Below, piece after piece: positions 1 through 58,115 of a stretch of 58,115 nt of DNA (within the stretch, counting starts at the first letter, position 1; the number at the start of each line of letters is the position of its first letter). The notes below the pieces were generated by a model. The model searched no databases. It worked only from the letters and a program-made list of their open reading frames with translations, and was not told the DNA's origin. Origin of the DNA: Pigoraptor vietnamica (lineage: Eukaryota; Opisthokonta; Filasterea); contig CALSCQ010001053.1 in assembly GCA_943704525.1 (NCBI GenBank), forward strand, positions 1 through 58,115. Direction: 5' to 3'. Both the position numbers and the translations under genes were made by a program.

Positions 1-37
1 GCATGAACGCACATGCAGACACGCACACACACACACG

Positions 38-68
<31 letters not shown>

Positions 69-99
69 GCACGCACGCACGCACACACACACTCACACG

Positions 100-175
<76 letters not shown>

Positions 176-274
176 ACACAGCGTGCACGCCCACTGCATG
201 CATGGTCCCCGAGATCCCGTTCTTACTTCTCTCTCTCGGCGTTGTCCTGACAACTTGTTTGCGTGCACGCACAG
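1..274. repeat. (CA)n-rich intron end upstream of the formin FH2 exons
   Basis: Positions 25-174 are almost pure CA/CG-interrupted dinucleotide repeat; 175-274 is a pyrimidine-rich stretch ending in CAG at 272-274. The first FH2 exon follows at once, so this is read as the 3' part of an intron of the formin gene. The threonine/histidine-rich reading frames across the repeat are artefacts of the dinucleotide. Confidence 0.75.
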
Positions 275-585
275 GTGGACGGATGGCGTGACAGTGTGGG
301 ATAACATCGACGACGACATTGCTGTGTCGCAGCAGGACGTCGAGACGGCATTTGGCGTTCGCGAGTCGTCGAAGGAGGCGGCCGAGCGGCGCGCGGCGGG
401 CGTTGGCATGAAGAAGGCGGCGGCCGTGCGCATCCTCGAGAAGAAGCGCTACGAGGCCGTGTCCATTTTCATCCGCAAGGTGCGTTTTTTTGGCCTTTAC
501 TTTGTGATTACTCTGTCCGAGCATTATGTGCGCGCCCGTTTGTATGTGCGTGTGCGTGTATGAGATGTCGTGTGCATTGCGTGCT

Positions 586-626
<41 letters not shown>

Positions 627-1613
627 GAGCGACTATGTGGCGAGAAGGAGTCATCGTTGAGATGCAAATTGTGGTGTGCACTTTCCCACCCATTGCCAAT
701 CGCTTGTTTGCCTCGCGCGCAGATGCCTGATGCCCACACGATCGTGAGTGCGCTGCTCGACTTCAGCGTCCAGAAGCTGCCGAAGGAGGTCACGGAGCAG
801 CTCATCCTCAACCTCGCCACCCCGGAGGAGGTCCAGCTGATCGAGGTAAGCAGTTTGCCCTGCGGAAAGTCTGACCCCACTGCCTTTCTTACTTACTCCT
901 CTCGCTATTTTTTGTGCCGAGCAGGAGGCGCAGAAGGCCGGCGTGGTCCTCGACACGCCCGAGCAGTTCCTCTACGAGCTGCACCAGTTTCCGAACGTCA
1001 AGACGCACATTCGCAGCTGGCTCTTCTACCTGCAGTTCCCGGAGACGGCAGGCGAACTCGACGCGCACGTGCGGCAGCTGCTGGCCGCGGTACAGTCGGT
1101 CAAGTCGTCGCGCTCCCTCAGGAAGGCACGTGACATGGTCGCTTTGACTATCTACACGCGCACCCCGGCACGCACACATACACATCCCCACCGCGCGTGC
1201 GCATGCCTCCCGTCCACATTCGAATGGCACAGTTGTGCGTGTGGCATTGAATTGACACTTGTCTTGCGCGCTTCGCAGCTTCTCGGCGTCATCCTTGTGT
1301 ACGGCAACGTGATGAACGGCGGTACAAACCGCGGCCAAGCGGACGGCTTTGACGTTGAAATTCTGCCCAAGCTGCGCGACATTCGCGACGAGAAGGGCGC
1401 GTCACTCTACAAGCACCTCGCCGAGTTCGCGCGCGCGCGTGCGCCCACCGTCAACGCACTGCCGGAGGAACTTGCGCCCGTTCGCAAGGCGCGCGTGCTG
1501 TCGATGCAGCAGATCCGCACGGGGCTCACTGCGTTGGGCAACGACTTCCGAGATATCCGCTGCATTGTACTTTGTTGGATTGGTGAAATTCTCCTCTCTC
1601 TCTTTCTCTCCTC

Positions 1614-1648
<35 letters not shown>

Positions 1649-2609
1649 GCGTGTGTGCTGCCCGTGTTCATTACCCCAACGAAGTTGTGCTTCCTTGACC
1701 CTCGCGCTTGTTGTGTCCCCACCCGTGAAGACGGTCATTCTGCCCGTGCTTTCCCAACGAATTGCAGAGGGCGCCCAAAATCCATTCTACCACCGCATGT
1801 CGGCGTTCATTGGCGAAGGTCGGTGTCCAACACTGGCTCAAACTGTAGTGATGTGGCACCGCGTTTCCCTCTCCTCTGCGGCCCTGTGTTCGATTCCCAT
1901 CTCCGCTTCTTTGGCGCTTGATATTTTCCCATCGCTCTCACCTTCACGTTTTAGTTTCATCTACTATAACTTCTGCCCACACGCCCGTGCGCGCTCCTGT
2001 CTCTCATGGCTGTTACGTGGGATTTGACCCGTGTGTTACCGCGCGCAGCCGAGGACATGATCAACAAGCTGCGCGTGCAAGCGGACACGCTCGATTTTGA
2101 GTACCAGCGGCTGCTCTGTTACTTTGGCCTGTCGGAGGTCGACCGCCGCAAGAAGGCGACGGAGGACTTTTTCGCGTCTGTGTTTGAGTTTATCGCGGGC
2201 TATGAGCAGGCTGCGAAGGCGCTGGAGAAGCCGCCCGTCGCCGAGAAGAAGTGGGTCACGTGGGCGCGCTGTGGGCCACTCTGTATGGATGGCGTATTGT
2301 GTGTGGCACGTAACCATTGTGCGCCCCTCCGTGGCGCGTCTTTGTACATATAGACAGCGTATTGTGTGTGTCACGTGTCTACGCCACATTGTGATTCTCC
2401 CGTTTTCTTTCCTGTCTTCGCTGTCCGGCCATCACGTGCCGTATGTCCTCACCGCTCCCCGGCCTCCACTTGCTTACCGGCCCGTAACTTGCAGGCGCTT
2501 TGTGCTCAAGGAGGGCAAGAAGCTCCTCGACACGCCCGAGGGCGTCTCCGCCTTTGACGCCGTCATTGCGCAGGTGCGCGCGGGACAGCTCGCCAAGCAG
2601 ATGGCCTAA
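275..2609 (+). CDS. Formin, FH2 domain (3' part of gene)
   Basis: Actin nucleator and processive barbed-end capper. Visible exons are 275-479, 723-845, 925-1125, 1279-1552, 1723-1818, 2049-2250 and 2495-2609 (TAA). The translation follows an FH2 domain in order: TVWDNIDDD, the LEKKR-x-SIFIRK lasso/knob stretch, LPKEVTEQLI, the hallmark GNVMNGGTNRGQADGF, then a helical post region ending QLAKQMA. FH1 and the N-terminal regulatory domains lie outside the window; the frame requires a phase-2 exon upstream of 275. No DAD-like basic tail follows FH2. Intron 3 is GC-AG (GCACGT donor at 1126). Intron 4 (1553-1722) looks like a minor-spliceosome AT-AC intron. The domain call is secure; the formin subclass cannot be assigned. 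Confidence 0.93.
1553..1722 (+). other. Candidate U12-type AT-AC intron in the formin gene
   Basis: The donor reads ATATCCGC at 1553, a TTCCTTGAC branch-site match lies at 1691-1699 (branch A at 1698, 24 nt before the intron end) and the acceptor is CAC at 1720-1722. The exon before ends in phase 1 and the exon after supplies two bases, so the FH2 frame is kept. A conventional alternative (GT at 1567, AG at 1730) is also in frame, so this is the least certain of the four minor-type introns. Confidence 0.6.
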
Positions 2610-3247
2610 GGTGCCGAGTGGGAGGGCTCCAATAAACCAGCCGTTCCATTGCCCCAGCGATGTTCGCTGTTGCTTCCGAGACAATTCAGACCTACTAGCT
2701 CGATATTCCTTGGTAGACTATACGGCATGGCCATCTCCTCATTCACTATGACGCACGAGTTGATAATTTCAGATCGGCTGTGGACTCTACCGAGACCGCC
2801 GGTGGCAAACCAGAGGAAGGTGGGGACGACGTCAAGTCATACCAAAAACCTCGGGGGATGTGATTGGCAGCGGATTGGCGCGTGTGGAAAATATGCCCAA
2901 AATTATCACACGACTCCCCATGCGATAAGTCATACGTAGACTGGGTCACTGGGTTCCATGAGACTATAGAGGAACTCGATGAGACTATAGAGTAACTCGC
3001 AGTAAATATCGACTAGCTAAGGATTATTGAGTCGCCCGCACGCCTTTGCGTATCTCTTCCTTTTTTCCCCTTTCTCTCCAGCCGCCAAATGGCGGGAAAA
3101 TGCCACTTGCAAACGCGCGCAAACGAGCGACAGCCAACGCAAACGCAACAAAAAACAGAGACAGAAGACCCGCGCGCGCACACACTCAACACAAGCATCA
3201 ATGGTAAGGAAGTGCGTCACTAAAACTCAGGCAACACACGCGGAAGC
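2610..3247. other. Convergent intergenic region, formin 3' end to KNL2 3' end
   Basis: No supported gene. It holds a short tandem repeat: two 21-nt copies beginning ATGAGACTATAGAG at about 2958-2999. From 3020 the sequence is pyrimidine-rich, then purine/CA-rich. Both flanking genes end into it, so it is presumably 3'UTR and termination sequence. Confidence 0.6.
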
Positions 3248-6200
3248 TCAGTCCGAGAAATAGAAGTCTTCCTCTTCCTCGCTGTCCTTGTCCTTATCCG
3301 CACCGCCCACGCGAAACATGTCGGGTGCAATCGTAGCGGACGAACTCCCACGGCCCGCCCCGGCAGCAGGCCGTCCGTGTGTCGCCGAGCCTCCAGCACC
3401 ACCCGTCTTCGCCGCCAGCGTCGTACGAGCGGCACCAAGCGTCGGTCCCTTGACAGCCCTAACCGCAGCGCCCACACCGCCTCCCCTCGGGCCCAGCGTT
3501 CGCCTCGACGTTCGCATGCGCGACACGTACGCGTCCGCAACGTCGCGGTCGATTGGCCGCAGGAGCTCGCGCCCGAGAGACGGACTTCGGTTGCCCGTGC
3601 CACTGCTGTCCGAATCGCTCCCATCGTCCTCCTCGTCTTCGGACTTACGCGCGGCGCGTCCACGTCCCCTACCGGCGGGCGCAGCGCCCCCTCGTCCACG
3701 ACCGCGGCCCCGCCCTCGCCCGGCGCCACGTCCACGGCCCCGGGGCGCCGCACCCTCCGAATCGGACGACGACGACTCACTAGTTGCGGACGAATCGCTC
3801 TCCACGCGCCGCCGCTTGGGCGCCGGACCCGCGCCATCCGTGCGAATGGGCCGCTTCTTCAGTGGCGTCGACTCAAACACGTCGTCGTCGCCCTTGGCCT
3901 CCGCCATCTTCGCCATAATGTCGCGGAGGTTTCGACGCCGCTTGAGCGTCCCCGCGCCGCCCTCAATGACCAGTCCGCCGTCGGCGTCACGCCCACCCGC
4001 GTCGCCGCCGTCCTTCTTTCCGGGGGCGCGGCCCTTCCGCTTCACCTGTGCGGGCGTCGGGTGGCGGTCGTGGAACATGGCGCGGCACTCGGCGGCGGTG
4101 CGCGTGCCGACGAGCGCAGCAACAGTGTCCCAGTAATTGCGGTCGGTGGGGGACACGCGCTCGATGGCACTGTTGAGTGCCTTGCGCTCTTCGTCGGTCC
4201 ACGGCGTCGACTGGAAGGCGTCCTCGCTGCTGTCGCCGCCGCTCTCCGACTTGCCGCCGTTGGGCTCGGTCTGGGACAGCGCGTGGACGGCGAAGGTGAG
4301 CATCGACGAAAAACAAGGGCACGAGCACGAGTGGGCGGGTGGAGATGAGAAACGGCTGAAAGTCGCGCCGATGGATGCACACGCATTTGTATAGGCCCCA
4401 AACAAGTGTGTGCAAGACACAAACACATGCACACAGCGCAATAGTGTGCCATCACTGACCTTCACCGCGCGCATACGCTTCGTCTTCTTCTTAAGCTCCC
4501 CAAACATGTCCGCCGCGAGTGGACTGGCCTTCACCACAGTAACATCGCCCTTCGCCGTCACAATAATGCGCTCGCCCGCCCAAAACGCCATCGGCGGCTT
4601 TGCCACGCGGCCGCTGCGAGTGGTGCGCAGCCCGTCCCTTCCGTCGGCACTGCCGGGCGTCGTCGCGGTGCCCCCGCGCGAAGCTGGAGCCGCTGGCGCC
4701 CTCACTGCAGGCATTGGAAAGTGAGGTCAGACGTGCGTTTATGCCCAAACGGCACACGAAGACCTTCGCAGCACGAATAAAGTAGGCTACAGCAAGCAAC
4801 AAGCGGCACATACCCTTCGGCGGTCTGCCTTTTCCCTTCGCGGGCGACGCACTCGCAGGCGCAGGTGATTTCGCTCTCCTTTTGCTCTCGGGTTCGGACT
4901 CAGACTCGCTCGCGTCACGCGCGCGTTTCCTCTCTCCGCCTTTCGCCGGGGCGGACTGTGACCGTGCGCCCGCGCTTTCCTTCGCTTTGGTAGCTGCAGC
5001 TGAGGTGGGAGCAGCACCATCACTCGCGGGCGCGCCCTTACGCGGCGTACGTCGCGCGCCATCCGCCGTTCCTGCCTCGCTCAAGAGTGAGGGGACCCTT
5101 GCTGCCGATGCGAGAGGGCGTGGTGCCGTGACCGCTGACTTCGGTGCGTCACGCCCGCTATCAGTCGTCGCCGTTGTCGCACTCGCCGCAGTGGCGCTCG
5201 GAACGGAGACGGCGCTCCGACGCGGGGAACCCCTTGTTGAAACCCCAAACGATGGAACCGCCGACAAGACGTCTGGCCTCGTGGGCATAACGGGCACGAG
5301 CGCCTTGGAGGGTGTGAAAACGGGCGCCGCGGCACGCTTCTGAGGCGTCCCACGTGTCGTTGACGGAACCTCCTTCGGCGGCTCCGAATCTGCCGCCTTG
5401 CGAAGAGGCGACTTCTCGGTCACTGCCTCGGCACGCGCAGCCCTTGGCGCGGCCTTCTTCGCCACAGTCGCGTCCTGTCCCTTTTCCGCCCCCGCAGCCT
5501 CTGCAGCCGCGGCCGACTTCGAGGGAGACCTCGTTGTCGCTCCCTGTGCAGTCGGCGCAGAGTCCTTGGCAGGCGTCGCCGCATCCTTCGACAGGCGTGC
5601 ACGACGCGTTGTTGCGGACGCCGCTTTGGGGCTCGTTGCCCCTTGCCCAACGGATTCCCCCTTGTTTGGTGTCCGGACGTCCTTTTGCGGCGATGCGGCG
5701 CTCTCGGCGTGCTTCTCTTGCCCCTTCGCGCCGTCCGCTGCGTCTGCACCCGGCAGAAATGACTGCCACTTGGATGGAAAGCCGCGACTAAACGCTGCCG
5801 CCTGCGTAACGCCCGCTGCCGCCATCGCAGCCATGTCCGGACGCCCGCGAAGCCGCACCGCAGAACCGTCCGCGCACGTGACCACCAGCGCCGACGGCCT
5901 GTCGCGCACGGGCGTCGAGCGAAACGGCGTCCCCGTCGGCGCCTGGGTTGCCTCGTCGTACACATCCCCAACAACACACGGACCTTGTGGCGTCGACTCC
6001 ACGTGCCACCGACACAGGACGGCCTTGTACTCCTCGCTCTTCGCATCGCTGCCGTCCGATGCTTCGCCTCCTTGCACCGCCGCGGGAGCTTCGGGCTCCG
6101 TAGCTTGCCCTCTCCGAGATCGCCGCGGCGTCGCCGTGGGAGTGACCGCGGGCGTCGTCGCAGCCTTCGCCGTGCCCTCCGCCTTCGATTCCTGTGCCTT

Positions 6201-7606
6201 TCCCTTGGGCGCAACCACCTTCTTTGCCGATACAGGCGCATCGGCACTCGCCGAAGACGACAGTGCACCCGCGGACCCAAGACCCTCGGTGCGCGCGGAC
6301 GCGCCGTCTCGCGCGGCAGGTGGCACTTGTGCGGTCGTCGTCGCCGGTGCATGGGATGCCACCGTGGTCGGTGCCATCGCAGCGGGCGGTTCGCTCGAAC
6401 GTCCGGACGACAAGTGGCGCGCGACGGCCTCTGCGGCGACGTCGGGCGCCATCATGCCCGCCCCAATGTCCATGGCATCGTCGTCGTCATCGCGCCCAGT
6501 GCGCGTGGTCGAGCCGTAGTAGGCGTTGAGATCCTCCAAGTTCAGCGTGTTCAGGTCGGCGTCGCTCACGTCTCCGTGGGTGAACAGCGCGAGAGACGAG
6601 ATGTCGCTAGTGGCTGCCACCGCCGATGTCGGCGGGGAGAACGAGAGCGCGTACTGCGCCGCGCCGCCCTGCTGACCAACCCCGGATGCGCCCCCGGCTG
6701 TGGCACCGCCCTTCGCCTGTTCGCCCTCGCTACTTGCAGTCCCCGTCGATGCCGTTGCGCCCTTCGAGGCGGTGAGTGGTGGCGCGTGTTCTGTACCTGA
6801 CGGTGCCGAGCCGCCGACGAGTGCGGGCGTGACCCCGAGACCAGAGAGGGCCGCCGACACCGCCGGCACAGCCTTGCGAGTGGCTGTTGGAAGGGGACGC
6901 TTGAAGACCTCCGCCTCGGGCGCAGCCTGCGCGGCGACGTCCACGGAGGGAATGGTCGCTATTCCAAAAGGGCCAACCGCTTGCGATGCAAATTGCGGCG
7001 CGGGGCTTGCGAGCTTATCCGCGACAACCTGACGCGGAAAGAAAAATCAAATCAGACTTCTACTCCACACGACGAACAACACCCACAAGGGCAGGCGAGA
7101 GTGCGGTGACAACGGCAGCAACAGCAGCGAACCGCATCACGACGACGGACGATGCGTGCCTTTGGTAAAGGGCTGCTGCGCACGAGGCTGTCAAACTCGG
7201 CGACCGTCTTGCTGCGCTGCGAGAGGGCGCCGATGCCACCGCCAGCGGCGAAAGGGGCGCGCGTGGCCTGAGGCCGTATCAAACTGCGCAAGATGCAAAG
7301 CGAACGCACATATGAGACACGTGCGCAGATAACCAACGACAGAAGAGGACGAGGACGTAGTAGTGGCGCGGCCGTTGGCAAAAACAAGCACTGTGGATAA
7401 GATTGCAAGGAGCAGCAACATCACGACACACACCCCGCGCTCCCCGGGGGACCGCGTGACACGGGCTGCCCATTGACAGCCGGCGCAACGGGAGGCACAG
7501 ACGGCGCCGCGGCACCCCTCCCGGCGCCAATCGCGTGCCGAGGGAGTGGCGATCGCAGGTACGCCGGGTCGAGATTAAAAATGGCGCCGCTGTTTACGGG
7601 ATCCAT
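3248..7606 (-). CDS. KNL2: KNL2/M18BP1-like CENP-A licensing factor (SANTA + CENPC-like + SANT/Myb)
   Basis: Five exons on the minus strand: 7606-7434, 7283-7160, 7028-4814, 4704-4460 and 4270-3248, joining to 1,259 codons plus stop. Family knowledge: KNL2/Mis18BP1 recruits new CENP-A at centromeres. A SANTA domain spans roughly residues 425-520 (LCRWHVES, then VVGDVYDEATQAP, ending FSRGFPSKWQSF). A CENPC-like motif lies near residues 865-885 (RTTRSGRVAKPPMAFW). A SANT/Myb domain lies near 930-985 (PWTDEERKALNSAIER, then YWDTVAALVGTRTAAECRAM). Between and after these are long Ala/Pro/Ser-rich disordered stretches, an RG-repeat segment and an acidic end, EEEEDFYFSD. Intron 2 has a GC donor (GCACGC at 7159). 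The start ATG is the first Met in an open exon without upstream support. All three diagnostic modules in the right order make the identification strong. Confidence 0.85.
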
Positions 7607-8352
7607 GGCGTGGAACAGAAGAAAGGACGACTACGCGTCCACTGTCACTGCCGTCGTCGAATGTAGGTCCGATTCAGCGCGAGAGCGGCGTGGACACATT
7701 TACACGACGAGGCCCGCGCGGGCGACCGCCGAGAGGGACCGCATCGGGGATGTCATGAAGTGGAACCAAGAGCAATCAACGCGACAGAAGAGCGATGGAA
7801 GCCTCGGTCGTTTCGATTCCTTGCCCTTCCAACTTTCTCTCTCGTTTCCTTCGTTTTCACCGACCGCTGCGGTGTGCGATTGTCGAAAACGGAGTAACGA
7901 TTGGGACCGACAAATCGTCGAGTAGAAAACGGCTCTCCCCTTTCTGCTAAGGACAGCCTGCTTCTTATTGAGAAGGGAACGCAAAATATGCGCAATGGAA
8001 AGAGTCGACAAGGTGCACTGGCGTTGCGCAGTGTGCTGTGTGAGTGCGTGTGTGTGTGTGTGTGTGTGTGCGTGTGCGTGTATGTGTGACGACGAAGTTT
8101 GAGCGCCAAACTCAAATTTCCGATTGGTTGTCAAACATTTTCCGACATAGAAACCGCCAAATTTAAATCCACCGAAAGAAATTCCGAACCATTGGCGCGA
8201 ACATTCCGAAAGACGCCAATATCCGGGGTAGTTGAAGTGTAACAACGCGTGTTACACTCCATGGCTCTCAAGAGATCGAGCACAACGTCAAGAGATTGAC
8301 AGTCCTGCAAGCGCGAATGGCATTCACACATTTAATCCATTACAAGGCACTC
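7607..8352. other. Upstream region of KNL2 / 3' region of the ArfGAP gene
   Basis: No supported coding exon. The KNL2 promoter should lie at 7607-7900. A (GT)n tract runs from 8045 to 8090. AT-richer sequence at 8095-8230 contains several GCGCCAAA/GGCGCGAA-like words that resemble E2F sites, but the resemblance is loose. Confidence 0.45.
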
Positions 8353-9675
8353 TCATCGCGTATTTGCGAGTCCTCCGCCGCCACACGCAAAGTTCATCAC
8401 ATCGACCCACTGTCGCAGCTCGGCCGCTGACTCTGCGATAAAGTAGTACGTGCGCATGCCTGCGTGGGATGCCTTGAAACCCAAAGGACTGCCCGTCTCG
8501 CCAGGCGCCTCCTCGATGATGTAGCTCGGGAGTACAATCTTGCCAAGAGCACGCGCGCTGCTGTCTTTCTCGCCCGGTAGAACAGCCGCGTCCTGTGAGC
8601 AGGCAAGACAGCGCCTTCAGTACACACGTGGGCGACTGGCACTCATACGACACACTCACACATGCGCGTACTCGCACGTATACATCCGCAGACACAACGC
8701 ATTCACCTCCTTCGTCTTGTAGTAGTGCAGCACGCAGTCCCGCAGCACCATGTACCTCCGCTTCCAGTTCTTCCAGTTCTCGCCCTTCTTCCGCAGATAG
8801 CCCTCAAACCGCTTGGGCATGGCCGCACTTCCCCCCGGGGGTGTCTCCGCAGGGACCACCGAGGGCGCGCACACTTCCCCAGGCACAAGGGCCTCGTCTT
8901 CAGAGTCCGTTACGCCGTCGTCGGAGAGTGGCGCGTCCGAGGACACGGTGCCCGATGCCCCGTCACCCGGGTTGGCCTTGGTGAAGCGCTCGATGGCATG
9001 GGATATCCTGCAGAGCGCAGGACGTGGTCGTTAGTTCGAAACTCCATTTCGCATACGTGGACAAAGGCAACAAACAACAGCAAGCGCAACGTCTCTTGGA
9101 GAGGGGACCCCATTGCTGTGCGCATTTCTTCGAGGATGGCGTGCCCATGCGCGACCACACCGCGACAAATCTCACCTGGCAAAACCCGCATCCCGCGCCA
9201 CGTCCGCCGCGCGACGCCCCTGCGCGTCGAGGGCGAGTGGGTCGGCGCCGTTCTGCAGAAGAAACTCAACGGCCTCTTCGTTTCCCACGGACGATGCAAT
9301 GTGCAGAAGGTGGCGGTCATCCCCGCCGTCCGCTGCGCCGCCGCACGCAATCCAGCTTAGAAGGGGCGCAAGAGACGCGTCTCGCTCAGTCCCGTCGTCC
9401 GTCAGGAATGCGATGGCGTTGTTGAGGACGTCGGCCGCCGAGAACTGCGCCTCCCCCTCCCCGCGGAACACGGCGAATGCGCCGGCGGTGTACTTGTCGC
9501 GGATGCGTCGCTCGCGGTCGGCCTGAGACGAGCGCCACTCGTTGCCCTCAAACGCCACCCTCTTTGGGTCGAAAATGGCGTTGGCGACGTCGTTCCCGAG
9601 AAGGAGGAGCATACGGACGGTGACCGAATCGAGCCGATCGAGGGCGAGTGATCGCACTTTGGAAAAGTGGACCCC
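8353..9675 (-). CDS. ArfGAP-ankyrin-PH protein, 5' truncated
   Basis: Three visible exons: 9675-9176, 9007-8707 and 8592-8353 (TGA). The first opens in the middle of an ArfGAP domain (GVHFSKVRSLALD, then LLLGNDVANAIF and IRDKYTAGAF). Ankyrin repeats follow (HLLHIASSVGNEEAVEFLL, NGADPLALDAQGRRAADVA), then an acidic linker and a PH domain (FEGYLRKKGENWKNWKRRY ... YYFIAESAAELRQWVDVM). The order ArfGAP-ANK-PH differs from ASAP/ACAP/AGAP proteins, where PH precedes ArfGAP. The C4 zinc finger and arginine finger that should come before GVHFSK are not encoded upstream; that space holds (CA)n and a poly-C run followed by a different gene's 5' exon. Family function is GTP hydrolysis on Arf GTPases and phosphoinositide membrane binding; as seen here the catalytic half is missing. 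Confidence 0.85.
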
Positions 9676-9917
9676 CTGCGTGAGACCACAACAAATATTA
9701 AATAGATGACCCAATGAGGGACGAGCACGTGTGAGAAGCGACAAACACACACCCACACCCACACCCACACACACACACACACACAGCGATACGCGCGAAT
9801 CTCCAAGCCTCATGCCGAGGTTGCATGACACACCCCCCCCCCCCCCCCCGCACAACCACCACACACACACAGACACACCCAACCCTCGCAGCGCACAGCG
9901 GCGGCCGCAGCACTTGC
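9676..9917. repeat. Low-complexity junction: (CA)n and poly-C
   Basis: It holds a CACACC/CA tract at about 9746-9785, a run of C at about 9832-9849, then a CACACAGACAC tract. It lies exactly between the 5'-truncated ArfGAP gene and the 3'-truncated IMPase-like exon. It is either an intron or a place where sequence has been lost or collapsed in assembly. Confidence 0.8.
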
Positions 9918-10120
9918 CGGTGCGAGGGGAACTTTGCGCGCAGCGTGCCAATGATGATCTCCTCGACGCGCTGGTCCGTCTCTGTGACAAGGTCCGCCGA
10001 GCCGCTCTTTGTCTCCACGCGCTTCTCCGCCGAAAAGGCCGCGCGTATGACGGCCCCCGCGGTGCGCGCAACGTCCTCCGCGGCCGCGCGACACTCCGCC
10101 AGCGCCTCTGGTGTGGCCAT
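9918..10120 (-). CDS. Inositol-monophosphatase-family N-terminal exon (fragment)
   Basis: One exon read from ATG 10120 to about 9918. The translation begins MATPEALAECRAAAEDVART and ends at FPSHR. It matches the N-terminal helix pair and the VETKSGSADLVTETDQRVEE stretch of the IMPase fold (Li-sensitive phosphatases acting on inositol phosphates or PAP). The metal-binding GEE and DPIDGT motifs that should follow are absent. The exon could end at a GC donor (GCAAGT, 9917, phase 2), which does not fit the phase-0 ArfGAP exon at 9675, or at GTGCTG just beyond, which does. So either this is the first exon of a fusion with the ArfGAP gene or its own 3' exons have been lost. Confidence 0.65.
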
Positions 10121-10253
10121 TTGCGCGTTCAAGACAGCGACTTTCGAATAACAGGGAAGGGTACGTTGTTGTTCTACTCCAAATGTTGGAGGGCCTTTGC
10201 TGATGACGTCACGCAGGCTCATCGGCGAACGGAGGCGCGTGTTTATTGCGCCC

Positions 10254-13200
10254 TCAGTCCTTGAGGAACGTCTTGTTGAGCAGGTGGAGCGTCTTGTTGA
10301 CGTTGAGCTGCACGTACTCGAGGTCCAGCAGCTGCTGGTTGTCGTGCTGCTTCTCGAGCAGGTCCTCCAGCTGCAGCGTCATCTCCACAATGGACTTGTC
10401 GCGGCCTGCAACGCAAAGGGGTCGGATCAGCCGGCTGTTGTGCATCGACTTCACTGAAACAAGGGGACGAAAGACCGACAAAAGGCAACCCGTGGCACGT
10501 GCACCCTTCCACGCGAATGGCATCTTTTGGGACAGGCCCGCGCACACGCATGCGCACACGAGCAACAGGCCCACAAACGCCCAATACGCACCCTTGTAGA
10601 ACAGCGCAATGAGGAATGAGCCGGGCTCCGGCGAGGAGAAGTTGAAGTAGATGTTGTTCCGCCTGCGGTGCGGTGGCGTTCAGTTGGCTGCAACAGAGCG
10701 GCCAGGCGCACGTCCCCCGCACAAAAAGCGCAACAGAGCGCCAGCGCACATCTCCTGCACAACCGTGCAACGCACCTGTTTTCCGGAACGTCGCTCTCCA
10801 CAATGACGCCCTCCTTCTCGAGCTGGACGTGGTTGAAGCGCACGGGGCCCACAGCGCGCTTGCTGCCCTCGGCGGCGCCCTTGGCCGCGCGGTCCTTGCT
10901 CTTGAGCGTCGTGCCGCTGCCCGCCTGGCTGCGCACGTTCTGCAGGTAGACCTTGTAGGCGTCAATCTGCTGGCGCAGGTAGTTGTTGTGGTCGACGATG
11001 TTCTTGTACACGTTCTGGAGGCTCTTGAGCTCGTTGTCCACCTTCTCCTTCAGCCGCGGGAGGCCCTCGTACTTCTGCGCGCAACCGCAAGGCACATGCG
11101 ATGAGCAACGCAAAACACCGCTAGACGTTCGCGGCCACATACTGGCAGACACAGCAGCAGGCCTGTCGGCAGTGATCACAAGCCGCACGCCCAACGGCAC
11201 GCGATCGCCAGCACGCCCAGTCGCCACCCGCCTGCCGAATGTCGTCGTAGAGCGACTTTGTGTCCTTGAAGCCCTGGTCCGCGAGCGACTTGAGGTTCTC
11301 CGAGATGTTGTGCCCCATCCGCACGAGCCACTGGTTGTTCGACTTTTGCGTCGCCGCAATCATCGTCTCTATCGTCGGGGGAGGCACGCCGCGGAGGCCG
11401 CGCAGCACGCGTAGTCCCAGCGCCTTCGTGTCGACCTGGAGCAGGCTCGTGGGGTCTGCCACCTTTGAGTCTCGGCTGCTTCCCGCTTGCGACTGCGAGG
11501 GGCCTGCGCGCACAGCCACCACGTGATGAACAGATGTGCTCGGCTGCACGAACAAAGTAATGCGCCACCGTGCCAGCTAATGCATACGACAGGGCTCATA
11601 GATCGAATGCCACCCACCGTCCGTAGCGGCGTCCTCCTCCCATCGGCTGAAGAGGTTGAGTGCGACGGTGCGGTTGTCCTTGCGCGGCAGCTGCTCCGGC
11701 GCCGGCCCAAGGTCGTTGAGGATGATCGAGAGGTGGTCGTTCTTGTTCGCACACTGCGCAGAGTTCACCACACTCAGCCCCTTGCTAGCGTCCGCGTGCT
11801 GCGGCACACAAGCGCACCCACCAGCTCGTCCACGTGCTTCTGAAGCTGTGCGTGCACGTTGTAAATCTCGTTCAGCGTGATGTTGATGGTCAAATCCTTC
11901 CGCGAAAGGTACACGTACTTGTCGAGCTGCGAGGAAAATCGTCAGCACACGCGCCCCAAACACAAGCCCCACTCTCACAAACAGCAGCCGACGCAGTCCG
12001 ATGCAGCCGAAGCAACAGTGTGCGCACCTCCACAGCGTCGTAGAAGTCTTCGACGTCGCAAATGTTGTCGAGGAACGCCTGGAGGCGCGGCGCGTGCTGC
12101 ACGGTGAAGTCCGCGAGGGGCGCGAGGTACGGCTCCTTCTTGAAGTTGGGCTTGTTGGCGAGGTTCTGCAGGAGCTTTGCGACGAGCGTGAGGTTGCGGC
12201 GTGCGGCGCGCGAGGGCTTGTCGGCGATGAGCATGAACGAGTGGGGCGTGACAATGGCCGGATTCACAAAGCGCAGCAGGTAGAAGCCGCCGACGAGCGA
12301 CGTGAAGTTCTCCTCGGTGGCCTCGGGGTACTTTTGGCGCATGAGGTTGCGGATCTTCTTGCTGAGCCAGCGTATGCCATAGGGGATGCTCTCGAGGGAG
12401 CCGATCAGCGTCGACAGAAACTGCTCCGTCACCGAACACAGCTTCTCGATGCGTGCGACGGAACAGCAGAGTTAAGGACGCACGGGCACTCAGCAAACAC
12501 AAGCACACATCACTCCCAAGGACTCGAAGAGGCCAACACAGCCACCATGTGCCATGGAAAAGAGAGGCGGATATGAGGCTTGAGGATCTTCTGGACGTCG
12601 GCGTTGGCCGCGGCGTCCTCGTACGACACCACGCGGGGCAGCTCGCACGTCTGCCCGGTGGTCGTCTCAATGTCGTTGATCATCTGCTCGTAGACCTGCG
12701 AAACCGACAGCGCCTCCGTCTCAGCCCACTGTGCTCCACCGCACACCTCACGCCCACCGTCACGCTGGACCAATACTGCAACCGCACACATCCGTGGTAC
12801 AGCACCAACCCACGGCGCCCCTTTCGCACACGGCCCCTTTCGCACACGTCCCATACCTTCGACGGGTCAATTTCGAGGTTGAGGTCTCTGTTTTGGATCA
12901 GCTCCTGGATGCGCTGCGAGAGGCACGACTTGAGGTACTCCTGCCCAGGGCCCCGTCTGCAACAGCAGCGGCAGTCGCCATTGTCAGATCACCAAACAGC
13001 GGCAATTGAGGGCAAGAAGACGACAGGACAAAGGCACCGGGGACCTGCAAAAGGCCAGTCGCAAGGCCCGGGGACGCACGCACCGTGTGTATGTCGTCAT
13101 CATGCGGGAGACGCACGTGTTGGCGCGCAGCAGACCCGCCATCTCCGTCGCCGTGTTGAAGTCGTACTCGAGCGCCGTCTGCAGGTGCGCGTAAGCGTGA

Positions 13201-14093
13201 GGTGTCCCGTCAGCCCTCAAACAAACACGCACACGCACGCACGCACACGCACTGGCGGCCTTTTCTCTCTCGGCACGTGTGCAAGAGGCCATTTGTACAC
13301 GCCACAGGCGAAACAGCTGCGCACCTCGAACATCTGCAGCAGCAGGTGCTCCTCGCGCGACTCGTACTGGTTGCCGTACAGCGTGAACATGATCGTCTGG
13401 AGGAGCGTGTCAATGTCGGCCAGCGAGACGAGGGGGCCCAGCGACGCCATGATGCTCGGGCGCGTCTGCAGCAGAAAGAAGAGGTTCCCGTAGTGCTGTC
13501 GCTTGCGGTCGTCCTTGATCGAGCCGGCGACGGCGGGCTCGTTGTCTTCGAGTTGGTCCGCGAGTTCCTGCGCAGCAAGAGACATGCGGCATGAGACAAG
13601 CAGTTCGCACGCGTGCGCCAAGCCGCGCCATGCCGTGAGACTCGAGGGCCCTTGTGCCGCGCCCCAGCCCACGACGCCCACCTCGAACGTGATGCGGTGG
13701 TTGATCAACAGCGCAATGCGCGAGTCGAGATAGCGCACGTCCTTCTCGAGCGCAAAGTTCTGCTTGCTGTGCACTGAAATCTTGTGCTTCAGGTCGTTCA
13801 ACAGCTTTTGCGCTGCAATCACGTCAAACACATCAGTGACGGCGCAGTGCAAAAAATATCGCAGCAATTGGCACTGACAACAGCGGGGACGAGCAGACTC
13901 CGCACAGCGCGGACAATGATTCGCGCGAACGACGGCATTCCCATGCTGAGAAGAGGGGACACGCACCGCGCGCAAGGTCGTCGTCGACTTCCTGGTCCAG
14001 TTCGCCCCCCTTCGACCACAGCTGACTAAAGTCGCGCACAAACACAGACGCGCGCCGGAGCTCCTCCAGCCGCTGCGCCTGCGCGGACGCCAT
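10254..14093 (-). CDS. IQGAP-related protein (RasGAP-like GRD + RGC, no CH or IQ)
   Basis: Thirteen exons: 14093-13967, 13812-13682, 13567-13325, 13178-13084, 12956-12857, 12695-12575, 12452-12028, 11926-11822, 11753-11618, 11503-11232, 11074-10776, 10662-10592 and 10405-10254, exactly 758 codons plus stop. The N-terminus is coiled-coil. The central GRD runs from about residue 100 to 415 and carries the FLR-type motif [12 protein letters not shown]. The RGC domain (about 600-758) ends [10 protein letters not shown], like IQGAP tails. There is no calponin-homology, WW or IQ segment, as in Dictyostelium DGAP1/GAPA, which scaffold Rac and cortexillin at the cortex. IQGAP-type GRDs usually lack GAP activity; the finger region here was not resolved. 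Intron 6 (12453-12574) is a U12-type AT-AC intron; intron 10 has a GC donor (GCGGGT). Subfamily is inferred from domain content. Confidence 0.9.
12453..12574 (-). other. U12-type AT-AC intron in the IQGAP-like gene
   Basis: Reading the minus strand, exon 6 ends ...AAGCCTC and is followed by ATATCCGCC. The branch site TCCTTAAC is an exact match (branch A at 12472, 19 nt from the intron end) and the acceptor is CGCAC. Splicing in phase 1 gives [16 protein letters not shown], which matches the RIE-type start of the IQGAP GRD. Reading through instead gives a short tail ending in a stop, and no GT-AG pair serves as well. Confidence 0.88.
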
Positions 14094-14852
14094 GGCGGCG
14101 CGCGCGTGCCGGCAGTGCGCACGGCAAACCCACGCAAGTTGGCAGCGAACGTGTGAGGGTGCAGGGCGGGCGCGAGACAGCACTGGACAGAGGTCAGGGA
14201 TGCGTTTGCGCTCTCTGTGTCCGCGACAACGGCGTGCGAATGCCCTTCTTTCACGCGCCGCTTGCGTACGAGAGGGCGCGTTATGACGGCGAGTGCGGGA
14301 CTGTGTGCGTGTGCGTGTGCGTGCAGCCGCGGGTTTCGGGCGACGCCGTGTTGTTGTTGTGAGCGCAACAAAGAGGGTGGCTCACCCGTGGCCGTTTATT
14401 TGGTGTCCACTTAAATTTGGCATATTTTTCGAGTGTTTCAACGATCGCACCGCAGACAGTGCGGCTGCGCGCAATTAGACTGAGCGGACCATCGAAATTT
14501 CTGCAAAAGAGAGTGAAAGGTTCAATCTACTTCGCCGGGGGAGTCCGTGTCCGCGGGCTGTTGTGGCCCAACTCGGCACTCACCCCTTCTCGTGTGTACA
14601 GCATATGTGCGAGTGTAGTTGTGCGTGCATGCCCGTGCAGCTTGACGCCAAGAGCACAGTGCACTCCCTCTCCGCGCGCAGCAAACAACCCGCGCGTCAC
14701 ACAGGGCTTCCGGAGTGTTGTGGAGCGGCGATTTGACTGACGATCATCACTGCTGCCGTTTGCGTTCCCCCTGTGGCCCTTACGGCGCAATCGTCCGACA
14801 GCGGGCAGCTCGCTCGCGCGCGGCCATGTGAGGACGCCCTCCACTCGCTGTG
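14094..14852. promoter_or_regulatory. Divergent promoter region, IQGAP-like (-) / TH1 myosin (+)
   Basis: 759 bp between two head-to-head starts. No supported exon. A GTGTGCGTGTGCGTGTGCGTG patch lies near 14300 and an AT-richer core at about 14390-14440, where initiation is most plausible. No specific factor site was recognised. Confidence 0.5.
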
Positions 14853-17800
14853 ATGCCGGCGCGCGGGGGGCCGCCCAGCCCCACTTCCCCTGCCATGCAC
14901 TCGCAACCGCCGCTGTCGCCGCGCGACGCAAGCGCGCCGCCTGCATCCCCGTCCCCTGGGGCCATGACGCGGCGGCCGTCGTTGGCCCCGCGGCGCGAGT
15001 CAAGGGGTGCGGGAAGAAGAGAGTCGCAGTCCGGGTGCGTGCTGCGGCAGCGCTGAACTCTTGCGTTGTGTGGTCGTTGGAGTGCTCGCGCGTGTAGTCG
15101 TTGCGTGTGTTGCACATAGGGCTTACTCAGGACATGCAGCGACGTGGGCGACCTAGTGCTTCTGCCTGACGTAACGGAGGATGCCGTTGTGGAGGCGCTC
15201 GTGCGGCGCTTTGGGTGCGGTCGCATATACACGTTCGCGGGCGATATTGTCGTCTCCATGAACCCGTTCAAGGTGAGTGCGACCCTGCTCTGCATCGCTT
15301 CCCGCGGGAGTCCCCTCGCTTAGCTGAGCTGAACACAGGCGCTGGACGTGTACGGGCCGAAGGAGGTGGCGCTCTTCCGCGAACATGCATACCATTCGAA
15401 TCGCCCGCCGCACATTTTTGCGGCCGCAAGTCGCGCGTACCGTGCGGCGACGCGCCTGGGCACTCCGCAGGCCCTGCTGTTTGGGGGCGAGAGCGGCAGC
15501 GGCAAGTCGGTGGGTACTCGTGCCGGTGACAGGCCCCGCCATGTTGAGTGCGCGTGCTGATACTGCCGTGCGATGTGTGGCGCAGGAGGCGTGCAAAGCT
15601 GCCGTCGCTTTTTTGGCCGCGGTGTCCGGACGGGACGGGGCGCCGACTGCCGCGGGCCGCACGCTGGTGGACACGGCGGTGGCGCTGGAGGCACTGGGGA
15701 ACGCGCGCACGCAGCGGAACGACAACAGCAGCCGCTTTGTGAAGCACGCGGAGCTGCTCCTCGATGTCCGCGGGCAGGCTGTTGGCGCGCGCATTCACGC
15801 CCACATGCTCGAACGCTCCCGCGCGACGTCCCCGGCGTCGGACGAGCGGAACTTCCACGTCTTTTATCAACTGCTGGCGGGCGCCGACGACGCCCTGCGC
15901 TCCCGCCTCGAGCTCTCGCGCGACCCGAGGGCCTTTCGGTACCTGCGCCGGTCGCAGATTGAGCCCTGGCCGTACGCCCCCGACGATGCAGCCGGGTTTG
16001 CGGCGACGGTGCGCTCGTTGGAGGCCGCGCTGTCCCCCGCTGACATCGGAATTGTATTTGGCACACTCGCGGCCGTGCTGCACCTCGGCAACGTGCGTTT
16101 CACTGGCGCCACGCAGAACGGCGCGCCGGCGCCTTCGTCCGACAGCGAGGCGCCGTCGCCCATGGGCTCGCCCACGACGCTGCGCCGGTCGCGCACGCTC
16201 GAGGGCCCCAGCGAGGCCGCGGTGCGACCGGACGGTCACCTTGAGCGCGCTTGCGCCTTGCTCGGGTGTGACGCCGGGGCGCTGCGGCAGGTGATGACGA
16301 CGCGCGCGGTGGACGCGTGCGCCGGCGACCCTGTGCGAGTTCCCATGGACAAGCGGCAAAGCCGCGAGGCGCGCGACGCCGTGTGTCGGGCGCTGTACCA
16401 GCGGCTGTTTGAGTGGATTGTCGCGCGGATAAACGAGCGGGCGGCAGTGCCGAAGAATGCCCCCGGCAGCCTGCCAGGTTGCGTCGTGGGTGTGGTGGAC
16501 GCGTGCGGCTTTGAGACGGCGAAGGTGGGTGCGCGGGGTGCCCGTTGCAGCGGTCGTATTGTGCGTGGCCCTTCGGTGTCATTTCGTGCATCCTGCTTCC
16601 CCGCTCATGCCACCTTCGCACAGGTCAACACCTTTGAGACGTTCTGCGTCAACTACGCCGACGAGCGGCTGCAGCAGCTGTTTGTGCACTGCACGCTGCG
16701 TGCGGAACAGGATGACTACGTGGCGGAGGGTATACCCTGGGCGCTGGTCGAGTATTTCAACAACGAGCTCGTGTGCGACCTTCTGGACAAGGTGCGCCGT
16801 CCGTGCCGCGCCGTGCTGCGTGGAGTCTGTGCCATTGCTTGTGCTTCAATTCGCGTGCGTTGCCGTGAAATTTCCACCGCGGTTGCGTCATGCTTGTGGC
16901 TTGTGTGCACCAGGGCCAACTCACCGTCCCGAGCAGAAACCGTCCGGCATCATCCCAATCGTCGACGAGGAGTGCGTTCTCGGCGATAAGACGCACTACT
17001 CGCTCGTCCAGAAGCTCAACGCCCACTGCCTCCGACACCCGCACTACGAGCAGAAGGTCCTCGCGCGCAAGCACGGCTCGACGGGGTTCATCGTGAAGCA
17101 CTTTGCGGGCACCGTCACCTACACCACAAACGACTTTCTCAGGCGAAACCGCGACGTCTACAACCGCGATGCGACGGAGGCGCTTGTCACCGCGGGCGCC
17201 ACGGGGTCGGGCATTGTGGCGACGCTGTTCAAGGACGTGGAGCGCCCGCCGCCGCCCTCCCCGCAGCACGACGCCAAGCCGCCGCGCGATGCCCCGTCGA
17301 CTTCGTTTGCCCGGCGCGAGTCTCTGCAGGGCGACACGGTGCCTGCGGTCGCCGCACAGTCGCAGGTTGCGGCTGCTCGGAGGCACTCGTCGATGGCCGT
17401 GGCTTACGCAGGCGTGCGCCGCATCGTAACGCCCACGCCGCAGGACAGTCGACGTCGTACCGAGACGGTCGCGTCGCAGTTTCGTGGGCAGCTGCAGACG
17501 CTCCTTGCTGCTATCTCGGCGTGCACCGTGCACCACGTGCGCTGCATCCGCCCGAACGCATCGCGTATTCCATCGATGGCGGACGAGGCACTTGTGCGAG
17601 CGCAAGTGCGCACCCTATGTGTCGTGGAATCTGCGCGACTGCGTCGAGCCGGGTACAGCCTACGCCAGCCCTTTGCGGCGTTTGTTGCGCGCTATCGCAT
17701 GCTGTGCCCCACCACGTGGCCCCAGACGCGCACTTCGGGCGCTGCCGACCTCGTGGCCGCTCAGCGCGACGCCGTCGCAAGCATCATGCAGCAGGTCGGC

Positions 17801-19855
17801 GTCGCCGCGGGGGAGTACGCGCTCGGACGCACGCGCGTTTTTGTGCGCGAGTCGTCGACGGTGCTCTTCCTTGAAGCCCTTCGCGAGCGCGCACTCCCTT
17901 GGGTCGCGGCCATCATGCAGCGCGCGTGGCGAGGATACGCAGCGCGGTCGTTCCTGAGGCGGTATAAAGCCGCGCGCACGATTCAAGCAGCGTGGCGGCG
18001 ATTTGTCTGTCGGCGGGCGTACGTGCGGACGCGCGCCGCTGCAACCATCCAGGCACACTATCGCGGCTACGCTGTGCGGCAGCGGCTTCGCAGGGACCGC
18101 GCCGTCACGACCATTGCGCGCGTGTGGCGCGGGTACTCGACGCGGCGGCGGATCTTCCAGAGCAAGGCAGTGCGGCTCGCGGGCACGGTGCTTCTGCAGG
18201 CCGTGCTGCGGCGGCGGTTCCAGCGGCTGCGGCTGCAGACACGCGCGGCGCGCACCATCCAACGCCACGTGCGAGGCTTCCTCGTGCGGAAGAACCTGCA
18301 CAAGATTCGCGCCGCCATCATCATACAGATGCACTTCCGGCGGTACCGCGCGAGGCGGCACTGCGCTGCCGTCGTGCTACAGAGCCGCTGGCGTGCTCGA
18401 CAGGTGAGTGTGCGCTCTTTGTGTTTGTGTGAGTGTGGGCACTTTCTCCTGGTGTGGGAGGCGTCTATGGTTGTGTTGGTGAGCTGACTTCTGCGTCCAT
18501 CCCCCCGTGTTATCCAGCTGCGGCGGGCATTCGCCGCACAGCGCCGCGCCGTCCTCCTTTTCCAGTGCGCGTGGCGATTTGTGCGCGTGCGGCGAGCGGC
18601 CCTTACGGTACAACGGCACTTCCGCGGCCGACGTGCGCGCTCCTTCTTCCTGCAACACAAGCGCGCTGCGCTGCGCATCCAGGCGGCCCTCCGCGCTTAC
18701 AAGGCTCGCATCTACTTTGAGGCTCTCCTGCGCGCGTTCAACGCCAGCGGCCCGTGGAACCGCAAGGAGTTTCCCGCGCCGCCGTCGATGCTGCGGCGGA
18801 CGTGCGATGCGCTCGACCTCCGTGCCAAGTGGAAGGTGGCGCTGGCGGGGCGGTTCATCGCGACGATCGCGCGTCAGGAGAAGATGGCGTGGATGCACCG
18901 CAAAGTGCGCGCGAGCGAGCTGTTCCGCGGGCAGAAGTCCGGCTACGCGGCGTCCGTGGCGGAGGTCTTCGCAGGCGACTACCTCAAGCTTGCCCGTGGG
19001 GCGCAATCGGTCGCGCGGAAGAGCGCGAGCGGTGGGTGCTCTGTGACTCGGACTCGGCCGACTGCCCGTGTGTTTTGGTTCGGTGTCTTTGTCATGACTG
19101 CCTCGCTTCTGTGTACTGACGCCCTAACGCTCCTCGCAGAGGACGATGCCGCGTCGATTGCGCTGTCCGTGAGCGCGGTGTTCTCTGACGTCGTCAACAA
19201 GGTGAACCGCAACTGGCGGGTGGACGCCGCCGCCGTCGCAGTGAGCGTGGACGCGTTCTTCCGCCTCAATCCGAAGACGCTGCGCGTGAAGGAGCGCATC
19301 CTGCTGTCGAGCCTGCAGGAGGTCGCGATGAGCCCCTACGCCGACTGCTTTGTCGTTTTCAAGTTTGCGGGTGGGTGGCGGGCCACACGCCTGTGTGCGT
19401 TTTGTGTGTGTGCCGTTGCGTGGTAATGTGCTTGCATCGGTTAATGTGCGTGGGCTGTTGCCGGGATCGTCGCGCGATGGTTGGTGCTCATGCCAGATAA
19501 TGCGCCGCACTGCAGAGCGCCACTTCATCTTTGAGTGCCGTCGCTACGTCGAGCTCGTCACCCTCGTGAGCGAGGCGTACCAAAAGGCCACCAAGATTCC
19601 CCTGCGCGTCACGTTTGCCGACGTGTGAGTGGCTGTCGCATGCAGACGGCACGTGACCTTTGGCGCCGCATGCGCACTGACCCCTTCCTGGCACTCCCAC
19701 ACTCCCGCAGGCACGACATGTACTTTGCGCAGCAGTCGTGGAAGGTGCACTTTCAGGGCGACCGCGCGGCCAAGGCGGCGCGCATCCAGCAGAAGGACCG
19801 CTCGACCATTCTGGTCAGCTGTCCGACGCTGCCTCAGCCCGTGACGGACAAGTAG
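14853..19855 (+). CDS. Myosin with TH1 tail and about ten IQ motifs (class I-like)
   Basis: Ten exons: 14853-15034, 15131-15272, 15339-15509, 15586-16524, 16624-16791, 16937-18403, 18518-19031, 19140-19370, 19516-19624 and 19711-19855, joining to exactly 1,355 codons plus stop. A short S/P/R-rich leader precedes the motor. The P-loop is GESGSGKS (about residue 158; usual GESGAGKT), switch I is NDNSSRF (about 210) and switch II is DACGFE (about 470; usual DISGFE). The neck (about 860-1090) is a run of IQ-like repeats such as TIQAAWRRFVCRRAYVR and TIQRHVRGFLVRKNL, roughly nine or ten. The tail is a TH1 lipid-binding domain (RASELFRGQKSGYAA, then VVNKVNRNWRVD and HFIFECRRYVELVT). Class I myosins tether membranes to actin, usually with one to six IQs, so this lever arm is long. 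The start ATG is the first in an open exon; an upstream one is possible. Confidence 0.92.
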
Positions 19856-19880
19856 GCGCGCATAGGAGGGCCATTCTCGC

Positions 19881-21512
19881 TCAACTGTATTGTTGGGCAA
19901 TGACAACGGCCACAATCACAACGAGCACCGTGAGGACGACCAGCAGCAGCCGCATGTTCCGCTGGAAGCGCGCCAGCTCTGCTTCTGCCTCGGCCTTGTG
20001 TCGCGCGCGCGCTTCTTCCACGGCGCGGTCGAGGCGCTCCTTGGCCTGTCGCTGCGCCGTCTGCTGCATGCGCTCGAGGTCCTTCTGGAACGTCTCGCGG
20101 TGCTCGTTGTCCTGCGCGTGCATCCTGTGAAAAATGCCGCGCGTGTGAGCTCGACAGTGTGTGCGTGTAGGGGTGTGTAGGTGTGACTGTCGGCGGAGTG
20201 TTGTGCATTTTTTGCGTCGTCTGGCGTTGTCGAATTGCGCGCGTTTCGTAATGCAAACTGGCATTCCAACGCGCCTGTCCCATGCTCACGTGACAGCACA
20301 CACGCCACGCACCTCTTGAAAAAGAGAATGACGCCGTCCTTGCCGTTGCCCGCCTTCGTGAGGTCGATGCAGTACGACAGCACGAGCGACTGGAACAGGA
20401 AGCGCCGCCCCTCGCACTTTGGGTCCGCGTTCACCTGCGTCGCGTCCACCGTCCCGTCGTCCTTCATGACCTCGTAGTACTTGCGCACGTAGGCGTCCAC
20501 TGCCATGAGGCACAGCGCATCGGCGCACTCGTCTGCGAGGATTGCGGGATGCTTGCTGATGAAATCGTACGAGTCCTTGAGGCTGGCGAGCTGCCCAAAG
20601 TCCGACACGAGGCCGTCCATCGCCTTGGCCCACTCGTCCTGCACGGCACACACTCAGTCGCAGACATATCAACCCACACGCACCGACGCATTGCAACTCG
20701 CGCGCGCACACACACAGCAGAGCATGCGCACTTTGCAGAGCACGCACCAGCTTGCGCTCAAAGTCCGCCTTGGCCTCTTCCTCGGGCAGCGACGTGTCCA
20801 TCTCCGGCGCCTTGAGCGCGGGATCGGAGCTGTCGTACTTGTTGATCACCTGCGCACGGCACGCGTGAGGCGCTGCAGAGTGGGAAACAGCGGCGCCTCA
20901 ACCGATAATGTCCCGCAGGGGGCACCAACGACCGCCAGTTACGCTGACGCTGAATTGGCACACAGGCCACCGCCCACCGTCTTGCTTATCGCCCCGTCCT
21001 GGCAGAGCGTCCGCGAATTCCACCGCGGGTACTTGATCTTCTTCTCGCGCAGCTCGCGCTCCTTCTGCGCAAACTTTTCCGCCTGCGCCTGCATGTCATG
21101 CGCCTGCTGGCGCAGCTTCTCCTTCTCCTCCTCCGTCGCCGCCGCCTCGATCTTCGCGTCAAACTCGGCAACCATCGCCGCCGTGCGCTTGTGCAACTCC
21201 GCAATCTCGCGCTCGTGTGCAGCCTCCTTCTCGTCGCGTATCTCGCGCGCTTCCTTGCTCCATTTCCACAGACTTTGCTGCACATGCGGGCACCCGTGTG
21301 AGCAATCCCTTCAACAGCGCCTGTTGTACCTTAACTGTTCCGAGTGGAGGCATGTCCGCACCTGGTCGACGTTGGGATGGTAGAGGTCCTCGTCGTCGCT
21401 CACTTCGATGGTGCTGCAAGGGGGTGCTGTGAGCACGCCGTCCCTTTGCACTGCACCAGCCACCGACAGCGACTAGGCACACTCACCCCCACTTGTCGTA
21501 GTTGACCGGCAT
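19881..21512 (-). CDS. CDC37: CDC37-family kinase co-chaperone with C-terminal membrane anchor
   Basis: Six exons: 21512-21487, 21413-21362, 21277-20978, 20849-20748, 20638-20313 and 20124-19881, 349 codons plus stop. The N-terminus MPVNYDKWGTIEVSDDED contains the CDC37 signature, with the CK2-type serine at residue 14, followed by HPNVD, a coiled coil, then KYPRWNSRTLCQDGAISK. The middle domain (FGQLASLKDSYDFISKHP onward) fits the Hsp90-binding region loosely. Uniquely, the protein ends in a charged coiled coil followed by about 20 hydrophobic residues (MRLLLVVLTVLVVIVAVVIA) and a five-residue tail (QQYS preceded by A), the layout of a tail-anchored membrane protein. Family role: delivery of protein kinases to Hsp90 in the cytosol. 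I infer a membrane-tethered variant, probably ER or mitochondrial outer membrane. The stop lies 25 nt from the myosin stop on the other strand. Confidence 0.88.
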
Positions 21513-21685
21513 TCTCACACAACAACCGCAGCACTTCCGTCCTCTGTTGGCCAAACGCACCCCCTCGTGCACGCACGCACAGTGTATCTCAGCGTGGCTA
21601 TGCAGGCGTTAGTGGATGCACTTGTACGCCGATAAAAGTGCGGGGTACTTTGCGTGTTTCACACTGGAATGCGACCGGACACAAC

Positions 21686-21697
21686 CCGAGATCTCGG
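21686..21697. promoter_or_regulatory. Palindromic element CCGAGATCTCGG, copy 1
   Basis: Perfect 12-bp inverted repeat, 174 bp from the CDC37-like start and 189 bp from the peptidase start. Confidence 0.6.
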
Positions 21698-21721
21698 CGG
21701 ACGCCATGACAACCGCAAATT

Positions 21722-21733
21722 CCGAGATCTCGG
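21722..21733. promoter_or_regulatory. Palindromic element CCGAGATCTCGG, copy 2
   Basis: Second perfect copy, flanked by TT and TACAGC. The pairing with copy 1 suggests cooperative binding. Confidence 0.6.
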
Positions 21734-21885
21734 TACAGCTGTTACTCGAGTCACGGGCCTCTACCCCGGATGTCTCGTCCAATCTCTCTGCTTTTTGTTG
21801 TATCTTCTCCCACTAAAGATGCTCCGCTGCGTTTCGTATTTCTCTCTGTGTCAGTTCTTTCTTCTTCAGCATAGCAGTCGCCAAC

Positions 21886-23962
21886 ATGCGCGCCCTTGCG
21901 GTCTTCGCCCTTGCGGTGCTCTGCGTGGCGGGTGCGTCTGACGCGCGCAGCCTCGCGTCGCGGCTGTCGCTCGCCGCCGCCGCTCCGCACGCCGCCCGCG
22001 ATGCGCTCGTCGGCAATGGCACATATCCGTACGACATTCGCTGGTTTGAGCAGACGCTGGACCACTTCAACTTTGCCAACGACCGCACCTTCCAGCAGCG
22101 CTATCTCTACAGCGACAAGTACTGGGTCCTTGGTGATCGCCAGGGTCCCATGTTCTTCTACACGGGTGCGTAGCCTGCACACCGCGTGTGGACAGAGTCC
22201 TTGCTGTTTGGGAAAGCGGGTGAATGTGCGTCTGTCGTCGTGGGTTGGACAGAGTCCTTGGGGCTGTTTGTGCTGGGAAGGCGGGTGAATGTGCGTCTGT
22301 CGTCGTGGGTTGGGCTGACGGCTGCTTGGCGCAGGTAACGAGGGGGACATTGAGTGGTTCTGCGCGAACACGGGGTTTCTGTGGGAGGTTGCGCAGGAGT
22401 TCAACGCGCTCGTCGTGTTTGCGGAGCACCGCTACTACGGCAAGACGATGCCCTTTGGCAACTCTAGCTTCGATCTCGACAAGGTCGGCTTTCTCACGAC
22501 ACCCCAGGCGCTCGCGGACTTTGCAGTGCTCATTCGTCAGCTCAAGACGGACCTGAACGTCCCCCACATGCCCGTCATTGCGTTTGGCGGGAGCTATGGC
22601 GGCATGCTCGCGTCGTGGTGGGTGGTCGTTTGTTGGTGCTGCGCTCTCGCTGCTCTGAGTGGACACTTTAATGGAGTCCTGCGAGGCAGTTTGCGAGGCC
22701 AAAGCCGGCTGTCAAAGGGCGAGTGACTAACAGGAGCGCCCGCGTGCACGGTGCAGGTTCCGCATGCACTATCCGAACGTCGTCGACGGCGCCATTGCGG
22801 CGTCTGCGCCGATTGTCCAGTTCACGGGCATTACGCCGGCGGAAGTGTTCAACCGCATTGCGACGAGCGACTTTACGGCCGCGGACAAGCGGTGCTCCGC
22901 TTCGATTCGCGCGTCATTTGACACGCTGCAGGGCCTCCTCGTGACGGCCGAGGGGCGCGCGCAGGCGTCGGCTGCGCTTGGGCTGTGTGCGCCGGTGGTC
23001 ACGGACGCCGACGTTACGACGCTGATGAACTGGCTGGAGGGCGGCCTCACTTACCTCGCCATGACGGGTGAGTGCGTCGCGCAACGCAATGTGCGATATC
23101 CTCCACTCCCGCAACCGTCTCTGACTTTTCGCTTTTCTCTCAGACTATCCCTACCCGACGAGCTTTCTCGAGCCGATGCCCGGATGGCCCGTCAAGGTGT
23201 CGTGCGACCGTGTCGTTGCGGCGATCCCCGCTGCGGCGTCGCAGCCGCTGGCCGTGCTCTCTGCGTCGATCAGCGTGTACTACAACTTCAGCGGCGCCGT
23301 GTCGTGCTATGATATTCTGAGCCAGGCGACGCAGGACCTCGGCACGCTCGGCTGGGACTACCAGTCGTGCACCGAGATGGTCATGCCGATGGCCACGAAC
23401 GGCGTCGACGACATGTTCCCGAAGAGGTGCGGCGGTTTGTGTGGCCTTAAGGGAGTTTGCTCGTAGGCATTGGCCGACGCTAATCCATCTCGTGTGTGTC
23501 GTCGCAGCGACTGGAACATCACGGCGTTCACGCAGTACTGCCAGAAGCGCTGGGGCGTTACTCCGCGCCCCGACTGGGCGGCGACGCACTTCTGGGGCCG
23601 CGACCTCTCGGCGGCGTCGAACATCGTGTTCAGCAACGGCATGCTGGATCCATGGAGCGGCGGGGTGCGTGTCTGTGAAGGTCATTGCATTGCTCGGTCT
23701 GTGTTGCCGTCCCGTGCAGTGCTGTGGCATTTTTGAGCCTTTTCAGTACTTACGACTGACAGCAGACGGCATATTTTGCTGTCCGCAGAGCATCCTTGAG
23801 TCTGTGAGCGAGTCTGTTGTTGCCGTCAACATTGCCGAGGGCGCGCACCATCTCGACTTGCGCGCATCGAACCCCGCCGACCCGCAGTCGGTCATCGCGG
23901 CGCGCGAGGTTGAGCGGGCGTTCATCCGCCGCTGGATCGAGGAGAAGGCGGCGAAGCACTGA
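21886..23962 (+). CDS. Serine peptidase family S28 (prolyl carboxypeptidase / DPP7-like), secreted or lysosomal
   Basis: Six exons: 21886-22165, 22335-22617, 22757-23067, 23144-23426, 23508-23664 and 23789-23962, 495 codons plus stop, the usual S28 length. A signal peptide is clear ([20 protein letters not shown]). The conserved [11 protein letters not shown] opening follows, then [23 protein letters not shown], the nucleophile in [11 protein letters not shown] (split across an intron), [12 protein letters not shown] with the catalytic Asp and EGAHHLDL with the catalytic His. Several NxS/T sites are present. S28 enzymes cleave after proline in acidic compartments. Intron 1 contains a tandem duplication of about 60 nt. 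All catalytic residues are present; which S28 branch (PRCP or DPP7) is not resolved. Confidence 0.95.
22189..22314 (+). repeat. Two-copy tandem duplication inside peptidase intron 1
   Basis: Two near-identical copies of about 60-65 nt, both starting GGACAGAGTCCTTG and ending in GTCTGTCGTCGTGGGTTGG, fill most of the 169-nt intron. They differ by a few substitutions and small indels, so the duplication is recent but not brand new. Confidence 0.8.
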
Positions 23963-25038
23963 GGCGCCGCGTGTGCCGCCAGTTGTTGTCAGGAGTGGTG
24001 TGGAGCCCTTCTGTCGGAATCGATTAAATTGGCATAATGGAGGTTATTTTGTTTACAAGTATTAAATATTGGAATACCCCTGCATTTTTACAAGGCATTG
24101 AACAGAGCAATCTTATGGCAATATTAATTTCAACTGGTGTCAAAGCCGGGCGCCTAGCCTAGGGTTCCGGCCGAGGAATATCTTACATCAAGTGTGAGCA
24201 ATTTGCGTGGCCTTGTTGCTGAAAGAGGACAGCCGAACAGGCATCCAATTTTTTTATGAATACATGTCGTTGTCAGTGGCCGGTATGAACTCGGATAGGT
24301 ACTTCAGAGCACTAGCCCTGGCACAGAGGCACTAACTGAAGAGGTGGCGAAATCCAGGGGCTGTCCGCCGGCGCGAATACTGCGGTAACTTGTCCACCAT
24401 AGCAAACAGCAGGCGGTTGCACGTTAACCCATTTGGCGAGAGCGCGCGCGGCCGCTCGACCAGGCTCTCCCTCTACCGCGCAAAAGGAGGGTCCGTATCC
24501 AGGCACAGCCCCTGACAGAGGTGGGCCGATTCCACGCCCCGGCCATTGCCCACCGGCGCCGCAAGCCAGCGTAAGAATGAGGGCAGCCGAACTAGTTTTG
24601 CGTCCGTTCGGCCGTAACAGCACAACCAACAGCACGCGTGGCGATCGGCGTCCAGTAGGGGAGCTTCCGGAAAACGCGAGGACGGCGGACAAGCCGTCTG
24701 GGGCCAACAGCCGATTCACATGTTGCCCTTCGTCTCCCACTTCTTGCGTGCCTCAAATCTGCGAAGTTGAAAGCGGCGCAGATGCCCAAGACACGCGCGT
24801 GAGCAAGTTGCTCACACACGGCATTAATCAGTCCATCTGCCAAGTGAACGACTGCACTGGCACACCCGGCCGGCGACATTGCACTGAGACATTGCGAACA
24901 AAGGCGCCGCTGAAAACCAAAGTACGCACATCCACTTGGGCTTGGGGCCGCGCTTCGAAAGCCGACGCCTTTCATCCGCCTACGAATGCACGTACATTCA
25001 GCCGATGAGCACACGCGCGCATTCACGGCAGTTCCGCG
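23963..25038. other. Long intergenic stretch, no supported gene
   Basis: The 3' side of the peptidase gene. Positions 24010-24320 form an AT-rich island unlike the surrounding GC-rich DNA (ATTAAATTGG, TATTAAATATTGG, TTTTTTTATGAATACATG). 24330-25020 returns to average composition with open frames on both strands but no family resemblance, good splice sites or codon pattern. No tRNA or snRNA could be recognised. Confidence 0.5.
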
Positions 25039-26179
25039 CTAATGCTGTGAGGATGAATCAGACCGAAAGTGGCTCGCACCGGTACTCACCTCTACGCGCT
25101 CTGCGTAAGCCTTCGCCTCGCGCGCCTCCGCCAACCGCTGCTCTGCCTCCACTTGCGCCGACCGCGCATTCAGGCGCTCCGCCATGTCAAAGTCACCGGC
25201 CGCAATGGCCGCGCTGATCTCAGCGTCGATACGGCTCTGCGGCCCAAGCATTGACACACAATCAGCCGACCCGCCGTAGCCACGCACATACGCATGCCTG
25301 ACATGCGCAGATCACGGCCAAAAACAGCACGCCGAATTGCGCGGAGCACCGCCGCCATTAACACACTTCATGCAAGCGTTGCAGCTGGAGCGCGCTTGTC
25401 GGGCCGCGTACGGCGCCGCTCTCAGTCAGGCGTATCTCGGAGCAATCATCAAGGGCGTTCTCAAGTGCAGCAATCGGCAAAGACGCACACGCGTACCGGC
25501 GCCGTGGCCAGGGGACCGTGATTAATCGGTCGTAGGCGGCTGTTGATGTCCAAGTAGGGCGCGAGCGCCTCCAGCTCAGACGCGCGCGGGGGCTTCGCGG
25601 ACAGCGCGTCTTCCCTGGACTTTGGCTCGGCAGCATTGGACGACGGTGGCAGCTCCTCGGTTCGCACGCCGCATTCCTCGAGGACGCGCGCGTCGTCGGG
25701 GCCAGAGATGCACTCGCGAACTGCACACGCAGAGACATTAGGCAGCGACACGCAAAGCGGCGATGGGACACGGAGCAGCCAAAAGCGCAAGCGGACGCAC
25801 ACGCGCACCCTCAAACACAAGCACTGCTGGCGAAGCGACGCGACACGCGTATTGCACGTGACGGAAGGGCCAACGCACCCGCACGAAGCGCCTGTTTCCT
25901 CAGCTTGCGCGTCCGCCGCGACGTCGTGCGCTTGGTCACAGCAGCGCGCCTGGCCTTGAGAGCCGCAAAGCGCTCCTTCAGCGACACGCCCTCGTCTTCC
26001 TCGCCCCGTTCCTCGCTCTCGTCCGCGCCTGACGAGCCCTCATCGGATGCGGCGGGTGCATCGTCCACAGCAGCCGCACGCGAGTCCTCCAAAACAGACG
26101 GCACAGGGACGGCTGCTGCGGGCTCTTCCTCGCTGTCGCCGCTGACACTCTCGTCGTCAACAGAGGTGAACATGGCCAT
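25039..26179 (-). CDS. Small acidic/coiled-coil protein, FAM204A-like (tentative)
   Basis: Exons 26179-25879, 25720-25497 and 25236-25039, 240 codons plus stop. Residues 1-60 are Ser/Glu/Asp-rich; a basic stretch follows (KRTTSRRTRKLRKQALR), then a helical C-terminus (DAEISAAIAAGDFDMAERLN, AEAREAKAYAERVE). Length, order of an acidic then a basic helix, and the AGDFDMAERL motif recall the uncharacterised FAM204A family, but this is memory-based and the family's expected C-terminal end was not found. A possible 45-nt in-frame intron (25089-25045) near the end leaves the stop unchanged. Splice phases agree, so the gene itself is well supported although its function is unknown. Confidence 0.7.
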
Positions 26180-26355
26180 TTTCCAGGGTTCAGTGTCGGT
26201 CCCATCCAAGCCATTCTGCCGATATCTATTGTTTGTACCCTGGCCGATCGTGACGTCACCAGCCACGTGCCGCTCCACTTCCCCTTCACCCACACTGAAA
26301 AACGCTTGCTGCCACCGCACGATTGCCGAAGCCTCGCCGTGGCGCGCTTATCGCC

Positions 26356-28463
26356 ATGCATGCTGCGCGCATTGTACGAACAGCAGGTAGGTGCCGTTGT
26401 GAGCATGCAGGGGAACTAAGCAGTCGGACGTCCATGTGCACTGCGCTTCTCAGGTCATTATTACCACGCATGCCACCACCCACAACACTCACGCGCCCGC
26501 AACTCGCAGCGTGTGCTGCACACACTGTCTCGCATGGAGTGCGTCGATGGCAAACCGCGGCCACTGCGGCCACCGCCGTGTCACACCACTTCTCGCGGCG
26601 AAATTACGCCACTGAAGCCCCGCCGTCCCACGCTGGCGTTGTTCTGAAAAAACCCTCCAACTTGCGGCGTACTCTCGACGAAGGTGCGTTGCGCGAAGCT
26701 ACTGTGGCGCTAACACTGTCCCGCCATTGGTTCTATGAACGTGGGTCTGGCATTGCCTCTCATGGGGTTTGCTGACGGTCATGTTGTGGCGCAGAATTGC
26801 GGCTGCGTTCCAACGCGTCCACGAAGGTACAGAATTTGTGAGCTCATATTGCCAACCTCCGTTTTGAGACGCGTGCATTGTTTGACACTTCGCACGCGCG
26901 CAGCTCTTCATCGAGCGTTTTGCAGACCTTCGCCTGGGCTTCAGCTTGCTGCGGCGGCTGTACAAGCTCGGCTACCAGCTGCCCACGGACCTGCAGAAGG
27001 AGGTCCTACCGCGCCTGTTCCGCGGCGACAGCATCTTTATGCACGCGGCCACCGGCACTGGCAAGACAATTGCCTATCTCCTCCCCATCGCCACGTGGGC
27101 CGCGGGCATCCTGCGCAGCAAGCCCGCGAGCATCATTGTACTCGTCCCCACGCGCGAGCTGGCCACGCAGGTTGCCGCCCTCGCCCGCGCGATCGCCGGA
27201 CGCGACATTGCGTCGGTGGCGCTGCTGCCCGGCGACCCCATGGACCCGCAGGTGCGAAGGATGATAGACGCGTGCGCGCCCATTGTCGTGGCGACGCCGC
27301 GTGCCTTTAACGAGGCCTACGATTTGTACCCGGGTATGTTCGGGCGCAACAACCCCCCGCGCACCGTGGTTGTGGACGAGGGGGACGCCGTCCTGAAGGT
27401 GCTCACGGGGAAAGACCTCACGGCCACGAAAATTGCGATGCGGCAGCGCCACCCGCCGCCGGGCGCGATTGCGCTGCGGCGCGCGCTTGGCATTAGTGAG
27501 GGCGACGACCGGCACATTGGCGAGCTCTTTGATGAGACGCGGCCGCGCGCGGAGGACGCGTTTGCGGATCCCGAGACGCTGACGGAACAGAGCCTGTCGC
27601 GTGTGCGCACGCGGTTGCCGCAGCTGGTCGTGGTGTCTGCGACGATTCCCCGCAGCCTCAGGGTGCTTGTGTCGCGCCTCACGGGCGCCGTGCTGCAGAC
27701 TGTGAACGTGGGCAAGCTTCTTCCACCAGCGGACATTGCGCACTCGGTGGTGCTGTGCGAACCCACAATCCAAGACAAGCTCAGGACGCTCGCGGACCTC
27801 ATGCTGGCGGTGCGTAGGCGCGAGTGTGCTGCCCTGTGTGCCTGCATTGCATGCCTACCCTCAACACTGTTTTCTCCTTGGGTGCTGACCTTTTCTTTAA
27901 TTTGGCAGGAGCCAGCTGTCCCCTCTCTCGTCTTTCTCGACGACCACGCGCGCACAACCGACGTAATTGACGGCATGCGCAACCTCGGCATCGACGCACG
28001 CGCCCTGCACGAGTCCAACTCAAAGAGCGGCGTGGAGGGGCGTCTTGCACTGCGAGCAATGCTCGCTGCGCCCGACCCCTCCGATGTGGAGGCGCGCGCA
28101 CCCAAGCAGCGACGCCATCCGCTTGCGTTCGTCACGACAGAGGGTGTGTCGCGCGGCCTCGACTTTCCCGGGCTCAAGCGCGTGTATCTTCTCGAACCCG
28201 CAAAGACCGCGACGGGCTATTTGCACGTCTCGGGCCGCGTTGGTCGTGTGTTCGGGCGGCCCGCGCACGGGGAGATTGCCGAGGAGGAGCAATTCATGTC
28301 GCGGGACATGTTGCTCGAACGACCGACGTACACTGACGGCGTGGTTGTGACGCTCGCTTCGCGCGGGGAGCTGGGACTTGTCGAGGACATTGGGACGGCG
28401 CTGAACATTGTGTTCTGTGAAAAGCTTGTGCCGAAGCGCCCCTTCCACCGAAAGGGGTCTTAA
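26356..28463 (+). CDS. DEAD-box-like RNA helicase, mitochondrial (DDX28/MRH4-like)
   Basis: Exons 26356-26386, 26510-26683, 26795-26826, 26904-27809 and 27909-28463, exactly 565 codons plus stop. The first about 50 residues are rich in Arg, Ala, Ser and Thr without acids until RRNYATEAP, typical of a mitochondrial presequence. Helicase motifs are in order: Q-like LPTDLQ, I ATGTGKT, Ia PTRELA, Ib TPRA, II DEGD, III SAT, V RGLDFP, VI HVSGRVGR. Motif II replaces Ala by Gly (DEGD for DEAD) and motif VI lacks the usual first Arg (HVSGRVGR for HRxGRxxR). Organellar helicases of this kind act in mitoribosome assembly, so the same role is inferred. Intron 1 (123 nt) is in frame with no stop, so retention would not break the protein. 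Confidence 0.9.
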
Positions 28464-29202
28464 TACACTTGTAAAAATCACACGAGAGCAGAAATGCATA
28501 ACACACAACAACGGGACAAAGGGTCGCGATAGCAAGCAACGGCGAAAGATGAGAGCGGAATGAACAAGCAGCCTGGCAGCGCGCTTTGGGTCATGGTATG
28601 ATAAACTCCTGTGAAAGTAGAGAGGAGGGGTGTGTGGGTGGGGTGGGCATGCCGAGAGTGAGCCCCGTTGTGTTAGCCGGCGCACGCGCCCGTAAGCGCG
28701 CGGCCGACCGACCGCATAACTGTGCTATGACTAACGGCCACTCGACGCCGCCCAGCTCGGCTGCATGGCGACGGCAGTGAGATAACCGCTTTCAAGCACA
28801 TAGATGCTCTCTCTTTAACTCTCATTGTTGTGCGCAAAAAAAAAAAAAGCACAGGCACCCACCCAATGCGTCAACGCTGTCGGGCGGCGGCGGGGGATGG
28901 CGCCCTCTTGGGCCGGCACTCTCTGCCGCGTGTCCGGGGACTTTCCCCAAAGGCAAGCGAGCGACGTTCGTGCTCCGTGTGTTCCCTTCGTTTGGCAGTC
29001 CTTCGGCGATGCCCACCCAAGGGCCCTGCGTGTCAACGACCGCGCTTTTTGAGAGCACATGTGTGTGAGCGTGAGTGCGTGGGTGTGCTCAATGTCGAAT
29101 TTAAGTATTCACAATTTCTAGGGCGAACTCTGATTGAGACACAACGAACAGAACAGCGAAATCACGCCGTAAGCACTTTAATCGCTGAGTGTAAGACCGC
29201 GC
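28464..29202. other. Convergent intergenic region, helicase 3' end to DMC1 3' end
   Basis: No supported gene. It contains a 12-nt A run at about 28837 and a CGCGCGGCCGACCGACC patch near 28700. Small open frames on both strands overlap each other and lack family signatures. Confidence 0.5.
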
Positions 29203-30924
29203 TCACTCCTTCCCGTCGCAGATGCCGCCCTCGCTGATTGCAAACATGGCCTCCGCCTCGGGCAAATTGGGCGAGTCGTAGATCTTGCACACGCGCGTCT
29301 CGCCGCGGCCCTTGCGCAGGTACAGCCGAGTCGTCGACGCGTGCGCGATAATGTTGCCGCCGATCGGCTTCTTGGGGTCGGGAACAAACGTCTGCACGGG
29401 GTGTCGGTTAGATCTAGTGCACTCGCAGCGCAGCACGACGCCACGCAGCAGCACACACAGTTTGCGCGCATGCAGCTCACCATTCCCGCGCCAGGATCGG
29501 CGGTCATCTGGCAATCGAAACGGGTGCATGGGTCGTTAGTCCCAGAGCAAACAGACCACGCAGCCGTCATATGTCCGCGAATCGTACCTGGTTGGTGATG
29601 ACGACGGCAATGTTGAACTCCTCCGCGAGCTTGATAAGGCGCGAGAGCATCTGCCCAAGCTTCTGCTGGCGGTCGGCGAGCTCTCCGCGGCCGCAGAAGT
29701 CGACGCGGAACATGGCCATCACCGAGTCGATGATCTGCACGAGGGCGCGCTCTGAGTAGCAGCCAAACGAAGCAGGCGCACGAAAGCAGGCTCACCAGCA
29801 GGCGGTAGATGCCGCGCTCCTCCGCGAATTTGGCGGCACACATGTTGATGAGGTCCATCTGATGCTCGCCTGGTGCAATCGAATGAGCGAGGGTGCCATT
29901 GATCCGTCAAAGGAGTCGGCACTCACTGTTGAACGCGCGAGCGAACATGACGTTCTCGAGCACCGCATTCTTGTCGAGGTTGAAGCGGTCCGCGATAGCA
30001 GCGAGGCGGTCAGGGCGGGTGTCCTGTGGTTAAGGGCGTAACGCGCGTGCGGCAAAACACAAGCGCGACAAGAAGATCCACTTGGACGGATATAATGTGC
30101 CCTGCAAGGAAAGCAGTTATTATTAGAGCTGCTGAGCATGAGCAATGCGCGTGGTATCACGCACCTCCGTATCGATGTAGGCGACCTTGCCGCCGGCGCC
30201 GCCGAGGTCGGGGGGAAGCTGGGTCGTCACGCAGAGCGTGTGGCAGATCTGCGTCTTTCCGGTGCGGAATTCGCCGAATATTTCCGTAATGGCCATGCTC
30301 TCGACGCCGCCTGCGCGCGAATCAAAGGGTTGCTCACTCATGCCGCTAGAGTCATTGCGAGAGACCCACCGCCAAGAAGCTTGTTGAGCTCGACGCTACC
30401 CGTGCCGATCTGGAAGACCTGCTGCCGGCGCACAGAGAACTCGAGCGCCGTGATGAAGCCGCTGTCCTGTAGTAGTGGGCTCAGCAAATGGAACACACGA
30501 CAGCTTACACAACAGTGCACTTACGAGCATCTTGGACGCCGCCTCCTTCATCTTCTCCATCTTCGCCTCGGAGATGCCCTTGATGTTGCACAGGTTCTTA
30601 CGCGTGGCCATGGCGACACCCTGCGGTATGGCGACGGGAGGTTTGAGCTGCGGACGACATGGAAATACAGCACATCGCACGCCCACCTTCACAGTGCAAA
30701 TGCCCGCGGCCTTGAGCTTTGCAATGTCCGCGGCGTTAATGTTGTGCTTCTGGAGCTCGTCGACGTCCTGGTAAAAGATATCCTGCAAGCACCCCCACGG
30801 TCAGACAGTCGCACTACGCCCTCCCCTCCTTTTAGCTCGCCAATCGCCGACTCCTTATGAGACCGACCCCGCCATCGTCCTGCATCGTCTGGTCGGCAAC
30901 GACCTGGTCGTCGTTCGCGTACAT
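29203..30924 (-). CDS. DMC1: DMC1 meiotic recombinase
   Basis: Eleven exons: 30924-30868, 30782-30687, 30620-30525, 30466-30370, 30310-30165, 30101-30094, 30018-29927, 29869-29796, 29734-29588, 29507-29481 and 29391-29203, exactly 342 codons plus stop (human DMC1 is 340). It carries an N-terminal HhH region ([19 protein letters not shown]), Walker [10 protein letters not shown], Walker [16 protein letters not shown], the L1/L2 region [12 protein letters not shown] and the end [40 protein letters not shown] and ADPGAGM favour DMC1 over RAD51. It forms strand-exchange filaments at meiotic breaks. Exon 6 is only 8 nt (GTF) and is followed by a U12-type AT-AC intron; exon 10 is 27 nt. The gene looks intact, evidence for meiosis. 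Confidence 0.96.
30019..30093 (-). other. U12-type AT-AC intron in DMC1
   Basis: 75-nt intron with donor ATATCCGTCC, branch site CCCTTAAC (branch A at 30030, 11 nt from the end) and acceptor GGACAC. Exon 6 ends TT and exon 7 begins C, making the invariant Phe of GTFRPDR. The nearby conventional CAG acceptor (30024-30026) would not restore the conserved sequence. Confidence 0.93.
30094..30101 (-). other. DMC1: 8-nt microexon of DMC1
   Basis: GGCACATT, flanked upstream by a GTGCGT...TTGCAG intron (30102-30164) and downstream by the AT-AC intron. It encodes G-T and two bases of F in the conserved YIDTEGTFRPDR segment, so skipping it would remove invariant residues. Confidence 0.9.
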
Positions 30925-31379
30925 TTTCGCTACGAGGGGATGGGAGGGGAAGAGAGACATAAGTGAATGACGAAGACATCAGGTGGATTCAAAAGTGCTC
31001 ACCAGATGACACGAGTGGATGCACACGTGAAGTCGAATCTCGTCGATTGCTGTGTGAGGAAAGAAGTGTCAGCACACAGGACCTGAGAAGATGTCGAAAA
31101 GCGCGTTGTTTCACCTTGAGCTCACTTGAGACGTCGAGCGGCAAATCGTGCAAAAGCTCCGTTGATTTCGAGCACACGCCGTTGCGCGCTTGTGTGTCGC
31201 GAAAGTTACACAGAGGAAGGAGAGTCAGGCGGTCTTCTCTTGTACTGCGCTGTTGCTGGATGGTGGGCAGTGCGATGTCTCTGTGTGAGTGTGTGTGTGT
31301 CTGTGTGTGTGCAATTTGCAAGTGGATCCCTGACGTCATCAAATTTCTCACTCATCAGCCAACAACAAACAGTGCGTTT
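30925..31379. promoter_or_regulatory. DMC1 upstream region / PUS7 3' flank
   Basis: 455 bp with no supported exon. It contains a (GT)n patch at about 31286-31312. Both neighbours read leftwards, so the DMC1 promoter lies here together with the end of the PUS7 transcript. Confidence 0.5.
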
Positions 31380-33464
31380 CTATTGGTCACTGCGCGCTGC
31401 TGCCTCGCTGCCAGCCGCCGCCGCCTCGCCACTGGCCGCAGTGCCCGCTGCAGTCAACAGTGCGTGGTAGCGCGTCACCGTCGAGGACTTGAGCAGCTCG
31501 CGAATGGCCATCGTCGCATATGTCGACGAAGGCAGCGACATTTCAAACTGCAGCGCCACAAACGGCTGCGCGACAGCGGGGGCGGGCACAGGGTCCGTTT
31601 CCATGCGCGACTCCGACGCCTGGCTCTCCATTAACCTGTCGAGGTCCGTCTTAACGAGCGTCTCGTTGGGGTCGGTGTAAGGAATGAGGCGCCACGTGAA
31701 GTCCGCAGGGCGCGCGATGAGCGGCCGGTAACCGCCCGCCAGCGAGAACTCGCGGGGCTTGCCGCGCCCGCTCGCGTCCGACAGGTCCACGTCGTCCTCG
31801 CGCATCCTGTCCTGGTACAGCTGCGCAAGTTCATGCGACGGGTACACCACATCGTACCCAGGGAGCGGAAGCAAGACGTCGTCGATCGTCCAGCGACCCG
31901 ACGCCGCCTCGTCCGCCGTCAGCACACGCACGTTCGCATCGCTCGTTCCGCGCCGATCGCTCGACCCGTTCCCACTTGCGCCGGCGTCGGCCGCAGCACC
32001 ACCCTCAGCCGCGTCCGCAGGCACGTCGCCCGCAGGGATCTCAGCAACGTCCTCAGCCGCAGACTCCTGCACTGAAGCGCCGGGTTGTGCCACGACGACA
32101 TCGCCGGCGACAGGCCCCGCGAGGCCAAACCGCCGAATGCGCTCCGAAGCCATGCAGTTCCACACGTAGCTCTGGTAGCTGTGGATGTAGATGAGGCGGA
32201 GGTTGCGCGGAAGTGCCGACTTGAGAGCGCCCAGGTAGTCCGTCTTGGCGCGCGTCGCAAGGGCGTGCAGCAGGCGCCGCTCAAAGTCGAGGTGCTTCGG
32301 CAGCTGCGCCATCGCGCCCGCCGCGTCCCGCTTCTCCGTCCACAGCCGCCGCGCCTCAGACTGCTCCGGCGGGTCGTTGTCGCGCGGCCACAGGATCAAA
32401 TCGACCGCCTTCTCGTAGTCGCCCCGCAGCAGCGCCCGCCCAATCGCGTGCGTGGGAATCGAGCTCGTCCCGAAGCGCTGGAGGCCGTAGTAGTTGACAA
32501 AGCCGCGCTCCGACAGCGACCGGCACGCCGCGTCGGCAGTCGCCGCGTCGCACGTGACGTTGCGGATCGAAATCACGAAGCGGTTTCCCCGCAGTTCACC
32601 CAGCCGCATTGGCTCTGTCGCCGAGCGAAAATTGCCGAGGCGAATACCCATCAGCCGCCTGTTGAGACCGGCCAGCCGCTCCGCGGGCACGCGGTACGCC
32701 GCCACGTTCTGCACCGTCACTCCGCGGCGGTCCTTCGTGCCCGCGTAAGAGAATATCTTACTCCCCGTCTTCATCATCGACGCAAGGAGGTTGATGGCAG
32801 CGAGCGTGTCGCGGTTTTCCTTGTACAACACAAACGCGGTGTAGTCGGGCCCCTTGTACTCGCGCCGCCCCCGCCGGTTGCCCCGCTCGTCCCGGCCCAG
32901 CCGAATCCGCACCAACTTCTGCTCGGAAGTGGGTCCATCGACGGTGTCGGTCGTTAGGTTCGGATAGCAAGCTCGAAATGCCTCGTGCAACCGAGTCCGC
33001 GCCGACTTGTCGCCCGGGAACGGGACGGTTAGCTCCCGCTTGGGGTCCCGCGACGCAGCCAACGCGCTGATGTCGGAAGCGACAGACTCGCCGAGTGCCG
33101 CCACAAGCGACGCCATCGCTGCGGACGTGTCTGCTTCTGCGACCTGCGCGTCTGCCGGGGCGCTGTCGGCTGCCTGCGCCTGCGGAGGGACGCTGAGGCT
33201 CGTGAGGTGCACGACGTTCCCGCCGAGATCGATCTCGTTGACGAGGAAGTCCGTGAATCGCTGCTTGAGGATGCCGAAGAACCCGGCGTGGTCGGAGATG
33301 TACTCTGTAATGCCCACGTCCTGCTCGGTGGACATGCCGAGGCTGTCGGCGTCGACTTTGGTGGCGACGGCGCGATCGTCGCCGATCTTCAGCCGCTTCG
33401 CCTCGTGCGCCATCGTGAACAGGCGCCGAAAGCGCGGAAGCGCACGTGTGGCAACTTTGTGCAT
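31380..33464 (-). CDS. PUS7: tRNA/mRNA pseudouridine synthase, TruD family (PUS7-like)
   Basis: Uninterrupted 694-codon frame from ATG 33464 (second in-frame Met at 33413). TruD/Pus7 isomerises uridine 13 in tRNAs and sites in mRNA and U2 snRNA. The catalytic-Asp motif is present near residue 240 (SYAGTKDRRGVTVQ), preceded by RFTDFLVNEID and followed by GNRFVISIRNV, NYYGLQRFGT and the IYIHSYQSYVWN motif. A low-complexity Ala/Asp insert sits between the catalytic core and the C-terminal part (FTWRLIPYTD). The residues before the second Met (KVATRALPRFRRLFT) are basic and could target mitochondria from the first start. It has no introns, unlike almost every neighbour. Identification is firm. 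Confidence 0.94.
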   Translation of the reverse strand: MHKVATRALPRFRRLFTMAHEAKRLKIGDDRAVATKVDADSLGMSTEQDVGITEYISDHAGFFGILKQRFTDFLVNEIDLGGNVVHLTSLSVPPQAQAADSAPADAQVAEADTSAAMASLVAALGESVASDISALAASRDPKRELTVPFPGDKSARTRLHEAFRACYPNLTTDTVDGPTSEQKLVRIRLGRDERGNRRGRREYKGPDYTAFVLYKENRDTLAAINLLASMMKTGSKIFSYAGTKDRRGVTVQNVAAYRVPAERLAGLNRRLMGIRLGNFRSATEPMRLGELRGNRFVISIRNVTCDAATADAACRSLSERGFVNYYGLQRFGTSSIPTHAIGRALLRGDYEKAVDLILWPRDNDPPEQSEARRLWTEKRDAAGAMAQLPKHLDFERRLLHALATRAKTDYLGALKSALPRNLRLIYIHSYQSYVWNCMASERIRRFGLAGPVAGDVVVAQPGASVQESAAEDVAEIPAGDVPADAAEGGAAADAGASGNGSSDRRGTSDANVRVLTADEAASGRWTIDDVLLPLPGYDVVYPSHELAQLYQDRMREDDVDLSDASGRGKPREFSLAGGYRPLIARPADFTWRLIPYTDPNETLVKTDLDRLMESQASESRMETDPVPAPAVAQPFVALQFEMSLPSSTYATMAIRELLKSSTVTRYHALLTAAGTAASGEAAAAGSEAAARSDQ

Positions 33465-33748
33465 GTCCCGAAGTCCGGCGTGCGGATGGAAGACTTGATT
33501 TCGGCATCGAAACACGTGCGAGTGCAGTGTGCGTGTACTGCCGTTGCACACACGTGGAAATGTACGGACTCGGCACGTGACCGCACGAGTGTGTATTGGA
33601 AGTGTGTCTGAATTTCTAGCAAAAAACGGGACTCGTTGCCAATTCGGACCTTCGGATACCTCGTCGACACACACCACACAACCCTCTGTACGATTCGTTT
33701 TCAACTGGCCCGACGCTCTAGTTTCTCGTGCCGTTGCGCAGCGTGGAG
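33465..33748. promoter_or_regulatory. Divergent promoter, PUS7 (-) / mitochondrial helical protein (+)
   Basis: 284 bp between opposed starts. No recognised factor site; no ORF with family support. Confidence 0.45.
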
Positions 33749-34978
33749 ATGTCGATGCTTGGGGCGGCATCGCGGGCCGCGGTGCGGCTGTCGCGGCCTC
33801 TTGCGTATGTGCCGCGCGGTGCCGCGGCCGCAGACCCCTTTGGCGTGTGGCGCGGCCATCCCATTGCGGGCTACGCAAAGAAGCCCATGGGCACAGGTGA
33901 GCGTTGCTTCTCTCTCTGCGCCGCGTCGTCGGACAATCGCCTGTGGCCCGTGCTTGTTCGCAGCGTGCGCCCCATGAGGTCGGGCATTCTATTTGCTTTG
34001 ATCAGATTCCGTTTGCATTTGCAATGCACACGCTAAGCTCCGTACACCCCTTCGTTGGCAGCCAAAACCGCCCAGAAGGCGCGCGCCAGCAGCAAAACGT
34101 CGCGGCAAGTTCTCGCCGAATTCGACGAAATGATGCGACAGCGCGCGCCCCTCACCGAGGCCGAGAAGGAGCGGCGGCTCCGGAGGAAGGATCTGATTGC
34201 GCTGATCCGCACCACGCGCGAACGGAACACCCCCATGGGTTGGCGGTCGCTGCTCGAACTGCTGCGCCTCAGCCAGGTGCCCAACGACGTCGCGGAGTGT
34301 TTCTCGTCCCTCCAGCTGCTGCGGACCTTCCGCACGGACACGCATCCCGAGCGACTGGACCCAAAGCCCGTGCAGCGGGCATTCGCCGACACGTGCGTGC
34401 GCCTGGGCCTAACACGCGAGCTGGCCCTCCTTATCCGCGACGGAAAGCCTTACGGTCTCTTGCCAGAGAGCGCCACGTTTTCGTACGTTCTCCGAAAGGT
34501 CGCCGAAGCGGGCGATGTCGACACATACAAGCAGCTCGAAGCGCTGGCTGCGGAAGAGAAAATCCAACTGCCGCTCGTTGGGCACTTTCGCGCCAAGCTG
34601 GCGTTGGCGGTGGCAGAACACGCCGCGGGCAAGGCTAGCGCCGACGACGCGATCGCGCGCGTGAAGGCCGCGTTGACCGAGTGCATCAACGTACGAAAGG
34701 AGGGCGGGGCCGCGCGCAAGGCATTTTTGCCGACAACATTCGCCGCGGAAGCGCTGGGGAAGCTCGGCGTGGAAGACCCCTCGACCGTCCTCTCGGCCTT
34801 TGTGCCTGACGCGAGCGAGATTGACGTCCGGATATGGAAGGACCGCGCGGCGGGAAAGGACAACGCCCAGCGGAAGAAGGAACCCGCGCAACCCGAGCAA
34901 GTGACGCAAGTGACGCAGGCCGCGCCGAAGAAGCCGGCCGCGAGAAAGGCGCCCCGCGCGAAAGCCGTGTCTTTGTGA
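33749..34978 (+). CDS. Mitochondrial alpha-helical repeat protein, unidentified
   Basis: Two exons, 33749-33896 and 34062-34978, 354 codons plus stop. The N-terminus is a strong mitochondrial presequence (MSMLGAASRAAVRLSRPLAY). The body is all-helical with PPR/TPR-like spacing (ATFSYVLRKVAEAGDVDTYK), without catalytic motifs, and ends in a Lys/Ala/Pro-rich basic tail (KKPAARKAPRAKAVSL). The YAKKPMG segment and helical repeats would suit a mitoribosomal or mitochondrial RNA-binding protein (for example an mS27-like protein), but I do not recognise a specific family. Confidence 0.8.
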
Positions 34979-35243
34979 GGCTGTGCTTTAAGCTGTGTGT
35001 GGAAGGCAGTTTGCGCCTTTGGGCTGTCGCGTGCTGCGTGTGCGTCGCGCGTATGCGTGTGAGCGCGTGAAATCTGCGTCAATACACCGGGTTGTTGTTG
35101 GCGTACGTTCGCTTCAAAGCAGAAGGGCACTCAGCAGGATCCCCAGTGACAAACGTGCGACGTCCGCCCCGTCCTTTGAAATGGCAACGCAGTCGATGTG
35201 AGATGAACCTCCTCGCTGAGCGACTCAGTTACGCAAGAGCGGT
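34979..35243. other. Convergent intergenic region, helical protein / thioredoxin-like
   Basis: 265 bp between the two stop codons. No feature recognised. Confidence 0.5.
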
Positions 35244-35843
35244 TCATTTTGGCTTCACGGCTTCAGAGATCATCGCCCTTAGGGCAGCAGCGTCCGCCCC
35301 GCAGAGCTCGTCCACTTTGCCGCCATGTCGATACACAACAAACGTCGGCAGTCCTCTCACGTCTTCGCGCTGCGCCAACCCCTGCACAAGCGGAAGGGCG
35401 TTCAATGGCCGCCGCGTGGCCGCAGGACGAAAGTGGCCACGTACCGTGTGTCGGTCCACGTTCACGGACAAAAAAGAGACATTTGAAAAGTCCCCGGCGA
35501 TGCTTTGGTACACGTCGGTTATTGTTCTGGACGCGGCGCACCTGCAATACGCACACATGTCGGTTCCCGTGGCACCAGGGTGTGGCGCATCACACAGCCC
35601 AAACAACCACACACACAGTTCCAAAGATGGCCGGCGGACCAACGACGACGAGAGAGCACACTCGCTTACCACGGTGCCATGAACGCAGCGACAACAGCCT
35701 GCGCCGTCTGCATGTCAGTCTTGGGCGCTCGCACTGATGCGTGTGCGACGAATGTACGGCCATGGCCAACTCACCGCGCTCGAGTTGTCCGCCACGAGCG
35801 CATCAAAGTCGCTCGCGGACGTCACAGTTCGTGGCACTGTCAT
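35244..35843 (-). CDS. Thioredoxin-like protein with a CAAS active site
   Basis: Four exons: 35843-35775, 35707-35670, 35541-35445 and 35381-35244, 113 codons plus stop, a normal single-domain thioredoxin length. The fold order is conserved: an N-terminal strand and helix (SASDFDALVAD), VVAAFMAPW, VSFLSVNVD, the cis-Pro loop VRGLPTFVVYRHG and GADAAALRAMI. The active site reads WCAAS instead of WCGPC, so the resolving cysteine is replaced by Ser. A disulfide exchange cycle is therefore not possible in the usual dithiol way; monothiol or chaperone-like roles are possible. The W-C junction falls on an exon boundary (phase 2), and both splice sites are good. No targeting peptide is evident. Confidence 0.85.
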
Positions 35844-36203
35844 TTCCACAAGACAATTGGTTTGCCCAAGGAACGTTGCCGGCGTGGACACTCAAGAACC
35901 GCTGTGCAAACTGCGGCGCGTGAAACAAAACCGAAATTTGAATCAATGTGGCGCGTGACATCATGGTCCAAATCCCAATCTAAATTTAGAGAAACGTCAT
36001 CAGCCTGCTATTCATAGCACGGCGAGGGCATAAAGCGGCGCCGAGATCTAACCAACGGAAGGCACAAGCACCGACCGAGACAAACACCCGCGACCACTGC
36101 TGCAAAGCAAGCAGCCACTGACGAGACAGCACAACACAAGCACAAAGGGAACGCCGCAACGCATCGACAAACGACGTCGACGTGCATCCAGTACGGGCAG
36201 AGG
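35844..36203. promoter_or_regulatory. Divergent promoter, thioredoxin-like (-) / cpRAS-VWA (+)
   Basis: 360 bp. It contains GCCGAGATCTAACC at about 36039, a partial match to the palindromic element seen at 21.7 and 43.2 kb, and an AT-rich patch at 35925-36000. Confidence 0.45.
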
Positions 36204-39146
36204 ATGGAGTTTGCCAGCGACTTTGCGCTCGTCATTGACAGCAACGAGCGCGAAGAGGTCACCATCAGCGACACGGGCGTGTTATCAACGCAGCGCGCAG
36301 CGGCCGTCGGAGATGATGTGGTCAGTAGCGGGCGTTTTATTCACCTGTCGGTATGAAAGCATCGACAGCCGTTGACACGCACTCACCCGCGCTCTGTCCC
36401 AGGAGACGTGCCTTATCGACATGCTCGACACCGCCGGGCAAGAGGAGTACTCGTGCATGCGCGACATGGTGAGCAACCAAAGCTTAGGGGACGTCGCGTG
36501 CATGGTGAGAGTTGCGTGGCATGACAATTCCCCAATTCTCTACCTTCGCAGTACATGCGCCAAGCGAATGCCTACATCATCGTCTATTCGATCACGTCCG
36601 CGTCCTCCCTCAACGAGGCGCGCGACATCATGGACCTCACGCTCCGCCTGGTCGATTCCCCGCGGGGCACCGTGCCCATGGTGTTGATCGGTAACAAGTG
36701 CGACCTCGAGGAGCAACGGCAGGTCACGCGCGCCGAGGGGCTCCGTCTGGCGGCAGAGTACAGCGCAGGCTTCTTCGAGACGTCCGCGCGCACGCGCGTT
36801 AACATCGACGAAGCCGTCCACGATCTCATCCGCCGAACGCCGCGAAGCTCGGGAAGGGATTACAAGGTACGAAGTGTGTGCGTGTGTGCCCTTCGCACGC
36901 CTCCGGTCACCGCTGAGAAAACCTCTCGCAGGTGGTGCTCATGGGCGCTGGCGGCGTGGGCAAGAGCGCCTTCTGCGTGCAGTTCGTCCAGAGCGTGTTC
37001 GTGGACTGCTACGACCCGACCATCGAGGACTCCTACCGCAAGCAGATTGTCGTGCCGGGCATCCCACGCGCCATGCTGCCGGCACAGACCGCGCGCAGGC
37101 GCCGCTCACTCCTCGCGAGGCTCTTCGGGTGCGCCGCTTCCGACGGTCCCGAGCAAGGCGCGCCTGTTTTCGCTCCGGCGTCCGGACGGAAGGTCAAGGT
37201 GACCAAAGCGGACACCAACGCCCTCGTCATCACGCTGGGTGCTCACGTGACGGGCGACGGCGCTGCGTTTGCGGCGGCGACGGGCGATCCGATTGCGTGC
37301 GCGCGCTGCGAAGCCGTCATGACGTCGGTCTCTGCGCCGCGCCGAAACAAGGACGGACAGCTGTATTGGGACTGGTGAGGCACCCGCTCGCAGCAAAGCA
37401 CGCGCGACTGGTCGGCACAACGAATGCTCACGCCCACCTCCCTTTTCTTTGCAGCGAGTTCTGCGGCGCGCCGAACAAGCCTGATGCCTGGGACGAGGAA
37501 ATCCCGCGCACACCCGCGCTATCGTTCCAGCTGGCTGCGCCGACGGGTGGCAGCACGTCCGCAAGCAGTTCGCCCGGGGCCACGCGCGGTCCGGGCGTAG
37601 TCGTGTTCTGCGTCGACACGAGCGGCTCCATGGGCGTGACCACCGAAATTCCCCCACTCCAGCGTAAGTCACAGCTTGATGCTCGCCTCTGTCCCCTCCC
37701 TCCTACTCCCCCCCCCACACACACAAAAAGAAACGCACTCACACACAAACACCAACACCAATGCTTACGCCGCATCGATTACCCTACCCTGCAGTGGAGT
37801 GGAGCCGCCTTCGCGGGTCTCCCGGGGCGCGCGAGTTCATCAGCCGCCTCAAATGCGTGCAGATGGCCGTGCAGAGGCACGCCGAGCGCCTGGCCGCGCA
37901 GCACCCGACCACGCGCGTGGCCCTCGTCACCTTCGGCAGCGAAATCACGTGCCACATCCACGGCGGCAGCGACCGCGTCTTCGCCGGTGACAAGCTCAAC
38001 GACCGAGAGCTCCTCGTGCGCGAGGGACGCGCGCTTTCGGCGTCGCTCGCGCCCATCAAGGCCGCCGAGGGCGCGCTGATCGAGTGCGTCAAGCGCCTGG
38101 AGGAAAAGGGAGGCACGGCTCTCGGTCCCGCCCTCGCCATCGCCGCCGGCATGTGCGCCGAGGCAGGCGGCGGCGAGGTCTTTGTGTGCTCGGACGGCCT
38201 TCCGAACGTCGCGCTGGGCGCCGTGAGCGAGGGATCGCTCGGGGACACGGCCGAGCAGCGCGCCGCAAGCGCCTTCTACGCCACGATGGGCGAGTTCGCC
38301 GCCGCACACGCGACGACCATTTCCGTGATTGGCCTCGAGGGCACTGGCGGATGCGGCCTCGAATATCTCCGCGGCTGTGCGCGCGCAACTGCGGGAACAG
38401 TGACGCTCCTCCACCCGCTCGAGCTCGTGCGCCAGATCCGCGTCATCTCGCAGAATCCAGTCGTCGCCACGGCCGCCGAGATAACCGTCGCTGCGCCCGC
38501 GAACGTCGAAGTCGAAATTGTTGGACGCGGCGAGGCTGCCACCGCGCGCGGGCATGGCAAGGCGACCGTTCAGCTTGCGAACGTCAACGCAAACACGGAC
38601 GTGTGCGTGCGCTTCCAAGTGCGCGACACGCGCGCCGCAGTGGGCTCCGAGATGCCCTTCCAGGTGCGCATGACGTTCACGCGTGCCAAGGACGGTGCGC
38701 GCGTGCAGCTCGTGTCGACGCAGAAGGTCCGCGTCACGCGCAGCCGCGACGCCGCCGACGAGACATGCAACGTGGCCGTCGTGTCACTCGTCGCCGTGCA
38801 TGAGGCTGCGGCATACGCGGAGAAGGGCGAGTTCGAGGCCGCCCAGCGCACTCTCGCTGCAACCGAGCGCCTGCTGTCGCGCGCGGCCAAGTCCGACCGC
38901 CAGCAAGAAGAGTACTACATACTCGCGGCGGAGGGGGAGAAGCTCGACGGCGAGATTGCGCGGTGCCGCTCGGGCGAAAAGGCGGGGGACGCCGCGGCCA
39001 AAGTGTTCGCGGGAATGCGCGAGGCGCCCCTGCGGATGTTTCTGAGCGGCGCGGCGAAGAAAGAAGCGGTGAAGCGACGCATGGCGGCCGCGGAGGAGGC
39101 GCCGGAGCTCGCCGCACAGTACTACGCATACCGCTTCGAGGCGTGA
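36204..39146 (+). CDS. Circularly permuted Ras-like GTPase fused to zinc ribbon and VWA domain (cpRAS-VWA)
   Basis: Six exons: 36204-36320, 36403-36468, 36552-36866, 36932-37374, 37455-37663 and 37795-39146, exactly 833 codons plus stop. Motif order is G3 DTAGQEEY (about residue 48), G4 GNKCDLE (about 110), G5 FETSAR (about 137), then G1 GAGGVGKS (about 172) and G2 [12 protein letters not shown] (about 193). A normal Ras runs G1-G2-G3-G4-G5, so the domain is cut before G3 and rejoined through [12 protein letters not shown]. After it come two CxxC pairs (CARC and CEFC, a Sec23-like zinc ribbon), then a VWA domain with MIDAS DTSGSMG and a beta-sandwich/helical tail. This is the architecture published as cpRAS, patchily present in metazoans, amoebozoans and excavates. 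All five GTPase motifs look competent. Cellular role is unknown in the family. The end of exon 1 is the least certain junction. Confidence 0.94.
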
Positions 39147-39479
39147 GAGGGAAGAAATGCACATAAATAGAGAATGTCTCGCACTGTGCTTCGTGGCAAG
39201 ACAGCGGTGCCGTCTGTGAATAGAGACGCGTTCGAAGGCAGTCGATAGCCACAACTAGCTATGCGCACGCACATGGCGACACAGAAATGCCGGAAGATCG
39301 GCAAGTCGCGACCCCACCGCGAACGAGACGGCCGTAACATTCGTAACATCGTTATGACATCATCGTGACGCAGGCGGCTCAGCTGGGAGCCGCTCACTTT
39401 GAAGAACCCAGCAGCACACGAATCACGCCTCCCCTTTTTTTTGCTTCCCTGGGCTCTGTTTTTTTTGCACACCTCAACC
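39147..39479. other. Intergenic, cpRAS 3' flank and LSM5 promoter
   Basis: 333 bp, AT-richer near 39240-39360. A T-rich stretch (two T8 runs near 39435 and 39460) lies just before the LSM5 ATG. No coding signal. Confidence 0.5.
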
Positions 39480-40284
39480 ATGACAGACGTCAACCCTTCT
39501 CACCTGCTGCCGCTCGGTGCGTGACTGTTGCTGTGTCGTGTGTACGTGAAGTGACTCGTCGGTGGCTGTGTACTAACTCCAGCTTCCGTCGTCTCCGCAG
39601 AGCTCATCGACAAGTGCATCGGCTCGCGCATTCACGTGATCATGAAGAGCGAGAAGGAGATTGTGGGGACTCTTCTCGGCTTCGACGACTTTGTCAGTAT
39701 CCGCCCTCCAAGCGCGTCTGTGTGTCTGTGTGCGCGTGTCTGTGTGCCTGTGTGTAGGTGTGTGCGTGTGCGTGTGCGTGTTTGAGTTGCCTTGCGTGGC
39801 GTGTTGATGTACTGCTGTTTGCGGCGCAGCTGCATTGACCCATCGACTCCATCCGTTCGTGTTGGCGCCTTGACCTCGTTCGCTCCTTTCCCTGCGTCCA
39901 GACATGGTTATGGAGGACGTGACTGAATTGTGAGTGGCCCTCTCCGCGTGCTCGTTTTTCTTGCAGATTTTCAGTTTCGTTCGTCAGCTTAAAAAGGTGA
40001 CCAATCACTTACTGTCGCGTGTTTCTCGCAGCGAGATGACCGCGGAAGGCCGGAGGGTGACGAAGCTGGAGCAGATCCTCCTCAACGGCAACAACATCTG
40101 CATGGTGGGACATGGCGGGCGTCTTGTCACGTGCCTTCGCGCGCTGTCATCAAGCTCAGTCGCGTGCGGCGCTGCTTGTGCAAGTATTGCCAACCTTGCT
40201 CTCTCATAATCCTTTTCTGACCCATTTGTGTTTTTTATCGTGCAGCTGATCCCCGGTGGAGAGTATCCGCACTGTTTGTGTTGA
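39480..40284 (+). CDS. LSM5: U6 snRNA-associated Sm-like protein LSm5
   Basis: Five exons: 39480-39516, 39601-39696, 39902-39929, 40032-40104 and 40246-40284, giving about 90 residues, the LSm5 length. The Sm1 motif runs from LELIDKCIGSRIHVIMKSEK to GTLLGFDDFVNMV, and Sm2 contains QILLNGNNICMLIPGG. LSm5 is part of the Lsm2-8 ring on U6 (splicing) and the Lsm1-7 ring (mRNA decay). The C-terminus (EYPHCLC) departs from the usual GPEV-type end. Intron 2 has U12-type signals. Exon 3 is only 28 nt. Identification is certain. Confidence 0.97.
39697..39901 (+). other. U12-type GT-AG intron in LSM5
   Basis: Donor GTATCCGCCC, branch site GCCTTGAC (A at 39873, 28 nt from the end) and acceptor CCAG. 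Splicing joins GTC-A to AC, coding the VNMV segment conserved in LSm5. The interior is a (GT)n-rich tract. The branch distance is longer than usual for minor introns. Confidence 0.8.
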
Positions 40285-40715
40285 CTGCTGTCCGTGCGCT
40301 TTAATCGGCGCATTGCTCTGTTGGCGTCGTCGTGGTTAAGGTGTCTGTTTGCGCTGCATTTTGAGAGTGCGAGCAGGGTGATGTTTGTCATGAGGGCTGG
40401 CGTGTGGCGCGTGTGGCACTCTGTTTCCTTTATATTGAGGGCTGGCGTGTGGCGCGTGTGCACTCGAGGGTTTCCTTTTTTTTGAGGGCTGGCGTGTGGC
40501 GCGTGTGCACTCGAGTGTTTCCTTAACCCGCGCTGCAGGGGTCCCCAATAATGACAGCGCCGCCGACCAACGAACACTCAGCAAACTCAAGTCCCCGCCG
40601 TTTGAGGCAATAACAGAGTCGATTGTGCATGACGCTGGCGACAACAGTCAAACATACCGCAGACCTGCTTCTTTTGTTAGGGACAGACGCAACGCACGCA
40701 CGCATATGCACCCGT
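40285..40715. other. Convergent intergenic region, LSM5 / arrestin
   Basis: No coding signal. Contains a three-copy minisatellite (listed separately) and unremarkable sequence to the arrestin stop. Confidence 0.55.
40391..40527. repeat. Three-copy minisatellite, unit about 45 nt
   Basis: Copies begin at 40392, 40437 and 40484 with GAGGGCTGGCGTGTGGCGCG and end in a TTTCCTT pyrimidine patch. Copies 2 and 3 share a CACTCGAG insert not seen in copy 1. Confidence 0.85.
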
Positions 40716-42910
40716 TCACGACAGCTGCGGCGGCGGACCCACGACCGACACGCGCGCGCGTTCCTTGACAAACTCGGAGAACTCCTTCGAGAGCCCCTCC
40801 TCCTCGCTGTCCCCAAAGTCGATCAGGTCGTCGTCCGAGTCCTCGGGCTCGTCCCCCAGCCGCATCGACTGCCGCCGCCCGTCCGCCGCGGGGTCCGTCT
40901 TGAGCACGACGGGTATCTCAATCATCTCGGGCGCGTGACCCGAAGTGGAGGAGGCGGGGGCGTTCGCGAGGAGCGCCGCAGCCGCAGCCGCCGCCGCCTC
41001 GGTGCGGGACGACGACGACGACGCGGCTTTGGGGGGTGCGCCCGACAACACAAAGGGGACGGAAGCGTTGATGTTGCCGCCAAGCCGCTTGCACTTGATG
41101 GCCACGGCGTACGACACGGCGAGGCCAATCGCGTGGTCCTTCGCAGTGTGCGTCTTGCGCGTCGACGCCGCCAACCGAAGGTCTTCGCCGCGAATCCACC
41201 CGTCGACGGCGACGAGGCGAGGGCCGCTGCCGCCGGCCACCGTGGGCAGCTCGATGGGGAGCGAGAGCTTGAGCGTGTGGCTCTTGTTCTTCTCTATCGG
41301 GCAGCCGTCGGACGACTTGACGGTCGCAATTACGCAGTGGGACGTCCAATTCTTGGGCCCGTCGTCGATCTTGAGGTCCACGCCTTGTTCAATCTGCGCG
41401 CGCACCTTGCGGATGTCCCGCCCAAAGTTCGTAATGTCAACGGTCACGTTGATGGTCTCGCCGGGGTAGTACGTGTCCTTATCGAGCCTGGAGGAACAGA
41501 GATTAGGGTGTGAGACACAGCGGATCAGCCGTTGTCACTGCTCAGCTCAAATCATGGACGTGTGTCCATCGACTCCACATGCGGGGACACTCCCATGAGC
41601 AGGAGCGCCCCCATCTAGCAGTACAAACCCCAGGGGGTCCACCACATTGAGAGAGAGACAACGAACCAAACACATGGCAACAGAGAGAAGGGAGAGAGTG
41701 TGAGCGGGCACAGAAGCAAAGTCAGGGACGCACTAATATGCAGCGACACTCACTTGACGTCCACTTTGGAGGGCGCGCCAAGGAGGTTCTTGTTGTTGAC
41801 CTGCGCATTGCGACGAACACACACACACACACACATGAGCACATACGCACGACAGATAAAGACAATATTCAGCGCCCAACAGATCGAATGGCACATTGGG
41901 TGCGATAGCCCAGACTTCAGCCCAGCGGCACAACGGACTTGAATGCCACCCACCGACACGGACGGCTGCACGGGCGTTTCCGGCGGCGGAATGAACGAAA
42001 GCTTCCTGAACACAAAGCGCACCATGCGCTTCTTATTTACCGGCTCCTCCTGTTGATAACAGCGGGTCAACGGAGGGGGAGGGAGGGAATTGAGCCTCGG
42101 CTATTGATGGCACACACACACACGCACACACACAAAACAACCGCCGCGGTCGTCGTATGAAAGGATCAGTATGCTAGTCGGGGATGCCGCGACCGAACAC
42201 CGCGCAGAGACGGCTGCCGGCGCACCTCCTTCTCGGCAAAGTTGACGATGAGTTGGAGCGAGATGCCGCACGCCTTCTCCGGTTTCTTGGGCTTCTCAGT
42301 GCCCACGGCCTGCAGAAACACCGACGACGGCAGCCCCGTGGGCAGGTTCATCGTCACGGGGAATGCGCGAGCGCCCAGCTTCCGCAACATCTTGCGCTGA
42401 AAGTGGGTTGTCTTCTGCGCTCGACAAACACGGCGCGGTCAGTGAGAATGCCAACTGGACCCGCGTGACCAATGTGCAGTGCAGAGTGTGCTGTCATTAC
42501 CTCGGTAGTCTTCTCAAGCGGGTACACTTGCGAGGACTTTGCATAGAGCGTCTTCTCGTAAGGAACGCCCAGCGTGTCCCAGTCGTCGTTGCCGTAGCGC
42601 AGAATGCACGCAATGTGTGCAAACACTGCGCCGTTAAATTTCACCGACTCAGTCACTCGACGCACCCCCCCCAACACGCAATGCAACAACACCCACTCTT
42701 CATGCCGAGCTTCTCAAAGTCCTCCGAGGGGAGGATGACGGCGTCGATGGGGTCGACGTGCGTGCCGTGATCGATAAATTCGCGCTTGCCCATGTAGACT
42801 GTGATGTGGTCATCGTACGAAGTCTTGCGAAACACGCGCTGTCGACTGGGCTGTCGCGACACCCCGGCCTTGCTCGGCTCCGCGGCTGCGGGCGGCGCCG
42901 CGTCCGCCAT
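40716..42910 (-). CDS. Arrestin (beta-arrestin type, with clathrin- and AP2-binding tail motifs)
   Basis: Six exons: 42910-42697, 42625-42501, 42414-42226, 42049-41954, 41800-41754 and 41487-40716, exactly 480 codons plus stop. The N domain follows visual/beta-arrestin order: VFRKTSYDDHITVYMGKREF, LRYGNDDWDTLG, KLGARAFPVTMNLP, KACGISLQLIVNF, RMVRFVFRKLSF. The C domain opens DKDTYYPGETINVTVDITN and includes KDHAIGLAVSYAVAIKC. The tail carries LIDFGD, a clathrin-box-like motif (compare LIELD/LIEFE), then KEFSEFVKERAR, which fits the AP2 beta-adaptin motif FxxFxxxR. Family role: binding phosphorylated GPCRs and linking them to clathrin coats. Ala/Ser-rich inserts make it longer than human beta-arrestins (about 410). 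The core is unmistakable; adaptor binding is inferred from motifs. Confidence 0.95.
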
Positions 42911-43174
42911 GCCTTCTTCACCGTCGCCGACTTACACTGGCAACAACAGGCGACTGACCCCACACCACTGCGCCGTCCACCGTAATGAACTGTGAAGATG
43001 CCGACAAATAACAGCTGCGGTGGCGTTCAACAGAGCAAGGAGGACGTGCACTGACGTTGCGATCGGGACTTTGGCGCGCGTGCTGACGATGTGCGCAGGA
43101 GAGAAACGGTGCGTGCCCTTGTCGTCGGTCGTTGCAGCCATTTTTGGTCGCCCAAACAGACGAAATGGACCGCG

Positions 43175-43186
43175 CCGAGATCTCGG
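43175..43186. promoter_or_regulatory. Palindromic element CCGAGATCTCGG, copy 3
   Basis: Perfect 12-bp palindrome, 265 bp upstream of the arrestin ATG. Confidence 0.6.
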
Positions 43187-43201
43187 AAAAGTTGTATATA
43201 T

Positions 43202-43213
43202 GCGAGATCTCGG
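43202..43213. promoter_or_regulatory. Palindromic element, copy 4 (GCGAGATCTCGG)
   Basis: One mismatch at the outer base. 27 bp start to start from copy 3, with TATATA between the two. Confidence 0.55.
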
Positions 43214-43852
43214 CAATTTATAAGTATGAGGCTGTATGGGGATTTTCACCTAGGGTCATTGATTTGAAGAGGTGAAAAATTTGGCCACTTTTTCAAAAGA
43301 GATAATAAAGAGATAAGGAAGGAGAGACAAAAGAGATAAAAATAATGGAAAATTATGAGCCCGTTTCTATGCAAGTTGTATTCGAACCCACACCCTCCCG
43401 ATGGCAAAGTGAAATTTTGCACAACGCGCTGTCCAGTGCCTGCGGTGGACCCGGACTGTCACGGACTTGTGGTGACCGCCCGGCAATCCCACACCCGCCA
43501 CGTCGCACGCACACCACACCCCTCCGCACTCACACACGTAGCGCACCCACAACCACACACGCGCGCTCATGCACTCCGCCCGCACACGCCGCCGCACGCC
43601 CGCAAGTCCCCGCCGCGTATACGTGGCCTGGTTTGTTGATGTGCCGCTTTGCAGCAATTATTGGCCTTCAGTTCCGGTTGCGGTTTCAGTCCGTGGACGC
43701 GGCGGTTCAGTGCGCATCCATCTGCCGCCTGATGACGAGAGCTGCGCCGTAGCAGACTCACTCCCAAAGGCATCTGGCGGTCAGATCACTTGCGTGTCTA
43801 CGCTTATTCGGCAGATTTTTAGACAACCGCGCCGAACGCGACTATCTTCGAA

Positions 43853-45948
43853 ATGCTTGCTGGGACGCGGGCGGCCGCGCCGCACCTCACTGTGGGCGAG
43901 CGCACAAATGCTCGGCATGCGAGGGCGCACTCTGATGTGGAGTCTGACGAGGACGAGCGGAATGGCGGTAAGCATGGACGCCTCCACTCACACACGGTGT
44001 GCGCGTGCAACAGTTAAGGCGCGTTACTCTGACACAATGGCATCATGCAGACGGACGTCCCGCCAAGCGGGCGCGCAAGGACTTTGCGCCGTCGGCCCCG
44101 CGTGCCGACGGCCACATCTCCCCTCAAGAATGCGCGGATGCCGCCCCTGTGCGCCGCTTACCAGGTGAGTAGAAGCACGAGCGCGTGTTACTATATGCAA
44201 ATGCCGTCTAACTGTCTCGTGGTTTCTCGTCTCCAGATGCCCCTCTGCTCGCGGCCATCGACCGGCAAGATATTCAGTTCCTCCGGGAGCACTTAACAGA
44301 GGAGATGGTGCGTGGTCGCTGTGGTAAGGAGAATGGGATATGGGCAATGGCTGACGCACTTGTCCGCAGGTGAACGCGCCGATTCGCGTGAGCGACCCTC
44401 GCCAGCTGTTGACGCCCCTCCACTGGGCGGCCATTCTGCGGGTGCCCCGCGTCGTGCAATTTCTGCTCGAAGAGAAGCGCGCCGCCATGGACGTCGTGGA
44501 ATCCACAATGGACGACACTGCGCTCCACAGGTGCGGCCGCGCACGCATTTCACCACTGCATGTGGCACACTCAGTGCAATTGCTGGCGTTTTATTCAACT
44601 GTTTCCGTTGCCTCGTTGCACAGAATGGTGAAGGGTGCTGAATTCGAGGACGAAACCGACAAGGCGTCGTGCGCCGCTGTGCTCCGCCTTCTCTGGCCCC
44701 TCGGTCTCCAGCGTAACAGGTAAGCTGGTTGCGCACATGCCTCCAATACGTGTGTCCGCGTCTTACCCTCGAATTTCTCTTCCGAATCTCAGGGCTGGTG
44801 ACACGCCGCTGCTCGTTGCGGCCAAGCGGCTCGCCCACGCCAAGCGCGCGCGGCGAAAGATGATGACGCTGCGCTGGCTTTGCGCCGAGTTTGCGCGCGC
44901 CGCGAGGGAGATGGGGCCCGCGGCCGCCGACGTCCTCAATGCGACCGACTCGAGCCTCTGCACCGCCTTTCATTACGTCATGTCCACGCAGTCGCCGGAC
45001 GTTATTCGCGAGTTCCAGGCGGCAGGAGTCGACGAGTCCGTCCGCAACCGCGACGGCCTGCTCGCACGGGACATGCCCGTGGTATCCGCGGCTGCCACCG
45101 GACCAAAGAAGTGCGCGGACGGCCCCAACGGCGATGTAAGCATTACTTGTGCATGTGCGACTGTCCGGCTGTACCTTTATTCATTGCGATTCTGTTTTGT
45201 CCGCAGTTTGATGGCTTCACGCATTCGCCGCCCTCTGCGCCACATTCGAACGGCAGCCGCGTGTCACCTGGTGCGGCCGCGCGCAACGGCCACCGCCACC
45301 CACTCGAGTCTCCTTCCCACGGAGACGACACGAAGGCGCCCGTTCGTCCCTTTGGTCATCAAGGCGAGCACGGCGGACTCGAGACGTTGACGCTTGCTGC
45401 GACGGCAGCGCAGTCGGTCGAGTGCGCTGACCGTGCCGACAGGGATTATCGACCCGCGCCGTACGGACAAAATGCCTCGTATTATGAGGCCTCCTTCGCA
45501 CGCCCCGGACACGTCGTCATCGACTTCGATACTTGCCTTTCGCACGCGTCGCGATGCTATCGCGAGGTCGTCGGTGTTCTGCACATGCGCGAAGAAGGTG
45601 AGCGGGCAGTGACATGTAAAGTGTGAGCTTGTGAAAGATGCAGTGGGCTTAAACTACTTGCCTCTCCTTCCAATTCTGTGAACGCAGAAATCCGAAGGCT
45701 ACAAGAAGGTTCGTATTGGCTTTGTATTTTTTTGCGTGTGCTTCGTGAGCTGACGGCGTTGTTTGCCTGTCGTCTATGCAGAGATGGCCGTCATCAAGTC
45801 CGAGAACGCGTCGCTGAAAGGTTCGTGGCCGCAGTCGCTTGCACACACACCCCTTAATTAGAGCACCTAGTGAGCATGTATATCGCGCCTCTTCTTACGT
45901 TCATTGTTCGCAGAACGGCTTCAGCGCGGTCTCAAGGCCCCACGATAA
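43853..45948 (+). CDS. Ankyrin-repeat protein with nuclear signal and C-terminal coiled coil
   Basis: Ten exons: 43853-43967, 44051-44164, 44237-44307, 44370-44530, 44624-44719, 44793-45135, 45207-45597, 45688-45708, 45782-45820 and 45914-45948, exactly 461 codons plus stop. An acidic N-terminus is followed by a basic nuclear-signal-like stretch (GRPAKRARKDF). Then come degenerate ankyrin repeats: PLLAAIDRQDIQFLREHL, LTPLHWAAILRVPRVVQFLL, TALHRMV, AGDTPLLVAAKR and TAFHYVMSTQSPDVIREF. The spacing with a long insert recalls the Swi6/Mbp1 ankyrin region, but no KilA-N/APSES DNA-binding domain is visible. A disordered His/Pro/Gly linker leads to a short leucine-rich coiled coil (EIRRLQEEMAVIKSENASLK) split over exons of 21 and 39 nt. 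A nuclear cofactor is inferred; identity unknown. The start may be further upstream. Confidence 0.82.
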
Positions 45949-46273
45949 ACTGCCCTTTGCATGTTACCATGTCCGGATATATCACGTGTTCTATCACGTG
46001 AGAAGGATGTTAGTTTTGAAGAGAGCTGAGATCGAGTCGGCATTTTTTGATCTAATTACGCACAGTTACAAATTAATGTGCCGGGTGATGTGCTGGGAAC
46101 CACCACTTCCGTTGCTAAGGGACCCGTGTGAGTGTGTGTGTGTGTGTCTGTTGGCGCTCTTTCACGTTCAATCGCATGCCTCTAGCACAAAACCAAACAG
46201 CAGCAAAAGTAGCAGAGACAGACGCGCGCGTGTTTGTCGGTGTCGGTTGCAGTGCGCGCGGCGCAGTGCGAAG
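45949..46273. promoter_or_regulatory. CFAP91 upstream region
   Basis: 325 bp. AT-richer at 45950-46090, with a (GT)n patch at 46128-46150. No coding signal. Confidence 0.5.
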
Positions 46274-49164
46274 ATGGCGTCGTCCACGAAGCCCACTGGG
46301 AAGGGCGCGTCGTCGACGGTGCAGGCCGAGCGCACGCACGACTATCTCTATGGTGCGTGCACCGTTAGTGCGCGCGTGGCTGTGTGCGTCTGCGTCTCGT
46401 GTGTGCGTGTGGAGTGTGCGATGCGGTGTGTTTGTGAGTAGCACCTGCCAGTGTAGTTGTTGACTGCCTTGCGTGCGTGCGCAGATCCCAACTACATTGT
46501 ATCGGGTGCGCGCGACCACTACCGCACCATGTACCGCGCCAACACAACAAACGACCGAATGGTACGTGTGCACTCCGTCCTTCACACACGCTCTATGCGT
46601 AGCTGAGCAATGTCTGTTGGACCGAGTGGTACTGTTTTTACGCTATGCGCCGTGCAATGTGTCAAGTTTGGTAGCTCAAGAGCCCAATGCAACGCACAGA
46701 TTACTCTGCCGAACTACAACACGATGTTCAGCGAGCTGCGCCACCACCCGCCCACGGCGGTGCACCTCATCGGGAGCGACCCCGTGCCCTCGTCTGTTCC
46801 TCGCACCTTCCGCGGCCCCGTGGACGGCAGCACGCAGACGGCTCCTTACCGCGCCACTGCAGCGCACGCGACGCCCGGCACCCGCGCGGACGTCGGCGGG
46901 ACCAATCGCTTCATCTATTTCCGCCGTCCGATTGTGCCCTACATGACGGCGCTTCCCCCCGAGGTCTTGCTGCAGGCAACAGAGGCCGTGGACCCTCTTG
47001 CGCCGCCACAGGAGCGCCCGCCGACGCCGCCCACGCGCACGGTCGGCGTCCAGACAATGTACCGCGAGAGCGAGGCGCAGACGGACCCCTACACGCCGCA
47101 GCACACGGTGCGGCCCGGGTCGCAGCCGGAGCTCCTGACGCTGGCGACGCTGTCGTACGGCCGCGGACTTCCCGCCACTCTGGCGGAGGTCGAGATGATC
47201 GAGCGCGCGCGTGCCAAGCGCGCGTGGGAAGCGACGCTGCCGAGCCTGTCGGAGCCCGGCGGCTTTGAGCTGCGCCGCAAGATGATGGAGGAGATGGAGC
47301 TGCTCGAGTGGAAGGAGCGCGAGGCGGAGATCCAGCGCATCCAGGACGCGCGGCTGGAGGTGCTCAAGCAGGTGCTCGCCAAGCGCAACGCCGAGATGGA
47401 CGAGGCTCAGGAGGAGCGCCTCAACACGATGTGGCAGCGGCGCGAACAGGACAACGACCGCCGCAACGAGCGCGTGCGCGCGCACGTCGCGCAGGCCATT
47501 CGCAAGCTCACGCGCGCCCGCATGAACCCCGAGGGCACCGTCGAGCGCCGCGACGTCGTCCGCGAGTACGCCGACCCTGCGTCGGGGATCTACGCGCCGG
47601 TCACCCGCGAGGGCGTGTTCCCCGACCGCACCGGCCACCAGTTTGTCGTGCGCTCGGTGCACCTCGACACGTACGAGGGACTGTGCGCGCTGGAGCGGTC
47701 GCTGCCGTCGAGCGTGTTTGAGCCGGTGATCAAGGTGCCGTACCGCACTCGCAAGCCGCGCGGGCCGGCGGAGCGCCGCGAGGCCCACGTGCAGGAGAAG
47801 CTGCGCGAGATGGAGGAGACGATACGCGAGCGCAAGGCCGAGAAGACGCGCACCCCCAAGCCCCTCAAGTACTGCACGCGCATCGAGAAGCCCCCGCCGC
47901 GGCCACCGACGCCGACGGTGGACTCTACGCCGAAGGCGGACGACGCCGTCGACCGCGCCGTGGTGTTTTTGCAGCAGCTGCTGCGCGGGCGCGCGATGCA
48001 GAACCGGATGTTCGACGGGAAGGAGCGCCGCCTCGAGCTCATTCGCGAACTGCGCTCGACCCACGCGATCGAAGCGGCGTGCGAGCCCGCCGTGGAAGAC
48101 CAGCGCAACTCGACGCTGCGGCGACAGCAGGAGCGCCAGGAGCGGCTGCATGCGGAGGCTGTTGCTCGCAACGCCGTCGAGGCGGCGCAGGGCGCGTCGG
48201 TCGCGGACACGCTGGACTTTCTCAGCAAGGAGCTCGTGCGTCTGCAGGAGGAGCGCCGCATCGCCGCGATGGTGCGCCTCGCCGAGCGCGAGCGGCGCAT
48301 GCGGGAGGCCGAGGAGAGCGGCCGCCGCGCGATGGAAGAGGAGCGGCGGGCGCGCGAGGACGAGGTCTTCCGCGCGATTGTCGGCATTCACCACGAGACG
48401 GTCGAGACGTACCTGGAGGACGTCGTTGGGCGGGCCATCGAGGGGACCGCGGAGCGCCAGGCGCGCGAATTTGTGCGGGAGCGCGCGCGGCAGCTCAACG
48501 AGATTGTCGACGAGATGGAGAGGAGGTGCGCTGTTGCTTGTGTGTGCTGTTGCTGTGTGCGCTGTTACCTGTGTGCGCGTACGCGTGTTTCAAGCGCCCG
48601 TGTCGGAATGTGTTTCTCACGCATGTTTGCGGGTTTTTTTTTGTGCAGGAAAAACTATGCGCCCGAGTCTGTGGTCGCGAATCTCGTCAGCTCGTTCCTG
48701 CTGCCGGAGGTTGAGCGCCAGACGCTCCGCGAGAAGGGTGAGGGTCCCGCTCAGTGCGCGTACGTGCATGAGCCGATGCCGTCTTTCGTCACTATTGAGC
48801 ATGTGTGACAATTTCCACGTGTTTGTTGCTGACACGCCCATTCCGATTGCCAGTGCGCGATGACCAGATGCGCTTCCGCCTCGCCGCCCGCAAGGCCATC
48901 GACGAGAACGCCGGTCCCATTGAGCAGCAGCTCGCAGAGGACCTCAGCGCACCGCAACAGCCGCAGCCGACGGAGGCGTGCCCGGCACCAGAGTCGCTCG
49001 AGTGCAGCAGCCCGCAGCCTGAGGGACAGGCCCAGGGCGCGCCGGCATCGAACGTCCAGTCGAGCGTCACTCGCGCGCGCGCCAACCGCAACAAGTCGCA
49101 CGATTCGGGCACTGGCGGTGGCGGCGGTGGGGGTGGCGGCATTTTGGAAGCCGAAGAGGACTGA
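46274..49164 (+). CDS. CFAP91: Cilia- and flagella-associated protein 91 (MAATS1/FAP91)
   Basis: Five exons: 46274-46352, 46485-46561, 46700-48525, 48649-48737 and 48854-49164, exactly 793 codons plus stop (human 767). The conserved core is unmistakable: FIYFRRPIVPYMT, TVGVQTMYRESEAQTDPYTP, PELLTLATLSYGRGLPATLA, EVEMIERARAKRAWEATLP, followed by long Arg/Glu-rich helices. CFAP91 belongs to the calmodulin- and spoke-associated complex at the base of radial spokes 2/3 in motile axonemes, so this organism should build a motile flagellum. The C-terminal about 60 residues are low-complexity and end in a glycine run followed by ILEAEED. Confidence 0.96.
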
Positions 49165-49444
49165 GGCTGCGCGCGCGCTGTGTGCCGGTGTTGCCGTGTG
49201 GTAAATGCGACACACACACACACAAAAAATGTGTTGCAATGCCTAGACAAATTGCATGAAGAAAGGAGAGGAGGGAAGGTTCGCAGAGCTATTTATAACG
49301 CCAAAACACAGACACGCAAAGACAGCGGCGCTGCGGCGATGCGCACGCATGCGAGCGGCAAAAGGGCGCCTGCGGACGTGCCTCAACCGAACAGAGACAG
49401 TTGCTCAAGTGTTGCACGTCCGACGGCACCACGTGACAGGCGCC
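49165..49444. other. Convergent intergenic region, CFAP91 / RanGAP
   Basis: 280 bp between stops; a short CA tract at 49207-49225. No feature recognised. Confidence 0.5.
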
Positions 49445-51327
49445 TCACATCGAGAGCGCCCCCACGCGCGCATCGAGGTCCCCTGGGGTGTTCGCGGCGG
49501 ACATGGCGTTTTCCTTCGCGCCTGGCGACTGTTTCGGCGCCGGCCGCTTCGCCTCGGTTTCCGACGCATCGGAATCGCTCGAGCTGTCGGAAGATTCAGA
49601 GTCGCTCTCGGAACCCGAGCTGCCACCGCTACTGGACGACTCGCTCTCGCTGCTCTCGTCGCTCTCGTCGCTGTCCTCCTCATTGTCGCTCAGCGAGCCA
49701 AGCGCCTGAGAGGCAGAAGGGCACAGTGTGAAATGGCATGATCGTCTTAATTCATAAGACGGTTTTTCATCAACACTGGTGTGAGGGTAACAAAATGAAG
49801 GAACGACATGACGAGAGAAACACACAGCGCTCAAGACACACAGACACGCACAACAGCCCACACAGAGACGCGCACAACAACAGCGCACAACAACAGCACA
49901 CACGAGACGCGCACCTTCTCGAGGCCGTTGCGCTTGATGGCCTTCATGCCGTCGTCGCGAATCTTGTTTCCGTTGAGTTGCAGCGAGCGAATGTGGAGCT
50001 TCGACTGTAGCGCATCCGCCACAGCCACAATCGCCGCGTCGTTCAGCTCGCCGTACGTGAAATCGACCTCCTGCGGGCACCCAAGCCAAGAGACGTCAGA
50101 GTGACGACCAACACGGTTGCACACAGACCACATCAAGTGCACGAGCCATTAACCGCACACACAAAACCGACACGTTCGACGCTCAACAGCGCCGCACACG
50201 CGGGCAACGCGTCCGCACCTCGAGGGCCGGGTGCGTGCTCGCAATGGCCTTTGCAATCGCGCGCGCACCGGCGGGGCGGATGAGGCAGTCGCCAAAGTTG
50301 ATCTTGCGCAGCTTCTGAAGTGCAGGCAGCGCGACGGCCATTGCCTCGGCGCCCTTGACGGTGAATGTGTTGTCGTTGAGATCAATGACCTCGAGGTCCT
50401 GCATGGCGAGGAGAGGCACGCGTGTCAGCACAAGCCACGCGCAGCACGTGCTCCAGGGAAGACTCGGTTGCGCAGGTGACAACAGCCAACTGAACGCATT
50501 GCACGGCAAACGGAAGGCAAACGGAAGGCCACGCCAGCAGAGAAGACGCACACGGGGGCACACATCAAGGCGCATCGCGACACCGCACCTTGTTCTCCTT
50601 GAACGCCTCCGCAAGCGCCGCAATGCCCGCGTGGTTGATGCCGTTCTGCGGCATCACAATCTCAACAAACGTGCGGATCTTCCCAAACGCCGCCGAGAGC
50701 GCCTTTGCGCCCTCGTTCTCAAGACGGTTACGCCCGGCCACAAACGTCGTCGGCCTGAAATCGCCCGCCGCGTGCGCGTCGGAGAGCGCCTGCGCGAGGA
50801 TCTTCCCGCCCCCAATGCCGAGTCCGTTGTTGTTGAATCGCAGAACTTTGATGGAGCGGTTCGCGCGGATGAGCGGCGCGAGGGCCTCGGCGCCCACGGG
50901 ACCAAACGCGTTGTCGCTCACATTCAGCTCGGTGAGCGTGGGGATGTTCTTGAGGGCGTCCGCAAACGCCGTCTGCGAGTGCGCAGTGGGAAGGCGACGA
51001 CGTCAGAGCCCGCGTGACATTGCGTCGAGATGCCTTATTTTTAGAGTTGACCACACTCACCAGCGCCTCGGGAATCTCCGAGAGAAGGCGGCCCGTGAAA
51101 ATGTCGCTGAGGTCAGCCCGCACAAGTGTCGGGGTGGCGCTGTTTGCGCGCGCGAGGGCGGCCGCGATTTCCTTCGCCGCTCCAATGCCGATAGTGTTTC
51201 CGCTGAGCTTGATGGCCGTGATGCCGGGACAGGCCTCAATCGCCCGCACAACAACCGCCGCATCCGCCTCGCTGTTGAGCTTTAGGCCCTTGCCCTCAAA
51301 GGACAAGAACGTCGCGTCGGTCGCCAT
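49445..51327 (-). CDS. RANGAP1: Ran GTPase-activating protein (RanGAP/Rna1)
   Basis: Five exons: 51327-51061, 50972-50589, 50398-50219, 50070-49915 and 49705-49445, exactly 415 codons plus stop. Leucine-rich repeats of the RanGAP type cover residues 1-330: ITAIKLSGNTIGIGAAKEIA, the diagnostic ADLSDIFTGRLLSEIP, LNVSDNAFGPVGAEAL, LRFNNNGLGIGGGKI and FGDCLIRPAGARAIA. The catalytic arginine is expected in the third repeat and was not placed by eye. An acidic Ser/Asp/Glu tail follows, as in yeast Rna1, then a basic stretch and a short end. There is no SUMO/RanBP2-binding or WPP domain. It stimulates GTP hydrolysis by Ran in the cytoplasm for nucleocytoplasmic transport. Confidence 0.94.
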
Positions 51328-51707
51328 GTCGTCTGTGTCTCCGTCAGCGAATGGTCCACGCACACAGACACGGACACACACACACACACACAAACACGCG
51401 CAAAAGTAAAACACCCCCCCAAGCGAGGGCACCGAATGTCCTTTCAATGCCACGCCACGCACACTCGGACACAGAAAGCGCGGCTGTAAGCAGTTCGCTG
51501 TTGGCGCTTGCGTCGTTGGTGCTATCAGCGACGACCTGCCTCGTGCTTGAAAATTGGCTGGGCGGGAAATGGAAGCTCTCGTGATGACGCACTCACACGT
51601 CATCATGGTGTAACAGTCATTTCTTTTTCTCGTTCAGAGTGTGCTAGCGCTAGCTCTTGTAGCCTTGGCGCTCGTGCGCGCTTTGGCCTCGATTTCGGCC
51701 CGTGAAC
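51328..51707. promoter_or_regulatory. Divergent promoter, RanGAP (-) / F-box-like gene (+)
   Basis: 380 bp with a CA tract at 51365-51395, a C run at 51412-51419 and a GGCGGGAAA word at 51562-51570 that matches the E2F core. No exon supported. Confidence 0.45.
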
Positions 51708-52818
51708 ATGCAGACCAACGCAGAGTTTCCGGGCGGTGGCAGCATCCTCGAGCGATTCCCCAACGACGTCCTGTCGTGGACCACGTGGCCCCTCGAGGCC
51801 TCAGTAGCGTCGCTGCGCTCGGCCACGTGCAAATGTCTTTGGCGCTTTGTGTGGGACACTCGCAGCGTGTCGTGTGCCATCGCGAAGCTCCTGACACGGA
51901 CGAGTTCGACCCGCTGACCTTCAGTAACAACAAGCTGCTGCAGGTAATCGGAGAGCGCGGTTTGATTTCGGTGAGCGCGTCGAATGCGAAGCTGTTGCGA
52001 CCAGCCGCGTGTCCGTCGCCGCCGCTGTCGCAGTTGGAGCGCTGGGAGTGGTTTGTGTGCAATATTGGGCCGCGCGTGTGCGGACTGTGCAAAGCGCCCG
52101 CGGGCACTCGGTCAGTGTCCCACCCCCTGCGGCGGCTTGAGGGGGGCTTTGGCGTGGAGGTGAGCTACTACTACAGAGAAGGCCTCACCCGAATGACGCC
52201 CGCGTGTGAAGGGTGCGTACGGGTGCTGTCGGTGTGGACGTGGACCGGCCATAGAATTGATCGCACGAAGCGCCGGGCCAAAGTGGGGATGCCGCTGTAC
52301 GACCATATCCCAAACGCGCGAGAGCACCGGGTGCTTTCCAACGGCCTCCCCGTGTCCCTGCTCAAGACGTTCGTCCCGCTGGGAGACATACACTACGCAG
52401 ACTGGTTGGAGCAGGTTCCGATGTATGGGCAGTATTACTTCAGGGACATCATCAAGCTCGTCCAAGTGCTGTACGGGTCCATCGACGCATAAACACGCTG
52501 CCGGAGAGCGCGCTCCAGGCCGCGGTCAAGGCGTGGGTGGAGCAGTCTGAAGTGGCCGCGCGCGACTACCTTGCGTCGCGGCGAGTGCAGGGAGAGACGG
52601 ACTCAGACGCCACGCGGCGCATATTTGCCGAGATGGAAGCTGCGGTGCCGTCGATACGCGACGCCAACGGCCCTGTGTTGCCCTGGGATCTCTTCTTTGC
52701 GCACGGTATTCCGTTCACCCTCTGCCACGCCGGTGCAGCCGCCATCGCGGAGGGGAAGAAGGAGCGACAGGACCGCTCGGGGCCGGTCGACGGCGACACG
52801 AAAACGCAGCGCTGTTGA
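51708..52818 (+). CDS. F-box-like protein, gene model uncertain
   Basis: The first frame, from ATG 51708, gives ILERFPNDVLSWTTWPLEAS and then VASLRSATCKCLWRFV, a plausible F-box. The following frame differs and is best joined by a 72-nt intron, 51851-51922 (GTGGGA...TTCAG), giving FVNNKLLQVIGERGLIS. That part has two CxxC pairs (CGLC near 52080 and CEGC near 52210, possibly a zinc site) and ends at a stop near 52492. A third segment in another frame (LPESALQAAVKAWVEQSEV to stop 52818) looks coding and needs a second weak intron (about 52460-52506 or 52460-52518). F-box proteins are SCF ubiquitin-ligase adaptors. Substrate and family are unknown; a frame change in the sequence is an alternative to the second intron. 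Confidence 0.5.
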
Positions 52819-52976
52819 ACGGCAGTATGGCAGTGGATGGACAGCGAGAGCAGGCAGAGCAGTTGTGGGCCGCACACGTCAGCACTCGGCTGTCCGGCAC
52901 TTCATGCTTTGGACGACTGACAATACAGTGATGCACAAAACACACTGTCCCAAATAGTCCTTTTACATTAGATCGC

Positions 52977-55895
52977 TCAGCGGCGCGAGTCGCACTTGCC
53001 CGGCGACATCATCGACTGGAACGAGCGGCTCGAGGCGAGGTTGAGCTTGGCGCGCACGCGGGTGAACCACGCGACGTACGGGCGCAGCATGGGCTTCGTC
53101 ACCCCAAACAGACAGAACGTGACGATGCCCTGCGCAAACAGCAGGCACGAGTCGAGCAGCTCGATCTCCACCTGGAGACCAGTCGGCGTCTCGTTGAGAA
53201 AGTTGTAGAAGCACACCGAGATGCCGAGGGCCATGCTCACGCAGCCGTACAGCACGAAGATCTGGTGCCTGAAGAGCGGGAAGAACGACCCGTCCACGAG
53301 GCGCACGTCCGATTTGTGGTGGCCGTCCTGCGGGCGCAGCTGCAAATACGCGACAGGCATGTGCTGCGGCGAGATGTGAAACGGCGTGAGCACTCGCCAA
53401 TGCACTTGCCACACGCACGCCCACATGCACAAAGGGCAAAAAGAAAGGGCGCACAGTGCACGCACCTCCCGCTCCATGTCGTCGAGCGCGGCCTCCTTCG
53501 CCTCCCTCGCAATCGACGCCTCCAAGGGGTCCACCACGAGCACCTGCGACGCATTGCTCGGCGTCGCCACGCCCTCATCGACCGCCACAATGCCACCGTC
53601 GCCCGTAAACGACGCGCTGTCCGCCATCGCCACCCCCGACGTCGACGCGCGGCCTCGAGCCTCGTGCAGTCGCCGGCGCGCTTCGGCGCTGAGACTCGAT
53701 TCCTCCGCGGCCGTGAGCGAGTTGATGCTGCGCGTGTCGTCGTCGTCGCTCTCGCTGTCCGTGCTGCTCTCCGGCGACGCGTCCTCGCGACCCCCCTCGC
53801 TGGACACGGGTTCATCCCCATCGCCCAGCGCGACATACTGGCGGCCGCCGAGCGTGCGCACGGACGCGCCCATGGACATTGCGCGCTGGTGGTACTTGAC
53901 GAGCACCATGAACGTTATGCACGCAATCGTGCAAAGCGACAGCGTCACGGTCGTCACGAGAAACTGCGTGCGACCGTAGAGGAACCAGCAGTGCAGTGTC
54001 TCATCGTGGCCAAAGGCGGACTTGCCCGCGTACACGAGGGGCGCGATCGAGATGAGCGGGACGCCCCACCCGATCACGTGCATCCACACGACCGCGCCGC
54101 GTGCAACCACTTCGCCCTTCACGCGCACGAGGTACGCGTTGAGGGCGAGCGCGACCGTCCACCCGCGCGACGCGAGGATGCCGCAAAAGATGACGGCAAA
54201 GCGAATGGCGCTGCCGGTGCTCCCGGCGTCGATCGGGCAGAACGACCCCGCGAACGGGAACGCAAACTGCGTCAGCGCGAGGAAGAAGATGGGCGAGTAG
54301 GGGAACCGCACAAAGCGGCGGCCGGGGATCAGCACCACCATCACCCAGAACGCCGCCGCAAGGCCCACGTAGCCAATGTCCATCGCGGCGTCGCGCACGG
54401 TGCCGTCGTAGCTGCGTTGCGCAGAGTGACCGAGCGGGGAGGGCGAGGGGGAGGAGAAGGGGGTGTGAGTGGACGACAGCGCCGACGCGAACGCAACCCC
54501 CATTCCTCTCCTCCCTCTTCTCCACACTCCCTCATTCCACTCGCGCCCTCCCTAGGGGTCGCTGCCACCGCCATACCCATCGAGGCGCGCGAGGGCCCAC
54601 ACCCAGTCTGACCACACCCACTCTGACGTGTCCGTCGTCCCAATGTTGATCGCGGCCATCTTCGCCGTCACGAACATAAGGGGCGCGCTCAGCAGCGTCC
54701 CCATAACCATCGCCGCCGCAATCATGTCGCCGCCCATGTTGTAGTCGAAGGCGTAGAACGGCACGCTCGGCGCCGTCGGAAAGGTGCCGTAGACAAAGCC
54801 GTACATGCTGAGGTCCTTCGAGCCCCCGAGCGCCGAGATGACGTGCTGCGAGACAATCGGCAGCACGAGGCTCTTGCACGCGATGAGGAGGAGGGGGACG
54901 AGCACGCCCTTGCGCTTGATCTTGCCCAGTTTGCCGACCATCGAAAGGCCGAGGCAGAACAGCGAGCACCCGGAGAACGCGTCCCCGAGCGGCTGCAGTA
55001 TCATCGCGAGCGTCTTCGGCACGTGACGGTCAAAGGCGAAGTTGCCCGCGATGCCGAGTATGCACATGAAGACGATCGGGTTCGTGAGCACATTCTTCAT
55101 GATGCGCAGCCAGGGGATCCCGGAGCGCCGCGCGGGACGACCCGACACGGACGACGCGTTGAACGACTCCTCAACGGCGCGCTGTTCCTTCTGCGCGCCG
55201 TACTCCATCATGACAAAGCCGATGGGGTTCAGGAGGATGAGCGAGATGGGCGCGACGAGGTAGAGGAAGCCGGCGTACGCGGGGTGCGTAGAGTCGTACA
55301 GCGCTTGCACTGCGCATGGCGACGCGTGTGTGTCAGCAAAGTAGAAGACACGCAAGCGTCACGGCAACCTCTCGCACACACAAACACACCACGCTCACGC
55401 GCAGAAGCGGACCCACACGTCTCAACTCCACACGCACCCGTAGCCTCATACAGAGACCTCAGTTCGGGGCAGTCAGGCATTGAACTCATCCACACGGCCT
55501 CTCAGACACACACAGAGAATGGAAAACGCACCGATGGGCAGGCCGAGCGCAAAGTCGTTGCTCTGCGTGGCGAATATGCCGCGAAGGCCCGCGTGCCCCG
55601 CGCGGTTCGGCCGCCCCTTCTTCATGACAATGGTCATGATGGCGACAAACACAAACACGGCCGACTTGGAGATCGTGATGCCCAGTAGGAACACCCAGTC
55701 AATCGTCCCAAAATCGAGCGTCGCCATCTTGAGAAAGAGCAGCGCGGGAAGCGAAATCAGCGACACGAACTGGCCGATCGCCCGCGCCGCCTCGAGCGGC
55801 ACAACCTTGAAGCGGCCGAGGGCATAGCCGAGAAGAATAATCACGAACGTCTGCGCAAGGGCAGGCGCAAGGTTCGAAAACGTCTTGTCGCCCAT
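52977..55895 (-). CDS. GPR155/LYCHOS-like protein: PIN-type transporter plus 7TM domain
   Basis: Four exons: 55895-55532, 55309-54577, 54411-53466 and 53363-52977, exactly 809 codons plus stop. The first about 365 residues are a ten-helix membrane-transport (auxin-efflux-like) domain: LAPALAQTFVIILLGYALGR, QSNDFALGLPIG, GDAFSGCSLFCLGLSMVGK and AFDYNMGGDMIAAAMVMG. The intron at 54412-54576 joins it in frame to seven further helices (YVGLAAAFWVMVVLIPG through LLFAQGIVTFCLFGV) with a long acidic/Ser-rich cytoplasmic loop between the fifth and sixth. This transporter + GPCR-like order is that of GPR155/LYCHOS, a lysosomal cholesterol sensor for mTORC1. Human GPR155 ends in a DEP domain; this protein stops about 35 residues after the last helix without one. 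Confidence 0.88.
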
Positions 55896-56478
55896 GTTGC
55901 GCGGGGCGCGCCACGCACGCCGACGTGGGGCTTCAGACGAGCGCGGTACCGCACATGCGCAGCATCAGGCAACAGCCTCGCACACAACGCGTGCGTCGAA
56001 GGCCGCCCTAACAACACACACACGCAGCGACAAAGCAACGCGCGGGTGAGAGGGCGTTTGCGGATTGTGTATGCGCGCGTGCGCATGAATGTGTGCCTTC
56101 GTGTGCGTGTGTGCGCGTGCGTGCGCGTGTGCGCATGTGCGTGAGTCACCCTTCGACCCCGTTTTTCCGCAGTTTTGCTTCACGACAACACTCGGCGTGT
56201 TTTGTGTTGTGCAATCGGGACGCATCGAACCATCCGGGGTGGGAGGGGCGTAACGGTCGTTACTTTCAGTGTGGCGCTCAAAATTACCGGCACACATATT
56301 TGTTATCTGACACTTGAATAGCGTGGGCCTATACTCTCTCTCTCTCGTACTTGCCGTGACGACGAGCAGGGCCCAGCAAATGGCAGGACTGAGATTAAAA
56401 GGCTTCTGCCGGCAGTTACAACATCATGACGCACTCTGACGGTAATCCAAAGCGGCTGACCGAGTATGCTCAGTTTGT
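55896..56478. other. Intergenic, GPR155-like promoter and TMEM256 3' flank
   Basis: 583 bp. A GTGTGCGTGTGTGCGCGTGC tract at 56090-56145 and a (CT)n patch at 56334-56346. No coding signal. Confidence 0.5.
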
Positions 56479-57082
56479 TCAGAGTGCGAAAGCGGCCCAA
56501 CCAAAAATGAGCAGAAAGCCACCAATGGGCGCCATGCGACCGAAGGCGCGGTTCTGCGTGAATGCAACGGCATAGCAGCTGCACGAAGGAAGAGGAGTCA
56601 GTGCAACCGGTCGATGGAAGACTGCCGAGGGTCTTTGATGCTAGACCAGACCGAAACGGAACAACGACAACGCGCACATCTACACAGAGGTAGACTCAGG
56701 CAGCAATAGCACTCATGCACACACACTGGGCCACACACTCGCACACACAGGCACCCATAAACGATGAATGCCCCAACTGACGCAAAACATGAGAAGCACA
56801 AACACTCACCTTCCCGAGAATACAAGGATGCCGAGCCCAATCAGAGCGCCGACCTGCACACGGATGCTTCAGCTGAAGATCGTGAAACACGCAGCGCAGA
56901 CGAACGAGTGAATGCATAGTGTTGAGTTGAGAAGAGCAATCGTATGGGAATCAAGGGCCGCACCCCGTGGAACGCACCCAGTGAGGCCTGCGCGCAAACG
57001 GCGCCGCAAGAAGAACGGCCGAGTGCAGCAGATGGTAGCGGTTGCCAGTGTCGAACACCTGTGTGCGTGTGTGCGTGCGTGC

Positions 57083-57156
<74 letters not shown>

Positions 57157-57407
57157 CTGTTGAGAGCCCCCAGCGATCCGACGCACTCGCAGGCCAACAC
57201 ACAAAACTGCAGTGCACACACGAACAACACGATGCCTACACGCCAACTGACAAAATAATATGCCCCCAAGGGACGGCAGCGCACCTCCTTGAAGTAGGGA
57301 TCCTTCGCCTTGAACCCGTGCGCGCCGTATGCGCCGAGTGCGACCGCGGCGGCACCCGAGAGCCCCGCCAGGCGCATGAACGTCGATGCCTCCGCGAAGA
57401 GTGCCAT
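56479..57407 (-). CDS. TMEM256: TMEM256/DUF423 small membrane protein
   Basis: Four exons: 57407-57285, 57058-56978, 56853-56810 and 56578-56479, exactly 115 codons plus stop (human TMEM256 is 113). It carries the family signatures GLSGAAAVALGAYGAHG, the region before VFDTGNRYHLLHSAVLL, ALIGLGILVFSG and the end MAPIGGFLLIFGWAAFAL. Four hydrophobic helices are visible. The bacterial/eukaryotic DUF423 family has no established activity. Intron 1 contains the (GT)n(GA)n(GT)n composite repeat. Confidence 0.94.
57070..57162 (+). repeat. Composite microsatellite (GT)n(GA)n(GT)n in TMEM256 intron 1
   Basis: A GTGCGT/GT tract is followed by about 15 GA units and about 14 GT units. The array sits inside the 226-nt intron (57059-57284) and makes up over a third of it. 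Confidence 0.9.
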
Positions 57408-58115
57408 TCTGTCGTGCTGTGGCCTCTGCACGGCGCGCCGCATGGGCAGTGTCGCAGTGGTCGCTGGAACGCAAGGCCTGAAGTGCGCTTTTCAGTTGAG
57501 AGAACATTCTGCTTGTCGCGAGTAACTGTTACGAGGCGAAACGTCGATGCTGCGAAGCTAGCGAGCACTCGGAAGGATCGATCAGACGGTCGTGATGCAC
57601 GCGCGAAGTGGAACGCACGGGGAAATCGACTTGGGGAAAACGGACTTGGCGAAGCGAATCTTGAAGCGAATGCGAATAAGCGAAGCGTAGACGCGTACGG
57701 AGCGTAGGCGAACGTAGAGCGAGGCGGTAGCGGAGGAAGAACGCGAGGAAGAACGACGAAAGCGAAGAAGAGAAAGTGGAGCGAAGTGGAGCACGAAGTG
57801 GTATGCGCAGGGCACGAATACCGGAGAGCTGGTCGCAGGGCGCACGACGAGCTTGAGCTAGAGCATCGACTGGAGCGTCGGGGCTCAAGCGAGGCGAACG
57901 CTAAAGGAGCGAACACGCTGGGGAACGGGCAGGGACGCCGTAACTCGTCCTGCGCACGTTCGGTAGTTGCGCGCGAGAGATCTACACGCGCTTGCGGAGC
58001 GGAAGCGAAGAACAACTTCCACAAAGAGCACTCTATTAGCCGAGCACGGGAAAACACCTAGCGCCTGCGTCCTACCACACCAACCGCCACTCGCCACGCG
58101 CAACTCTCAGCGAGA
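57408..58115. other. Upstream region of TMEM256; A/G-rich quasi-repetitive DNA
   Basis: From about 57530 to 57990 the + strand is strongly purine-rich, with irregular GCGAA/AAGCGAA/GGAGCG words repeated without a fixed period. The long minus-strand frame across it (Phe/Ser/Arg-rich) reflects this composition and no domain is visible. Nothing else is recognised. Confidence 0.5.

Follow-up and report, generated by a model that had tools for sequence, protein, structure and literature searches.

U12-type introns in the window

The window, by which we mean the whole stretch of 58,115 nucleotides analysed here, belongs to the Pigoraptor vietnamica genome, which is reported to have been assembled from cultures (PMC9492541). 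It contains five introns, in four genes, that are predicted from their letters to be spliced as U12-type introns, three of the AT-AC and two of the GT-AG subtype. The AT-AC introns reside in a formin FH2 gene (1553..1722, plus strand; donor ATATCCGC, branch site TTCCTTGAC, branch A 24 nt from the 3' end), in a RasGAP-related region of an IQGAP gene (12453..12574, minus strand; donor ATATCCGC, branch site TCCTTAAC, 19 nt) and in DMC1 (30019..30093, minus strand; donor ATATCCGT, branch site CCCTTAAC, 11 nt), all three ending in CAC. The GT-AG introns both interrupt LSM5 on the plus strand, one at 39697..39901 (donor GTATCCGC, branch site GCCTTGAC, CAG end, 28 nt) and one at 40263..40538 (donor GTATCCGC, branch site TTCCTTAAC, 12 nt). 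All but the last of these had been listed in the first-pass annotation, with ATATCC or GTATCC donors, CCTTGAC or CCTTAAC branch sites and three CAC ends, and these four were found as described; the second LSM5 intron was missing from that list and was detected by a scan. Read directly, the branch site is CCTTGAC in the formin and the first LSM5 intron and CCTTAAC in IQGAP and DMC1. All five introns possess a CCTTRAC motif and an RTATCC donor core, in all five an AT donor is paired with an AC end or a GT donor with an AG end, and none is in phase 0, as judged from the frames read. The branch A of U12-type introns usually lies 10-20 nt from the 3' end, a range that two of the window introns exceed.

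The first four introns are of the U12-type class that had been proposed for them, and splicing at the predicted sites restores a conserved protein in DMC1, LSM5 and IQGAP and, less sharply, in formin. In DMC1 (29203..30924, minus strand, with a tentative start codon), the reading, YIDTEGTFRPDR, requires an 8-nt micro-exon, GGCACATT (30094..30101, minus strand), that supplies the conserved G-T-F. When splice-site pairs around the junction were enumerated, the AT-AC pair scored 376 against Capsaspora DMC1, versus 345 for the best GT-AG or GC-AG alternative, and the junction is ungapped in the alignment with DMC1/LIM15 from the PDB. In the query used for relatives and for the PDB, about nine residues (LKPPVAIPQ) align as an insertion, probably an intron read as exon; these lie away from the U12 junction, and the scoring of 376 versus 345 used other exons. 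The closest named relative is DMC1 of Capsaspora owczarzaki (83% identity), followed by matches at 72% (an unnamed metagenome protein) and 71%. The micro-exon is flanked by a major GT-AG intron on one side and the minor AT-AC intron on the other; it would be notable for an exon of 8 nt to be defined with a different spliceosome at either end. Just downstream of DMC1 is a gene for RNase MRP RNA (28646-29014, minus strand; 115.3 bits).

LSM5 (39480..40551, plus strand) has six exons, encoding MTDVNPSHLLPLELIDKCIGS...VTEFEMTAEG...LIPGGEGPQ-stop, and residues 4-87 align, gap-free, with LSm5 of solved structures; the alignment query was off by one residue, having L where the gene model has F. Two of its five introns are U12-type, versus the one minor intron per gene that has been described as typical (PMC8329584). 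The IQGAP alignment also passes through its junction gap-free. The formin junction is less sharp because of a 3-residue gap beside it, one residue past the junction, in the alignment with the FH2 domain of DIAPH1, and the search for formin relatives produced none at E <= 1e-30.

Donor sequences across the genome

In all five window introns the donor is RTATCCG, not RTATCCTT, with G at +7 in every case and T at +7/+8 in none, an unusual trait that the first-pass annotation did not record. Over 267,033 bases that include the window, 9 of 31 RTATCCG sites have CCTTRAC 40-600 nt downstream, compared to 1 of 37 sites at which RTATCC is followed by A, C or T (Fisher P = 0.003). One of the nine pairs (L002) was rejected as a chance match, lying antisense to the U6atac gene. 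Of 11 local candidates three were dropped, among them those at window positions 45980 (minus strand; branch CCTTGAT, 623 nt away) and 44341 (minus strand; donor ATATCCC).

The usual minor donor is given as RTATCCTT(T), and one published study required the TT (PMC2846911). With position +7 left open, the pattern RTATCC-N(55-147)-TCCTTRAC, searched genome-wide in three spacing slices, has 87 matches, versus 13 for the reversed pattern, although some of these matches look coding. Of these matches, 67 carry G at +7, 11 carry C, 5 carry T and 4 carry A, and +7/+8 reads GC in 58 and TT in 2. The matches without G at +7 number 20, where 13 are expected by chance. Of 58 background RTATCC sites without a nearby branch site, 22 have G at +7 (P = 2e-6) and 7 have GC at +7/+8 (P = 2e-11). 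Thus the donor is shifted at +7/+8 throughout the genome. Four of the 87 matches (C424, C425, C564, and C1181) read RTATCCCG, as if a C had been inserted, and these may be variants or chance matches.

As TT is missing at +7/+8, we file these introns as variant U12-type, by homology of the machinery. With their U12-type counterparts in animals, plants and most fungi (RTATCCTTT, TCCTTRAC) they have in common the RTATCC core, the AT-AC and GT-AG subtypes, the branch site and the U12, U4atac and U6atac snRNAs, and they differ in having GC instead of TT at +7/+8 and in the U6atac box, GCCGA instead of AAGGA. A literature search at the level of titles and abstracts found nothing on the minor introns of filastereans or on RTATCCGC donors, which does not establish absence from print.

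snRNAs of the minor spliceosome

The minor-spliceosome snRNAs to which the first-pass annotation had pointed were recovered in part: genes for U6atac (81.4 bits), U12 (73.8 bits) and U4atac (64 bits) all score above their Rfam cut-offs, and U11 was not detected in partial searches. U12 retains GUAAGGAA, which pairs with the branch site. U4atac and U6atac look like live genes because they pair strongly with each other (17 bases, -31.1 kcal/mol) and have a promoter element in common, an identical TGTCCCACAAG at -68 of both. This element is also present upstream of U5, and GTCCCAYAAG is present upstream of U12, U1 and U2. Taken together, TGTCCCACAAG or GTCCCAYAAG lies approximately 67-74 nt upstream of U6atac, U4atac, U5, U12, U2 and U1, at loci L002, L004 and L033 (C932, C1072, and C505) and on C1296, C464 and C621.

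In protists, U11 readily escapes detection. It was not found by an Rfam search in which 39 of 1226 candidates were scored, nor in the flanks of 75 further promoter-like sites, of which the last 64 were all read and 58 of these 64 scanned with Rfam. What the promoter-element search did recover was U5, U1 and U2, along with two small genes resembling Y RNA or a nematode sRNA. Of these two, both located behind the promoter element and both with a T-run, the one at L056 (C284) matches a nematode sRNA family at 41.4 bits, above the cut-off, and the one at L092 (C1110) matches Y RNA at 29.7 bits, below the cut-off. A zinc finger of the U11-48K CHHC type is encoded on C1271, the single match above the cut-off (28.2 versus 21.1 bits), in a family that also includes unrelated CHHC proteins.

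In the one U6atac gene found, at C932:8234-8352, the donor box is altered. In the Rfam alignment AUGAGCCGAGAG stands in place of the consensus AUGAAAGGAGAG, so that AAGGA has become GCCGA, with C opposite +7G, G opposite +8C and a C·C mismatch at +6. In the register known from suppressor work, +4 pairs with nucleotide 16 through +8 with nucleotide 12, and pairing at +6 is thought to be required. In this register the organism's own box forms four of five pairs with RTATCCGC (+4, +5, +7, and +8) and the consensus box three of five; the DMC1-type donor, ATATCCGT, forms four of five with either. The letters opposite +7 and +8 have thus changed as co-evolution predicts, and the letter at +6 does not fit. 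The computed duplex with RTATCCGC is -2.5 kcal/mol for the own box, weak because of the C·C at +6, versus -3.3 kcal/mol for the consensus box, the references being -5.7 kcal/mol for the canonical pair and -8.7 kcal/mol for an exact complement. This mismatch is the main unexplained fact, and it could reflect a mistake in the assembly, another U6atac gene that was not assembled or a real tolerance. A genome search for a second U6atac copy found none, with one exact match and four others at three mismatches, versus 10 for the reversed control.

Proposed evolution of the donor and of U6atac

We consider it likely that this genome retains a functional minor spliceosome with U12-type introns in ordinary numbers, and that its minor 5' splice-site code, formerly RTATCCTT, became RTATCCGC together with a change in the U6atac box. 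The shift would be specific to the lineage of this filasterean. The CCTTRAC branch site and the U12 branch-recognition sequence would have stayed unchanged, and the U6atac box would have gone from AAGGA to GCCGA, which gives +7G a C partner and +8C a G partner. That the two changes represent a single co-evolution, and that U11 has changed as well, is what we infer. A bolder statement, plausible but somewhat short of probable, is that the minor 5' splice-site code has been rewritten throughout a lineage in a close unicellular relative of animals, TT being replaced by GC across hundreds of introns along with U6atac, with the branch half of the code held fixed and the mismatch at +6 tolerated or even used.

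The strongest rival accepts the donor shift as real but has U11, together with U11-48K, as its driver, the U6atac changes being partly drift and the +6 mismatch being tolerated. U11, with U11-48K, reads the minor 5' site first, the U11-48K-type zinc finger appears to be present, and the own U6atac box is energetically no better for RTATCCGC than the consensus box. However, of the three altered letters in U6atac, two restore pairs, at +7 and +8, and with U11 not found in the partial searches its 5' end lends this proposal no support. We regard an origin led by U11 as unlikely, though more probable than the remaining alternatives.

Simple drift, without any recoding, appears less probable still. 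Under this proposal, T at +7/+8 would have decayed to G or C in a G+C-rich genome (58-67% G+C in the window) in which only RTATCC is read, and a consensus U6atac would indeed pair with RTATCC via +4 to +6 regardless of what follows. Drift, however, predicts a mixture of letters at +7/+8, and so the predominance of GC in 58 of 87 matches, versus 7 of 58 background sites, speaks against it, as does a U6atac box changed exactly opposite these two positions.

If the bolder statement holds, a helix between U6atac and the donor that is broken by a central C·C would be tolerated, or even exploited, in catalysis. The mismatch at +6 is a sharp, testable oddity, and the frequency of minor introns, as detailed below, is ordinary. 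A natural exchange of letters between the donor and U6atac would provide a handle on how a code common to hundreds of introns changes, and it would also bear on whether U11 or U6atac leads. The minor 5' splice site is generally handled as almost invariant, and as scanners are built on RTATCCTT, introns with RTATCCGC would score low or escape them; some lineages may, we suspect, have been wrongly called poor in minor introns.

Number and subtypes of minor introns

Minor introns had been suggested by the first-pass annotation to be unusually common here, and this is not borne out. Over a genome size taken as 32.5 Mb, RTATCCGC occurs at 1409 sites, versus 652 for the reversed control. Of the first 60 of these 1409 sites, 12 have CCTTRAC within approximately 300 nt downstream, versus 2 on the reverse strand (20 versus 7 with a looser branch score), from which we estimate approximately 235 (105-409) minor introns genome-wide, a number that does not count introns of greater length or those with a different donor or a weaker branch site. 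A second estimate, with a very wide error, of approximately 490 comes from three candidates in 200 kb (20 segments of 10 kb picked regardless of introns), and a third, of approximately 750, from the excess of RTATCCGC over the reversed control alone, a control that is not codon-matched. The three estimates are not in full agreement. On the first, minor introns make up approximately 0.2-0.7% of all introns, with the denominator (approximately 56,000) scaled from the annotation's unverified count of about 100 introns in 58 kb, versus approximately 0.3% in vertebrates (PMC10639083). An exceptional density is rejected, and the number of minor introns in this genome is ordinary, below the thousands of a Physarum-like expansion. 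The window is a local cluster, with five introns versus 0.42 expected, and windows of this size with at least five are expected 0.04 times genome-wide, or 0.48 times if the true number is 400.

An AT-AC majority is rejected as well. AT donors make up 29 of 58 RTATCCGC matches in the three genome-wide slices (95% interval 37-63%) and GT donors the other 29, of which one pair (C657 and C1141) is an identical sequence counted twice; in the window the share is three of five once the second LSM5 intron is counted. The identical intron on C657 and C1141 lies at contig ends, suggesting overlapping contigs or a duplicated stretch. A share of about half is above that reported for human, at 24% (PMC8280824) or approximately 26% (PMC10639083), and below that reported for Blastocystis, at 77% (PMC10639083; PMC5608401). 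Blastocystis, which is reported to have minor introns in the hundreds, with AT-AC over-represented, as well as all four snRNAs (PMC10639083; PMC5608401), resembles the present system in the order of intron number and in AT-AC enrichment and differs from it in the higher AT-AC share and in that U11, not found here in a partial search, was found there. As to the 3' ends, of 19 introns sampled genome-wide, 10 have AT donors, with YAC within 32 nt in 9 of these and YAG in 3; of the 9 with GT donors, one of which is cut by a contig end, 5 have YAC and 5 have YAG.

One known case of extreme proliferation is Physarum polycephalum, whose minor introns have been described as expanded and transformed (PMC10639083; PMC8329584), numbering over 20,000 (PMC8329584). 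Physarum is likewise a protist with minor splice sites departing from the usual, and the first-pass annotation suggested a comparable lineage, with many minor introns, whether retained or acquired, and AT-AC in the majority. The five minor introns in 58 kb, three of them AT-AC, and the two higher genome-wide estimates lean in this direction, but approximately 235 (105-409) from 60 sites compares poorly with over 20,000, AT donors account for only half of the matches, and the highest estimate depends on the control that lacks codon matching, leaving such a lineage very improbable. Finally, that the motifs match by chance or that GT-AG introns have been modelled wrongly, as short motifs and some coding-like matches might suggest, is scarcely credible given the conserved protein restored at the DMC1, LSM5 and IQGAP junctions and the 87 donor/branch matches versus 13 for the reversed pattern.
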